A DNA stretch of 64,000 bases from Xanthostigma xanthostigma (Eukaryota; Arthropoda; Insecta; Raphidioptera; Raphidiidae), in the NCBI GenBank assembly GCA_963575645.1, contig OY754464.1:76792948-76856947 (forward strand), written 5' to 3'. Each line of letters starts with the position of its first letter. Within the stretch, counting starts at the first letter, position 1. Made by a program: the position numbers and the translations under genes. This document shows positions 1 through 64,000 of the stretch, in pieces. A model generated the notes under the pieces. It saw nothing but the letters and a program-made list of their open reading frames with translations. It made no database searches and had not been told where the DNA came from.

Positions 1-307
1 CCAATCCGTAAATATTCTGAACAAAATCGCGTGGAAAATTTTCAAATTACTTCAACACTGGCGGAGATATTACAGGCTATAGTGCAGCACCGGAGTATTT
101 CCGTAGTAAACGGTGCATGGATGCAATGGCAAGTAATCGTTCTGTCTTGTACGTAGCTCTGCACTTATCCGTTTCATACAGCGCCATTCAATCTGCCTGA
201 ACCACCTAATTGTACCACAACATATTTTCTCGCCTTTCATGTTCACATACAGTAGGTTATACGGCGTGACTAAACTGCAATTCAGTAGAATTTTTCGTAC
301 TTTCCAC

Positions 308-1141
308 TATGGAGGGTAGAGGTTAAGGAGAACTATCTCTGTGTACGAAAAAGGTAACATGCAACGACATCTGATAGAATTTGTTTAAAGCTATTGGTTC
401 AGAAGCAAACAAAAACAACTGTTTAAGCACCAAGTAGCGACATCTGATAGCATTTGTTCAAAGCTGTTAGTTCAGAAGCAAAGCTGGTAGAATTTGTTCA
501 AAGCTTTTAGTTTAGACGCCGGGCCTATGGAGGATAGAGGTTAAGGAGAACCATATCTGTGTACGAAAAATTGTCCGTTAAATTAGGGGCCCGCCACTGT
601 CGCAAAAGGGTAAATTTTAAAACAAGCATATAGAGAGCAAAAATTATTAGAGTAGGATAGAAAAGTAAACGAGGAAAGAAGAATTTCCGCTTTTTTATTA
701 TTTTTCATTTTACGCCCACTTGGACAACTTTTCACAGTACAAATTTTTCCCATTATTCTATTATTTTAAAAAGCTTTATAACAGTGAAAACTAAAATGAC
801 TAAAAAATATTAGTAAAAGCTAACAAAAATTAAATCACTCAGACAGCAGGTTTTTAGGTTATATTTATTAAATTATTTTGGACTACGTAAACAGTGTAGA
901 TTTTATATACTGCAGTGTTATTAATGACTCTAATCATTAAAATACTACATTTTTCAACTCAGCGCACTTCAATTCGTCTTTAACTGCTGTGGAGGGTAAA
1001 CAACTGCTAAATTCATTTTATACTCGGATGCAGCGCTAGCGCCATTCCGGACGATTTTTAAACTGTTATTTACATCATTGAGATAGACACTTTTTCAACT
1101 TATCTCCCATATAAGATAGTCCTCCCTACCTCTACCCTCCA
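308..1141. repeat. Possible TIR element, TA-flanked
   Basis: The string TGGAGGGTAGAGGT at the left end recurs inverted at the right end, each next to TA. A second direct copy of the left end begins at 523. The inside includes Helitron-derived sequence. The short match makes this a weak call. Confidence 0.25.
355..521 (+). mobile_element. Helitron fragment (internal repeats)
   Basis: Three degenerate copies of a unit containing CGACATCTGATAGAATTTG and AAAGCTATTAGTTCAGA, ending in CGCCGGGCC. The same unit lies just before the 3' ends of the Helitrons at 2550-2850 and 21014-22178. The terminal hairpin and CTAG end are absent here. Confidence 0.5.
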
Positions 1142-1168
1142 TACTTTCCACAACCCGGTTGTAAGTAT

Positions 1169-1340
1169 TGTAACAAAACTGTTCGTTCTGTGGTGAAGAA
1201 TATTCATTTACAATTATAAAAACGTTAACAAAACGAATAATAAACAGATAAATGAACAAACTAAAAGTACTTCTCTTGTAAAATAAAATAAAACAATACC
1301 GTAACAGAATAAATATCTAAGTAATAAAATAAGAATTTAA
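1169..1340 (-). mobile_element. LTR-like end fragment
   Basis: Starts TGTAACAAAACTG and continues with AACGTTAACAAAAC and CTAAAAGTACTTCTC. It matches the 3' end of the solo LTRs at 14097-14533 and 32117-32602 read in reverse. The tandem repeat that follows may be part of the same LTR. No target duplication was found. Confidence 0.4.
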
Positions 1341-1716
1341 AGTCTTCTACGTACACAAAACACGTCACTACTAAAAGTCTATATACACAAAACACGTCTT
1401 TACTAAAAGTCTATATACACAAAACACGTCACTACTAAGAATCCATATACACAAAACACGTCACTACTAAAAGTCTATATACACAAAACACGTCATTACT
1501 AAAAGTCCATATACGCAAAACACGTCACTACTAAAAGTCCATATACACAAAACACGTCACTACTATAAAAGTCCATATACACAAAACGCGTCATTACTAA
1601 AAGTCTATATACACAAAACACGTCACTACTAAAAGTCCATATACACAAAACGCGTCATTACTAAAAGTCTATATACACAAAACACGTCACTACTAAAAGT
1701 CCATATACACAAAACA
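1341..1716. repeat. Minisatellite, about 32-bp unit, about 12 copies
   Basis: Consecutive copies of AGTCTATATACACAAAACAC followed by GTCACTACTAAA, spaced 31-34 bp. Variants include GCGTCATT for ACGTCACT and CCATATAC for CTATATAC. It ends where the unit decays into CACTATTACACGACTG. Confidence 0.95.
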
Positions 1717-2199
1717 CTATTACACGACTGCATGTCTATATACACAGATCACTATAACACTATATTCACAAAATTTATCTTCGCATTATTATGTAAATGT
1801 ATGTCCGCACTTAATGGTCAAATAACCATACAGCTATATCTGTTTATTTCGTAATCTACATCTTCACGTCACCGCGTTTAAATCACGTCTCCTCCACTTT
1901 AAATAAAAAAAATATTTCACATAAGTGTCATTATCATAATAAAATGACGCCTTTCCGACCCCCGAGTGATAGAGGTGAAATCATTCCGAATTAGTCATAG
2001 TTTCTTCTCCCGAGAAGAATACGAGCAATTACCGGTCAGCCTGTATTTATTTGAGTCACCTATATAACACAACTTACTCTATTTCACATAGGAATGGTGA
2101 CTGGAGCTTATGTTCCTGAAACGAGATTATACGTCTTCCATTACATTATTCTTTGGTTGAATGATTGAAAATAAAATAGAATTATATTCACCCCGAAGA
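1717..2199. other. No feature recognised
   Basis: AT-rich sequence with no convincing reading frame or repeat pair seen. Some of it may be the rest of the LTR that begins at 1169. Confidence 0.5.
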
Positions 2200-2259
2200 G
2201 GCCATCTGTTTTCGTTATCGCAAACTCGTGTACATTGTTATGAGCAATTATCAATTTAT

Positions 2260-2553
2260 CGGAATTGCCTTTCTTTTTAAATTTGGTTCAGAACCTTCAT
2301 TTTCGGGATGCCCGACGTCTGAACTCATAGCTTTGAGCAAATTATACCAGATTTGCTTCGAATGTTGTTACTTGGTAATAAAACAGTTTTTTTTTGAGAA
2401 AACACCGTAATTTTGTTCAAACTATTTAATAAAAACTATCCTATACCGTAAGCTGGACCAAGCAAGACACATGTACAAAATTTACTTAAAATCGGTTTAG
2501 TGGTTTCGGAGCTTAGCGCAGACAAACATCGTGACACGAGAATTTTATATCTA
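2260..2553 (-). mobile_element. Helitron, 5' end facing right (partial)
   Basis: On the - strand this reads as a Helitron 5' region: CTCGTGTCACGATGTTTG, then CCGAAACCACTAAACC, then GTGTCTTGCTTGG, then the AAAGCTATGAGTTCAGACG repeat. It mirrors the element at 2550-2850 and abuts it 5' to 5'. Its 3' terminal hairpin was not found. Confidence 0.5.
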
Positions 2554-2850
2554 AATATATATAATTTTCGTGTTACAATTTTGGCCGCGATAATTGCCAA
2601 AACCACTGAACCGATTTTGATTAAATTCTGTAAATGTGTCTTGCTTGGTGCAACTTACGCTGTAGGGTAGCTTTTATTAAATATTTTGTACAAAATTACG
2701 GTGTTTTCTCAAAAAAACTGTTTTAGTAGCATGTAACGACATCTGACAGAATTTGTTCAAAGCAATTAGTTCAGACGCCGGGCCGTAAACGAAATACATT
2801 TTGCAAAATTATACCTATCGCACCCGAGTGAAACCGGGACGGGTCGCTAG
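2550..2850 (+). mobile_element. Non-autonomous Helitron
   Basis: Begins TCTAAATATATA, a typical TC start. It ends with a GC hairpin, CACCCGAGTGAAACCGGG, followed by CTAG and a host T. These are the known Helitron termini (5' TC, 3' hairpin plus CTRR, insertion between A and T). It encodes nothing. Insertion just upstream of the P450 exon places it in an intron or 5' flank. Confidence 0.75.
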
Positions 2851-2954
2851 TAAAGATATAAATTACCAATTAGGACTTTCCAAGTTTTTAATTTTACAAT
2901 AAAAATATGACTATGTATAGCATTTGAAAATTATTTGTATTCTTTGTATTTCAG

Positions 2955-3045
2955 GTCGTAATGAGCAGTCAAAAACATATAACAAAAGGCGCGCAATATA
3001 AATTTTTAGAACCGTGGCTGGGACTTGGTCTTCTTACATCAACAG
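2955..3045 (+). CDS. Cytochrome P450 CYP4-type, exon A
   Basis: Preceded by a pyrimidine tract and CAG, followed by GTATAC, so both splice sites fit. The phase-0 translation includes [17 protein letters not shown] and [13 protein letters not shown], the B-helix to C-helix stretch typical of CYP4 proteins (the FLxPWLGxGLLTS signature). The exon ends one base into a glycine codon that exon B completes. CYP4 enzymes are heme monooxygenases of the endoplasmic reticulum that oxidise fatty acids and xenobiotics; the substrate here cannot be told. Earlier exons (membrane anchor and proline hinge) are not visible in bases 1-2954 and presumably lie upstream of the window. Confidence 0.9.
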
Positions 3046-3460
3046 GTATACCTCATTTTTAACTTACTTATCCGTTTGTCAGAAAATCTGATTTGACAAT
3101 GATGTTATGATTGTGATCGTAATAACATTTTATATAAATTTGCAAGCATGGTCTAATATCGTAGAACATTAGCTTATAAATGTTCTATGGAGAAAAAAGA
3201 ATGCTTTTCAAGCCAAATTTTAATCAAAATGAGTAGAAAAATGTTGTTTCGAAGTGATAATTAAACAAAAAACTATAACAATTTCCGGAAAGTTTCGTCA
3301 CAATCCATTAATTCTTTTCGATTTTTGATACTTCAAAAAACGCAATTTTTAAATTGAAATAGTAAATTAAACTCGTGTTCTTATGAATACAAACTGACAA
3401 TTTCTGATTTCCTATTCGGTAAATTATCGTATTGACATAATTTAATAATTATATTATTTA

Positions 3461-3563
3461 TGATAGGTATTTGGAAAAAATTTCGTGGCATAAGTATCGA
3501 AAATGAAGCAATACTGATACTTTCGATCCTTATGCCATGGAATTTTTTCCAAATACCTATCAT
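3461..3563. repeat. Short perfect-like hairpin in P450 intron
   Basis: Arms TGATAGGTATTTGGAAAAAA and its complement frame a short spacer; the arms continue into GGCATAAG and CTTATGCC. About 42-bp arms. Probably a tiny MITE or foldback. No flanking duplication was identified. Confidence 0.75.
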
Positions 3564-3619
3564 TAATTTCAATGGATCACAGTTACTCTATTAATTATTG
3601 AATAGAGTCAAATTCATAC

Positions 3620-4191
3620 AGTATGTAAACCCGTAAGGTGCACATAGGGAAATTAACATTGGGAAAAAATGACTAGATCAGAGTGAGTCTTAAAATCTTG
3701 TTTTTCAATTTAACAGATAATATTCTTTTGCAAAATGAATGTGTATACTACCGAAGAAAATATTCAAATGATTACAACATAATCGGACTTTTTTTATTAA
3801 TGGGACATTAAGTTCCCAAAAATACTAAAATATGGTGCGAGATCAAATATCTCCGCCTATTCGTGTTGAACTTAAAGACATTGGGTCACTGATTTACCAA
3901 CGCGCATACGTCATACCAGTCAGACAATTTTTGAATGAAATGTTTCCAAACAGATGGAGTTGTTTATTTGTTTTATTTTTGTACAAAAAAATTAAAATAA
4001 TGATTTATAAGAGCTTTTTATTATTAAAAAAGCCAAGTAAAATAAAAATAAATCAAAATAAAATAGAAATCCTCAAGATTACCACGATAATTCAATAGAA
4101 ATAACAATTAATGCAGTCATGGCTAACTCTGATCCAAGTATTTTTTCCCAATGCTAATTTCCCTAGGTGCACCTTACGAGTTTACATACTG
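3620..4191 (+). mobile_element. Tc1/mariner-type MITE, copy 1
   Basis: TIRs start CAGTATGTAAACCCGTAAGG and are flanked by TA on both sides. The inverted match continues through GGTGCAC, CCCAATG and the GATCAGAGT block. At 572 bp it is an internally deleted element. It lies within the intron between P450 exons A and B. A near-identical copy in the same orientation is at 29196-29768. Confidence 0.85.
3832..3960 (+). pseudogene. Mariner-like transposase remnant
   Basis: The frame reads RAYVIPVRQFLNEMFPNRW, which resembles the segment after the second catalytic aspartate in Tc1/mariner DDE transposases, where a GAPxH block precedes VRQWLNExFPxRWIGR. The aspartate block and the following RSPDL block are missing, so no active protein can be made. 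It is carried inside the MITE rather than being a host gene. Confidence 0.6.
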
Positions 4192-4291
4192 TATATTATT
4201 TATAGTGACAAATGGCTCTTACTAAGAAGTAAGCGACTTATCAAAATGTACTAATTGCAATTTTGATATATTTTTTTCTTTCGCACTATAG

Positions 4292-4477
4292 GAGCAAAAT
4301 GGCATTCACATCGTAAAATGATAACACCAGCATTCCACTTCCGAATCTTAGACATATTCATTGATATTTTCTTCGAAAAGTCTAATATTCTTGTCAACAA
4401 ATTGAAACCACTCGCCGATGGTCGCGTTTTTGACATCTATCCATTCATCACCCTCTGTGCCTTGGACATCATTTGTG
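4292..4477 (+). CDS. Cytochrome P450 CYP4-type, exon B
   Basis: Acceptor CACTATAG and donor GTTAGT frame 186 bases. After completing the glycine codon from exon A, the protein reads [20 protein letters not shown], a helix C region with the WxxxR motif (W and R contact a heme propionate in P450s) and the CYP4 TPAFHF string. It continues through [17 protein letters not shown] and ends LCALDIIC. There is no stop or frameshift. The last base is the first of a glutamate codon completed by exon C. The intron that follows is about 6.3 kb and filled with repeats. Confidence 0.93.
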
Positions 4478-4831
4478 GTTAGTATTTGTAAACACTATTT
4501 TATTTTATTACCTTCATCGGTATGTATGTATGTATGTAATGGAATCTTTGAATTTAATTTTCACCTACTTCCAAACGTCTGAATAATTTGAAAGTTGGCA
4601 CACGTATTACGAACCCGTGACATTACAATAATTTATACAAATAAGGTGAAGTGGGGTAACATCAGACCGGTTTTTGTAAGGTTCCACTTTTAACACATTT
4701 ATTTTTATGTCCTTTTTTAAATATTTAACATAGTCCCTTGAGTTTACACCGTATAATACATGTTTTCCCTAAATAGAATTGTAACTTATGACATGAATTT
4801 GTGAGAGTAAAAAAGAACTCCTTCTTATTTA

Positions 4832-5544
4832 AGGAGGTTGATGCGTTACAGTCCCAATCAAAAGTACTTAAGTCGAATTGTAAATGGGAACTTTTCCATA
4901 ATAAATTTTTACTAAAGGTTATACTTAAGTCGATGATACCAATAAATTATTGTCATAAAGGCATAAATATTCTTTTTTAATATTAATTAATTATTTCAGT
5001 ATTTTTATAATGGACAAGCTTTTGAATTTTTTGTACAAAGTTTGGTTAGAAAAAATAAATTTATGTAAATAATTGTATTTTACATATTTTTTGCAGTAAA
5101 TAATTAAAAAAAGAAATTAAAAGTAATAAAAATTAAAATGAAATCATTAAAAAGTTGAAAATTTAGTTAAAATTGTTAAAATTGTCAAGAATAAAAGTCC
5201 ATAATCGAAAAGTGCTAAGGTTTAATAATTTTTTTTTATTGATTAAAAGTCTCCTAATTAAATGGGAAAAAATATTAAAATATGCATAAGACATCGATGC
5301 TTTACAAAGTTAGTTTTCGGAACTGCTGACAATATTTTGTTATTTGCAAAAAATTAAAATGTACCGTTTGCTAGGTTGACATATTTTCCATAAGACTACA
5401 TGTAAAAATTTTTTTTGATTTTTAACTTTATAAATCTCCTAATGATTATGGATTTTTATACAGAAAATTTTGTCATAAAAAATCTATTAAAAAAACTTTA
5501 TTTCAAATTTTTTTCATTATCCTCGTAAAACGGCTCAACCTCCT
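4832..5544. repeat. Possible TIR element in intron 3
   Basis: AGGAGGTTGA at the left end and its complement at the right end are both next to TA, which would fit a Tc1/mariner-style MITE. The TIR is only about 10-13 bp, and the inside is plain AT-rich DNA. Confidence 0.3.
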
Positions 5545-6169
5545 TAAAAGTAAGGGTTCCATTTTTTCATTCTGAGATACGAAAAACAAAAAATCTTCAA
5601 AAGATTGTTCAGAATAATAAATATTGCCTTCTTAAAACGTGCGCATCAAGTAAAAAACTAAATGTCCCGACTACTAATTAGTGTTGGCACGACGCTAATT
5701 AATTAATTTGAAATCAAATAAACAATCGAATAACGTATAAGGTCACGTGTCCATTTAAAGAGCGCTGAGAGTTGAATGTTAGACGGACTATAAAACGAAA
5801 TTGCATTTGATGTCGCTAATGATTTCCAAAGCTTTTAAATTATATCGACGGTCAATTGGTATAGAAGTGTAGTTAAATCAGCATAATAATGACCCGATTG
5901 CATTGGAGAGTTGCTACTACGGCTGACACTGGCACCCGTTAAGCACCACGAACGTGATTATGTCGTCTAATTACATTAAAGTGTCTCACGGGTCATGCTT
6001 TCCAACCCCAGCATCGCCCGACGACAAAAAAAACACACACACTCCTAATGACCGTTACCGCAAAAAGGAAACGTAGAACGTTTGTTCCACGAACAATAAT
6101 ATTAATGCGTCATTTCTCATTTTTAACACTCGAATATAATGTTTTTATTTTTTTTAACTTCAATTATGT
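5545..6169. other. No feature recognised (intron 3)
   Basis: No exon, RNA gene or clear repeat pair seen. Contains ordinary low-copy-looking sequence including a short GC-richer part near 5880-6040. Confidence 0.5.
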
Positions 6170-7000
6170 TCTTCGGTCGCTAGTACGCTTATTAAATACA
6201 TTAATTAATTACTCATTTTATTTTGTCCCCAACAGAAAATAAATAAAACATTTATATAATCAAACGTTTGATATTCAAGATAAACGTCGTAAATAGTATA
6301 TTACACCACAAGGGCCGAAAGTGTGATATCTTACCCCGTCATAGGGCAAGTATCACACTTTCAGTCAGTGTGGTGTATACTATTTTCTTCATACCTCGGT
6401 CGTAAGCACGCTTATTAAATACATAATTAATTAATTACTTATTAATTACATAAAAACACAGATAAATTCCAAGCAAGCAGCTTTGAGGTTATACGTAAAA
6501 ACACGAATGACAGATGTTCGCGACTATTATCTATAATGTAATAGGGTTGCTATGGAAACGACATCTAAACAACAGTTGATAGGTTGCTTTTTTTTACTGC
6601 CGTCCGAACGTACGTACTTCCCGCATCAGTGCGTGTAATCCCACCAATGCGTAAATGTTAGACTTTCTGCCTTACAATTGACGCCGAGTGTATCTTTTCA
6701 ATCTAGGTATGAAGAAAAAATATTTTCTTCATATCTCGATCGAAAGTACATACTTTCGGCATCAAATGTGAGGCAGAAAGTCTAACATTTACGCATTGGT
6801 GGGATTACACGCACTGGTGCGGGAAGGACGTACGTTCGGGCGACAGTAAAAAAAAATCAACCTATCAACTGTTGTTTAGATGTAGTTTCCATAGCAACCC
6901 TATTACATTATAGCTAATAGTCGCGAACAGCTGTCATTCGTGTTTTTACGTATAACCTCAACGCTGCTTGCTTGGAATTTATCTGTGTTTTTATATAATA
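6170..7000. repeat. Foldback repeat family E, copy 1
   Basis: Two nested inverted repeats. A small one has arms at 6292-6309 and 6368-6382 (TATTACACCACA). A large one pairs about 6435-6720 with 6722-7000, sharing AACAACAGTTGATAGGTTG, CATAGCAACCCTATTACAT and GCGTAAATGTTAGACTTTC. A second copy lies at 36115-36920. It encodes no protein. Superfamily not assigned. Confidence 0.8.
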
Positions 7001-7004
7001 ATTT

Positions 7005-7240
7005 GTTTTTTGGAATATTTCCTAAACTACTAAACCGATTAATTCCAAAATCTAGTCAGCTATTATCCTCAAAGAACTGCGCCGATTTCCGCAAACCGCA
7101 TCAAAATCGGTTCATTTGTTCTAAAAATTCGTAAAATTATTATCAGATCAACTTTTTTTTTAATAAATTACTTTCTTAGGTTAAAAAAACTATGTCGATT
7201 GGCCGCAAAGAAAAAAAAGAACTTCTTGCTATATTTTTTG
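7005..7240 (+). mobile_element. Fragment of the GGGAAGTT element
   Basis: Contains CCTAAACTACTAAACCG, CGCAAACCGCATCAAAATCG and ACTTTCTTAGGTTAAAAAAA, matching the tandem core of the complete element at 41487-42569. Both termini are missing. Confidence 0.6.
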
Positions 7241-7689
7241 TATTATCAAAGGTACTTTGAGATAAAAAAGAAACATTGCTGCAGAATTTATTTAGTTAAA
7301 TAAAACGAAGAAAAAAAAAGAGTTAAATTTTGTTCAGTTTTCTAGAAACGAATTTTTTGTAACGTAAATCCTTCCTGAAACAACCAATTCTAATGTGAAC
7401 AGTGTATTTTATATAACACATAATATTTATATATTTCTTCGATAGTAAAATTTTATGGTTCGTATAAAATCTTATAAGTTTTATATTTTTATGATAGGAA
7501 ACAAACTAATCTTGGACAACTAAATTTTGAATACGACGTAATATTATTTTTTTGATATACATAGATAAACAGTTTACATTGTAATACGGATTTTATTTGA
7601 TATGTTTCAAAAACTATTTTTACATGTTTTATTACTTTTCTCGCTATAGACTTTTTAACCGCATTTTAACAATTCATTTTTACTTTCAA
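7241..7689. other. No feature recognised (intron 3)
   Basis: AT-rich, with no repeat partner or reading frame identified. Confidence 0.5.
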
Positions 7690-7697
7690 ATACGCAA

Positions 7698-8313
7698 TAG
7701 TGATGTGTCGCTCCTTAGCGAATCGTTCATAATGAACGACTCCTTTCTCGGAGCGAAGCGAGTCGCTCTTTTGTTTGTGAATGACTCACTCCGAGCGCCA
7801 TTGCTCTGTGCTGAGCTATTCTGTACTGTTGCATTCGCACATTTACAGAGCGCACACAGCACAGGCCACAGATGCACTGTGAATTTTGCACGTACGGAGT
7901 TATCTTTGCTGAGTCATTTAATGTTGAATGACACACTGTAAGTGCACTAGTACTAAGCTTGCAGTGACTTAAACCATTCACATTGACGTCGTTGACAGAG
8001 ATATAATATTGTAGCAATAAACATTATTATTGTTAAGCTTTTATTATACTTTATAGTTTATCCGAAATGCGAATAATATAAGATCAGAATCATATGAAAA
8101 TGAGCTCAGAGCTGAGTGTGTGTATTGTGCTGTGCAATGCTACGTGACTCCTGAGCATGTATGATGACAGTTCACACCTCTGCAGTTTGCACTCTTGTGT
8201 AGTACGTACTGTCTAGTGTCGCTCCTTTGAACGACTCACTCTGAGCGACTCTTTTTAGTGAGCGGAGCGCACGGAGCCAGCTCCCAATAAAGAGTCATGT
8301 GGATACATCACTA
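7698..8313. mobile_element. hAT MITE, TAGTGATGTGTCG subfamily, copy 1
   Basis: TIRs TAGTGATGTGTC and its near-complement are flanked by a perfect 8-bp duplication, ATACGCAA (7690-7697 and 8314-8321). An 8-bp duplication is the hAT hallmark. The inside has short imperfect repeats of GAGCGACTC type and no transposase. The reading frames here are by-products of the repeat. A second copy is at 19401-20005. Confidence 0.92.
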
Positions 8314-8764
8314 ATACGCAATATCTTTCAGATTTCTTTCAAGAACTTGTTTTTTTTTAAGGCGGAATAAATAAAAATTATAAAACGTTGATGAAATATT
8401 AATTTTAACACGCATTTCTACAGCATCATCTGGCGATATTTATTTTATTTAAATTGATTTCCATGTGGTTATATACCTAATAATATTTTCTTAAGTTTTT
8501 TTTATTTTCAATAACAATACTTGGAAAAAATTACGTTTTTAATTACATTGTTTTGTTTCGTTTGTTTTGTTTTCGTAATATCAATAAAGTAGGTAATATT
8601 ATTCTTCATTCTATCGTTTTTTATTATTTTGTGAAAAAAAAAACAATGTTGGATCTACATTTTAAATCGTTATTGTTTAGTTAGATTACAACAAAATACA
8701 GCTCTTTTAGTAACGTATAAAATATGATATTATACCTACATCAGCTTGTCTTTTTACGAAAAAA

Positions 8765-9356
8765 TTGGTTGTCTGTAAAGTCGGTTTACGGACGATAGTT
8801 TTACGTGATAACGTATTCCGTAATACATAACCTAAATTTATATAATAATTATAATAATTCGAATCTATGATATTGCATCTTTTGCTTCAAATTTAGTTTA
8901 ATTTTATTTATTAAAATTACTCACCACCTATTATATAATTGTTTTTTTTAACTTTCTTTCTTTCGTATTTATTTTAAGTCTCAAAGATTAACTGTCATAA
9001 TATTTTGAAAACAATTGTTTCATTGTTTATATAAAATTCCAAAACCTACTTACAATATTTAAGTATTTTCATACGTCAAAAAATTGATTTTTATAATGAT
9101 AAAATTTGTATCAAAACGATTTTTTCGAGAGATGAGACCTAGCTAAAACGATTTTTTGCCCCTCAAAATCCCTTTTCAGTAAATTTCATCCAAATCGTTA
9201 GGGCCGTTTTCGAGAAAAGCACGCACAGGGTCAGGCGGAACGTTAGGAACGCTAGGAACGTTAGGAACGTTACACTTTTTCGTGCATGCAGCCGGTGTTT
9301 TATCAATTTATAAGATTGGTGATTCATCAATTTATAAGACGTTATCACGTCAAAAA
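8765..9356 (+). mobile_element. MITE family A, copy 1 (with extra inner DNA)
   Basis: Left end TTGGTTGTCTGTAAAGTCGG to ACGTGATAACG, right end GACGTTATCACGTCAAAA. Compact copies are about 240 bp, so about 350 bp inside this one is inserted sequence. Terminal inverted match is about TTTTxACGTGATAACG. Confidence 0.7.
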
Positions 9357-9951
9357 AGGTAAACAAAATTTTTAGAAGTTGCATAGGTAGGTACATATTA
9401 GTAACGTTACTATAAATTTAGCAAAATATCGCAATCGTCCACCATTTCATCCGATTTTTATGAGAATGTTTTAACGAATATATATCCTTGAATATAATGA
9501 TTTCACAGATTTAGTACTAAGGACCTTTTCTGTGGCAAATTTAATTCTCTAAAGCCCCGCCAGACTTATACAAGTCAGATAGTTAAATGGGCGCGCCTGA
9601 CGAGCGTTGGACGAGTCTGGCAAGGCTTTCAGGGTGTTCCACATTAGCCAGACTATATTTGCAGCTGTAATTATAATATAAACTATCATCTGACAAATTT
9701 TTAGGACTGCGAAAATAAGGGCAATGGTTTTGATTATTTTTTTCCAATTTTTTACCTGCCAGGCATATTACCCATACTCACAGATTAGCCAGACTATTTT
9801 TTTCTTAACTTCACTATATCTCTCACTAATAGAACTTATCACTGGAAAAAAAGTGCAGTATATTTGTACTTTCTAACGCATTTTACGCCTCAACCCATAG
9901 GAACCCCCCCCCCCTACATATTAATGAATTTTGCTTAAAATAACAAACTGA
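9357..9951. other. No feature recognised (intron 3)
   Basis: Includes short direct repeats of a GCCAGACT motif between 9570 and 9800, which may mark an unidentified element. A C11 run lies at about 9904. Confidence 0.4.
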
Positions 9952-10581
9952 ATAATTCTATCTATTGTTAGCTCAGATGTAGACAGAAATGTTCAAACAG
10001 ATGTAAAATTCCTAGGTGTTACATATGATGAAAACTTAAAATGGATTAAGCACGTAAACAATGTATGCAAAAAACTGAATTATTATTATTATCAACTGAA
10101 ACAACTACGGAATTTCCACAATCAAAGTTCGATGTTAATTTTTTATCATGCATATGTAATTCCTACCATTACGTACAGCATAACAGTTTGGGGTCGTGCA
10201 ACTGATAGAGTTTTTCTAATTCAAAAAAGAATAATTCGATTAATTTTTAATCTTAAAAATAGAGACTCATTACGGCCAATTTTTAAAAATAATGATCTTT
10301 TAACATATTACGGTATTTATGCCTATGAAGTTTTAACTTTTTTATGTAAGAATTATGACTCGTTTGGCGTTAAAGAGCCAAATAAATATGATACCCGCAA
10401 CACACAGATTACTCTTAAACACAAAACAGCCTTCTTTGAGAAATCAGTTTCTTATACAGGACTCAAAATGTTTCACTCGCTACCGCAAGAAATAAAATGT
10501 CTCAAAGGCAATCAGTTTAAAAAAAAGTTAAAGGCACATCTTGTAGGAACTGTGCCTTATAATATCTCAGATATATTTTGA
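9952..10581 (+). pseudogene. LINE reverse transcriptase C-terminus
   Basis: An open frame of about 209 residues, with no internal stop, whose start is lost by truncation. It contains VKFLGVTYDENLKWIKHV, a motif found just after the catalytic region in CR1/Jockey-type reverse transcriptases, then YVIPTITYSITVWG and the late YDTRN motif. The catalytic FADD box lies upstream of the break and is missing. The frame being intact suggests a fairly young insertion. Clade (CR1, Jockey or a relative) is not settled. Confidence 0.85.
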
Positions 10582-10666
10582 TTTTTCATCTAATTGTTTT
10601 GACGACTGTATCCATACTTGGCTCTACAAATAAAGAACTATTCTATTTTATTCTATTCTATTCTAT
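9952..10666 (+). mobile_element. 5'-truncated LINE
   Basis: A reverse-transcriptase C-terminal frame followed by a short 3' UTR, AATAAAG, and a tail of repeated TTCTA/TTTTA units. Truncation at the 5' end and a simple-repeat tail are typical of LINE retrotransposition. It sits in P450 intron 3 in the sense orientation. Confidence 0.88.
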
Positions 10667-10763
10667 CGGTGTTTGCTGTCTGGGAAAATAAGTACCGAAA
10701 ATCTTCACTGTCTCCTGGACTATAATTGTTCTCGATTTTCTAAAATGATTTATTTTTTTACAG

Positions 10764-10833
10764 AAACTGCAATGGGCGTAGAAATGAATGCTCAAAATGA
10801 CACCACCTCAGAATATGTCTCCGCAGTATACGA
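10764..10833 (+). CDS. Cytochrome P450 CYP4-type, exon C
   Basis: Acceptor TTTTTTTACAG and donor GTAAGT are both strong. With the base carried over from exon B, it reads ETAMGVEMNAQ then SEYVSAVYE, a stretch conserved in CYP4 proteins directly after the LDIIC of exon B. It ends two bases into a codon, so another exon must follow in a functional gene. None was found: no I-helix AGxDT, no ExxR and no FxxGxRxCxG heme loop on the + strand to 64000. Confidence 0.9.
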
Positions 10834-11034
10834 GTAAGTTTTTGCATATTTTTTTATTATTTTAACCTTTTTGAAAAGTGTTTTGCATTTTGTATGTCGA
10901 CTTGTAAATTGTTTTAATCAATGGATAAAAATATTTGATTTTCTTTGATTCTTTTACATTGAAAGAATTTAAGGACTCTTTGGAAGCGATTATTTAATTT
11001 CGTTTTTCACGCTGTGTTTAACAATATAAAAAAA

Positions 11035-11270
11035 GAGTCGGTTTACGGACGATAGTTTTACGTGATAACGTCATAAAGAAACATTGATGAACTCTCTGAC
11101 GTCACGCGAGAAGAGAGAGAAATGCGTACAAGCCGACCCTTGGGCCGATCGTGCCTCTCGATCGCTTATACCGCGCTCTCGCTTGCACGCTTAGGCTCAG
11201 GCGGAACGTGACACTTTTTCGTGCGTGCAGCCGGTGTTTCATCAATTTATAAGACGTTATCACGTCAAAA
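11035..11270 (+). mobile_element. MITE family A, copy 2
   Basis: Compact copy from GTCGGTTTACGGACGATAG to GACGTTATCACGTCAAAA. Shares GGGCCGATCGTGCCTCTC and ACTTTTTCGTGCGTGCAGCC with copies 4 and 5. Confidence 0.8.
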
Positions 11271-11871
11271 TACTTTGGATTTAAGTAAATGAATCGATAA
11301 TATGAGACACTTGCGTCGCGTCGGTTAGTGTTTGATCAATATATTGCACAAATTACCTAATTAATGTCGTTAAATATTCATCAAATTTGCGTATGCAAAT
11401 AACACAAATGACCAACAGCAAAATTTTCATTTTTATGATGAAATAAATGAAATATATAATTACACTACATTTCAAATAATTTTAACTGTGCCAAATCCTA
11501 AACTTGGTTGCTTAATAATTTATAAAATTTATTGTGATTGAGTACAATCATATTGGCAACTATTTTATAAGATTTTCAATTACATATCTTAGCTCTTGTA
11601 GAAAGAAATACAGAGTAGGTACTGCGCTTAGAAACTAGAAAATTAAAAAAAAAATTAGGGGAGTAGAAAAAAGAAAGCCTCTTGAGGATTCCTCTATAAA
11701 CTTTTAGTTTAAAATTCGGTTTCAATCCGTTAAACGGTGGGTCAAACAGGCTTTTTACTCACATTATTGCATCTTTTTTTCTCAGTGTATAGGTAATAAA
11801 ATAAGGAATACGAAACGTTTATTAGAATCACATAAAATGCAACAAAACTTACTTCCAACAAAGAGAGACAA
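11271..11871. other. No feature recognised
   Basis: AT-rich. I looked for the next P450 exon here and saw none. Confidence 0.5.
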
Positions 11872-12349
11872 TTTAGAAAATTTCTTGGGAACAATAGACT
11901 TCTAATACAGTGTGTTTATTTAAAACATTTTATTTGCCAACGTTTCGACTAAATCTAGTCTTTTTCAAGGCGCTAAAATACAATTTTACACCTATGTCAA
12001 TTTTAAAAAATCATAAAATATATGAAACATACAAATTCAATATTATTAATGTAATTTATAAAGATATTTCTATTTTATTTTAATTTAATTTAAGCACATA
12101 TCACTTATAATTAATACTTTCGTTTTTAGTTCGTTCGTTCGTTAGAAATAGAAATATTTTTGTAAATTACATTAATAATATTGAATTTGTATGTTTCATA
12201 TATTTTATGATTTTTTAAAATTGACTTTGGTGTAAAATTGTATTTTAGCGCCTTGAAAAAGACTAGATTTAGTCGAAACATCGGCAAATAAAATGTTTTA
12301 AATAAACACACTGCATTAGAAATCTATTGTTCCCAAGAAATTTTCTAAA
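11872..12349. mobile_element. Penelope-like foldback remnant 1
   Basis: Inverted arms beginning AGAAAATTTCTTGGGAACAA. Each arm carries CTTGAAAAAGACTAGATTTA followed by GTCGAAAC (- strand 11941-11970, + strand 12251-12284). GACTA/TAGTC forms a hairpin directly before GAAAC, as in a hammerhead core, but the CTGANGA box has decayed to CTTGAAA. No coding sequence. Confidence 0.55.
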
Positions 12350-12885
12350 TATAAAATTGTACAGACAGATTGCTTAAACAAAGAGAGACAATATTATATC
12401 GATGTAGGAAAGAGACGACTGGCCGGCACTGCTGCCGAACCGAGTAGAAAGATAAGCAAATCGGCGAAGTTCATACTCAGTTTTAAAAAATTTCGTCATC
12501 GAAAATTTGCCGCCCTAAGCTATAGTCTAGCTAGCCTCTTCCAACACTGGCAAGCGCGTACTTTAAAAACGCAAGGAAAAATTGTAAGATTGTAGATAAT
12601 ATTAATGTTGGTAACAAATTGTAAGTCGCCACCTTAAAACTGCGATATGATATCAATTTACGGTCTGTGAAGTCGAGTTGGTTAAGAGCGGTACGCGCTA
12701 GATGGGTTGATGCACGACTGTTGATGCACGACTGCAGTGGTACGGGCATCCGGTGACCCCGGACTGAGCTGTGCGGTCGACCATTCGTTATGAGTTAACA
12801 TCATAACTTTATCACATATTAAAGTTGCAAGTATAAACTCACTCGGTTTTCTACTGATCGATGAGCTGCAAGAACATTAAATTAA
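12350..12885. other. Unassigned GC-richer stretch
   Basis: Contains CTAGCCTCTTCCAACACTGG and a direct repeat of GTTGATGCACGACTG at about 12708-12735. It may be part of an unidentified retroelement next to the tRNA-like sequence. No reliable reading frame. Confidence 0.4.
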
Positions 12886-12975
12886 GTTGGCGGCGAGGTA
12901 GAACACTTGCTTCGTATCCTAATGGTCGTAGGTTCAATCCCGGAGGTCGGTATTATTATTATTTTTTGTTTTTTT
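12886..12975 (+). repeat. tRNA-like SINE fragment
   Basis: A polymerase III B-box-like GGTTCAATCCC at 12931-12941 follows GGCGAGGTAGAACACTTGC, and the unit runs into ATT repeats and a T/A-rich tail. The stems do not close into a cloverleaf, so it is more likely a SINE piece than a tRNA gene. Confidence 0.4.
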
Positions 12976-13111
12976 TTTACAATTATAACAGTTCTACGTC
13001 AGTTTGTTCGAAATTTGATCAGCTTTAATAGATTGAACATATTTAGACCTATTTTACTAACAATAACCACGGTGATTGCCAAATGTTTAGCTAAATAAGC
13101 ACTTTTGGATG

Positions 13112-13821
13112 AGAGCTGGCTACGGAGAAAATGGATGACTGGGTGCAGAGCTGAAAATTTGCAGAATAATAGGAGATAGTACAAGTAAGTAGGGAAAAAA
13201 TTGCCAGAAGGCTAGGCGGAAGATAAAGAGCCGCCAAAAGGCGCTAATGCTGCGAAAAATCAGTGCACTTCTGGCAATTTCTATACTTATTCTGTAATTT
13301 AAAACTAGATTATATATTATTATATATTATGCATTATATAGTTATAAGGGCATACTGAAAATTCAAACATGATATAATAATTACATTCGACAAATATTCA
13401 AAATTATTAATGTCATTTTGATAGAAATAAAATTAAATAAATTAATAAAATTACGTTGTTATAAACAACGTAATTTTATTTATGAAAATAGATGACGATT
13501 AATTTTATTTCTATCATAATGACATTTATAATTTTGAATATTTGTTGAATGTAATTATTATATCATGTTTGAATTTTCAGTATGCCCTTATAACTATATA
13601 ATGTATAATATATATAACATATAATCTAGTTTTGAATTACAGAATAAGTATAGAAATTGATAGAAGTGCACTGATTTTTGCAACATTAGCGCCTTCTGGC
13701 GGCTCTTTATCTTCCGCCTAGCCTTCTGGCAATTTTTTCCCTACTTACTTGTACTATCTCCTATTATTCTGCAAATTTTCAGCTCTGCACCGAGTCACCC
13801 ATTTTCTCCGTAGCCAGCTCT
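13112..13821. repeat. Long near-perfect palindrome, about 355-bp arms
   Basis: From AGAGCTGGCTACGGAGAAAA the sequence reads inward to GTTGTTATAAACAAC (13454-13468) and then mirrors itself out to the same string inverted. Mismatches are few. There is no spacer to speak of, and no coding frame. Probably a foldback or paired MITE. No target duplication identified. Confidence 0.92.
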
Positions 13822-14096
13822 CCGTCTATTTGTGTAATCACTTTCGTTTGTTTTTTATTCTGATAAACAAAGTGACTACCTAAATTAGTGATTGTAAACA
13901 GTAATCACTGTGGGTATAACATTGATTAGAAAACAAATAGTAGAATATGGCTTGTTATCTTTTTTGTCCTATAAGTAATTATTTTTTAGTCCTTTCCAAA
14001 TAAATATGATTTGCAATTTGAATTTATAATTAATATAAATACAATGTAATTTTATAATTACATTTTTTCCATCCTCTGCGTCCTCTTCAAAGATAT

Positions 14097-14533
14097 TGTA
14101 ACAAAACTCGCAAAATTGTTCTTCTTTGGTCGTTAAAAATATTTATTTATAAAAAGAAACGTTAACAAAAACAAACTAAAAGTACTCTCTATAATAATGC
14201 AAAAATGAAATATAATAAAGAACAAACGAATTCTATAACAACACAGAATATTTATATCTCACGGAAGTCTATTTATTTCTATATTTATCTAGAACACTTA
14301 TTTATTTATATCGCGCACTGTTCATTGTCACTGACACTGACTTCTGACTGACTGCCTGACTTCCACGCTAGCGCTGTTTATATAAGTTCTTCAGCCGCGT
14401 TCTAGAACATACTTCGGCGTTCTAGAAAGCTTCGGCATGCTTCCATGCGGTATAACAATGGGCGTAACAATGCACGCATTGTTGTCTATGCGGTTCCGTC
14501 AACAACAATGCACTCCAGTGGCGTCTCGTCACA
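14097..14533 (-). mobile_element. Solo LTR (reverse)
   Basis: On the - strand it runs from TGTGACGAGACGCCACTGG to GTTTTGTTACA, with TTATATAAACAGCGCTAGCG upstream of a GTCAGGCAGTCAGT block. It matches the forward LTR at 32117-32602 along its length. No internal retroelement region adjoins it, so it is a solo LTR. Flanks do not show a clean duplication. Confidence 0.7.
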
Positions 14534-14915
14534 ATTTCAAGCACTTCTTGAACTTCTTACATGTAACAAAGACCGACTTATTCATAAAAATAGAACACCA
14601 AAATGATATGCTTTTACGACGGTAAGCACAACGGTGTTTCGATTCTGTTTCGCTTTCAGCGTACAAGTACGACCCCAAGCGCACATTCAGTCCAAATACT
14701 GCGTCCATATCGCTATCAAGCACGTTTATACAAGAACACCCGACTAATGGTTAAAAATTGTCAGAGCAAATGCATTTACAAATTTGTAAAAATACAGACC
14801 TATCAAACATTTTAATTAGATATATTTATTGGTTAGCTCGATAAAAATACAAAAATAAAACACGGAAGTTATTGGCAATGGCTGTAATAAATTATCTTTA
14901 ATAATTTGTGTATTA
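14534..14915. other. No feature recognised
   Basis: No repeat partner found. Overlapping short frames on both strands look like chance. Confidence 0.45.
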
Positions 14916-14923
14916 TCACAACG

Positions 14924-15170
14924 CAAGGGCGTAGATATTTTTTTTTCTGGAGGGGAAGGGTTTAAAGCAAAAAAGTCAATATTTTTTGTTTTATTACTAT
15001 CAAAAAATATTAATTCCCAAACTAATTTTACAAATTCCGTTTCAAAAAGTAGTCTGATTTTTTTTTAGCTAGGTATTCGTGTTATTTTCAGTTTTTATTT
15101 TTTTATTATTATAATCCTAGGGGGAGGGTATTTACCCTAATTACCCCCCCCCCCAATATCTACGCCCTTG
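14924..15170. mobile_element. hAT MITE, CAAGGGCGTAGAT family
   Basis: TIRs CAAGGGCGTAGATAT and its complement. Flanks TCACAACG and TCACAATG agree at 7 of 8 positions, fitting an 8-bp hAT duplication. 247 bp, non-coding. A right-hand fragment of the same family is at 52260-52412. Confidence 0.82.
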
Positions 15171-15386
15171 TCACAATGCCAAACAATTATTTATTGCGAT
15201 GTTAATTTTTTTAAGTCGTTGTGAACGAAAAGCTTTACAAAATCAAAAGTGAAAAAAAAACATAATACTCATAGTTGTGTATGTTTTTATATGTTTTTTT
15301 TCCATAAAACATTGTCGACTAATATAAACTAGTTGTTAAAACTTTTGGTACCTACTTAAAAATAAACAGTATTTCTATATAGCTAC

Positions 15387-15916
15387 TAGTGATGTGCCGG
15401 ATCGTTAAAAATGTATATCCGCGGATACGGATCTGAATGCGGATATTTGGTTTCAAGTTCCGCGGATACGGATACGGATCTTAACTTTCTTAGAGTACGC
15501 GGCGGTAAATATTGCCCATCGACTTTTGGAAAGAGAGTATCTGTTATGGGAAAAAGTTATTGACCTCTTTAAGAGTTAACTCTCATAACAGATTGTCTCT
15601 TTCCAAAGATCGATGTGCAATATCTCATTATAAAGATAGTTTTTTAGTACCTTTGAGTTATGTACTATTGGTATGGTACTCACTACGATAAATGTTTGCA
15701 ATATAAAGGTGCCAAATACGATTTTAAAAAATAAAAATCTGAATGGAATTTAACAGTTTTTCATTATTACCTTAACACCTATATATATAAAATTTCATCT
15801 ATGAATTGAAAATTAATAAGGTAAAAGATCCGCCAAAAACTAACGGATACGGATACGGCTCTTTCTTCTCCTTCGGATATCCGCGAATACGGATACGGGT
15901 ATCCGGCACATCACTA
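15387..15916. mobile_element. hAT MITE, TAGTGATGTGCCGG subfamily, copy 1
   Basis: TIRs TAGTGATGTGCCGG and complement, with a perfect 8-bp duplication ATAGCTAC on both sides (15379-15386, 15917-15924). Inner subterminal repeats of GCGGATACGGAT type. A second copy in reverse orientation is at 61382-61832. Confidence 0.93.
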
Positions 15917-16206
15917 ATAGCTACATACAAAAATTAAACTCAACGCACTCAAACCACAACAACAATGGTAATAATTAATCTTCTTGATGATGCTACTTTA
16001 TTAGAGTAATCCGCTTCGAGGCTTTAATTTTAATATGTTGGTATTTGGCAGAACATACTGTTCATTTTTTTTTTATACATCGCCCAAATTTTGTTATTTA
16101 AATTATTCCGTGTTTTTGCATTTATTTTGAGTATTTTTTTATCTGTATTTTATTAAATGTGTAGTTAACTATCTTCCTATGATACTTTAATCAATGATTA
16201 TACTTA

Positions 16207-16636
16207 AGCGCGGGTCACACTAGGCTGGTTGCCAGCCGCGAGTTGTGGAAGCCGCTACTGTCAGCCATCAATCAGCTTGGTCTGAGCACAAAATTCGCCG
16301 CTAGCGCCGCCAGCCGGCGAGTATTTATCAGCGGCTGGTGAAATTGGACATGTTCTATTTTGGTAGCCAGGCAGCGGCGACTAGCAGGTCACGTTACTCA
16401 CTCGCGCCCGCTACCACCAGCGAGCAGCGCAGTCTGACCGAAGCAGTGCATCATAGGCGAGTAAACCATCACGTACCGCACGTGGTTTATGTTCGATGAT
16501 GTAGTGGCAGCCACTACTCGCGGTAGACTAGCGAGTAGCAGTTGTAGTGTGACCGGGCTGCCCGCCGATGCTTGCTGGTGCTACTGTCCGCCGCTGATCA
16601 GCAGCGGCTGACAAGCAGTCTAGTGTGACCCGCGCT
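16207..16636. mobile_element. PIF/Harbinger-like MITE, GTCACACTAG family, copy 1
   Basis: TIRs AGCGCGGGTCACACTAG and complement, flanked by TTA on both sides. A 3-bp TTA/TAA duplication is usual for PIF/Harbinger. GC-rich inside, with many GCCGCTG/CAGCGGC words. The copy at 37432-37856 is inverted relative to this one. Confidence 0.85.
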
Positions 16637-16959
16637 TTAAACGTGCTTTTAAGCAGTAGCTGGTTTATTTCTGTATACGATCTTCAAATCCGTTTTGCAA
16701 TGAGTGCGTTTATATGGGTCTTTAATTCAAAACACATCGCATGACCAGTAATCGTTCTTCTGACAAACACTGAGCTATAATAATTATATTATGTAACTAA
16801 AATTAACTAACATTACGTTCGTATTTAATTTTACGCAAATCAGTAATCTTTTTGTACTTAAAATAAACAACGTAATAATTTACATTTATGCGAGATTATA
16901 ATATATCTAAGAACTTGTTTGTGTGCAGTATTTTCTTATAATTAATCCTTTATAATATA
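16637..16959. other. No feature recognised
   Basis: AT-rich, no partner or frame identified. Confidence 0.5.
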
Positions 16960-17270
16960 CAGGCTGGTTTTTAAGTCGAATCTTCTTTTTTCACAACGTG
17001 TAGAAATCAAATAGACGATCAAATATTTTAAGTAGCGTTTTTTATAAAAACTCAAAAATGAAAGATTTATTAAATTTTATCAAATACTGAAGTCGGTCCT
17101 GGCGTTATGTTATGTCACTATGGAAATATGTTATGTCATTATCAAGTATTCCAATTTGTCCCCGTTTCGCTGAACACAAAGATGCGTGCGTCGTAGCCAT
17201 GCTTGTGTTGTGTTTTTTAGGATTCCGTTTCTAAAAAGAAAAAACGTACGCCTATAAAAATACTAATCCT
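16960..17270 (-). mobile_element. Mariner-like element fragment (family C), copy 1
   Basis: Left TIR CAGGCTGGTTTTTAAGTCGA after TA. On the - strand it includes ATGGCTACGACGCACGC and the GGGGACAA block that in other copies encode the last residues of a DDE transposase. Frames are broken. The other end is missing. Confidence 0.65.
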
Positions 17271-17727
17271 TGTTGCTGTTTAAATTTAAAATAAAGGATT
17301 TATATTTAAATGTATAAATTTGTAATTTTAAGTAATCGACAATATTGACTAAATAAACAAATTATTTTATTGTTGTAAACACGACCACCCTAACTTTGGT
17401 TCTGCTTTAATATTCCATATTTAAAAACAAACATCTGGTTGGTCGTTGATTGTCTTTAAAATATGGATTACACAAAAAAAGGAGTAACAAAAATATTTCA
17501 AATTTCTGAACTATTTTTAATCGCGAATACATGCTATCAAAATATTTGTGTGAATATATAAAAAAACCGGATATAAAGCAGCCAAACTGTTGGAAAATTG
17601 TATTTTTAATCAAAAGTTTGTAAAAGTATGAAATTGCCTTTTCCTGTCAAAATATTTTATATTCGAATTTCATGATAATATCAGTTTCGATTCTTTTATA
17701 CAGTGTGGCCCACAATGAAACATTATA
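17271..17727. other. No feature recognised
   Basis: AT-rich, nothing supported. Confidence 0.5.
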
Positions 17728-17860
17728 CAGTCAAACCTTGATAAGCAGGAGTTTAAGGGACCGCGATCTCATTTTCGCTAATGGAGGTTTTTCACTAACC
17801 CGAGTTTCTAGCTTATAGAGGTACAGGAGTGCCTTTTTGCCATAAGGCACTTACACTAAT
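17728..17860 (+). mobile_element. Possible pogo/Tigger left end fragment
   Basis: TA then CAGTCAAACCTTGATAAGCA, the layout of a pogo/Tigger TIR. The matching right end is absent, and the fragment runs into a SINE. Confidence 0.35.
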
Positions 17861-17954
17861 GGCGTCGGTAGGATGGCAGGACCTAGGGGTCGGACCAAAA
17901 TTTCTCGACGTTTCATAGCCTCCTAAACACATTGGCACCATTTTTGGAAAAATA

Positions 17955-18221
17955 TCTTGTTGACGTTTTCTATGGTTTTCCTCAATGATTTCAGATAAAT
18001 ATCGAGATGGTTCCGTATTCAAAGCCATAGACGATTACCTATCAAAATTTTCCTACCCTATTCTAATGTCTTAAATTTCCTTCATTCCCCCATTGCTATT
18101 AATTAGTTAAAGTTGAAAAAATGAAGAAAACAACGGGAAATAGATGGAAAATAGTAATGGTGTGAATGGCGTCTGTTATATGACATAAAGTCGAGAAACG
18201 GACGTTAAACGCATTATTGGT
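17955..18221 (+). mobile_element. tRNA-derived SINE, copy 1 (head missing)
   Basis: Body sequence of the SINE family, including TTTTCCTCAATGATTTCAGA, AAATATCGAGATGG and GTCGAGAAACGGACGTTAAA, ending ACGCATTATT. The tRNA-like head is absent. It lies in opposite orientation to copy 2, 140 bp away. Confidence 0.75.
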
Positions 18222-18360
18222 AGGCATTATATACAATTTATTATACCAGTTTGACTTTTGTAGTGTATAGTGTAAAACACTCTTTTTACACTAGTATCAC
18301 TCGAAAACGGCTGAACCGATTTTGATTAAAATTGGTACACTCTACTGGTACCCAAAAATA

Positions 18361-19067
18361 GAATAATAATAATAATTAATAATAATGCGTTTAACGTCCG
18401 TTTCTCGACTTTATGTCATAACAGACGCCATTCGCACCATCACTATTTTCCATCTATCACACTTCCCGTTATTTTCTACAATTTTTAAACTTCCACTTAA
18501 TTAATAGCAATGCAACGAATGAAGGAATTTAGGACATTGGGATAAGGTAGGCAAATTTTGAGCATAGGAGTTTGACAGGTAATCGATCATGGCCTTGAAT
18601 AAGGAACCATCTCGATATTTATCTGGAATAAATTATTGAGGGAAACTATAGAAAACCTTAACAAGATGGCCGGTACAATAATTACCGTTTCTCGGCGACA
18701 GGCAGTAGAAAAAAAAACACCTTTGCACTCCGGGAGTGCCGGCAGAAGTGAAAACTTGAATATTAACGTCTTACGAATTTTCGATCAAAATGGTTTGTAT
18801 CATAGATTGCATTTTTATGTACGATATTTCAACGCTAGATGTTTAACGTTGTATAAATAAAAGTTTTCGTCTTACGCATTTTCGATCAGGACACGTGACC
18901 CTGACGCGAGTTTAACATTTTTTACCCATTACAAAAAAAGTGTACAACGCCGCTAAAGAAGTTTTCACTTTAAAAAGTCCTAGTCACATCTGCCCCGGCG
19001 GGGTTCGAACCCGGTACCTCCCGAATGCGAATCTAGTGCTCTCACCACTACGATACCCCGCTCGGTG
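18361..19067 (-). mobile_element. tRNA-derived SINE, copy 2
   Basis: On the - strand: head CCGAGCGGGGTATCG, A-box-like TAGTGGTGAGAGC, B-box GGGTTCGAACCC, then the body, then an ATT-repeat tail. About 290 bp between 18690 and 18985 is not SINE and is probably an insertion. Full copies elsewhere are about 430 bp. It is transcribed, if at all, by polymerase III from the internal boxes. Confidence 0.85.
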
Positions 19068-19400
19068 GTACCCAAAAATATGAGGTACTTTTTATCGGTC
19101 TACGATCAGATAAGATAGATTTCTGTTCAAACCAAGTCAAAGACGAAGACTGCAATTAAGCTCTAAAATTACAATAATAAACCAGTGAGATAAAATTATA
19201 ACACTTGATTTTATCAGGCGTAGCCTGTATTATTTGAAAAATTATTTTCGAAATGTTGGCCGTTTCCTAAACGATTATTACAACTATTTAGTTGACTTTA
19301 TTGATCTAATTCATGTTTACAAGGTTCTATATTATTATAAAACTCCAGTCCATTGAACGTAATGTGTTAAGCGCCATTTTCCTCTAACTATGGTAGGTAC
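19068..19400. other. No feature recognised
   Basis: Unique-looking AT-rich DNA between SINE and hAT MITE. Confidence 0.5.
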
Positions 19401-20005
19401 AAGTGATGTGTCGCTCCTGAGCGAGTCGTTCATAATGAATGACTCCTTTCACGGAGCAGAGCGAGTCGCTCTTTTTTTTGTGATTGACTCACTCCGACCG
19501 CCATTGCTCTGCAGTGCTGAACTATTCTGTACTGTTGCATTCGCACATTTACAGAGCGCACACAGCACAGGCCACAGAGGCACTAGTGCATTTTGCACGT
19601 ACAGTTATCTTTGCTGAGTCATTTAATGTTGAATGACACACTGTAAGTGAAATAGTACTAAGCTTACAGTGACTGAAACCATTCACATTGACGTCGTTGG
19701 CAAAGATATAATATTGTAACAATAAACATTATTATTGTTAATCTTATATTATACTTTATAGTTTATCCGAAATGCGAATAATTTAATATCAGAATCATAT
19801 GAAAATGAGCTCAGAGCTGAGTGTGTGTATTGTGCTGTGCAATGCTACGTAACTCCTGAGCATGCATGATGACAGTTCACACATCTGCAGTCTGCACTCT
19901 TGTGTAGTGCGTACTGTCTAGTGTCGCTCCTTTGAACGACTCGCTCTGAGCGACTCTTTTTACTGAGCGGAGCTCCCAATAAAGAGTCATGTGGACACAT
20001 CACTA
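19401..20005. mobile_element. hAT MITE, TAGTGATGTGTCG subfamily, copy 2
   Basis: Very similar to 7698-8313 throughout, same orientation. The first base is A instead of T. The flanks share TAGGTAC but not a clean 8-mer, so the insertion site has been altered. Confidence 0.88.
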
Positions 20006-20834
20006 GGTACCTACTATAATACGTAATACCGTTATGTATTTCCCCATTTTACACACAGTGTAAAATTTAATGTTATTTATTTCAGTGAAGTAATTTCATA
20101 TAAATAACGGCGTGGATTGTATGTTTTCCCGGACGTTAACTAGTTTTTAATATACTGGAGAAATGCTATTACAGCTGTGTATATTCTGCGCGCTGGAGTG
20201 TTCCAGTTATGATAGATAATGACGTGTACCCGAATATGATTTCAATGTAATATGTGTGCGCTTACCGTGCGCTAGAAATTTCGATTCGCTGCTCAGCGCG
20301 AGCGCGTATACACGTTTATGTCTTAGGGCTCTTGTTAACGAGCGTTTTAGTCAACGGGTAACGGGCCGACGCGAAACGGTTACCTTTGTACACGATCCGC
20401 TAATATACGTGAGCGCGTCCGTAGTTATCGATATCAGTTCTATACTTGAAGGGCGAAGAAGTGCAAGTATGTTATCTCTCGCTTGTTTTCGAAAGTCTTG
20501 TTCCAACACTGGCCTATTATGAACAAGGCTATAATTAATAAATCCATATCAATATCAATTTTAAACTCCGTATTCACAATGAGCAGCACAAGGTAGGTAG
20601 GTAGGTATAGGTAAAAACGTGCGCGCACATCTGTCGTCGTCAACAGATTTCTATGAAATAACGTGGTCCACTGCATCGGACCGTCCGCCGTCGCGCCGAG
20701 GGGCGACCTGCGGGTATCCGTTGAGTTTTGTTGCAACGTTGCATGTCCGTCGCGTTAACAAACCTATTGAACACTGCGAGTCGGCCCGTCGCCCGTCACA
20801 AAAATCGGACCGTTATCCGTTGTTGTTAACAAGA
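20006..20834. other. GC-richer unassigned stretch
   Basis: Much less AT-rich than its surroundings, with several overlapping short frames on both strands, none resembling a known protein, and no splice-bounded P450 motif. A GGTAG run lies at 20592-20607. It could be a decayed LTR or a low-copy regulatory region. Confidence 0.35.
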
Positions 20835-21013
20835 GGCCTTCTGCACACGAGGCTGGTTTTGTCGCTAGATTCGGCTGCTAGTTTTCAAGCATGCTGTGGC
20901 GCTAGATTTCGCGATGGCTTCACAGGATGTGTGTTTTGAAGCTGACTTTATAGACGGGTTTGGTGTGCGCGCAGTGCCAGTTCGAATGTTAACAAAAGTG
21001 AACGACCACACGT
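20835..21013 (+). mobile_element. PIF-like MITE (CACACGAGGCT family) left part
   Basis: GGCCTTCTGCACACGAGGCT then TTGTCGCTAGATTCGGCTGC and GTGCGCGCAGTGCCAGTTCG, matching the full copy at 48984-49418. Its right half has been replaced by the Helitron that starts near 21014. Confidence 0.75.
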
Positions 21014-21157
21014 ATAAAAATCTCGTGTCACGATGTTCGTCTGCGCTAATCTCCGAAACCACTGAACCTATTTTAATGAAATTTTGTAAATGTGTCTTGC
21101 TTGATGCAACTTACGCTATAGGATAGTTTTTATTAAATATTTTGTACAAAATTACAG

Positions 21158-21228
21158 TCCAAAACTTTGCTTAACGTCTGAATAGAACTCTTTAAATAAA
21201 TAAAATTGGTAAACAATTTTATTTATTC
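21158..21228. mobile_element. 71-bp Penelope-like end insertion with 10-bp duplication
   Basis: Flanked by perfect AAAATTACAG copies (21148-21157 and 21229-21238) within Helitron sequence. It contains TTAACGTCTGAATAGAACTC and a hairpin AATAAATAAAATT/AATTTTATTTATT, the terminal arm found in the palindromes near 44600, 52860 and 60600. Confidence 0.75.
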
Positions 21229-21364
21229 AAAATTACAGTGTTTTGTGAAAATAAACTGTTTTAGTAACATGTAGCGACATCTCATAGAATTTACTCAAAG
21301 CTATTAGTTCAGAAACAAACAACAAAAAACTGTTTTAGTAGGTACCAAGTAGCGACATCTCTTA

Positions 21365-22046
21365 AGCGGCCTACACACCTTGATGTTAGCTGCGATGCAG
21401 GCATCGACTCTTATGGTACATGAAACTTGCATCAGATGCATAAACACCTAGATTCCCGAATCGACGCGATGTTTATGCAACACACGAACAGTAGGGTTAA
21501 GTTATTTTCTACGTACCTAGTGTTTGACGAATAAAATGAGGTACGTTTTGTCAACACCAGTTTTATTAGCAGTAGTTTGGGCACTCTTTATACTCCATAA
21601 AAGAAAAGCGAAATGGTCAAAAAGATGATTTATAGAAAGAAAACGTTATTCAAATGCAAATTTATTGGAAGAGCTAAAAGTACATTTTGTATTCCAAAGA
21701 CACGTATGCAGATGATAATTGTTTATGAACTCTTCCCAAAATACACGACCACTTTCCATCATGGAATTTACACACGGAAACAACAAAGTAACCTCTAAAA
21801 TGGCGCGGGAAAATAAATTAATATCGTCTTGGCATCGACGCAATTCTATATACGCTGAAACTTGCATCAGCATCACCGACTCGGCGTCGTGGCTCGCCGA
21901 CCAAAATGGGATTCCAGACTCTGCATCGCTGCAAGCCGCAACTGATGCCAAATACGTGATTCAGTACTACACACACTGCTACTTGCATCATGAAATATAA
22001 GAGTCGATACCTGCATCGCAGCTTGTATCAAGGTGTGTAGGCCGCT
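21365..22046. mobile_element. PIF/Harbinger-like element, CCTACACACC family
   Basis: TIRs AGCGGCCTACACACCTTGAT and complement, flanked by TTA (21362-21364, 22047-22049). 682 bp. It retains what looks like a piece of transposase. It interrupts the Helitron, so it is younger than it. Confidence 0.85.
21536..21691 (+). pseudogene. Possible Harbinger transposase N-terminus
   Basis: Frame from the ATG reads LAVVWALFILHKRKAKWSKR, then a stop, then FIERKRYSNANLLEELKV. The RRKRxYxxxxLLxEL pattern resembles the start of PIF/Harbinger transposases, before the DDE domain. The stop and the lack of any DDE region make it inactive. Family placement rests mainly on the TTA duplication and this weak resemblance. 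Confidence 0.4.
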
Positions 22047-22178
22047 TTAGGATTCGCTCAAAGCTCTTAGTTCAGAAGCAAATTTGATAGAATTTGGTCA
22101 AAGCGCCGGATCGCAAACGAAATACGTTTTGCAGAGTTATAACTACGGCACCCGGATGAAACCGGGACGGACCGGTAG

Positions 22179-22789
22179 TTATTATATAAATTAAACGGAA
22201 TATTATGAAGGCGTTACAACTTTGAAAACTAAATCTATATTTACAAGGCATACCTACATGTTTTCCACTTATTTTTCTTTTAGTTTGTTAGACTTTCTTT
22301 TTATGATTTCTTTAGTGTTTTTTTATATTTATTTTATCGAATCCTTATAAAAATTGAAGAAAGTAAGCATAGCTGAATTATGAAAATTGCTTTCACTTGA
22401 GTGTCTATTTACTTTTTTATTCAAAACGTTTTACAAGTGAACTTTCAAATAAATATAGCTAAACATTTTTTGATCATTCAATCTTTCTATCAATTAAAAA
22501 TATATTCTTCGAGTAGAAACGTGTAAACAGTTTGTTTCGAAATAATAATGATAATAATAACAACAAATTTATTTCAATAAATATAGCACAATTAATACAT
22601 AATTTGCTGTCTTATAATTGAAATTGATCCACCCAATTATATGTTCAATATCAAATGGCATTAAAATAACTAAATGAAACTGTTTTTTTTTTGTTTTGTT
22701 TTTTACACGCTTTATATTAGTTTCACTTGTAAGTTTGTATGTATGTTTGTTTGTAACCTCGTTTGGACTACAGCAAGTGGTTTATTACT
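22179..22789. other. No feature recognised
   Basis: AT-rich, no partner or frame identified. Confidence 0.5.
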
Positions 22790-22872
22790 GTTAGTCTAAG
22801 GTCTAAGGCGCTAGTCTTCGCTGACGTCAACTCTCAGATTCACCGGTCGTGGGTTCTAATCCCGTCCACGCC
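22790..22872 (+). tRNA. tRNA-Leu-like pseudogene or SINE head
   Basis: GTCTAAGGCGCTAG resembles the tRNA-Leu D-arm region, and GGGTTCTAATCCC is a good B-box with a TTCTAAT loop. The 3' acceptor strand CCACGCC has no matching 5' GGCGTGG upstream, so an intact cloverleaf cannot form. Best read as a tRNA-derived pseudogene or SINE start. Confidence 0.4.
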
Positions 22873-22913
22873 GAAATAAAAAATTTGTTTTTTTCGGCAA
22901 ATTTTTGACAATA

Positions 22914-23365
22914 AATCGAACTAAAAAATGGAAAATAAATATAGTTTAAAAAAACTAAAAAACACGCTTTACCTATATCAAACTAAAAAGTGAAAAATAA
23001 ATATAGTTTAAAAAAAACTAAATACACGCTTTAATCAAACTAAAAAGTGAAAAATAAATATAGTTTTAAAAAAACTAAAAAATACGCTTTATATCGAACT
23101 TAAAAGTAGGTACAAAATATTTTTTTTAAATAAGCTTAAAACAATAAGGAATAAAAAATACTAGTATTATTGTGAAAAAAGCGTGGGGCGCTCGATGTAC
23201 GAAAATGTGGAACAAAGCGCCCCACGCTTTTACACAATAATACTAGTATTTTTTATTCATTGTTGTTTTAAGTTTATTTTAAAAGAAACATTTTTTACTT
23301 TTTAGTTCGATATAAAGCGTGTTTTTTAGTTTTTTTTAAAACTATATTTTTTAATTATAGTTGTT
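22914..23365. repeat. Foldback with short tandem repeats
   Basis: Three to four units of about 59 bp (ACTAAAAAGTGAAAAATAAA) lead into a hairpin whose arms hold ATACTAGTATTATTGTG and AAGCGTGGGGCGCT. The other arm then repeats the tandem motif once in reverse (AAAGCGTGTTTTTTAGTTTT). Non-coding. Superfamily not assigned. Confidence 0.8.
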
Positions 23366-24386
23366 TGCTTATCTAAAAATTGTGAAACAAAGATTTAACA
23401 ACGTAGGTACTTTTAATTTTACTCAGATATCTCAAAACAAAAAAAAGGTTTTTCGCCGTAATGTTTACCTTCATAACACAGAAAAAAAAACAGTGCTTTA
23501 GGCTACACGACTGAACTGAAGTAACACAACTTTTGCTCCATCTGCATGTATGTATATATATATACAGTGTGTCCCCGGATTGAGTTCACAATAGGTGAGC
23601 AAAAATTTTCGAATTGGAATTTCATATTTTAGGATTCCGCCCTGCTTGGTCTGAAACTTATTTTTAGTTTACTTTCGATTTTTTTTAAATCAAGTAGGCC
23701 TTTACAGTTGCAAGTAAAACCTCTTTTCGTTTCAGGAAAAGTACCTTTTCCGTTCATAGTACGCAAAAGTGTCACTAAGAAAAGTTGCTCACAATGAAAA
23801 ATTATGGCGTTATGCAAATTTTCAGAATGTGATGCAGCTCTAGTTGGAGTGAATAAGAATTCAATTGAGCCTATGGGTTCACCTTTCTGCATGTATTTTA
23901 TATTTCACATCTAAAGCATATAATTTATCGATATGGAAAATAATTTCTTTGATCATAAATAATTAATTAATAAATATACCTATTGCAGATGTTTGAGACC
24001 AATAGGTCTACTTACGTTTCTTTGTAATTATCAACGAAATCTTTATCCGCAGCTTTCAGTCTAGACTTTATTAGAGCGTCTAGACAGATTTACAGTCTAG
24101 CGACCATTGATTAATTTATGTGTACCTGCCATTTCGTTGTAACAGGTACATACGAACAAGAAATAAAATCCTTTGATATCTGCATAATAATATTATGTAG
24201 ATATACCCAGCGTATCCACAGAAAATGGTTTCATAATGACTGTATTAGAACTTTATTTCTACCATAATAGTAGATTGTATATTTTACGGCAAGGCGTGAC
24301 ATTATGTTTGAAACGAGGGCCGGCGAGTTTAACAGTCGAACGAGCAGTAATAGAATTTTCTCACCGACTATATTATAAGTATAATA
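23366..24386. other. Mostly unassigned; mariner-like end at 23563
   Basis: At 23563 TA is followed by CAGTGTGTCCCCGGATTGAG, similar in form to the TIR at 27811 (CAGCGTGTCCACGG). No right-hand TIR was found, so this is a fragment at best. The rest shows nothing supported. Confidence 0.4.
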
Positions 24387-24741
24387 CTAGCGGTTCCACC
24401 CAGTTTCACCCGGGTGCAAAAGAACGAATGTGGGGAGGGACATAAGTACGCACGTTCATCTTAGATTACCGAGATGAATGTTGTGTCCAAATTTCATGAT
24501 GATCGGAGTTACCGTTCAAAAGTTTTCGTAGGACGAACAAATTTTGAGTTACATTTTGCGACATTTTTCATTGATGCTCCGCTCCTATTGGTCGTAACGT
24601 GATATTATATATAGCCTATACTTCCTCGATAAATGGGCTATCCAACAAAAAAAATTCAATTCGAACCAGTAGTTCCTGAGATTAGCGCGTTCAACCAACT
24701 AAACAAACAAACTCTTCAGCTTTATAATTTATTAGCATAGA
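24387..24741 (-). mobile_element. Non-autonomous Helitron, complete
   Basis: On the - strand it starts TCTATGCTAATAAATT and ends with hairpin CACCCGGGTGAAACTGGGTG followed by CTAG, inserted between A and T. 355 bp. The 5' block AACTACTGGTTCGAATTGAA and TTGGATAGCCCATTTATCGA recurs in the fragment at 50935. Confidence 0.85.
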
Positions 24742-24904
24742 TTCCAAATTTCGGTAAACAAATGGAAATACTAAATCGGTAAAAACATCAAAACAATACT
24801 TGCAAACAAGAGGCTTTGATGAAAAAAAGAAGAGAAATTTTAGAAAGTGGCAAGTTTTCACTTCAATGTTTTTATAAATCACTGGTGTATGCAGTAAACT
24901 TGCC

Positions 24905-25590
24905 AGCTTCTTTTACCATTCCAACCCACAAGTGGGAATGGTTCTAGTTTAGGTCAAAAATCACTTTTTTAAAAATTTTACAATATCTTTCCGTTTTCAG
25001 GTCCCCCGAATCCAAAAAAACTTATTTTTGAAAAAACTCTGTGCGCCTGTTAGTCTGTGAACACGATACAGGTCCAACAGATGAGCGGTTTGAATCCAAA
25101 TTTTGGGAGGATGTTTGGTATGCAAATATGAAGAGCCCTATTGTTTTTGGGGAAAATCGGCACATGCTCAAAAGAGATATATGCTATAACGGTGTTTTTA
25201 TATAATAATAGTATACTTTTCATAACGGATTATGATTCTATTTATTTTTTCAAGAAAGTTTCGTTAAAATTTTTTTTCTAAACTTTATAGTGTCGGAAAT
25301 ATTTTGAAAATAAAAAAAATCAGCCGCTCTTTTGTTTAATGGATCTGTCAGAAATAAACTAGTTCGGCATGCTTTGATTAATTTTTACATAACGTGGAAC
25401 ATATTAGGTAGGTAATCATGACAACGAATAGCAAATATCATATTGAATACTAGCCATTACTCGCGTCGCCTCACACGATATCAGAAATTTTATTTTCTTT
25501 ATTAAAATCAAATGTCAACGTTTTTGAAGTTGGATTGGTCCCGTCTCCCAATTGGCTGCAATTTTTTTAAACAATCTTTAAAACCGTTGA
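24905..25590 (-). mobile_element. Repeat family B, copy 1
   Basis: Inverse of the copy at 29858-30521: shares CCAATTGGCTG/CAGCCAATT, CAACTTCAAAAATGTTGACA, CATGCGCCGATTTTCCCC-like and TTGGTTTCAATCCGCTCATC blocks. Ends next to GGAATGGT. Non-coding. Superfamily unknown. Confidence 0.8.
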
Positions 25591-26084
25591 ATGCATTCCG
25601 AGTGCAACGTCAAGCAGAATTGGTCACTAAATTACACAATTATGTAAGTGCTCCTTTTCCCGCATAGTTGACAATACAAAAAGTCTTCGAACTCACATAA
25701 AACGAAGTCGAAGGGAAACGTGTTTTAGCTCCTTGGAGCTATTTAGAACTACTCTATAGTAATATCGCATCAAATGTTAATGGATACACTTTACTTTTAA
25801 CATTAGCCATTATCATTTACCGACGCTCTTCTCCGTTTCCTGCTCTATCTCTCTCTCTGTCTTTCACTCACTCCTTAGTTCTTACGCGGTCCGCACAGCG
25901 CATTGATGTTTCGTTCATTTGTGACAATTCATACGATGAAATTTCTACGGCTCGTTTAATAATAATACCGTGCTCAATTCATTTTAATCTTAACTAACGT
26001 CAAATCGCGAGCTGCAAATTTCTCGACTGGAAATCAACTGCGCTTACACGAAGCCCAACTTAAAAAATAATATTGTGAGAAAAC
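25591..26084. other. No feature recognised
   Basis: Includes a CT-rich stretch at about 25826-25875. No gene or repeat pair supported. Confidence 0.45.
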
Positions 26085-26263
26085 TGTTGTCCGTGGTGGA
26101 AATTATTTATTTACAGTAATAAACGTTTAACGAAACAGTTAAACGAAAAAGTACTTCTTTAATAAACAGTAATAATAACGTTAACAGAAACAAAATAACG
26201 ACAGTTCTAAATAATAAAATAGAAGACTAAGTAACAGAAGAATATAAGGTCACTAATTTTGTA

Positions 26264-27436
26264 GGGGAGACCGGGTACAAAAGTAACATTTTGTATATTT
26301 ACCTTAGTTTCTGGTTAGGTGTTATTATTTTAATGAAATTAATATAGCCATATATAAATTCCGTTCATGTTATTTACATTAGTATTTTGATTTACCTTAT
26401 TATTGTGTATTTTGTATGAATTACAGAGACTTAAAAAAAATTCGTCAGTTGTTACTTTCGACCACGCTAGCAGGTCGAAAGTAACACGTTGTGGGTCGAA
26501 AGTAACAGAGCAAAGGGGTTTGTAATGAATATGATATGACATGTTTAATCAACAAATTATTTATTAGAAAACTTAGTATTAATAGCACAAATAAACATTT
26601 GCATTTTAAATACTCAAAAATTATATATTTTATGAAAACAAATCAATATTATTAACTCCTCGTTAGAAATTATTCTTAGTTTAAGTATGTATGTATAATG
26701 AGATCAATTATTATATGATAATCATTTTTTTTATAATCAGACTATTCAGTATCTGTCTTCTATTCAGACTCGCAATTATGGCACACATAATTTGCATCAT
26801 CATTGATGCATTCAGAATGTGCCCACATTTTACATTCGATACCATCCATTGCTCATTTGGTCGACTATTGCTAAAAGTTTCTAAGCAAACGAGACAAACT
26901 ATCTTCGTCAGATTTATTTTCTTTGTTTTTGGCTGCCTTCTTTGACTTTATTCCTTTTCTCTTTCCTTTCGTGAATATCAACATAAAAAGATTAGGTAAG
27001 TAAATCAATGCGGGGACAAAAGTAACGCGTTACTTGTGTACCCATAGGGCTATGTTACTTTTGTACCCCACCACATTTTTGTTAAAATATGAAAGATAAC
27101 TTTGAAACGGAACGTGCTAGACAAAAACGAATTAAAACACTGTGTAATCAATCTAATCAAGTATTACTATGCAAATATACAGATTAATATAATCCTTTTA
27201 ATACTAAGTAAACACTAAATAAGTAAACGTCAAAAAACTTACTTTTGATGTGTGAAATCACGTATTGTCTTCTCACACAACTTAACAGCGCGCGGCATGC
27301 GCGATTATTGAATACAAGTGAGGGGGGAACCACCAACTATCGCCTGAGGACAGCGAAGTGGTTTTTTGACTATTGGATAAACCTACAGAACATTTGTTAC
27401 TTTCGACCCGCTGTTACTTTTGTACCCGGTCTCCCC
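26264..27436 (-). mobile_element. Decayed pogo-like element
   Basis: TIRs GGGGAGACCGGGTACAAAAG and complement, flanked by TA. Subterminal GGTCGAAAGTAACA repeats. 1173 bp. A zinc-finger-like remnant on the - strand supports a pogo/Tc1-mariner origin. Confidence 0.75.
26760..26849 (-). pseudogene. Transposase C-terminal zinc-finger remnant
   Basis: Frame reads IECKMWAHSECINDD then ANYVCHNCESE and a stop. The order CxxWxHxxC then YxCxxC is the PHD-like tail seen at the C-terminus of many insect pogo/DDE transposases. Upstream frames are broken by stops. It encodes no usable protein. Confidence 0.6.
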
Positions 27437-27810
27437 TACACAAAATATTTACAATACGGGAACACACCAAAGTTTATTAGCACACTTATCTATTAACTAT
27501 ATACACACGATTATTTACAACACAGAAGCGATTTATGTAAAACCAGATTTATATAATTGCACTCAATGATTTACACATTTTCTATCTTAGCAGTTACTTC
27601 GACTGAACAATTTATGTCACACAGTTATCTGTAATCTACTGTACGTACGCGCTGCAACTAACCAACTGACTGACTGACTCACTAACCACTCCGCTCGCAT
27701 TTTTTAGCTTAAAAAAATAAGTTAAAAAACTAAAACCTGACTACTGAAAAGTATGAAACAAGAAATAATTCTCATCTGAGGATAGCCGTGGTCGTATGCC
27801 ATCTCATATA

Positions 27811-28709
27811 CAGCGTGTCCACGGAAGTTCTTTACAAATGGAATTTTTTTTTGTTAATTATTGAAGCAAAAAATTTTTTCTGTGGAAAAGTTCTGCTTCA
27901 TCCAAAACCTCTAAAACATCAAAGAAAATTTTTTTCGGCCTAAAGTTATACGAGGGAAATCAAAAAGTTTTATTTTACTAAAAATAAAAATTATCTGTGA
28001 TATTCAAGATTTTCGTAAAATTAGCTACATAATCAAATTTAATTCAAAATAATAACATAACTAACTTCTAAGTAATTATTTATTCAGAATTATAAATCAG
28101 AATTCAACATATCCTCCATCTCTCTCCATACAAAGAACGGTTCTCCTTCCAAAATCCGTCACTGAATTTCGAATCATTGTAGAAGGAATTTGATGGATTT
28201 TTTCGGTGATAATCCTTTCCAATTGATCAATATCTTGAAAAGGTCTTTCAGAGTACACCATTTTCTTTAGATAGCCCCAGAGGAAATAATCTAGGGGTGT
28301 CAAATCGGGTGATCTGGCTGGCCAAGGGTTTGCAGAATATCTTCCAATCCAGCGTCCTTGAAACGATGTGTCAAGATATTGATTGATAATTCTGAAACTA
28401 TGGCATGGAGCCCCGTAATGCTGATACCATAAAGTGGATCGAATACGCAAAGGAATTGCACGCAGTACCTACATCATTTTTTTGTTTTCCAAGCCTACTA
28501 CGGGCAAAAATCTTGAATATCACAGATAATGTGTATTTTTAGTAAAATAAAACTTTTTGATTTCCCTCGTGTAACTTTAGGCCGAAAAAATTTTTGTTTG
28601 GTGTTTTAGAGGTTTTGGACGAAGCAGAACTTTTCCACAGAAAAAAATTTTTGCTCCAATAATTAATAAAAAAAAATTCCATTTGTAAAGAACTTCCGTG
28701 GACACGCTG
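27811..28709 (-). mobile_element. Tc1/mariner-like transposon
   Basis: TIRs CAGCGTGTCCACGGAAGTTC and complement (over 40 bp matched), flanked by TA. 899 bp with a partial transposase on the - strand. A complete relative would be about 1.3 kb, so the N-terminal half has been lost. Confidence 0.9.
28097..28450 (-). pseudogene. Tc1/mariner transposase, C-terminal half
   Basis: 117 open residues. LWYQHYGAPCHSFRIINQYL aligns with the QQDGAPxH block that carries the second catalytic aspartate; here the aspartate is replaced by Y. WPARSPDLTPLDYFLWG, which carries the third acidic position, is intact. The first aspartate and the DNA-binding domain are missing. The protein cannot catalyse transposition. 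The intact length suggests recent decay. Confidence 0.85.
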
Positions 28710-28901
28710 TATATGGGGCCCCTCTAGATGTTTGGCGTGATGCACTTTGCCCTAGAGCTTATGATCGCTTACTACTGTTAAAATATAATGTTTTGTTGGG
28801 GTAGGTGGCTTATGACCACGGCTATCCTCAGATGAGAATACTTTCTTGTTTCATACTTCTCAGTAGTCGGGTTTTAGTTTTTGAACTTATTTTTTATTAT
28901 G

Positions 28902-29190
28902 GTGTATCGTCTTCAATTTTAAATACCTCTTCTGGCAGCGAATATTATTTTCAGACAAGATAGTAAACACTGCAGTGTTCTGCAAGAATGGTCGCAAATT
29001 GATGACAAACTTAAGATAGGCAATACAACGACTCAGGGTATAATTTATTGATATTACCTACTTTTGTGTTGTGTTGAAATTTTGCAAATGACTAATATTA
29101 TAGGCTTAATTGAATTGTTATTCACTCCAACTAATTAAGAGCTACATCTTTTAACAAACTTTTGTATTAACTTAAAAGACCGCGCGTCAT
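28902..29190. other. No feature recognised
   Basis: A TTTTCAG followed by a short open stretch at 28954 was examined as a P450 exon and rejected. Confidence 0.5.
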
Positions 29191-29195
29191 TATAC

Positions 29196-29768
29196 AGTAT
29201 GTAAACACGTAAGGTGCACATAGGGAAATTAACTTTGGGAAAAAAATGACTGGATCAGAGTGAGCCTTGAAATTTTGTTTTTCAATTTGACAGATAATAT
29301 TCTTTTGCAAAGTGAATGTGTATACTACCGAAGAAAATATTCAAATGATTACAACATAATCGGACTTTTTTTATTAATGGGACATTAAATTCCCAAAAAT
29401 ACTTAAATATGGTGCGAGATCAAATATCTCCGCCTATTCGTGTTGAACCTAAAGACATTGGATCACTGATTTATCAGCACGCATACGTCACACCAGTCAG
29501 ACAATTTTTGAATGTAATGTTTCCAAACAGATGGAGTTGTTTTTTGTTTTATTTTTGTACAAAAAAAAATAAAATAACGATTTATAAGAGCTTTTTATTA
29601 TTAAAAAAGACAAGTTAAATAAAAATAATTCAAAATAAAATAGAAATCCTCAAGATTACCACAATAATTCAATAGAAATAACAATTAATGCAGTCATGGC
29701 TAACTCTGATCCAAGTATTTTTTCCCAATGCTAATTTCCCAATGTGCACCTTACGTGTTTACATACTG
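29196..29768 (+). mobile_element. Tc1/mariner-type MITE, copy 2
   Basis: TIR CAGTATGTAAACACGTAAGG and complement, TA on both sides, 573 bp. Nearly the same as 3620-4191, including the transposase remnant at 29409-29535 (VRQFLNVMFPNRW). Confidence 0.9.
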
Positions 29769-29857
29769 TATAACATTTGCATACAGTCACATAAGAAAAT
29801 ATTCGAACGTTATCGATTTATTAGTAAAATAAATCGGTATAAATATGGATGCCTAAG

Positions 29858-30521
29858 TTATCAAAAAAAATTCCAGCCAATTAAGCGACGGGACCATTCC
29901 AACTTCAAAAATGTTGACATTTGATTATAATAAAGAATAGAAAATTTCTGATATCGCGTGAGGAAACGAGGGTAATGGCTAGTATTCAATATGATATTAA
30001 CTATTCGTTGCCATGGTTACCTACCTAATATGTTCACGTCATGTAAAAATTAATCAAAGCATGCCTAGCTAGTTTATTTCTGAGAGACCCATAAAACAAA
30101 AGAGCAGCTGATTTTTTTTATTTTCAAAATATTTCTAAAACTATAATGCTTAGAAAAAAAATTTTTAAACAAAACTTTCTTGAAAAAATAAATAGAATCA
30201 TAATCCGTTATGAAAAGTATACTACTATTATTTAAAAAACACCGTTATAGCATATATCTCTTATGCGCATGCGCCGATTTTCCCCAAAACCAATAGGGCT
30301 CTTCATATTTGCATACCAAACATCCTCCCAAAATTTGGTTTCAATCCGCTCATCCGTTTGACCTGTATCGTGTTCACAGACTAATAGACGCACAGAGTTT
30401 TTCTAAAAATATGTTTTTTGGATTCGGGGAACCTCACAACGGAAAGATATTATAAAATTTTTGAAAAGTGATTTTTGACCTAAAGTACCATTCCCCAATT
30501 GTGGGTTGGAATGGTAAATAG
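29858..30521 (+). mobile_element. Repeat family B, copy 2
   Basis: From CCAGCCAATTAAGCGACGGG to GGGTTGGAATGGTA. Full-length by comparison with 24905-25590. Contains GCGCATGCGCCGATTTTCCC and CAAACATCCTCCCAAAATTT. No protein coded. Confidence 0.8.
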
Positions 30522-31261
30522 CATCTCACACTGACAGAAAATCGAAAATAATCGAAGAATTAAATTATTTTGCAGTTTTTTAAGACAGCCGAAAAATAAA
30601 ACAGCTAAATATGATGATTTCATTTAAAAATTTCAATTACCAGAAGCATCCATAATTTGAAGAAGTAAATTTTTCAGGTACGAAACATAATACAAAAAAA
30701 TCTCGGTTCGCTTAGTAAAATTCTCTAACTCATAATTTTTATCTGAGCAATAAATTTATATCCTATTGTTGTCTATTTGAGCGTATAAAGTGTGTTTGAA
30801 TTTTGTACATTTACATTCGCATTGTAAAGCATTTTTAATAGCCCGCACGCGTTGTGACATACAAAACAGATAATTTATAATTGAAAATTTAATACAAAGC
30901 TTTACATCGAAGCCGACAAAATTTCTCCTGCCTTAATATTTAATATGACGTATAATGGCCATATTCACCGAACGTAAGTAGTTATTTATTCAGTTCATTT
31001 GTTATTCCTCCGAATAAATAACGATAATATAATTCACCAATCATAATTATGTCTACTGCAGATATAAATCTATTCTGTCTTACTTCGAGGGTATAAATAT
31101 TTATTCGCCTGATAAAATAATAATGGCCGCGACAACATGGAGTATCATATCTACAGTTTGCTCTTGTGAATTTATTTGTGTGTTGTTTATTAAACTTTCT
31201 TGTAAAACATTAAAGTTAGCGGAAGGTTTGTGTGCAAATGGGTTAGGATAAAACATTCTTA

Positions 31262-31470
31262 TTTTGAAAGAGATTTATTTGGTTGAGGAACAAGTTTGAA
31301 ATAAGCTTTACCAGAGTATACATGTTCATAGGCCCTGATGATGAAAATATAATTTTCGAAACGTTGGCCACAAGCGATACTTTGGTAAAGCTTATTTTTC
31401 AATTGTTCCTCAACCAAATAAATCTCCTTCAATACATATTTTTGGAACAAAACGTCTACTAACAATTCTT
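31262..31470. mobile_element. Penelope-like foldback remnant 2
   Basis: Arms ATTTGGTTGAGGAACAA and AATAAGCTTTACC recur inverted on the right. The right arm holds an intact hammerhead-like core. The same arm sequence occurs at 46042-46232. Confidence 0.6.
31335..31362 (+). ncRNA. Hammerhead-like ribozyme core
   Basis: CTGATGA, then a 6-bp hairpin GAAAAT/ATTTTC with an ATA loop, then GAAAC. This is the conserved order around helix II of a hammerhead. One extra T lies between the box and the stem. Helix I and the cleavage site were not established. Confidence 0.4.
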
Positions 31471-32011
31471 ATTTTGCGAAATCTGTTTTTTGACGTTTAC
31501 ACTAACGCCATCGATCGGATTTTTGGGTGAATGTCAAAATATTCAACAAAAGCAAGGGGTATAGTGCAGTGTATATTTATTTTTTAACTAACTTTTCTAC
31601 CTGATATTTTGCTTGGTGAATTGAAAGTAAAGTTTACTCTCACCAATAAATTTGTTCCAAGATTAGTAACTTCCATTTTTAATAGAGTTCGGTGAATATG
31701 GCCCTAAGTTTAATACATAAATGTGGAAATACTTGAAATCAAAAAATTCATTACGTGCATTTTTCTTTTATTAGTAAGTTTTTAGACGCGTAACAATATA
31801 TTTGTTCAACCGTGAAATGGTTTTCAGGAAGACTGAAAGCCTACTCAGGTTTCCTGAAGACTATAATATTATCTAATTAATTTGTCTCAGTATTACCTTA
31901 CGCATGACTTGTTTAAACATGATGTATGCAAATCAACTTTTATATCTACGGTCACAAGAAAAACTGGCCTAAGTATGTTAATATTTTAGCTATTATTCAG
32001 TAAATGCGTGC

Positions 32012-32112
32012 CTTAAGGCCGCTGCACACGAGGCTAGAAACACTGCTAGAAACGCTGCTAGGAGGTCTGTATATGAACCGCTGACGGACTGCTAAAAGAC
32101 AACGTATGTTTT
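32012..32112 (+). mobile_element. PIF-like MITE (CACACGAGGCT family) left fragment
   Basis: TTA then AGGCCGCTGCACACGAGGCT and repeated CTGCTAGAAAC. The right end is absent. Confidence 0.65.
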
Positions 32113-32116
32113 AAAT

Positions 32117-32602
32117 TGTAAGAAGGCGCCACTGGAGGCGGCGGCAGTGCATTGTTCAGAGCCGCGTAAACAACAATACTTGCATTGTTGTCGGAACCGC
32201 ATAGACAACAATACGCGTATTGTTACATTTATTGTCATCGAAACCACATGCCGAAGCTTCTAGAATGCCGAAGATTGTTTCAGAACGCGGTTGAAGAACT
32301 TATATAAGCAGCGCTAGCGTGGAAGTCAGGCAGTCAGTGTCAGTGACAATAAATAATGCGTGACATAAATATAGTGACATAAAACACCGTTACAAATAGA
32401 CATCGGTGACAAATAAATATTCTGTGTACATTAGTAGTTATAATTGTTGTTTTAGAATTCTTTTGTTTTTCGTTATTTATTTTTTTATTTCATTTTTCAT
32501 TATTATTAGAGAAGTGCCTATTTGTTTGTTTTTGTGAACGTTTCTTTCTGTAAATAAATATGTTAATCACCAACTAAGAACAGTTTTGCGAGTTTTGTTA
32601 CA
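32117..32602 (+). mobile_element. Solo LTR (forward)
   Basis: Runs TGTAAGAAGGCGCCACTGG to GAGTTTTGTTACA (TG...CA ends) with a 4-bp duplication AAAT on each side (32113-32116, 32603-32606). No gag, pol or primer-binding site adjoins it. A 4-5 bp duplication suits Ty3/gypsy-like elements, but the family was not identified. Confidence 0.82.
32300..32307 (+). promoter_or_regulatory. TATA box of LTR
   Basis: TATATAAG followed about 25-30 bp later by a CAGTCAGTGTCAGTG stretch suited to an initiator. The same arrangement is conserved in the reverse LTR at 14097-14533. Confidence 0.6.
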
Positions 32603-32916
32603 AAATATATAGAAATCTGGCGAGATAAAAATTCTCTATACATATATATAAATCCGTACTTGTGGGCATGAAAATTCGAACACCACTTGAATTACCTACA
32701 CACGCTAGCACGGCGAAATGTGTGTGGAAAATTGAACGGATAATGGTTACAAAGTTGTAACAGTTAATATAGTTATATACAGGCCATTGAAACCCGGAAA
32801 CTCAGATAATGTTTGTAGAATGTAGATTTCTATCTACAGCACGGCCAGCCAAATTAAAACCTTGGAAAATACGAGAATTAAAATATAGACAAATTAGTTT
32901 TCAAATATTTTATTAA
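32603..32916. other. No feature recognised
   Basis: Nothing supported. Confidence 0.5.
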
Positions 32917-33512
32917 CGTCAGATAATCTTTAAATAATATAGTAGGTATATTGTACGACTAGTGAGAGAAGGAGAAGATTCCATGAGCGTGAAATTTGCC
33001 GCACGAGCGTAGCGAGTGCGGTAACACGCGAGTGGAATATTCTCCTTCGATCAATGGTCGCACATAATATTTTATTCAACTAGCACGAGTAATATGTAAT
33101 CGGGGCCCTGATAAAAGAGGGAAAAATAATAAATCACTTCATTGATTGACGTACCCACCGTCAGTGTATGCACACAAGATTGCCATGACTTTGGCCATGA
33201 CTATTGGTCCAGAAGCTGCGTGCAGTTTTTTTTTCATTATTTCACGCTTGGGCTTGCTACTGAGTTTCTATTGGTCCAGAAAATTCATTATCACACTGAA
33301 CGGATCATTATTAGCACTCTACGCGTCAACATGAAGTAATTTATTATTTCTCCCGAGTTTAGCAGGGCCCCGAAATTACATATTACTCACGCGTGTTGAA
33401 TAATAGTATATTGTGCGACTAGTGAGAGAAGGAGAAGATTCCATGAGCGAGTGCAATATTCTCCTTCTCTCACTAGTCGCACAATATACTATTATTTGAA
33501 GATTATCTGACG
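32917..33512. repeat. TIR element with inner duplicate hairpin
   Basis: Ends CGTCAGATAATCTT and complement. Inside, GACTAGTGAGAGAAGGAGAA occurs at 32956 and 33420, and again inverted at about 33460. The piece at 33411-33495 is a small near-perfect hairpin, probably a solo inner MITE. Non-coding. Confidence 0.7.
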
Positions 33513-33513
33513 A

Positions 33514-34293
33514 CAACAACAACAATGATAATGCGTTTAACGTCCGTTTCTCGACATTATGTCATAACAGACGCCATTCGCACCATTACTATTTTTTAAA
33601 CTTCAACTTAATTAATAGCAATAGTTAAATTAAGGAATTTAAAAAAAAATAAGGATAGGCAAATTTTAAGCATAAGAGTTTGACAAGTAATCGGCCATGG
33701 CCTTGAATAAGGACCCATCTCCATATTTATCTGGAATTATTGAGGGAAACCATGGAAAACCTCAACAAGATGGCCGGTACAGGAATTGGGCTTTTGAATG
33801 AAATTTTTTTTTGTCATAAATGGAAAGATCGTATATAAGTTTTATAACAAAACTATTTTTCTTTTTTTTATTTTCGTTATAATTCAAAAGTTATATCAAA
33901 TTAAAAATAAATTTTTGTACCCAGTTCCGAGAACGCGCCGACATTTCCCGAACATAATGTGACGTCATAATGTTTTAGTCAATACACATGTAGAAGCCAT
34001 TGATAGTATACTGCGTATATACATTTTACCATTATGACGTCACAACTGTCAAAAACAATTTTAGTGCGTTTGCAGTCACGTGATTTTTTTAAATATTTTA
34101 TCAATTTTAAATTGCTTATAATTAATTTAAAAAAAGTTTTTTGAAAGTTTTTCGCATCGGTTATCAATATTATTTATAATAAAGTTTTAAAATACAATAA
34201 AAAAATCGATAATTATTTTTTTTTTCAAAAGCCTAATTATCGTTTCTCGGCGAGAGGCAGTCTAGTGCTCTCACCGCTACGCAATTTTAAAAA
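33514..34293 (-). mobile_element. tRNA-derived SINE, copy 3, interrupted
   Basis: Body blocks CGTTTCTCGACATTATGTC and GGCCATGGCCTTGAATAAGG, then a 447-bp insertion, then TTTCTCGGCGAGAGGCAG and a truncated head (CTCACCGCTACGC). The B-box is deleted. Confidence 0.8.
33788..34234. mobile_element. MITE inside a SINE, AATT duplication
   Basis: Ends GGGCTTTTGAA and TTCAAAAGCCT. AATT on both sides matches the uninterrupted SINE sequence CAGGAATTATCG, so the site can be read exactly. Contains an inner TGACGTCATAATG inverted pair. Superfamily unsure. Confidence 0.75.
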
Positions 34294-34770
34294 TATTGAG
34301 CCGAATGGTTGAACACCCTGTAAAGAACACACCTATCTCAATCTGTAAAACCTTTCTGGTGTAATCACATCACTGAAGTTATAACCACTACCGAATCAAT
34401 GATAGAAGCCCAACTTCAAACTATCCGCTTTCACAAACACGGCAGTAATCGTTTTAAATAAATTGAGAAACTCAACGCTTTCAGCTCAACTAAAAGTTAG
34501 CGGTAGCACTTTATAAATTTTCAAATATATTTAACAGGATTCGAACCTTAACGCAATCGAAATGTGAATAAAACTTTTCCTACTGTTTCGCGCCGAACAA
34601 ATTTTTGCTACAATCATATCGAGCATTGGTCAAACTACGTACAGTGACGCGGGCAACGACTAGTACCAGATATTATGATATTTGCTACATGTCAGATGCG
34701 TAACTAAGGGGCCATTCAAATATTACGTAAGATTGGGGGGTCTAGATGGTGTTTACGTAAACAACTCAAG
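34294..34770. other. No feature recognised
   Basis: Nothing supported. Confidence 0.5.
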
Positions 34771-34995
34771 TGTGTAGGCTTTCACGGTCGGTGTTGATCC
34801 AAATCTTCTTGGTTTTCGGACTTGTATGCCGTGGTCCATTGGTATTTCTACCTGACGTTTCGTCTAAAACTGCGGTAGACACTTCGCCCGCTACCACATC
34901 GCCTTTGATAATGTCTACCGCAGTTGTAGACGAAAGGTCAGGTAGTAATACCAATGGACCACGGCATACAAGCCCGGAAACCAAGAAGATTTGGA
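34771..34995. mobile_element. Penelope-like foldback remnant 3
   Basis: Arms hold CAAATCTTCTTGG, TATGCCGTGGTCCATTGG and GTCTACCGCAGT in inverse order. Each arm has GTCTA/TAGAC hairpin then GAAAC or GAAAG (- strand near 34852-34892, + strand near 34906-34942). The CTGANGA box is degenerate in both. Frames here on both strands result from the inverted repeat. Confidence 0.55.
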
Positions 34996-35214
34996 TACGT
35001 CAACATTTACCTATTTATTTACTTTTAAAATGTGCATTAAATTTCTTTATAGTCTATAAAATCCTTATTTTCCTAGACTCGAAAACTGCTGCTCATGAAT
35101 AACAATACAAAATCTTGAACAGATTCAAAAAAAATATATACTAATGCTTACATGAGCAATAAATAAAGAAGGGGGGGTAAGAGCTTTGCTTACTTTTGCT
35201 CACAAGAAGGAGTA

Positions 35215-35679
35215 GTCAGAGAGCGCGTCGGCAAAAATTTTATTGACACATACTCTCCCCAAACTTTTGTTAGGCCTAGTCGGACACCTATTTCCTCTAT
35301 GACTTTCCTTGATTTTGGGGCGTTTTCCCTCTAAATTTTCCGAAAGATGTCATCTTGACTACATGTAAAAATTTATAGACACCTCGAATATGTTCGACAT
35401 ATTCGCGAGGTGTCAACATTTTAAATGGCCCATGTTATTTGTCAGAGAACATTATTTTAGCGTTTTGGTTGAAGTTTTTAAGCTATCCAATTAAAAAACA
35501 AACAGTATCTATACATTTTTTACATGTCGTCAAGACATCTTTCAAAAAATTTAGAGAGAAGACGCCCCAAAATCAAGAAAAGTCATAGAGGAAATAGGTG
35601 TCAGACTAGGCCTAATGAAGCCATATACAAAGTTTGGGGAGAGTATGTGTCAATAAAATTTGCCGATGGGCGCTCTGAC
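35215..35679. mobile_element. TA-flanked TIR element
   Basis: Long TIRs GTCAGAGAGCGCGTCGGCAA and near-complement with TA on both sides. The match extends through CAAAACGCCCC-type blocks to an inner hairpin GACACCTCGAATATG. 465 bp, non-coding. Tc1/mariner-type by duplication. Confidence 0.8.
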
Positions 35680-35689
35680 TAGAGGGAAG

Positions 35690-36114
35690 GGTAAAAAATT
35701 ACTAAAATTCTGCAAATACATTATTTGTCGACAGGCTATGGCACTGCAACCCAAGTTTTTTTATATACGAATAAGTATATAAACCAATTAAAATTGGGCA
35801 AATATCAATAAGCAAGAGGAACTTTTTTTTAAACAGTCGCGAATAAAATGAGACTCCATGACAATAAGCTGCATTTAAATGTAATCCGATTAACGTATTC
35901 AGTAACAGTAATATGGTAAAGCGTTTTAAATCTGCGTTATAAAATTCAGTATCTATTTGGTTTTTAGTTCGTCAATCTATTTCTCTAGCCAACGAGCAAA
36001 GAACCAACAGTTCGGTGGTTGAAGGGTCTGTGACGTGCGACGCTTTGCTTTGCTGCGTGACCACACACGTGCAAACTTACAAGATGATTGACAAAACACT
36101 GTCGACGAATATTG
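35690..36114. other. No feature recognised
   Basis: Nothing supported. Confidence 0.5.
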
Positions 36115-36920
36115 AATTTTATTTTGTCCCCAACAGAAAATAAACAAAACATTTATATAATCAAACGTTTGATATTCAAGATAAACGTCATAAATAGTAT
36201 ATTACACCACAAGGGCCGAAAGTGTGATATCTTACCCCGTCTCAGGGTAAAAATCACACTTTCGGTCAGTGTGGTGTATACTATTTTTCTTCATACCTCA
36301 GTCGTAAGCACGCTTATTAAATACATTAATTAATTACTTATTAATTACATAAAAACACGGATAAATTCCAAGCAATAAGCTTTGAGGTTATACTCAAAAT
36401 TGCGAATGACAGCTGTTCGCGACTATTAGCTAAAATGTAATAGGGTTCCTATGGAAACGACATCTAAACAACAGTTGATAGGTTGTTCTTGCTTTACTAC
36501 CGCACGAACTTCCCGATTTGGTGCGTGTAATCCTACCAAGGAGTAAATGCTTGATTTTCTGCCTTACATTTGATGCCGAAAGTACGTACTTTCGATCAAT
36601 TATAAGGCAGAAAGTACAACATTTACGCATTGGTGGGGATTACACGCACTTATGCGGAAAGTATGTACGTTCGGGTGGCAGTAAAAAAACAATAACCTAT
36701 CAACTGTCGTTTAGATGTCGTTTCCATAGCAACCCTATTACATTTTAGCTAATAGTCGCGAACAGCCGTCATTCGTGTTTTTGCGTGTAACGCTACTTGG
36801 TTGGAATTTATCTGTGTTTTGATGTAATAAATAAGTAATTAATTAATTAATATATTTAATAGGCATACTTATGAAGAAAAATAGTATACACCACACTGGC
36901 CGAAAGTTTCATATGCTTGC
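36115..36920. repeat. Foldback repeat family E, copy 2
   Basis: Homologous to 6217-7000 from TTTTGTCCCCAACAGAAAAT onward, with the same small and large inverted repeats. An extra inverted TATACACCACACTGGCCGAA lies at its right end, giving a fuller element than copy 1. Confidence 0.8.
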
Positions 36921-37431
36921 ACTGCGCGTCAATTTAGGTACTATAGATTTGAATTTTGAACTGGTACACAGAAAAATTCCAATACGATTTACAAAAATAT
37001 TTTGCAAAAAAATGTTTAGGATTATAGAAAAAAACGTTTTTGTAGAAAGCCAGCAAAAAAACTATTAGGTACTATACTAATAGGTGAAGAGCTGGCGACG
37101 AATTTATGGTATGTATTTTAGGCAAGTTGAAATAATAAAAAAACAACAGTATTTTATCAATCTCGAGTCTGGCAGAGCGTTTGCGGTTATTTCGCTTCTA
37201 CGCAGCATATGACATTTGCAAAAAAATAAACCAAAAAAATATGTTTTAGGCAACTAGAAATTTTTTGGTCTTTTACTTTAGCATTTGTATAAACCAGAAA
37301 TAAAAATCCCAGACTATTTTGTTGGTTTTAAAGTATGACCTGACCCCCTCCCGAATATATTTAATTAATATAAGCAAAAAATATAAACGTCTTGATAAAC
37401 TTTCTCTCTCGTAGCTAATGGCTACGCATAA
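36921..37431. other. No feature recognised
   Basis: Nothing supported. Confidence 0.5.
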
Positions 37432-37856
37432 AGCTCGGGTCACACTAAGCTGCTTGTCAGCCGCTGCTGATCAGCGGCGGACAGTAGCACCAGCAAGCAG
37501 CGGCGGGCAGCCCGGTCACACTACGGCTGCTACTCGCTAGTCTACCGCGAGTAGTGGCTGCCAATCCGGCCACTACATCATCGAACATAAACCACGTGGT
37601 ACGTGATAGTTTACTCGCCTATGATGCACTGCTTCGGTCAGACTGCGCTGCTCGCTGGTGGTAGCGGGTGCGAGTGAGTCACGTGACCTGCTAGTCGCCG
37701 TTGCCTGGCTACCAAAATAGAACATGTCCAATTTCACCAGCCGCTGATAAATACGACGCAAACGGCGAATTTTATGCTCACACCAAGTTGATTGATGGCT
37801 GATAGTAGCGGCTTCCACAACTCGCGGCTGGCAACCAGCCTAGTGTGACCCGCGCT
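37432..37856. mobile_element. PIF/Harbinger-like MITE, GTCACACTAG family, copy 2
   Basis: TIRs AGCTCGGGTCACACTAAGC and AGCGCGGGTCACACTAGGCT inverted. Inner sequence is the reverse complement of 16207-16636. Flanks TAA and TCG do not match, so one side has mutated. Confidence 0.82.
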
Positions 37857-38316
37857 TCGACTTATTTTTAAGCGGAGAAACGGACAGCCGGTATGTTCAC
37901 ATATGCACAGAGGCACGCCGCCAAAACCAAAGTCTCTCCAGTACATCCCATTGCCGTCACACAACTTTTACATTCGCTGGCTTTATCCAACTCCTCATTC
38001 TCTTGTCCCCGATCCTGTGTCCTCCCCCTTCCCCGCCTCTCGCCGTTCGTGGTCGTCCTCTTTCCATTCTACATGCTCTATAAACCCTATACAAACACAA
38101 ACGTGTAATTGTGATTCAAAATTCTGCAATCGCAGATAACTGAATTAGAGACATTCTTTTTTCAAAGGACGTTTCATTTTTTCTTCTCTTTTATTGAAGA
38201 TGTACAATTGTTTTTAAACTTTTGATTTGTATTTAAAGGATCGAGCTTATAGAGAAGTTACCTTTTTGGGTTTAAAATTGATTTATCATTTTTACGCAAT
38301 TTATAGCGCAGTTTAA
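37857..38316. other. Unassigned; CT-rich stretch
   Basis: 37990-38070 is pyrimidine-rich on the + strand and makes overlapping frames on both strands. No family recognised. Confidence 0.4.
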
Positions 38317-38550
38317 TGGCCATATTCACCGAACGTAAGTAGTTATTTATTCAATCTTTGATTAACGTCTGATTAGAACTCTTCAATAAATAAAAATATC
38401 AAATTATTTTTCAAACAAATATATTAACAAAAAAATATAATTAATACAATCGGAACGTTATTGTATTAAATATATTTTTTTGCTAATATATTTGTCTGAA
38501 AAATTGGTCGATAATTTTATTTATTTATTTATATATTTTTTAAACATGAG
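38317..38550. mobile_element. PIF-like left end plus Penelope-like arm
   Basis: TAATGGCCATATTCACCGAA matches the element at 30956, then breaks at 38359 into TTGATTAACGTCTGATTAGA and inverted ATATATTTTTTTG arms of the Penelope-like family. No ribozyme-like core left. Confidence 0.5.
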
Positions 38551-38693
38551 GTTGGTAAAAATGTCTGTCTTATATTATTATATTACTTTCGTATGTTGTA
38601 CCCGTACCTACACCATTTAATTGCCGTTGCTTCCACCATATTTTCAGTTTTGTTTAGAAGTTCTTTAAAATGGGGAGTCAAGTGTTATATAAT

Positions 38694-39128
38694 AATAACA
38701 ATAATACTAATAATAATAATAATGCGTTTCATGTCCGTTTCTCGACTTTATGTCATAACAGACGCCATTCGCACCATTACAATTTTTTTTCTACCACACT
38801 TCCCGTTTCTACGATTTTTAAACTTCAACTTAATTAATAGCAATGGGCGAATGAAGGAATTTTTAGGAAATTAGGATAAGGTAGGCAAATTTTGAGCATA
38901 GGAGTTTGACAGGTAATCGGCCATGGCCTTGAATAAGGAACCATCTCGATATTTATCTGGAATTGTTGAGGGAAACTATGGAAAACCTCAACAAGATGGC
39001 CGGTACAGGAATTATCGTTTCTCGGCGAGAGGCAGCAGGAAAAAGCCACATCTGCCCCTGCCGGGATTCGAACCCGGTACCTCTCGAATGCGAGTCTAGT
39101 GCTCTTACCGCTACGCCAACCCGCTCGC
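38694..39128 (-). mobile_element. tRNA-derived SINE, copy 4
   Basis: Full structure on the - strand: GAGCGGGTTGGCGTAGCGG head, GGTACCGGGTTCGAATCC B-box region, body, and ATT-repeat tail. About 435 bp. Confidence 0.88.
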
Positions 39129-39420
39129 TTAGTCAAGTGTAATATGAACAGATTGTATCCTAAATAGAATTATGGATTATTGCACGTTTCACAATTATTA
39201 TTTATGAACAACCGTCGAACGCTGAGCCCAGTACAAGTGGTAGGAAAGTTACTGAAAACTTCCGAACGAAATTTATTTAGGTAAGCGGTATACATATAGT
39301 ACTTGTTTCGGATTACATGGAGGTTATTTATTCTGAGTATATACATTATTATGAATAATATCGACGCTACGGATATTGAAACATCCGTATCCAGTGGTTT
39401 TTAACATTTAAACCATATAC
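39129..39420. other. No feature recognised
   Basis: Nothing supported. Confidence 0.5.
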
Positions 39421-39790
39421 CTTTATTCTATACTGAGTATAGGAATAAAATCGCAATCGAACTATTAGGGTACAAACATATACTTCTGTCTTTTTTTACG
39501 CCGTAAGCACTGGCGTATCCAGGAGGGCAAAACAAGCACGGGGGACCCGGCTTAAGAAATTTCTAATTTGCCCCCTCCCGGACCAAAAGCTGGGTATGCC
39601 CATGTTAACGTCGTAGAAAAAGACAAAGTTTTTGAAACAGAGATACTTTATTCAGATTGAACGCAAGTACATCAACCAATCCTAACAGGAAATTACATCG
39701 AAGAAAGAGACGCAAATATATTTTCGATACGCTTTGTTGCGTTCACTCACCGCACATTCAATATAGTTAATTTAATAGATATATGATTTA
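39421..39790 (+). repeat. Repeat family F, copy 1
   Basis: Shares TTTTTTTACGCCGTAAGCAC, AAGTTTTTGAAACAGAGATA and ATACGCTTTGTTGCGTTCAC with 50393-50770, same orientation. No terminal repeats or coding seen. Confidence 0.8.
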
Positions 39791-40136
39791 AACAAACCTA
39801 AGAAGATACATTTATATTAACACATTTAGTTAATAGGCGTGCTGAGTCGCTGAAAAATATTTTGGTAAAAAATTGAAAAATAATAGCACAACATAAATCT
39901 TTATTCAATTTTGGTACAGAGTAGGTATACAGAGTGATTTTTAAATTGATTCTTTTTTTTAACAAGGTATAGAACTCAAATGAACGAACAAATATGTCAA
40001 GTAACTTTTTTACCAAAATTCAAAAATGAAAGAGAAACGGGCTTTCAAAGTGGTATTAAATTTTATCAAATTTTGAGGTTGGTCCTGGCGTTATGTTATG
40101 TCACTATGGAAATATGTTATGTCATTATCAAGTATT

Positions 40137-40220
40137 CACAGAAATTGTTCGAAGTTGTCCCCGTTTTGTTGGACACAAAGTGCGTGCGTCGTAGCCATGT
40201 TTCTGTACATGCCTTCCGCG
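40137..40220 (-). pseudogene. Mariner-like transposase C-terminus
   Basis: Reads MATTHALCVQQNGDNFEQFL then stop, matching the C-terminal CxxxNGxHFEHLL pattern of Tc1/mariner transposases. Only the last residues remain. Confidence 0.65.
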
Positions 40221-40344
40221 AATTATTTGGGATGCATTTCCGATTTGTGTGTTAACCGGGATTTTGAATTAATTAAATAGAATTTTAAAAAATTTGATTA
40301 AACTTTGAACGACTGTTTCTCTCTTATTTTTGAGTTTTGATAAA

Positions 40345-41157
40345 AAATTCCAGCCAATTGAGCGACGGGACCATTCCAACTTCAAAAATGTTGACATTTT
40401 ATTATAATAAAGAAAATAAAATTTCTGATATCGTGTGAGGTGACGCGAGTAATTGCTAGTATTCAATATGATATTTGCTATTCGTTGCCATGGTTACCTA
40501 CATAATATGTTCCACGTCATGCCGAACTTGTTTATTTCTGACAGATCTATACAACAAAAGAGCGGCTGATTTTTTTTTATTTTCAAAATTTCCGAAACCA
40601 TAAAGTTTAGAAAAAAAAAATTGGTTGTCTGTAAAGCCGGTTTACGGACGATAGTTTTACGTGATAACGTATTCCGTAATACATAACCTAAACCTCCCAA
40701 AATTTGGTTTCAATCCGCTTATCCTTGGTGTCGGAATGACAAGAAATGTCAAAAGTGACGTTTGCAACTTACAAAGTATTATGTTCTAATAATAATTAGT
40801 TATTCCAATACTTAACTTAGAAGGCGTTGGATTTCACAATATACTAATGTCAAAAAATTGAATTAAACATTAGAAATGCAGCCGTTTTCATGTTAAGACA
40901 AGACATACGTTTGCTTCTAATTTCCATGTACGGCAAACAAAGACAACCGACCGCGTCGCGCCATGCATTACACAACATTGCATTTACACAGCTATTTTTC
41001 TATACCTATAAATTTGTATAAAATATTTTTCTATATAAATTTGTATAAAAAAACTGTTTAGGCAAATTCTGTTATACGAAATCTATGTAAAATGTTCTCC
41101 TCTTTCGTTTAAGACTGGTTTCAAACCGATCTGATTTAAATTGAGCGAGAAATTAGC
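40345..41157 (+). mobile_element. Repeat families B and G, partial
   Basis: 40345-40618 is the left part of family B. 40696-41157 matches 57660-58100 (TTGGTTTCAATCCGCTTATC, GGTGTCGGAATG, TTCTCCTCTTTCGTTTAAGA). B and G therefore seem to be parts of one longer element. Confidence 0.65.
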
Positions 41158-41295
41158 AAAAAGCACGCACAGGGTCAGGCGGAACGTTACGCGTTATGCG
41201 TTACGCGTTACACTTTTTCGTACATGCAGCCGGTGTTTTATCAATTTATAATATTGCTGATTCATCAATTTATAAGACGTTATCACGTCAAAAAA
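40621..41295 (+). mobile_element. MITE family A, copy 3 (split)
   Basis: Left end 40621-40694 and right end 41160-41295 are family A; family G sequence separates them. Confidence 0.65.
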
Positions 41296-41486
41296 TTTTT
41301 TAACGAAACTTACTTAAAATATTTTTTCGTCTATTTGATTTCTACACGCTGTTTAAAAAGAAGAATTAACTTTAAATCACCGGTATAGAATTTATAAAGG
41401 GGCTAAATTAATGTAATTCAGTAAATTCTTTTAACTTGTAATGATTTTTATTCAAAAGATAATTTCGTAATTCTTTTTTTTTTTTA

Positions 41487-41649
41487 ACTTCCCGCTTAAA
41501 AAAAAAAAAAAAAAATTTTTTTTTTCAAAAATCGGGAAGTTATTGGTTTCACCCCGATTTTCGAAAATCGAGTTTTCGCCAGATCTCGACGTTTTGAGGT
41601 CCTAGGAAGCTATTAAAACTATTTTGGCGATGATGTCCGTAGGGCTGTA

Positions 41650-41693
<44 letters not shown>

Positions 41694-42569
41694 AACCTTT
41701 TATATCTTTTGAACGGAGTGTCCGACTGAAACGCGGTTTGCGGCATCTGACGTGATCTTGGTGAACTTAGACTTCCTGAAAATTTGAAACGATTCGGCCC
41801 AAAAAATTTTGAGAAATCTTAAAAAAACAAGTTTCAAAAATTTTTTAAAACTTGTTTTTGTAAAATATTTTCTAAACTACTAAACCGAATAATTCCAAAA
41901 TCTAATCAGCTCTTCTCCTTAACAAACTGCGTCGATTTCCGCAAACCGCATCAAAATCGGTTCATTTGTTCACGAGATACCGTGAACGAAAAAATCGTAA
42001 AAAAGTGTTTTTTTAAAATGATTCTTAAAATTGTTATCAGATCGATTTTTTTGTAATAAATTACTTTCTTAGGCTAAAAAAACTGCGTCGATCGCCGCAA
42101 ACCAGATCAAAATTGGTTCATTTGTTCATGAGATAACGTGAACGAAAAATTAGGAGAAAAATAATTTTTCATAATTACTCGTAAAATTCTTATCAAATCG
42201 ATTTTTTTGTAATAATTTACTTTCTTAGGTTAAAAAAACTGCGTCGATCGCCGCAAACCAGATCAAAATTGGTTCATTTGTTCATGAGATAACGTGAACG
42301 AAAAATTAGGAAAAAAGTAATTTTTTATAATTATTCGTAAAATTCTTATCAAATCGATTTTTTTGTAATAATTTACTTTCTTAGGTTAAAAAAACTGCGT
42401 CGATCTACGCAAACCGCATCAAAATCGGCTCATTTGTTCATGAGATATAGTGAACGAAAATTTCGTAACAGTGTTTTTTTTTTTTTTGATCTCGAAGAGC
42501 TAAAAAATAAACTTCTTGCTATATTTTATATATTTTTGAGCGTTTTGAACTCGAAAATAGCGGGAAGTT
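41487..42569. mobile_element. GGGAAGTT-ended TIR element
   Basis: Ends AACTTCCCGC and GCGGGAAGTT. Left part has ACCCCGATTTTCGAAAATCG and a TG repeat at 41650-41680. Core has four units of about 157 bp (GCGTCGATCGCCGCAAACC at 41928, 42084, 42241, 42398). Fragments elsewhere at 7005 and 60388. No protein coded. Confidence 0.8.
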
Positions 42570-42574
42570 ACAGG

Positions 42575-43041
42575 GATGGCCTGCAGGGTCAAACTTCTTT
42601 TCAAATTTTTTTTTAAATAAAAACAAATTTTTTTTGTTTTGTAGGTACCTTTTTTCAGTTAACTGTATAAAAATACAGAACCGATTTTATTGTCAATCAA
42701 ATTTTCAAAAAGAGCATTTGATTGTAAAATTCAATGTTTTCCTAAATTTGCTTTTTAACTTTTTTCTATCAATTTTACGCTTATGACATTCACAATTTGA
42801 AAAAAAAATTTATAAATTTAACATGGCAGAGATAATATTAGAATTTTTTTAGACAATGACAAAGGATCATAACTAACAATGAATTGAGGTTATGTTTTGT
42901 TGACGCGAATTCTCTAATTCCATATTTTGTATTCAATTTTTAATCGACTTGTAAAAATATAAAAGTTAACATATTAGTGAAAGTAACGAATGAATAAAAT
43001 TTTAACAAATCTGTAATCAAAATCAGATTACATTTAATGGT
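42575..43041. other. No feature recognised
   Basis: Nothing supported. Confidence 0.5.
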
Positions 43042-43335
43042 CACTTATATAATTAGTGAATTTTTATATTCACTTATATAATTAGTGAATTTTTATATTC
43101 ACTTATATAATTAGTGAATTTTTATATTCACTTATATAATAAGTGAATTTTTATATTCACTTATATAAAAAGTGAATTTTTATATTCACTTATATAATTA
43201 GTAAATTTTTATATTCACTTATATAATTAGTGAATTTTTACATTCACTTATACAATTAGTGAATTTTTATATTCATTTATATATTTAGTGAATTTTTATA
43301 TTCACTTATATAATTAGTGAATTTTTATATTCACT
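43042..43335. repeat. Minisatellite, 29-bp unit, about 10 copies
   Basis: Unit CACTTATATAATTAGTGAA plus TTTTTATATT. Each unit contains an inverted TTCACT...AGTGAA pair, so the array can fold. Few point differences between units. Confidence 0.95.
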
Positions 43336-43879
43336 AAATCATATTGTGAGTATTCACTAATTCTGGGTGGTACGATTCTAGCATTGACAAATAGTGAATA
43401 TTCACTTGTAATTAGTAAAAAATCACTGATTCATGTTTAAGAGAGTGTGAATCTGAATAAAATGTAAAAAATATGACGTATATAATATGCGTGATAATAG
43501 ATACATCCAACTTAAAAAAAATGTATGTGTCAGTGTGGATCACAAACTTTATGAACATTATGTCAGGAGTTGAAATATACACTGGTTGATCAATATCGAA
43601 CATAAACCAACCTGTCATGAAACATAACCTGTAATCTGTATGAGTGCACGTTCACTTTAAATTAACTTTGACAAGTATGAGTTCCTCGACAAAATGTTTG
43701 CCTCATTTTATAAACACCTGACTCACAAATCTATTATCAAATTTCCGTTGAAAGTTCGTGAAAAAAATTAGTAGACGTGTCCAGGGGCGGCGGATTTTCA
43801 TTGACTCGACTGTTGAAAATTTTTTGTTTATTATAGAGAAAAAAAGTATAATTGTGCTTCAATCTTGAGATTATAAATA
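43336..43879. other. No feature recognised
   Basis: Nothing supported. Confidence 0.5.
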
Positions 43880-43922
43880 TTTAAATTAATTAATAATTAG
43901 TTTTTAATAAAATTCTATATTA

Positions 43923-44453
43923 AGGTAGTACGAGCACCAAGGCAACTTTAAACAAAAGGCTTGATTTTTTTTATATTTCGGTAGATGGATGATATGTTTT
44001 TATTGATTTCTCCAAAACTAGTCGGTGGAAATTAAAAAAAAAACTATTTAAATTAAAGTTAAATCCTTAATAAATTATTGAAAACAAATAAAAACCCGTT
44101 GTGCCCGACTAATTAAAAAGATATTTAATCTTTTTATTTAAATATCTTTTTAATTAGTCGGACACAACGGGTTTTTTTTGTTTTCAATAATTTATTAAGG
44201 TTTTAACTTTAATTTAAATAGTTTTTTTTTTAATTTCCACCGACTAGTTTCGGAGAAATCAATGAAAACATATCATCCATCTACCGTTTTACCATAAGCC
44301 AATGTTAAATATGCCTACTTTTGAAGTAATTTATTTATTTAAATAATCGGGCAACCCCTCTTAAAATTTGCAGAATTGGTTTAGACTTAGTCCAACTTCA
44401 TATAAAAAAAATCAAGCCTTTTATTTAAAATTGCCTTGGTGCTCGTACTACCT
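43923..44453. mobile_element. TA-flanked TIR element, AGGTAGTACGAGC family
   Basis: TIRs AGGTAGTACGAGCACCAAGG and complement, TA on each side. Most of the inside is a further long hairpin (AACCCGTTGTG / CACAACGGGTT), with about 110 bp unpaired on the right. 531 bp. Confidence 0.85.
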
Positions 44454-44521
44454 TAAAAAACTTTAAGCGAATTTTATTGAAAACTAATTATAAATTAATT
44501 TTTATATTTTTTAGATCATTT

Positions 44522-44550
44522 CTGAAGAAGATCCAAATCCTGACCGAAAC
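44522..44550 (+). ncRNA. Hammerhead-like ribozyme core
   Basis: CTGAAGA, then GATCCAAATCCTGACC, then GAAAC. The helix II hairpin is partly degraded here (GATCC pairs with GGATC in the copy at 60850). CTGANGA satisfies the hammerhead consensus, where the fifth base is free. Confidence 0.35.
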
Positions 44551-44610
44551 GTTAATGTATTAATTTTATTGAAGAGTTCTAATCAGACGTTAATCAAAGA
44601 TTATTTTTTA

Positions 44611-46041
44611 TTAAAAATAGCTGTGCCAAGAAATTGAATAGAAACCAAATCAATTTTTCTTTATTAATACATTATAATATTATCAAATATCAAATTTCAT
44701 TAGAAAACTCGATGGGTGAAGATCGAGCCAAGTCGGGATCTTAGACTATAATATCAACAAGCTTAACATTAGTTCGTGAAAATATCAAGCTTCTTACATT
44801 GATCAATCCGTAGATACATATTTATTAAAGATTATTGGTATAATCAATGTATTATCGAATCACCCCGTATACAGCATAAGATAAGAAAACGTGTGTCGAC
44901 CTCTGGTCTAACCGAGCAACAACATCGGTCGTACAATACAGGTTCTGATTAAATCTATCAACTCGATTGAATAACTTATTTTCAAAGAATCGTAAATTTC
45001 AGCCATGTCTTTCTACCGTACGAACCCGAACTGCGTATATATATGTTCTGGTTTGGATGTGTTCGAATGTATTTTATGTAGTATGTCTTTTCTATGTATA
45101 TCCTGGGGCGGAGCAGGGCGCTCCGCTGTTGTACGAAAGTGCTCTTTCTGCTAGCACATACGTAGGTAAATACTCCTTTACGTTTCAGATGATAGTACAG
45201 TAGCGTTCAGGAAAAATATTAATCATATATATTAATACGCTAAGGTTTAAGATGTTTGCCTCCCTTTTTAGAAAAAACCACACAATTTCTCCACATAAAT
45301 TATATATCATTTTACAGATAATTGCTTGCTCTACTGACATCGACAACTAAAAAATTTATTATTGCTATTGTTTTTGTAAATTAATTAAACTCTGAACAAC
45401 GTCTGCCATCTGACGGCGTAACGTTAACACTTCGATTTGTCATCTGACCATATTGTAAATACTGCATACTGCCATCTGACGGGCAACGCTAAACAACGCT
45501 TTTGCTACTTGCGCCTCTATATGACAATTTTAGTAAAATATTTCCTTTACAACAAAAAGAAGAACGTTATAAACAGTGTGCAAAATTAGAAACGAATTGA
45601 ATACCTGCAATCATATTTAAAAAATAATTTTGTAAAGTGATAATTATTATACTTATTTAGTACGAATAATTCGCACAGGTCACGCTAGTTTTTACAAAAT
45701 ATACTTGACACCATTTCCGGGTTCTATAAAGTCGGCGATTTTTCAATAAGATCGAAACGCTAACTCCCTACGTCATCTGCAGTTTCAAGTCGTCTGGAAT
45801 GAATATGAATTTGCTGAAAAAAAAATTCCTAAAGTGTTAATTTTTATTAACATTTCGGCATAACACAAACTAGCAAATATCCCATTTTGTGTTCTTCCTT
45901 TTTCAAAGAATCATATCGAAAAGGTCTTAGGTCATTTGCTTATCACGATAGGTTTAACGCATCCGGCTCTTGGACTAGTAGAACTAAACAATTAAAACAT
46001 AAATAAATCAAAATGAATAATAATTTTAAGATGATGGAAGG
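44611..46041. other. No feature recognised
   Basis: About 1.4 kb without a supported gene or repeat pair. GCCATCTGACG occurs twice (about 45406 and 45471). A short GC-rich patch lies at 45100-45160. Confidence 0.45.
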
Positions 46042-46094
46042 TTTTGGTTGAGGATCATAAAATAAGCTTTACCAATGTTTCGCTAGAGGCCAAC

Positions 46095-46122
46095 GTTTCG
46101 CAAAATTTATTTTCATCTTCAG
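46095..46122 (-). ncRNA. Hammerhead-like ribozyme core
   Basis: On the - strand CTGAAGA, hairpin AAAAT/ATTTT, then GAAAC. Mirror of the next entry. Confidence 0.4.
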
Positions 46123-46146
46123 GGCCTATGAACATGTATATATGCC

Positions 46147-46174
46147 CTGAAGATAAAAATACATTTTTCGAAAC
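46147..46174 (+). ncRNA. Hammerhead-like ribozyme core
   Basis: CTGAAGA, hairpin AAAAAT/ATTTTT, then GAAACGTTGGCC. The inverted arm upstream supplies a GGCCAACGTT complement that could form helix III, though any palindrome would do that. Confidence 0.4.
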
Positions 46175-46547
46175 GTTGGCCACTAGCGAAACATTGGTAA
46201 AGCTTATTTTATGATCCTCAACCAAATCATTCATTCTATTGGATCAACACTACTTTATACTGAATAATAATTTTAATAATATATAATTTATATTTAGAGA
46301 TTGTTTTTACAGAATGCCAATAAATTTGGGTAACATTTTCTGGGGATTTTTTTTATTTTTTCCAAAATTGACTGTGACTATTTTAACGTGGCAGTTTAGT
46401 GTATAGGTGCAATATAGTTTTGTTTCTATTGTCCATTCTGTATTTTTATTCACTCACATTTTTTTCTGGGGAATATTTATATTAATACATAAACTTAATT
46501 ATCAACCAGTTTTTCAGACAAATATATTAACAAATAAGCAAAAAACT

Positions 46548-46794
46548 TTTTGACGTGATAACGTCTTATAAATTGATGAAACACCAGCTGCACGCACGAA
46601 AAAGTGTAACGCCGTAACGTTCCGCCTGACCCTGTGCGTGCAAGCGAGAGCGCAGTATAAGCGATAGAGAAGCACGATCGGCCCAAGTTTGACAGCTACT
46701 AAAATTTAGGTTATGTATTATTAAATATGATATTCGAGCGAAATACGTTATCACGTAAAACTATCGTCCGTAAACCGACTTTACAGACAACCAA
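46548..46794 (-). mobile_element. MITE family A, copy 4
   Basis: Full compact copy on the - strand, almost the same as copy 5 at 54247-54488 over about 240 bp. Reading frames within it are not genes. Confidence 0.88.
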
Positions 46795-46796
46795 TT

Positions 46797-46990
46797 TTTT
46801 TTTCTCAATTTTCTCCCCTCTGGGACCAAAATTAAAAAATCGGGCGACGTTAGGATTTAATTTACCCGGAGACGAATCGAACAAAAAATGTTTTTTAAAA
46901 TCGATTAAAGCATTTGATCTACACGCTGGATACAAAAAGCGTAACTCACAGATTCACAGACAAAGCGAATACATATAGGCGCTTCCAGCT
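46797..46990 (+). mobile_element. Family G right part
   Basis: CTCCCCTCTGGGACCAAAAT, ATCGGGCGACGTTAGGATTT and CGCTGGATACAAAAAGCGT match 58125-58325. Confidence 0.65.
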
Positions 46991-47029
46991 AAAGCTTGAG
47001 TCGTGCCTAAAATATATAATTTATATATT

Positions 47030-47115
47030 TTTTGTTAATATATTTGTCTGAAAAATTGGTCGATAATTTTATTTATTGAAAAGTTCGAATCAGACGTTAA
47101 TCAAAGATGTGAATA
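47030..47115 (+). mobile_element. Penelope-like terminal arm
   Basis: TTGTTAATATATTTGTCTG then GAAAAGTTCGAATCAGACG and TTAATCAAAGA, the outer arm of the family. No core. Confidence 0.5.
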
Positions 47116-47642
47116 TTTATATTATTTTCTCTAAAAATGATTTAAAAAAAAAATATTAATTATTTTAACGTTACAGTTTGGTATAGATACCAGTTAAGTT
47201 TTTTATTGTCCATTGTGTATTTTTTATTTGATAATTTTTTTCTTATCGACATATCTACGAAAATAAATCACATCTGTTCCAAAACACAAATGACATAAAA
47301 AAGAATTTGAATTTGATATTCTTTCTGGTGTGTAAATTCTCCAGAGAGTAGATGATTTCTTCTGCGCTACTGTCTACAGACTTATGGGAGGGATGAAAGG
47401 GGTTGGAAGGCACGAAAGGGTCTCTGATTTCGAGGTTCGTTTCAATTTTCACGCTTTTGCGCTCAATGCACGCCGAACACTGTACAGGGGAATACAAATT
47501 CGATTTTGTGGAAAAAAGAATGGTGCTGGAATTGGATTGTTTATAATCATGGTTCATACATTTTAAATCACACTGCCTGTTCTATACAGAACTATCCCAC
47601 GTCTGAATTGAATTTTAGAATACATTAAATATACGTTTAAAG

Positions 47643-48151
47643 GTGGCACTTCACATGGCTATTTGTGTTCGCTATTGGATGTTTGTTGTATTTGGCAAAA
47701 TATATGACGTTCAAGACAAACATGCAAATAGAGGCAAATACGACCATCCACACATGGCAGTCAAATAGCAAACACACAAACATTTGGCAACAGAACGCAA
47801 GGTTCAAAATTCCAAGAATTTTAGCACTGTTTCATTGTTCCATTTCATTTTCAATAGTAATTGTTCCAGTTCTCGCTCACAGCACAGACACAAAAATACT
47901 GCACGTCCGTACAGGTTCACGGCGCGTGCGCTTCTGAATATAGCCATTGTGTGGACGGTTTATTTGCCGTATTTGCCTATTTGACTCCTTTGATGTGCCT
48001 CGAAAAACCGACAAGCGCACGGTAAAGCGTATTTGGTATTGGCCTTATTTGTCAAATAGGCAAATAAGGCCAACACTTTGTCAAATAGACCCTCTACACT
48101 TGGTAATTGTTTGCCAAATACACAAATACAAATAGCCATGTGAAGTGCCGG
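47643..48151. mobile_element. TIR element, CACTTCACATGGC family
   Basis: TIRs GGCACTTCACATGGCTATTT and complement, about 25 bp. Inside, many TTTGCCAAATA/CTATTTGAC words. No clean duplication read. The TIR style resembles the PIF-like families in this window. Confidence 0.7.
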
Positions 48152-48983
48152 CATAAAGTGAATAAAATTGTAAATTCATTTTAAAGTTCATATTTTGTGA
48201 ATTTTCGGGTGAATAATAACAAATTTTGGCAGGAAGAAGTTTTACTTCAGTCATGTGGTCTAAAGCACATTCGTTTTTTTTCATTTCAAAATTTTTATGT
48301 TTTTATGATGAGTGTTATCTTTTAAATCCTAAATGACTGATCCTCTTTTCATAAACGGCAAGGACTAGTTTCAATGACAAGAACATAGAGCCGTGAAAGT
48401 GTCTGCAATTCAGAGAGCGAAAAGTTTCTTATCTCTAACTAATGATACAAAACAATGCTGATTTGAGTAAACATATATCTGGTTTTCTGGACTCTCTGCA
48501 GCGTTCTCTCTCTCTCTCTAAACTGAGGACACTTTCACTTATGGCAAGCATACGAACTAGCGAACTCTAGTTGCTTATATTTCATGGATAAGAACAAAAT
48601 ATTTGTAGTTGAAATTTGGCAGTAGTCAGCTTGTTTTCTTTTTAAATACATATTTATTACAACTTGAATTTTAGTTCCTTTACAGTCAGGATAGTTCCTA
48701 AACAGCGGTTTTAAATCACGCGTCGTATACGCACTTCGAACTTATGTGTTCTCGCTCACTCTACTGCGTCTAGTCCTTTTCTTTCCTCGTCTTATTTATA
48801 TTGATAGAGTTTGACTTTTCCACGACTTGTTCAATATGTATATACTTGCTGAGTTGTACTTCTTTTTATACTACATAGGCCGCTTTGTAAACAAAAAGAA
48901 AATGTAAAAAGCACCCCACGCTTTTTTTTACATTAAAGTTGTGTTTTTGTCAATCACTTTATACTCATTTAAAAAACAATTAA
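48152..48983. other. No feature recognised
   Basis: Includes a loose inverted pair (GTGAAAGTGTCTGCAATTCA at about 48394 and GGACACTTTCACTTATGG at about 48527). No coding. Confidence 0.4.
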
Positions 48984-49418
48984 AGGCCACTGCACACGAG
49001 GCTAGATTCCTTGCTAGATTTGCCTACTAGTTTTCTAGCGCTGGTTTTCTTGATTGCTGTTAAGTGCTCGCTTCACACGAGATTATTTTTCAAGCCGGTT
49101 TTGTGGATAGATCTGGTGCGCGCGCAGTGACAGTTCGAATATAAACACAGAGCAAAACGTGTCTTGTTGTCTGGCAGAATGACGCCATGTGGGTGTTCAA
49201 GTGCCCACGTGAAGATACTGCTTCCTGATTGGTTCTTGCTCACACCTAGCAACAAATCTAGCAGGAAAAATAGCCCCTGTTGTAATTTTAAAACCTATCT
49301 TCTGAGCTAACAAGACAGTCCGCAGTGACGTCATTTCCAGCTTCGTACCCAGCCTACCGGCCAGCAGAACTCCTAGCAGCATTTCTAGCAGCGTTTCTAG
49401 CCTCGTGTGCAGCGGCCT
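48984..49418. mobile_element. PIF-like MITE, CACACGAGGCT family, full copy
   Basis: TIRs AGGCCACTGCACACGAGGCT and complement, flanked by TAA on both sides. 435 bp. Repeated CTAG words near both ends. Non-coding. Confidence 0.88.
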
Positions 49419-50392
49419 TAAGGCATATCGAGCTGGAGAGCTTCCTATCTCTGTTAAACTATGACTTTAAAATTATTTTTGACTTTTTAGTTCACATTGC
49501 TATAAAAGGGTGTTTTTAATTGTCTCACTAAAAACAACGTCTAGGCCCCTAGGGAATGAATGAAATGTAAATTATTGACACTAAATTAGCGTCTATAAAT
49601 GCCTAGAGATAGACAACGCAACATACACTGCTATACGGCTTGTTAGCCTGCTTTTAGAAATGTTTTAAGTTTAGTAACTAATTTATATATTTATACAAAA
49701 TTATTTAGTTATATAAATTATTGTATTATTCAAATCTTAGATTAACGTCTGAATAGAAGTCTTCAAATAAATAAAATTATCGACCATTTTTTTCAGTCTG
49801 AAAAAATTGGTCGATAATTTTATTTCTTGGTTATTGTATTATTGTTTAAAATTATTCAGAGGTTTGGTAATGGGTCAAAATTAATTTGAAAGATTCCAGA
49901 TCGGAATTCGAAAGTAGCAATTTAAATCTTTCATGTCTCTAGTTCTCGGAATAGATTTCATTTTGGCTGACACCGACTCCAAAAATAACAATAATTATTA
50001 TTTTTTACTTTTTAGTGCATATTTTTTGAAGTCGTTTTTTTTTATTAAAAATATTTTTTAAGAGAAATATGTTTATGTGTATATACGTACGTGCGTGCTC
50101 ATCCCCTCCCGCGAAATAAAAAATGTTTAGTTTCATATTCGAGGCGTATTAACGTCAATATATGACCCGAAAGAATCGACGCTAAATCTAAAAGCAAAGT
50201 CTAGTTTATTAGTATAAGTTGACGGTAGTAAAAATTATATAAATATTGACTGAAAAAAATTGCATTATCTATGTAGCAGGTTTTTAATAAACCTTCATAT
50301 ATCTTTTTTTAGCATATAAAAAACGATATTTTATTCAACAGTTCTCGCACGGTGGATTATGTAGCATTATCAGTTGAACATACTGCATGTTT
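49419..50392. other. Mostly unassigned; Penelope-like arm at 49735-49830
   Basis: TTAACGTCTGAATAGAAGTC and an inverted AAATTATCGACCA pair mark a small family member like the one at 21158. Rest unassigned. Confidence 0.45.
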
Positions 50393-50770
50393 ATCACATA
50401 CTATTCTATACTGAGCATAGGAATAAAATCGCAAACATACTTCTGTCTTTTTTTACGCCGTAAGCACTGGCCGTATCCAGGAAGGCAAAACAAGCACGCG
50501 GGACCCGGCTTAAGAAATTTATAATTTGCCCCCTCCTGGGCCAAAAGCTGAGTACGCCTATGTAAACGTCATAAAAAAAGACAAAGTTTTTGAAACAGAG
50601 ATACTTTATTCAGAGTGAATGCAAGTACATCAACCAATCCTATCATCGGAGAAATTACGGAATTACATCGAAGAAATAGGCGCAGAGATATTTCCGATAC
50701 GCTTTGTTGCGTTCACTCACCGCACATTGAGTAGATAAGCAATGATTCATATAGTTAATTAGTAGATATA
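50393..50770 (+). repeat. Repeat family F, copy 2
   Basis: Direct repeat of 39421-39790, with small insertions and substitutions. Confidence 0.8.
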
Positions 50771-50791
50771 TGATGTTTATAATATACCCAC

Positions 50792-50934
50792 TAGTGATGT
50801 GACGAATGCCAGTCTTTAGACATTTGCGAATGCTAATAGCTGTCGTCGATATTCTTCGAATGTGAATATTCGGTTTAAAAATGTACCTATATTCAACTAC
50901 AGAATACAGATACTAATTAAAATTATACAACTTA
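50792..50934 (+). mobile_element. hAT-like left end fragment
   Basis: TAGTGATGTGACGAATGCC shares its first ten bases with the two hAT MITE subfamilies. It is cut off by the Helitron at 50935. Confidence 0.5.
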
Positions 50935-51097
50935 TCTATACTAATATGAAAAGTTTGTTTGTTTGTTTGAACACGCTAATCTCAGGAACTACTGGTTCAA
51001 ATTGAAAAAAAAATTTTTTTGTTGGATAGCCCATTTATCGAGAAAGGCTATAGGCTACATAATATCACGCTACGACCATTAGGAGCGGAGCATTAAA
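50935..51097 (+). mobile_element. Helitron 5' fragment
   Basis: TCTATACTAATATGAAAAG, then GGAACTACTGGTTCAAATTG and TTGGATAGCCCATTTATCGA as in 24387-24741. The 3' part is lost. Confidence 0.7.
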
Positions 51098-51840
51098 TTT
51101 TTACGTGTTTATATACTGTATACCTTTTTTCCGTGAATTTTCGTTAATACAACAAAATTTTAGTGCAAGATAAGAGCAGTGATGAAGTGTTCATATTTTA
51201 AAGTAATGTCATATTATTTTAAAAAATATATATGCATATTGCGTTATTAAAATTAGTTACGCAGTTTTATCTAACAATCTGAACAACTTTATTCATAAAT
51301 TAACCTTTAAAATGAACTGTGGACACGCACATAGAAGGGGGGCGGGTTGCGATTAACTTATCGCAAATGCAGTAATCAATTACGTACTATTTATAAGTGT
51401 CGTGTGAAAAATACGATACATAAGCTCAGGTTCTCGTTCTCGTCCGCTACGTTGTATATATGGCCGTTTGTTAGCGAAACAAAACGTTATAATCTCCCGG
51501 CTTACATTTTGTTTTTGTTTTCCAATGTCGGTGTGTTCAAATATAATTTTTCTTGTCCATGCTGGGTTGCAGAAAGTATTGTCAAAAAATCTGAAAAACG
51601 TGGGGCGCATTATTATTATAAATATATTCGAAGTTGTGTCCATATTTAATACAATAAATTATGAAGATAGTAGGAAAGTGGACAAAATGATGAAACCATT
51701 AATAATAATAATAATTATTAATAAAAATCGCATAATAATAATATTTTATTTCAAAAAGATCTACAAGATGCTTGGATTGTCATACAAAAATCGGTTTTAG
51801 AAAAATTCGCTAATTTTATAAAAAGACTTTGAAATTAAAA
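51098..51840. other. Unassigned; overlapping frames near 51350-51650
   Basis: Frames of about 90-100 residues on both strands overlap, with no recognised motif. Possibly low-copy DNA. Nothing supported as a gene. Confidence 0.4.
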
Positions 51841-51950
51841 ACTTTTTAAGCGCTATTTTATACCAATCATTAATTCAGCGACGTTTCCGTCATATATTTG
51901 ATCTTCATCAGGCATCTAAAAATTCAGCACATGTTAAAATGACATAACCA
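51841..51950 (-). mobile_element. Penelope-like end, single
   Basis: - strand GATGCCTGATGAAGATC to GGAAACGTCGCTGAATTAAT. Only one arm found. Confidence 0.5.
51883..51911 (-). ncRNA. Hammerhead-like ribozyme core
   Basis: CTGATGA followed 17 bases later by GAAAC. Helix II is weak here (TCA/TGA only). Confidence 0.3.
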
Positions 51951-52259
51951 AACGTCAATGTTTACAAATAACAGCATATTTACCTTAATACACAGTATAT
52001 AATAAGCATCATATAATATGTAGCACTATCGATCTTATTTTTACATAAAAACATTACAAAATTAATTAATGAATTTGGTAAAAGTTATTAATTGATAAGA
52101 GTAACAAAATTACTATGTTACTATCTTCATAATTTATTATATAAATATTAAATATATATTTTTTCATTGATAGCTACTCTCTACAAAAAGCAAAAAAAAT
52201 TCTATATTTTTTTAAGTTTTATTAATATCACACAAGAATACTCACGAAGGAAGTTGTCA

Positions 52260-52412
52260 AGCAAAATATTAATTCCCAAGCAAATTTTACTTTTTTCAAT
52301 TTAGTTTTTTAGCCAGGACTCGCATTATTTTCAGTTTTATTTTTGTATTATTATGACCCTGAGGGGTTAATTACTAATTACCCCCTTTACCCCCCTCTTA
52401 TCTACGCCCTTG
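52260..52412. mobile_element. hAT MITE fragment, CAAGGGCGTAGAT family
   Basis: Right-hand part of the element at 14924-15170, ending TATCTACGCCCTTG. Confidence 0.7.
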
Positions 52413-52499
52413 CTGCATAAACAATAAATAATGTTTTATTTACTAACAACTAATTACCTAACATAATATGTATCCAACACACAATTCCCGTTAAAGAGT

Positions 52500-52870
52500 T
52501 CTGTAATCGAACATGACAGATACTCAAATCTTTGATTCGATCAATTTTTCAGACAAATATGTTAAAAAATAATAATTAAAAAATATTAAAAAAATATAAA
52601 AATTGATTAATAATTAGTATTTGAAAAAAAATTCGCTTTAAGTTTTGAATTATCAAAATTGAAAAAATAATAACAATTTTATAATTCAAAACTTAAAGCG
52701 AATTTTTTTTAAATACTAATTAGAACCTAATTATTAATCAATTTTTATATTTTTTAAATCAGTTCGGAAGAAGATCCAAATCCGGACCGAAACATTACTG
52801 TATTAATTATTATTTTTTGTTAATATATTTGTCTGAAAAATTGATCGATAATTTTATTTATTGAAAAAAA
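52500..52870. mobile_element. Penelope-like foldback remnant 6
   Basis: Inverted arms AATTCGCTTTAAGTTTTGAA and AATTGATTAATAATTAG. Right arm has CGGAAGA, GATCC/GGAcC hairpin, GAAAC (52765-52793), one base off the CTGANGA box. Confidence 0.55.
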
Positions 52871-53267
52871 CAGAGATACTATTAAAATAGGTATTTTTAA
52901 GAAATCGTGTTCAACGACTGCTAGGAGTTACGTAAAAACAACGTCACAATCTTAATTGTAATTAGTGACGACTAATATCTTAAATGTAATTCGATTTAAG
53001 TTCTTATAAAGCACGAATAAAGAAATAATATGCAAATGTGTGAAACTTTAGTGGCGAAACTTGAATAAAATCGATATTTGAACGCATTATTAGCACGGGT
53101 AGACGTAATTCCTTGCGTCGTTAGCTCTATCTGTACGTCCTTCTTCAGAAGAGCTTAGTTGGCCGTGACATAGGCGATGGGCCTAATAGTTATGCAATGG
53201 ACCGTGCATTGCGGAACAAGGATTTATATATACTACGAAGCTAAATAAACCGATGACTAGCAAATAA
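52871..53267. other. No feature recognised
   Basis: Nothing supported. Confidence 0.5.
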
Positions 53268-53988
53268 TTACCCTAAAATAATTCAAATTTACAGGGTACT
53301 CAATTAGGAGTATATCAGAGATTTTAACTGTACATCTATATAATATATAAAAATCAATGCCACTTTTCGTTGTAATTTTATAACTCAAGAACGGGCTCAC
53401 CTATCCAAACCAAATTTTTAGGCTTTGTTCAGACTATTTTGTAGATGGTTTATGTGAAGATTACACAAAATCGGTCGAGCGGTTCTTCATTTATCACATT
53501 TTTTGTAACAAATATCTATAAAAATCAATGCCAAGATATATAAAAAATGTGATAAATGAAGAACACACATACATACATGTATGTATGTGTGTTTCTTTAT
53601 TTGAAAAAACATATTGTGTGCATACGGGTGTTTTATTCTTTTGTAACAGATGGAAGCACGTCGATTTAAAAATGAATTATTTAATGACATTTTTATATAT
53701 ATGCAGTCATATATATTTCAATACACACATATACGCATATGTATATTTTAAAATAGCTAGCAATTAATAAAATAATTTTTTCTTTGAATAAATGAATATG
53801 ATGTTCCAATTAAATTTTTTTATTATTTCACTTTATACGTAGCGAAGCACGTACAGGGCCGCTAGTTTTCATATATAATTTGAACAATATTGTTCAAATT
53901 TGGCAATTATATATGAAAATGTACAGTTAAAATCACTGATATACTCCTAATTGAGTACCCTGTAAATTTGAATTATTTTAGGGTAATT
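53268..53988. mobile_element. Inverted-repeat element split by a Helitron
   Basis: 68-bp arms from CCCTAAAATAATTCAAATTT to TTTTAACTGTAC recur inverted on the right. Removing the Helitron leaves about 190 bp. Confidence 0.85.
53335..53865 (+). mobile_element. Non-autonomous Helitron, complete
   Basis: Starts TCTATATAATATAT after A, ends ACGTAGCGAAGCACGT, ACAGGGCCG, CTAG before T. 531 bp. Because it lies in an element with known arms, its borders are exact. Confidence 0.88.
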
Positions 53989-54246
53989 CAATGTTACATT
54001 AACATAATATGTAATACACCATCTGAAAGTATACATTTTAACGAAAAGATTTTTGAAAATCTGAAATTTTGACATTACTTTTTTAGGTTGAAGTTATAAG
54101 GGGTAATTTTTCGGTTTTTTGTTAATATTACATTGGCAAATTAATTTTTTTATTCGAAAAAATTACAGCTTATTTAGGACATAGAAAGGCAAGTCTCCTG
54201 AAAATTTCATGAAAAAAAAATCATTTTTGCGGAAGAAAAAAAAATA

Positions 54247-54488
54247 TGTCTGTAAAGTCGGTTTACGGACGATAGTTTTACGTGATAACGTATTCCGCTC
54301 GAATATCATATTTAATAATACATAACCTAAATTTTAGTAGCTGTCAAACTTGGGCCGATCGTGCTTCTCTATCGCTTATACTGCGCTCTCGCTTGCACGC
54401 ACAGGGTCAGGCGGAACGTTACGGCGTTACACTTTTTCGTGCGTGCAGCTGGTGTTTCATCAATTTATAAGACGTTATCACGTCAAAA
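54247..54488 (+). mobile_element. MITE family A, copy 5
   Basis: Full compact copy, GTCTGTAAAGTCGGTTTACG to GACGTTATCACGTCAAAA. Near-identical to copy 4. Confidence 0.9.
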
Positions 54489-54828
54489 TTAAAAACGAAA
54501 AATACGGTTTTTTCGATATTTCTCTGAACTATGAGGTTATGTGAAAAGAACGAATTTCTTAGAATCTTCGGTACGCACGATGCCGACAACAAACAAGTAC
54601 TGTTTATTGCTTAATGATGACGTATTGTTGTCATTATTTAGAGTGGGTGTGTCGTTATTTAGAGTGTATCATTGTATCAGCAACAAGGTAAACCAACTAG
54701 TTTGTCGTTATATCGAGTGACGTTAAATGGAATTTACACTGAACATATATTTACAGATGTGTCTATGAGAGAAGAGAGAGAGAGAGAGAAACAAGGAAAG
54801 CCGGTAACAAGCAGCTAACACATACACA

Positions 54829-54866
<38 letters not shown>

Positions 54867-55322
54867 TATATATATACACATATAAGATTCATTTGAATAT
54901 TAATGGTGCTTGGAGTCGCGGCCCCATTACACGCATGATAAGATCTGTTTATAACCGTACACCCCGCCCCGACTTCCCCTATGTGATCTGATCTTCCTTC
55001 TAGCTAGCGGGCTCTGCAGCCTGCTCGGTGCTCTTCATTGCCACAATGCACCCTCAGCGCGCGTCCTGTCGGATAAAGCGTATAATTGAAACAAAAGATA
55101 GCACTCTCGCTGGGACTTACCCGCCCGCCTAACGCCGCCATCGCCACCCATCCTCATGCGTTACAGTTCAGTGCCGAGTTTTACTGATAGCGACTAGATG
55201 GCTATCGAAGAAACACACCGCACACAAAATACTGTGTGCTGTAAAATAAAACTGGTATTTTTATCTTTAAGGAAATATGTAAAGTCACTGAGAAAGTGGC
55301 ATTATTGGACATAAAAACATTA
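54489..55322. other. Unassigned; AT repeat and GC-richer patch
   Basis: A TA dinucleotide run lies at 54831-54862 and an AG run at about 54772-54790. 54910-55160 is GC-richer and looks low-copy. No gene supported. Confidence 0.45.
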
Positions 55323-56160
55323 ACGGGGTCGTGTCGATGCGATGGTGTTTTTTTTGCGCAGTGAAAAGGAGTTTGGGGGAAGTTCTTTAAAAAACAATTA
55401 CGGGGTCGTGTCGATGCGATGGTGTTTTTTTTTGCGCAGTGAAAAGAGAAAGACGTTTGGAGGAAATTCTTTAAAAAACAATTACGGGGTCGTGTCGATG
55501 CGATGGTGTTTTTTTTGCGCAGTGAAAAGGGGAAGGCGTTTGGAGGAAGTACTTTCAAAAACAATTACGTGGTCGTGTTGAAGCGATGGTGTTTTTTTTT
55601 GCGCAGTGAAAAGGGGAGGGCGTTTAAGGGAGTTGTTTAAAAAACAATTACGGTGTCGTGTAGATGCGATGGTGTTTTTTTTTGCGCAGTGAAAAGGGGA
55701 AGGCGTTTGGATGAAGTTTTCTAAAAACAATTACGGGGTCGTGTAGATGTGTTGGCGTTTTTTTGCGCAGTGAAATAAGGAGGGTGTTTAAAGAAGTTCT
55801 TTAAAAAACAATTACGGAGTCGTGTAGATGCGATGGCGTTTTTTTTGCGCAGTGGAAAGGAGAAGACGTTTGAGGAAGTTTTTTAAAAACAATTACGGGG
55901 TCGTGTAGATGCGATGGCATTTTTTTTTGTGCAGTGAAAAGGGGAAGGCTTTAAAGGGAGTTCTTTAAAAATCAATTACGGGGTCGGATCGATGCCATAG
56001 TGTTTTTTTTGCACAGTGAAATGGGGAATGCGTTTGGGAGAGCTTCTTTAAAAAACTATTACGGGGTCGTGTAGATACGGTGGCGTTTTTTGTGCGCAGT
56101 GAGAAGGGGAGGGCGTTTGGGCGAGTTCTTTAAAAAACAATTACGGGGTCATGTATACAA
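55323..56160. repeat. Minisatellite, about 82-bp unit, ten full copies
   Basis: Units start ACGGGGTCGTG at 55323, 55400, 55484, 55567, 55650, 55733, 55814, 55895, 55978, 56061, 56143 (77-84 bp apart). Each holds GCGATGGTG, a T run and GCGCAGTGAAAAGG. The TTTTACTGATAG string occurs just before and just after the array. Frames on both strands follow the repeat and are not genes. Confidence 0.96.
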
Positions 56161-56711
56161 TGTAAGATAGTATACTTATACAGTCTACACCAGTTTTACT
56201 GATAGGATATTTTGTCTGTAGGATGTTTGGTCGCGGAATCGTTGGGTGGAGGTGCTGGTCTTACGTGCGCTACTTCGTTAAATAACACGGGTACATTCAC
56301 AAACAAGATTTTGATATATCCAACTTGAAAACTTGATCAGCTCTCTAGTCTATTGAAATTTAAATCCATACAGTTGCTATATGCCGATCTCATCCCGGTT
56401 AATGTGTTGTTTTGTATGACGTCTTCTGAAATAGTCGTGCATGTAATATAATCAAATTCATTTAGCGTCTGGAGAGCTACAGCTGAGATCAGCTTCATTT
56501 ATGTCTATCAGTGAAAGTGTCCGATTATCGCGAACTGTTGACTCCTGTTTGTTCTTCAGGACTGTAACTGTACCTACTCTACATTTGGTACAAGATGTTC
56601 CAAGCAGACTTGTATTAACTTATTTTACAACAGCTATGTATAACGCTATGATAGTAATGATGATCCAGTGGCTTAGAAATAATCCCTTTTTTTAACCGAA
56701 TTCGACATATA
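56161..56711. other. No feature recognised
   Basis: A 64-residue + strand frame at 56501 has no recognised motif. Not called. Confidence 0.45.
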
Positions 56712-56846
56712 CAGGCTGATTTTTAAGTTGATTCTTCTTTTTTAACAGCGTGCATAAATCAAATAGACAAACAAATATTTTAGGTAGTAACTGTTTTAAC
56801 AAAACTTAAACAGCCGTTCAAACTTGAATTAAATTTTATTTAATTA

Positions 56847-58564
56847 CAGTAGAACGTCGATTATCCGAACGCCGATTAACCGAATCGCCAATTATCCGAA
56901 TCGGTCCTAAGCGTAATATAAAAAATATTGTCTGAAGACACAAGTAATTCAAGAATTACAAGGCGCGAAATTCTATACAATATACCCCGGCGTTATGTTT
57001 GAAAATTGTAGTATATTTTTAACGACACTTTGAGCTTAATAATATAATTTAATTAACTTAATCTACGAAAAAAATTACAGTTGAAAATATTGAAACACAG
57101 AAAGGAAAAAATCATTTTAATAATTTATTAATAATTAGTCACAACCAACTTTTTAAAATAATTATATTTCCATTTTGGTACATTTCAATAAAAACTTTCT
57201 TTTTATTATTATTTTATTTTTCTTGTAATAACATATATCTCTGATGCGCATGCGCCGATTTTTCCCGAAATAAAACAAAAATTTCTTGTAAAACATAGAA
57301 TAATAAGCCGCTATGAAAAGTATACCATTGTTATATAAAAAACGTTACCTATAGCACATAATATCTCTTGCGCATGCGCCGATTTTCCCCAAAAATAAAT
57401 TACAAAACTTTCTTGTAAGACAGATAGAATAATCAACCTTATGAAATGTAAAGCATTATTATATAAGAAACAACGTCATAGCCCATATCTCTTTTGCGCA
57501 TGCGCCGATTTTCCCCAAAAAATTTACAAAACTTTCATGTAAAAATAGATAAATAATAAGCCTTTTTAAAAACTATATTATTATTATATAAAACAACATT
57601 ATAAAAGATATACTCTTTTACGCATGCGCCGATGTTCCCAAAAAACAATAGGCCACTTCATATTTGCATATCAAACATCCTCCCAAAATTTGGTTTCAAT
57701 CCGCTCATCCGTGGTGTCGGAATGGTAAGAAATGTCAAAAATGACGTTTGCATCTGTCAAAGTATTATGTTCTAATAATTAGTTATTCATATTGTTAACT
57801 CAGAAGGCGTTGCATTTCACAAATATTTGAAATGCCATCCGTTTTTGAACAAATGCAATCGTTTTATTTTAAGACAGAACAAACGTAATCTTTATATTAC
57901 CATATTAAACCGTGCAACAGAGAGAGATAACCGAAAGATGTTTGCCATCGATTATATCAAATTGAATTTATTTCTAAATAAATTTGTATAAAAAACCTGT
58001 TTTGGCAAATTCTGTTGTACGAAATTTATGTAAAATTTTCTCCTCTTTCGTTTAAGACAGGTTTCGAATCGATCTGATTTAAATTGAGTGAGTTATAAGC
58101 AAAAAACTTCGTTTTTTCTTTATTGCTCCCCTCTGGGGTCAAAATTCAAAAATCGGGCGACGTTAGGATTTAAGTTACCCGGAGACGAATCGAACAAAAA
58201 AAAGTTTTTTAAAATCGGTTAAGGCGTTTGGGCTGTACGCTGGATACAAAAAGCGTGACTCACAGATTCACAGACAAAGCGAGTACATATAAGGCGCTTT
58301 AGCTTACGCTAATCGCGCCTAAAAATTAAAACCCAGTAATTTTTTCAATAAAAACAAGTTTTGTGGGGACGCAAGAATACAAAAATGCGAGTGACAATTG
58401 CCGTGTAGACGCTACAGTGGTATCAGCACACGTCGAAGTTGGAACTCGCTGGAGTCCAGATATATTTCAACTGTTATGGTTGAAAGCTAGAGGCAAGACA
58501 CTACATGTCCGATTATCCGAATCGACCCCGGTCCCAATTAATTCGGATAATCGGCGTTCTACTG
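56847..58564. mobile_element. Pogo/Tigger-like element
   Basis: TIRs CAGTAGAACGTCGATTATCC and near-complement, TA on both sides. 1718 bp, but the inside is mainly family B/G repeat sequence rather than a transposase, so B/G either hitched in or inserted later. Confidence 0.8.
57236..57720 (+). repeat. Family B with four tandem units
   Basis: GCGCATGCGCCGAT occurs at about 57247, 57371, 57496 and 57621, about 125 bp apart, where other family B copies have it once. The usual CATCCTCCCAAAATTTGG block follows. Confidence 0.85.
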
Positions 58565-58575
58565 TAAGTCAAAAC

Positions 58576-58713
58576 CCTGGTTAATACACGCGAAGAAATG
58601 ATAGCACGAATCGGAAATGTAAACCAAATAATTCGCGGAAGGCCCTCATCGCTACTACAAAAGCATGGCCTTGTGTTCAACAAAATGGGGATAACTTCGA
58701 ACAATTTCTGTGA
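58576..58713 (+). pseudogene. Mariner-like transposase C-terminus
   Basis: LVNTREEMIARIGNVNQII in one frame, then after a frameshift KAWPCVQQNGDNFEQFL and a stop. The pattern matches the end of Tc1/mariner transposases (TxEEMxxRI ... CxxxNGxxFE). Not functional. Confidence 0.65.
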
Positions 58714-58954
58714 ATACTTGATAATGACATAACATATTTCCATAGTGACATAACATAACGCCAAGACCGACTTCAAAATTTGATAAAATTTACGAAAACT
58801 TTGAAAGCCTGTTTCTCTTTCATTTTTGAGTTTTGATAAAAAAGTTACTTGAAATATTTGTACGTCTATTCGATTTCCGTACGCTGTTAAAAAAAAGAAT
58901 CAACTTAAAAATCATTATGTTTAATTTTTTTTTGTTTTTTATTTTAAGTCAAAA

Positions 58955-59001
58955 TCTAGCAACGAGTCTAACAGCAAAACCAGCAACGTGTGCAGCGAAC
59001 T
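58955..59001. mobile_element. PIF-like MITE right-end fragment
   Basis: CAGCAACGTGTGCAGCGAAC resembles the right end of 48984-49418. Confidence 0.4.
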
Positions 59002-59053
59002 GTACAATCCATTTTTGGAAATATTTATATTGAGACGCTGGTCTTTAGAATGT

Positions 59054-59480
59054 AATAAATAGTACTTAATAGTAATAATGCGTTTAACGTCCGTTTCTCG
59101 ACTTTATGTCATAACAGACGCCATTCGCCCCATTACTATTTTCCATCTATTACACTTCCCGTTATTTTCTACATGTTTTTCAACTTCCACTTAATTGATA
59201 GCAATGGGCGAATAAATTTTAGGACATTAAGATAAGGTACGCAAATTTTGAGCATAGATAATCGACCATGGCCTTGAATAAGGAACCATCTCGATATTTA
59301 TCTGGAATAATTGAGGAAAACCATGGAAAACCTCAACAAGATGACCGGTACAGGAATTACCGTTTCTCGGCGAGAGGCAGCAGGAAAAAGTCCCAGCCAC
59401 ATCTGCCCCCGTCGGGATTCGAACCCGGTACCTCCCGAATGTGTGTCTAGTGTTCTCACTACTACGCAACCCCGCTCGGT
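59054..59480 (-). mobile_element. tRNA-derived SINE, copy 5, with target duplication
   Basis: Full copy on the - strand. Flanks TGGTCTTTAGAATGT (59039-59053) and TGGTCTTTAAAATGT (59481-59495) agree at 14 of 15 positions, fixing both borders. Head CCGAGCGGGG, B-box GGGTTCGAATCCC, tail of ATT units. Confidence 0.93.
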
Positions 59481-59590
59481 TGGTCTTTAAAATGTTTAAT
59501 AACCAAAACCATGAAGAAAACTGTATTTAACATAAATTTTCATTATAATTTATTGACTTTGTACTTCTCTTTTTGACTAATATAGAATCT

Positions 59591-59621
59591 CTGAAGATGG
59601 CAATAAACAATGTGCCGAAAC
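59591..59621 (+). ncRNA. Hammerhead-like ribozyme core
   Basis: CTGAAGA, hairpin GGCA/TGCC, then GAAACGTAAG. No inverted partner nearby. Confidence 0.35.
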
Positions 59622-59923
59622 GTAAGATAATATATTAAATGAATAATACAAAGTACAGCATTCATTGATCCATAGCCGCTATTTCTCCATCCAATTATTT
59701 CGATTAAGGATCGCAAATCTCTACAAATTTTGTAGTAAAAGATAATAATTTTTATATTATTTGGCAGATGATATAAATAAAGATGTTATAATATAAATGT
59801 CTAGTATAACTAGAGTTATTCTGGAACACAGTGCAGGCGGCCTCGTATACTTTAACGATATTACAGTAAACACTAGAACTTTTCCTTTCAACTCATAAGT
59901 AGTTTAAAAGCGACACTGTGACC

Positions 59924-60352
59924 TTACGCTGCATACGAGGCTAGTTTTGCCACTAGATTCCTTGCTACATTTGGCTGTTAGATTTCAAGCGTGCTGTTGC
60001 GCTGGATTTGCTGATGGCTTATGTATTGAAGCTGGATTTGTAGATGGGTTTGATGCGCGCACAGTGACAAGTCAAATGTTAACATAAGTGAACGTTTATT
60101 GTCTCTGAACAGACCACACACTATGGTGATATGCTTGTTTGTAGGCGTTTGTCTATGTCGCCCACGTGACAAGATTGATTCTTGTTCAAAACAAGCGGGT
60201 AAACAAGCACGGAACATAACCCCGGTTTAATTTTAACATTCATCTTGTGAGCACGAACGCAAGCCCGCGGTGACGTCATTTCAATCTTCGATGCCAGCAA
60301 GCACAAGTCCCAGCGGTTATTCCAGCGACCAAAACAGTGTGTAGCATTGACT
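59924..60352. mobile_element. PIF-like MITE, CACACGAGGCT family, diverged copy
   Basis: TACGCTGCATACGAGGCTAG at the left and a worn AGTGTGTAGCATTG at the right. Inner sequence aligns with 48984-49418 and 20835-21013. Confidence 0.7.
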
Positions 60353-60387
60353 GATCACTGAACAAAAAATTTGAAAAGAAGTGTGAC

Positions 60388-60470
60388 CTTGCAGGCCATC
60401 CCTGAAACTTGCCGCTATTTTCGAGTTCAAAACGCTCAAAAATATATAAAATATATCAAGAAGATTATTT
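60388..60470 (-). mobile_element. Right-end fragment of the GGGAAGTT element
   Basis: GCAGGCCATCCCTG then CGCTATTTTCGAGTTCAAAA, the inverse of 42500-42590. It carries 15 bp beyond the TIR that also match, so the true end may lie outside GGGAAGTT. Confidence 0.6.
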
Positions 60471-60709
60471 TTTTTGTAATAGAAAAAGAATTAAATAAAA
60501 TTCTAAAATCCTCCGACTTAACGCAGGCAAGTAACCAAAGAAAATCCGTCGGGGGATGCCATTCGCTGCCCTGAATTAAGAATAGGAGAATATAAATTAG
60601 TCAAATCTTTGATTAACGTCTGATTAGAACTCTTCAATAAATAAAATTATCGACCAATTTTTCAGGCAATTTATTAACAAAAGAAATATATATATAATTA
60701 ATACATTAA

Positions 60710-60737
60710 TTTCGATCCGGATTTGGATTTTCTTCAG
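60710..60737 (-). ncRNA. Hammerhead-like ribozyme core
   Basis: - strand CTGAAGA, ATCC/GGAT hairpin, GAAAT. The last base differs from the other copies (GAAAC). Confidence 0.35.
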
Positions 60738-60849
60738 AACTGATCTAAAAAATATAAAATATTTTTTCAATATTAAAAACTCAACGAATTTCATTAAAAA
60801 TAATTAGAATGTAAATATTAATTACTTTTTATATTTTTTTAAATCAGTT

Positions 60850-60878
60850 CTGAAGAAAATCCAAATCCGGATCGAAAC
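60850..60878 (+). ncRNA. Hammerhead-like ribozyme core
   Basis: CTGAAGA, ATCCAAATCCGGAT hairpin, GAAACGTTAATG. Best preserved of this sub-type. Confidence 0.4.
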
Positions 60879-61059
60879 GTTAATGTATTAATTATATTTT
60901 TTTTTTTGTTAATATATTGCCAGAAAAATTGGTCGACAATTTTATTTATTGAAGAGTTCTAATCAGACGTTAATCAAAGATTTGACTAATTTATATTCTT
61001 CTACTCTTAATTCAGGGCAGCGAATGGCAGCCCCCGACGAATTTTCTTTGGTTACTTAC

Positions 61060-61241
61060 CTGTGTTAAGTCGGGGGATTTTATAATATTTATTTTTCTAT
61101 TACAACATTTACATTCGTCGTGGGTTTTTTCAAATTTTTTATTTTGTTTTAATTTAACCAATGTGACAATAATCACGCCAGTTATAATACCATCACGCAT
61201 CGCCACAGTCTCAAATTTCAAATTAAGCCGCACGTCTATGT
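61060..61241 (-). other. Exon-like open stretch of unknown origin
   Basis: On the - strand TTGCTTTTCACAG (acceptor-like) opens 182 bases without a stop, closed by CACAG then GTAAGT (consensus donor). The frame includes a hydrophobic GIITGVIIVTLVKL and then KTHDECKCCNRKINIIKSP. The last ~45 bases and the donor are repeated, with GTAAGT worn to GCAAGT, in the opposite arm at about 60511. I do not recognise the protein. Confidence 0.3.
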
Positions 61242-61381
61242 CTGTGAAAAGCAATTTATCAGTGTCTTGTTACACACAGTTTTATTAAATTAAATATGAG
61301 CTTCGAGCATTTTCATTAAATTGTTTAATAAAATTCTTATTATGACTGGTCTACATACATATTATATAGATATGTTTTAAG

Positions 61382-61832
61382 TAGTGATGTGCCGGATATC
61401 CGTATCCGTATCCGTTAGTTTTTGACGGATCTTTTACCTTATTAATTTTCAATTCATAAATGAAATTTTATATATATAGGTGATTAGGTAATAATGAAAA
61501 ACTGTTAAATTCCATTCAGATTATTTTTTATTTTTTAAAATCGTATTTGGCACCTTTATATTGCAAACATTTATCGTAGTGAGTACCATACCTGCAATAG
61601 TACATAACTCAAAGGTACTAAAAAACAATATAATGAGATATTGTACATCGATCTTTGGAAAGAGACAATCTGTTATGAGAGTTAACTCTTAAAGAGGTCA
61701 ATAATTTTTTCCCATAACAGATAATCTTTTTCAAAGGTCGATGTGCAATATTTAACGCCGCGTACTCTAAGAAAGTTAAGATCCGTACCCGTATCCGCGG
61801 ATATACATTTTTAACGATCCGGCACATCACTA
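61382..61832. mobile_element. hAT MITE, TAGTGATGTGCCGG subfamily, copy 2
   Basis: TIRs TAGTGATGTGCCGG and complement with a perfect 8-bp duplication GTTTTAAG (61374-61381, 61833-61840). 451 bp, reverse of 15387-15916. Confidence 0.93.
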
Positions 61833-61840
61833 GTTTTAAG

Positions 61841-62319
61841 GACGTCGACAATATAGCGTTCGTCAGACATCTTTTGCTCAGCAGTATTCGTCAGTTTTAT
61901 TCAATGTCGTTAATGATTAGCATTCAAACGATGACAATGTTACACTTATGTATGCTCAATCAAATAATAGGAAATCGAATCAGACATCGTTGTTACCACC
62001 GTTACCGTGCACGCCTGCCGATAATGTGCTGCCATTTGGCGGCAGGGCTGAGGAAACTTGTCCATCTACATTGAACCAAAAAAATCCATCAAATTGAGCG
62101 GGATCTTTAAAAATATTGACATATGATATAGTATAATAATAATAATAATTTTATTAATCCAGTAGATCGTGTATAAGATATAGGACATGTCAATATATAT
62201 ATAGGTATACATTATATCACGTTAGAAATTTTCCAATTACTAAAGAAAACAATAATATACAAATAATAATAAATAATTATAAATAAATGACAATCAAAAT
62301 GAGATAAAATGACGAACAA
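61841..62319. other. No feature recognised
   Basis: Nothing supported. Confidence 0.5.
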
Positions 62320-62986
62320 TCTAATATATAAAATTCTCGTGTCACAGTTTTCGAAGCCATACTCCTCCGAAACGGCTTGACCGATTTTGATGAAATTTCT
62401 TGTGCTTATCCGGTATCTATGAGAATCGACCAACATCTATTTTTCATCCCCCTAAATGTTAGGGGTAGTCCACCTCTAAATTTTTTTTTTATTTTTTAGA
62501 CAAAATTTTTAATTTCTATTTTTTTATGATACAACATACAAAAATACATACAATCCTCAATTTTCACCCTTCTACGATCAACCCTTATTTTTTAATAGCC
62601 ATTTTAGTAATTTAATCATTTTTCCTCTCCGGTCGAAAACTGATCAATCGTCATTTAATTAGTTATCCCCGCCAGATGTCTACAGGTGTCACTTCGCCAA
62701 CATCTATTTTTCATCCCCCTAAATGTTAGGGGTAGTCCACCCCTAAATTTTTTTTCTTCCTTCCCCATTCGTTCTTTTGCACCGGGCACGACGGCGCAGC
62801 CGGAGTGCTCGACATACACACATATACGTCCATGTATATTTTAAAATAAATAAAATAGATAGATAGATGTTCCAATTAAATTGTTTTATTATTTCACTTT
62901 ATACGTAGCGAAGCACGTACAGGGCTGCTATTTATATATATATTATGTATACTGTTAGGCGGTACGAAGTTCGCCGGGTCCGCTAG
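62320..62986 (+). mobile_element. Non-autonomous Helitron, complete
   Basis: TCTAATATATAAAATTCTCG start after A; end CGAAGTTCGCCGGGTCCG then CTAG before T. 667 bp. A second, inner Helitron-type end (GTAGCGAAGCACGTACAGGG) lies at 62906-62926. The block CATCCCCCTAAATGTTAGGG is present twice (62446, 62712). Confidence 0.85.
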
Positions 62987-63089
62987 TAATGTATAAATAA
63001 CAAATAAAACAAGATAAAATGTAAATAACAAATTAAAAGTCATTTAAAAATCATTAAAACAATAATATGCCTTTCCAATTAGCATATTT

Positions 63090-63560
63090 TTTATAATAAA
63101 GAGATTAAAATTTCAGATAATGGCTAGTATTCAACATATTATTTGCTATTCGTTGCCACGGTTAACCTACATAGTAAGTTCCACGTCATGTAAAAATTAA
63201 TCAAAGCGTGTTTAACTAGTTAATTTCTGACAGATCTACAAAACAAAAGAGCGGCTGATTTTTTTTTAATTACAAAATATTTCCGAAACTATTAAGTTTA
63301 GAAAAAAAAATTAACGAAACTTTCTTGAAAAAATAAATAGAATAATAAGCCGTTATGAAATGTATACCATTATTATGTAAAAAACACCGTTATGGCATAT
63401 ATCTCTTCTGCGCATGCGCCGATTTTCCCTAAAAACAGAAGGGCTCTTCATATTTGCATACCAAACATCCTCCCAAAATTTGGTTTCAATCCGCTTATCC
63501 GTTTGACCTGTATCGTGTTCACAGACAAACAGACTAACCGGCCGAGGCATTGGCTCGCGA
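63090..63560 (+). mobile_element. Repeat family B, copy 5 (partial)
   Basis: From TAATGGCTAGTATTCAACAT to ACCTGTATCGTGTTCACAG. Left and right ends are lost. A GC-rich piece (63536-63660) of unknown origin follows. Confidence 0.7.
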
Positions 63561-63663
63561 GACTGCCTCGTAAGCCGTGCTCGGTCGGTCTGGACGCGGC
63601 TAATCAGGCTGCGGCAGCCGGGAGCTCGAGGCTGCTGAAATGCGCGGGCTCCCATACACCGTC

Positions 63664-64000
63664 ATAGATAGATAGATAGATATTTTTTATTTGTCGCATT
63701 TACAAAATTTGACAAAACGTCATATAACATTTGAAATTATAAAAAATCATTAAAATTATATACACACACACAAGGGAACGCGTTTCTAAAAGTAGAGTAT
63801 TATATAATTTTAGTGACCAATAATAATTGGTTCATATTTCTGTTTGTTTACAGAATGAAAAGGCACTCTTATGTTTCTCGCATCACGTGTATTGTGAGAG
63901 TGTATTTCCTCAACAATTTGGAACTTAGATAGGTTTCGTTTGATATACAAGAGATTTACGAAAACGAACAGTGAGGGTAGCGTTATGATATTTAAAGTTC
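63664..64000 (-). mobile_element. LINE 3' end, runs off the window
   Basis: On the - strand: reverse-transcriptase C-terminus, stop, 3' UTR with AATAAAAAATA, then a TATC-repeat tail (63664-63683). Confidence 0.85.
63810..64000 (-). pseudogene. LINE reverse transcriptase C-terminus (partial)
   Basis: Open to the window edge. Reads ITLPSLFVFVNLLYIKRN then EIHSHNTRDARNIRVPF and ends PIIIGH. LxLxSLYxY...HSHNTRN is the conserved tail of Jockey/CR1-type reverse transcriptases and corresponds to the YDTRN region of the LINE at 9952. It ends slightly earlier than that relative, with a stop after GH, so the C-terminus may be truncated. The two LINEs are different families by sequence and tail. Confidence 0.82.

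Follow-up and report, generated by a model that had tools for sequence, protein, structure and literature searches.

Hammerhead motifs in a Xanthostigma xanthostigma contig very probably mark 3'-terminal pieces of several Penelope-like element families, one clade of which has a U3-A8 core

Cervera and de la Pena in 2014 and Lunse et al. in 2017 reportedly described minimal type I hammerheads in Penelope-like elements (PLEs). These hammerheads are also treated in the excerpts of PMC7761336 and PMC6155905 used here. For PAc, a Poseidon element of Anolis carolinensis, the sections of PMC11167929 considered here report that both strands are cut and extended with internal starts, that insertion in vitro proceeds without hammerhead catalysis and that no RNA ends were seen at the cleavage site in public reads. 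Natural hammerheads with a U3-A8 core pair are already on record as well (PMC3088659, in the part cited). We analyzed a 64,000-nt stretch of X. xanthostigma DNA (the window), in which a first-pass annotation had proposed eight hammerhead-like cores and five worn ones. We conclude with good confidence that the sites derive from the 3' termini of several PLE families, in part left by head-to-head insertion, and that one clade carries a U3-A8 core.

The pattern CTGANGA-N5..30-GAAA was counted in the window and in 100 shuffles, giving 10 matches compared to 2.64 ± 1.68 in the shuffled sequences (largest count 7). Eight of the ten are the annotated cores, while the extra two, 26878(-) and 56932(+), fit the number expected by chance. 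We then built a covariance model from 16 hammerhead rows, all from outside the window (13 selected by script, three by hand). These rows were picked for a stem II of at least 4 bp and a C-G or U-A core, and therefore the 100% pairing of stem II and of the core pair in them was set aside as evidence. With E-values that are rough, the model recognized 11 window sites at E<=1.3e-4, namely all eight main cores together with 11941(-), 12251(+) and 52765(+). Three of the five worn sites are thereby recovered; 34906 reached only E 0.13, followed by 30647 (E 0.14), which the annotation had not listed, and 34852 was absent from the 36 matches at E<=10 in the window. Two of the annotated starts were off by one and are corrected to 46096 and 51884.

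Judged by sequence, the window sites belong to the minimal type I hammerheads, with only the palindrome ACGU for stem III: the core CUGANGA...GAA, A15.1-U16.1, H17 and stems I and II are all found. Stem II does not start straight after A9, one extra nucleotide being present at 77 of 100 places and absent at 1 of 100. The CG of GAAACGT is missing at 60710(-), U4 is altered at 52765 and 12251 reads GAAACAT. Stem I, which was not a selection criterion, was paired to 78.1% in the 16 rows versus 41.2 ± 5.5 in shuffled ones, and is weak in several of them; pairs changed on both sides and further pair types were no better than in shuffles (412/500 and 128/500, respectively). Under a stricter filter an unbroken stem II of at least 4 bp was found in only two of the eight main sites, 31335 and 59591. 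The proposal that stems vary while pairing is kept is therefore borne out between families, by stem I covariation, but not as selection on the window copies, where stem II or the core is often damaged. The window copies are relics, and the eight sites taken alone are ordinary PLE relics.

The Rfam hammerhead models gave no match in the window at the gathering score or at E<=10, and likewise none in ten loci with relatives; RF00008 found no match in the genome, and its controls were equally silent. The annotation had counted the lack of any model match above threshold as evidence against its reading. This is literally the case for Rfam, whereas the fitted covariance model does match. We rejected Rfam as a judge of the sites, as it is silent also on loci with intact-frame relatives.

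Family A is represented by an insertion at 31255..31476 (+), whose element (31267-31464) lies between 12-nt repeats ATTCTTATTTTG at 31255-31266 and 31465-31476, a duplication seen after adjusting the bounds and equalled by 1 of 197 random pairs. Its hammerhead is at 31335-31365(+) (E 8.4e-8), and a short inverted left arm has none; 31317-31462 is 94.5% identical to PLE locus L068, and 31264-31319 matches it inverted at 91%. The second copy is a head-to-head insertion at 46014..46276, flanked by 16-nt repeats TGAATAATAATTTTAA at 46014-46029 and 46261-46276 (equalled by 0 of 194 random pairs) and carrying hammerheads at 46092-46122(-) (E 5.2e-7) and 46147-46177(+) (E 3.5e-5); 46037-46232 forms a 90.8% palindrome, and identity to L068 is 85-87%. 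Family B comprises a fragment at 44485..44602 (+) with a hammerhead at 44522-44553(+) (E 8.8e-9; 89% to PLE locus L066 over 91 nt), a fragment at 52719..52900 (+) with a worn hammerhead at 52765-52796(+) (U4 changed, E 1.2e-4; 86% to L066 over 149 nt), and a head-to-head insertion at 60474..61105. The latter is an 86.6% palindrome, 84-89% identical to L066, with hammerheads near 60708-60737(-) (E 1.3e-4) and at 60850-60881(+) (E 2e-8); a search at its bounds found no target duplication.

The best conserved of the eight hammerheads is that of family C (59583..59632 (+), motif at 59591-59624(+), E 1.6e-9), with 86% identity to L072 and L074 along 50 nt, where the similar stretch lies 3' of matches to PLE proteins. 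Family D is a hammerhead-like site at 51880..51911 (-) with an imperfect stem II (E 2.7e-5); among the loci compared we found no convincing relative of 51884, and one similar place in the genome, C1:11455113. Family E is a head-to-head insertion of the U3-A8 class at 11857..12390, with 14-nt repeats AACAAAGAGAGACA at 11857-11870 and 12377-12390 (equalled by 0 of 199 random pairs), hammerheads at 11939-11968(-) and 12253-12282(+) (E 2.1e-7 and 2.4e-5), a 26-nt tail on the right arm and an 88.5% palindrome over 11871-12350; its relatives L033, L035 and L036 carry GIY-YIG. Family F is an 85.6% palindrome at 34797..34996 that contains a pair of worn hammerhead-like sites, of which the right-hand one (34906) reads TTGATAA (U3-A8), and its string TTGATAATGTCTACCGCAGTTGTAGAC recurs among the matches listed genome-wide. 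For families D and F no PLE coding partner was found in the sequence compared. The annotated inverted-repeat context applies to 31335, 46096/46147, 60710/60850, 11941/12251 and 34852/34906, but not to 59591, where no palindrome was found, nor to 44522 and 52765, where nearby palindromes adjoin the motif and do not contain it.

The first-pass annotation had inferred a Penelope origin although it saw no reverse transcriptase (RT) or GIY-YIG frame, and a tblastn search, for which nine PLE frames and an unassigned ORF served as queries, agrees in finding no PLE coding homology in the window. Ten window ORFs gave one Pfam match, below threshold. An 804-aa frame matched no solved structure by sequence at E<=0.01. 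The Penelope origin proved right for seven of the eight main sites, as families A, B and C match PLE 3' ends, with 51884 unplaced; comparison with PLE loci of the genome placed 31335, 46096 and 46147 (A) and 44522, 60710 and 60850 (B) at such ends. Exact core matches number 20,879 in the genome compared to 115 for a reversed-pattern control. The relatives have a single long frame that contains RT and GIY-YIG or is homologous to them, and their repeated end (pLTR) carries a minimal type I hammerhead. RVT_1 and GIY-YIG are above the Pfam cut-off within one frame in L051, L055 and L052, the frames of L068 and L065 score slightly below it, and those of L066, L067 and L069 gave no Pfam match at E<=0.01. 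In a homology comparison in which 75 of 1,250 candidates were scored, the L066, L067 and L068 frames align with L055 along about 500 aa, with E-values of 1e-50 or better. A- and B-type hammerheads lie about 325 and 180 nt downstream of the L068, L066 and L067 frames, and the window copies are 84-95% identical to the L068/L066 3' ends. In L051 hammerheads flank the frame, at 5925 and at 3206, of which the latter precedes codons 1-20, so that a pLTR hammerhead stands both before and after the frame.

The pair 11941/12251 belongs to a class in which U3-A8 replaces the catalytic pair C3-G8. Because 11941/12251 and 34906 have this core, they are not, at those two positions, the worn CTGANGA copies that they had been taken for. 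Counted as copies, not events, the genome holds 20,879 C3G8, 7,083 U3A8, 1,400 U3G8 and 1,620 C3A8 matches (controls 115, 648, 224 and 259), the single-partner forms being rarer than U3A8. On a tree built from nine PLE proteins, those of the two U3-A8 elements cluster (80/80 support, 78% of bootstrap trees) and one swap suffices. L031/L061, whose GIY-YIG groups with family E, was left out of the core-type count; its C3-G8 hammerhead lies about 500 nt on and may stem from another insertion, and the endonuclease tree requires two changes with it and one without. For the tree labels, L036 was set to U3-A8 from a reading of its core; no label was given to L035, whose core is worn, or to L039, in which no hammerhead was read. 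The occurrence of U3-A8 in one PLE clade suggests that core pairing was selected in living elements.

Regarding the insertions themselves, target duplications of 12-16 nt were present in three of six window elements and of 13-16 nt in five of eight family G copies examined; searches in window elements B3, F and B2 and in L054, L055 and L056 found none. One-sided tails of 30-39 nt occur in L062, L053, L063 and L055, and the arm joins of family G vary between copies, with break points from 308 to 2955 of the reference. Head-to-head copies, a one-sided tail and a target duplication, as looked for in PLEs, were thus all found, and this combination, together with variable joins and duplications of 12-16 bp, is an anatomy already known for PLEs. 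In the mechanism we propose, the element enzyme would cut both strands of AT-rich DNA and copy element RNA onto the two ends so produced, beginning at internal sites. Copying would usually break off early, and the two resulting stubs would be fused head to head, in many cases where a few bases match. Such double-ended copying and stub joining would leave hammerheads that point outward, a tail on one side only and a target duplication of 12-16 bp. The hammerhead may work as an RNA dimer through the self-complementary ACGU, trimming multimeric element RNA. LINE-1 twin priming inverts the 5' part of the element itself; we rejected a mechanism of this kind, as the inverted arm here repeats the 3' end.

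That the short inverted repeats are DNA-transposon MITEs with a chance hammerhead-like motif is highly improbable. The repeats are short AT-rich palindromes, the window has no RT and the sequence compared yielded no PLE coding partner for families D and F, but PLE relatives exist for families A, B, C and E, the arm break points of family G vary and this family has RT/GIY-YIG, and 12-16 bp duplications come with a one-sided tail. The varying arm lengths of family G also do not fit the fixed terminal inverted repeats expected of a DNA transposon, and the relatives found, those of families other than D and F, encode RT and GIY-YIG. We did not find the direct ~300 bp tandem repeats with a full hammerhead of animal retrozymes: among the first 100 places of each of two listings there were 24 and 14 cases of close neighbours, of which 20 and 12, respectively, were divergent. 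Self-priming, in which cDNA or antisense RNA folds back and copies itself, is a more serious candidate for the head-to-head arrangement, to which we give somewhat less than an even chance. It has been proposed on an antisense template for Adineta Penelopes (PMC3846280, in the part cited), and it would explain why the turns are perfect or nearly so in L051 (1481/1481) and L055 (2955/2955) and why the arms of single insertions are identical or nearly identical (differences 0/944, 1/655, 0/1572, 0/157 and 0/115). Arm identity is, however, also compatible with two copies of one RNA, and the nearest other copies differ by as little as 1/940. Four of six joins are unequal, and at two of these (2936/1060 and 2896/308) the break points lie more than 1.8 kb apart on the reference; the overlaps measure 1-6 nt. 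Cutting and extension of both strands have been shown in vitro (PMC11167929, sections considered). Double-ended copying and self-priming may both be in operation.

For the U3-A8 core, we give an even chance to the reading that a PLE clade kept its hammerhead working through a compensated C3-G8 to U3-A8 swap, leaving thousands of copies. It is rather doubtful that U3-A8 is instead a drifted, non-functional hammerhead carried in one clade, with the changed bases pairing by chance. A single change on the nine-protein tree would agree with drift, and, there being two U3-A8 rows, equally good clustering arises in 50 of 500 shuffles of the labels; insertion of PAc in vitro needs no hammerhead catalysis (PMC11167929, as excerpted), and other core variants adjoin PLE frames, U4C in L072 and L074 and G12C in L076. 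Stem II also still forms in 27 of 50 sampled U3G8 matches, and since this is more than half, stem pairing alone is no proof of function. Drift does not account easily for a change that, among the fixed core bases, is limited to the two that pair with each other, while TGA, A9, GAA and ACGU-H are intact in L065 and L069 (proteins 46.5% identical) and in the E-family loci L032 and L033. Moreover, U3-A8 hammerheads are reported to be active in vitro (PMC3088659, part cited).

If the compensated swap is real, it would be natural evidence that the PLE life cycle needs core pairing, and so probably RNA self-cleavage, and cleavage would be needed despite insertion in vitro without catalysis. A natural double change limited to two mutually pairing core bases argues that spreading elements needed this pairing. 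The U3-A8 and C3-G8 elements are matched natural variants for a direct test, and the genome is rich in head-to-head PLE insertions whose joins can be read. The papers covered by our literature search, in listings and in passages of some of them, show no PLE clade with U3-A8; what appears to be new is the U3-A8 class in PLEs, U3-A8 hammerheads as such being already known.

Compared to described systems, animal retrozymes share type I hammerheads within non-coding repeats, but these are direct ~300 bp tandem repeats, whereas close neighbours here are mostly inverted (PMC7229834, in excerpt). The Adineta vaga Penelope resembles our elements in its inverted head-to-head pLTRs, a 31-bp one-sided tail and target duplications, and differs in the length of the latter (8-10 bp versus 12-16) and in its low copy number; the portion of the text used does not mention hammerheads (PMC3846280). 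PAc shares RT and GIY-YIG in one frame, a pLTR hammerhead, AT-rich targets and internal start sites, which explain the one-sided tail, but its core is C3-G8 and its changes were made in vitro, while the paired change here is natural (PMC11167929, same sections). The natural U3-A8 hammerheads on record show the identical compensated core-pair change in several hammerheads, with no tie to PLEs drawn in the part of PMC3088659 cited. With the known minimal type I PLE hammerheads, compared via parts of secondary accounts only, our sites share the core, stems I and II, the lack of stem III and thousands of dispersed copies, some in pLTRs; they may differ in the one extra nucleotide after A9 and in the presence of a second large class, U3-A8.

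The pattern CTGANGA-N5..30-GAAA occurs 10 times in the window (C1:76792948-76856947, in a genome of 623 Mb and 28 contigs), compared to 2.64 expected, and eight of the occurrences are the cores that a first-pass annotation had singled out as hammerhead-like (31335, 44522, 46096, 46147, 51884, 59591, 60710 and 60850). The core continues as GAAACGT[T/C/A] in seven of these eight sites, and in most of those a partial match to the bases preceding CTGANGA comes next. This is the layout of a hammerhead core in which stems I and II are accompanied by a stem III reduced to the self-complementary ACGU. Rfam returned no hammerhead match in the window, yet it was equally silent on ten loci containing relatives; a covariance model made from 16 hammerheads, all from outside the window, gave 11 matches at E<=1.3e-4, the next one following only at E 0.13. 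All eight main sites are among them, together with three of the five sites that had been described as worn. Under a stricter filter, only two main sites (31335 and 59591) retain a stem II that runs for 4 bp or more without a break, so the window copies are decaying.

To evaluate pairing we used the 16 model rows, four of which belong to, or lie near, family B, whose copies in the window are 44522, 60710, 60850 and the worn 52765. Stem I, which played no part in selecting the rows, is paired in 78.1% of cells compared to 41.2 +/- 5.5 in shuffled rows, and its covariation score is 0.95 compared to 0.23; none of 500 shuffles reached either value. Two further measures did not beat the shuffles on these rows. 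A stem II 4 bp or longer starts one nt past A9 in 77 of the first 100 genome places, picked on the core alone (27.7 with swapped halves), and immediately or two nt after A9 in 1 each. From this we conclude that hammerheads of this genome generally carry one additional nucleotide between A9 and stem II.

The exact C3-G8 core pattern with GAAACGTH has 20,879 genome matches (reversed-pattern control 115). Positions 3 and 8 are described as pairing in the folded ribozyme (PMC2837043), and the corresponding counts are 7,083 for U3A8 (control 648), 1,400 for U3G8 (224) and 1,620 for C3A8 (259); after subtracting controls the odds ratio is ~83, tallying copies and not events. The worn pair 11941/12251 (family E) shows TTGAAAA in place of the expected CTGANGA with stems I and II present, and 11941 has an intact GAAACGTT. 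The same altered core is found in the Penelope-like element (PLE) loci L069 (TTGAAAA) and L065 (TTGATAA); in hammerhead numbering it is U3 with A8 replacing C3 with G8. In sampled genome strings stem II is formed in 77/100 C3G8, 30/50 U3A8, 27/50 U3G8 and 12/50 C3A8 cases, and most of the listed single-change matches are either unrelated repeats or variants that occur scattered in C3-G8 families. The repeat CTGAGAACATGTATAAGAAACGTC, found genome-wide as divergent pairs ~240 bp apart (e.g. C1:7302602/7302841), matches the C3A8 pattern yet has no hammerhead stem II. We counted 42 distinct hammerheads in the sequence examined (35 C3G8, 6 U3A8 and 1 A3A8); the U3A8 match at window position 63325 looks like a chance match, and the A3A8 case is chance-like too.

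A GIY-YIG search (37 matches) and a protein search (75 scored of 1,250 candidates) revealed many PLEs in the genome. L051, from the young family G, encodes RVT_1 and GIY-YIG, both over cut-off, in a single frame of 804 aa that has hammerheads ~30 nt upstream and ~250 nt downstream; as codons 1-20 of the frame come next after the downstream one, the flanking hammerhead repeat is a pLTR, the repeated end of a PLE. A family B hammerhead lies ~180 nt past the frames of L066 (at least 707 aa) and L067 (822 aa), and one of family A (31335, 46096 and 46147) ~325 nt past that of L068 (at least 781 aa). Pfam at E<=0.01 did not recognise the L066 and L067 frames, and GIY-YIG in L068 was slightly below cut-off; we assign all three to PLEs because of matches of ~500 aa to L055, which carries both domains. 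Window copies of families A and B are 84-95% identical to the 3' ends of these loci over 56-190 nt. The site at 59591 (family C) matches L072 and L074 (86% over 50 nt), both stretches directly 3' of PLE protein matches, and family E matches L033, L035 and L036, where GIY-YIG lies upstream on the same strand. The suggested Penelope-like origin holds for families A, B, C and E by way of relatives; for D (51884) and F (34852/34906) no PLE coding partner was found. Within the window our search detected no PLE coding homology, in agreement with the earlier remark that no reverse transcriptase or GIY-YIG frame was seen there. Because core variants adjoin some PLE protein matches directly 3' (CCGAAGA, U4C, in L072 and L074; CAAA for GAAA, G12C, in L076), some PLE lineages may have lost the ribozyme.

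The window also contains tandem arrays at 1276-1781, 41921-42463, 42975-43380 and 55373-56174 (units ~32, 156, 29 and 83 bp, respectively), a family with common TGCGCATGCGCCGATTTT at 30208, 57189, 57313, 57439 and 63353, and a dispersed family, perhaps a SINE, at 18365-18732, 33511-33836, 38702-39118 and 59058-59407. The last has a tRNA-like Rfam match at 39061-39118(-) (29.5 bits), in which ARAGORN found no tRNA.

In a tree of nine long PLE frames L065 and L069 cluster at 100/100, these being its only two U3-A8 rows and 50 of 500 label shuffles clustering equally well. Five U3-A8 rows cluster at 80/80 in the endonuclease tree, with the doubtful L031 omitted. The simplest reading is one U3-A8 swap, retained while proteins diverged to the 46.5% identity observed between L065 and L069. 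L065 is also the first unit of a direct tandem of five PLE protein matches (C7:24097535-24111362), spaced exactly 3,097 bp, and at least this unit is of the U3-A8 class. Work from 2011 reported hammerheads with a natural U3-A8 core, and such cores are stated to be active in vitro (PMC3088659); our literature search, which did not reach key PLE papers, found none linked to PLEs.

Where two hammerheads lie no more than 1.5 kb apart, they are divergent in 20 of 24 cases for C3-G8 and 12 of 14 for U3-A8 (first 100 places listed for each). The 75 scored PLE protein matches include 17 cases of neighbours at up to 8 kb, of which 8 are divergent, 9 tandem and none convergent. In family G the inverted and main arms join at reference positions 1481/1481, 1623/1655, 2110/1891, 2936/1060, 2896/308 and 2955/2955. 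The arms overlap by 0-6 nt at these joins, and one outer end is 30-39 nt longer in the 4 copies with both ends readable. The 2955/2955 copy forms a palindrome of 220 bp whose two hammerheads face outward; as it shares the form of the window pairs, small and large head-to-head forms are a single series. Target duplications of 13-16 nt were observed in 5 of 8 family G copies. In the window, 46096/46147 is flanked by 16-nt repeats, 11941/12251 by 14-nt repeats with a 26-nt tail on one side, and 31335 by 12-nt repeats seen after its bounds were adjusted, an initial look having shown none; the search found no duplication at the family B elements B2 and B3 or at F.

For the head-to-head insertions we lean to double-ended copying, with self-priming of the copies as a close rival; arm identity is compatible with both alike. 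The data show the anatomy, the copy number, the pairing and the link to PLE frames; from them we infer that the hammerhead acts as a dimer, cleaves and trims the element RNA, and that insertion is double-ended. PLE features already described include inverted pLTRs, tails and target duplications (PMC3846280; PMC8969392), and for PAc, the Poseidon PLE of Anolis carolinensis, both strands are reported to be cut and extended, with internal start sites (PMC11167929).
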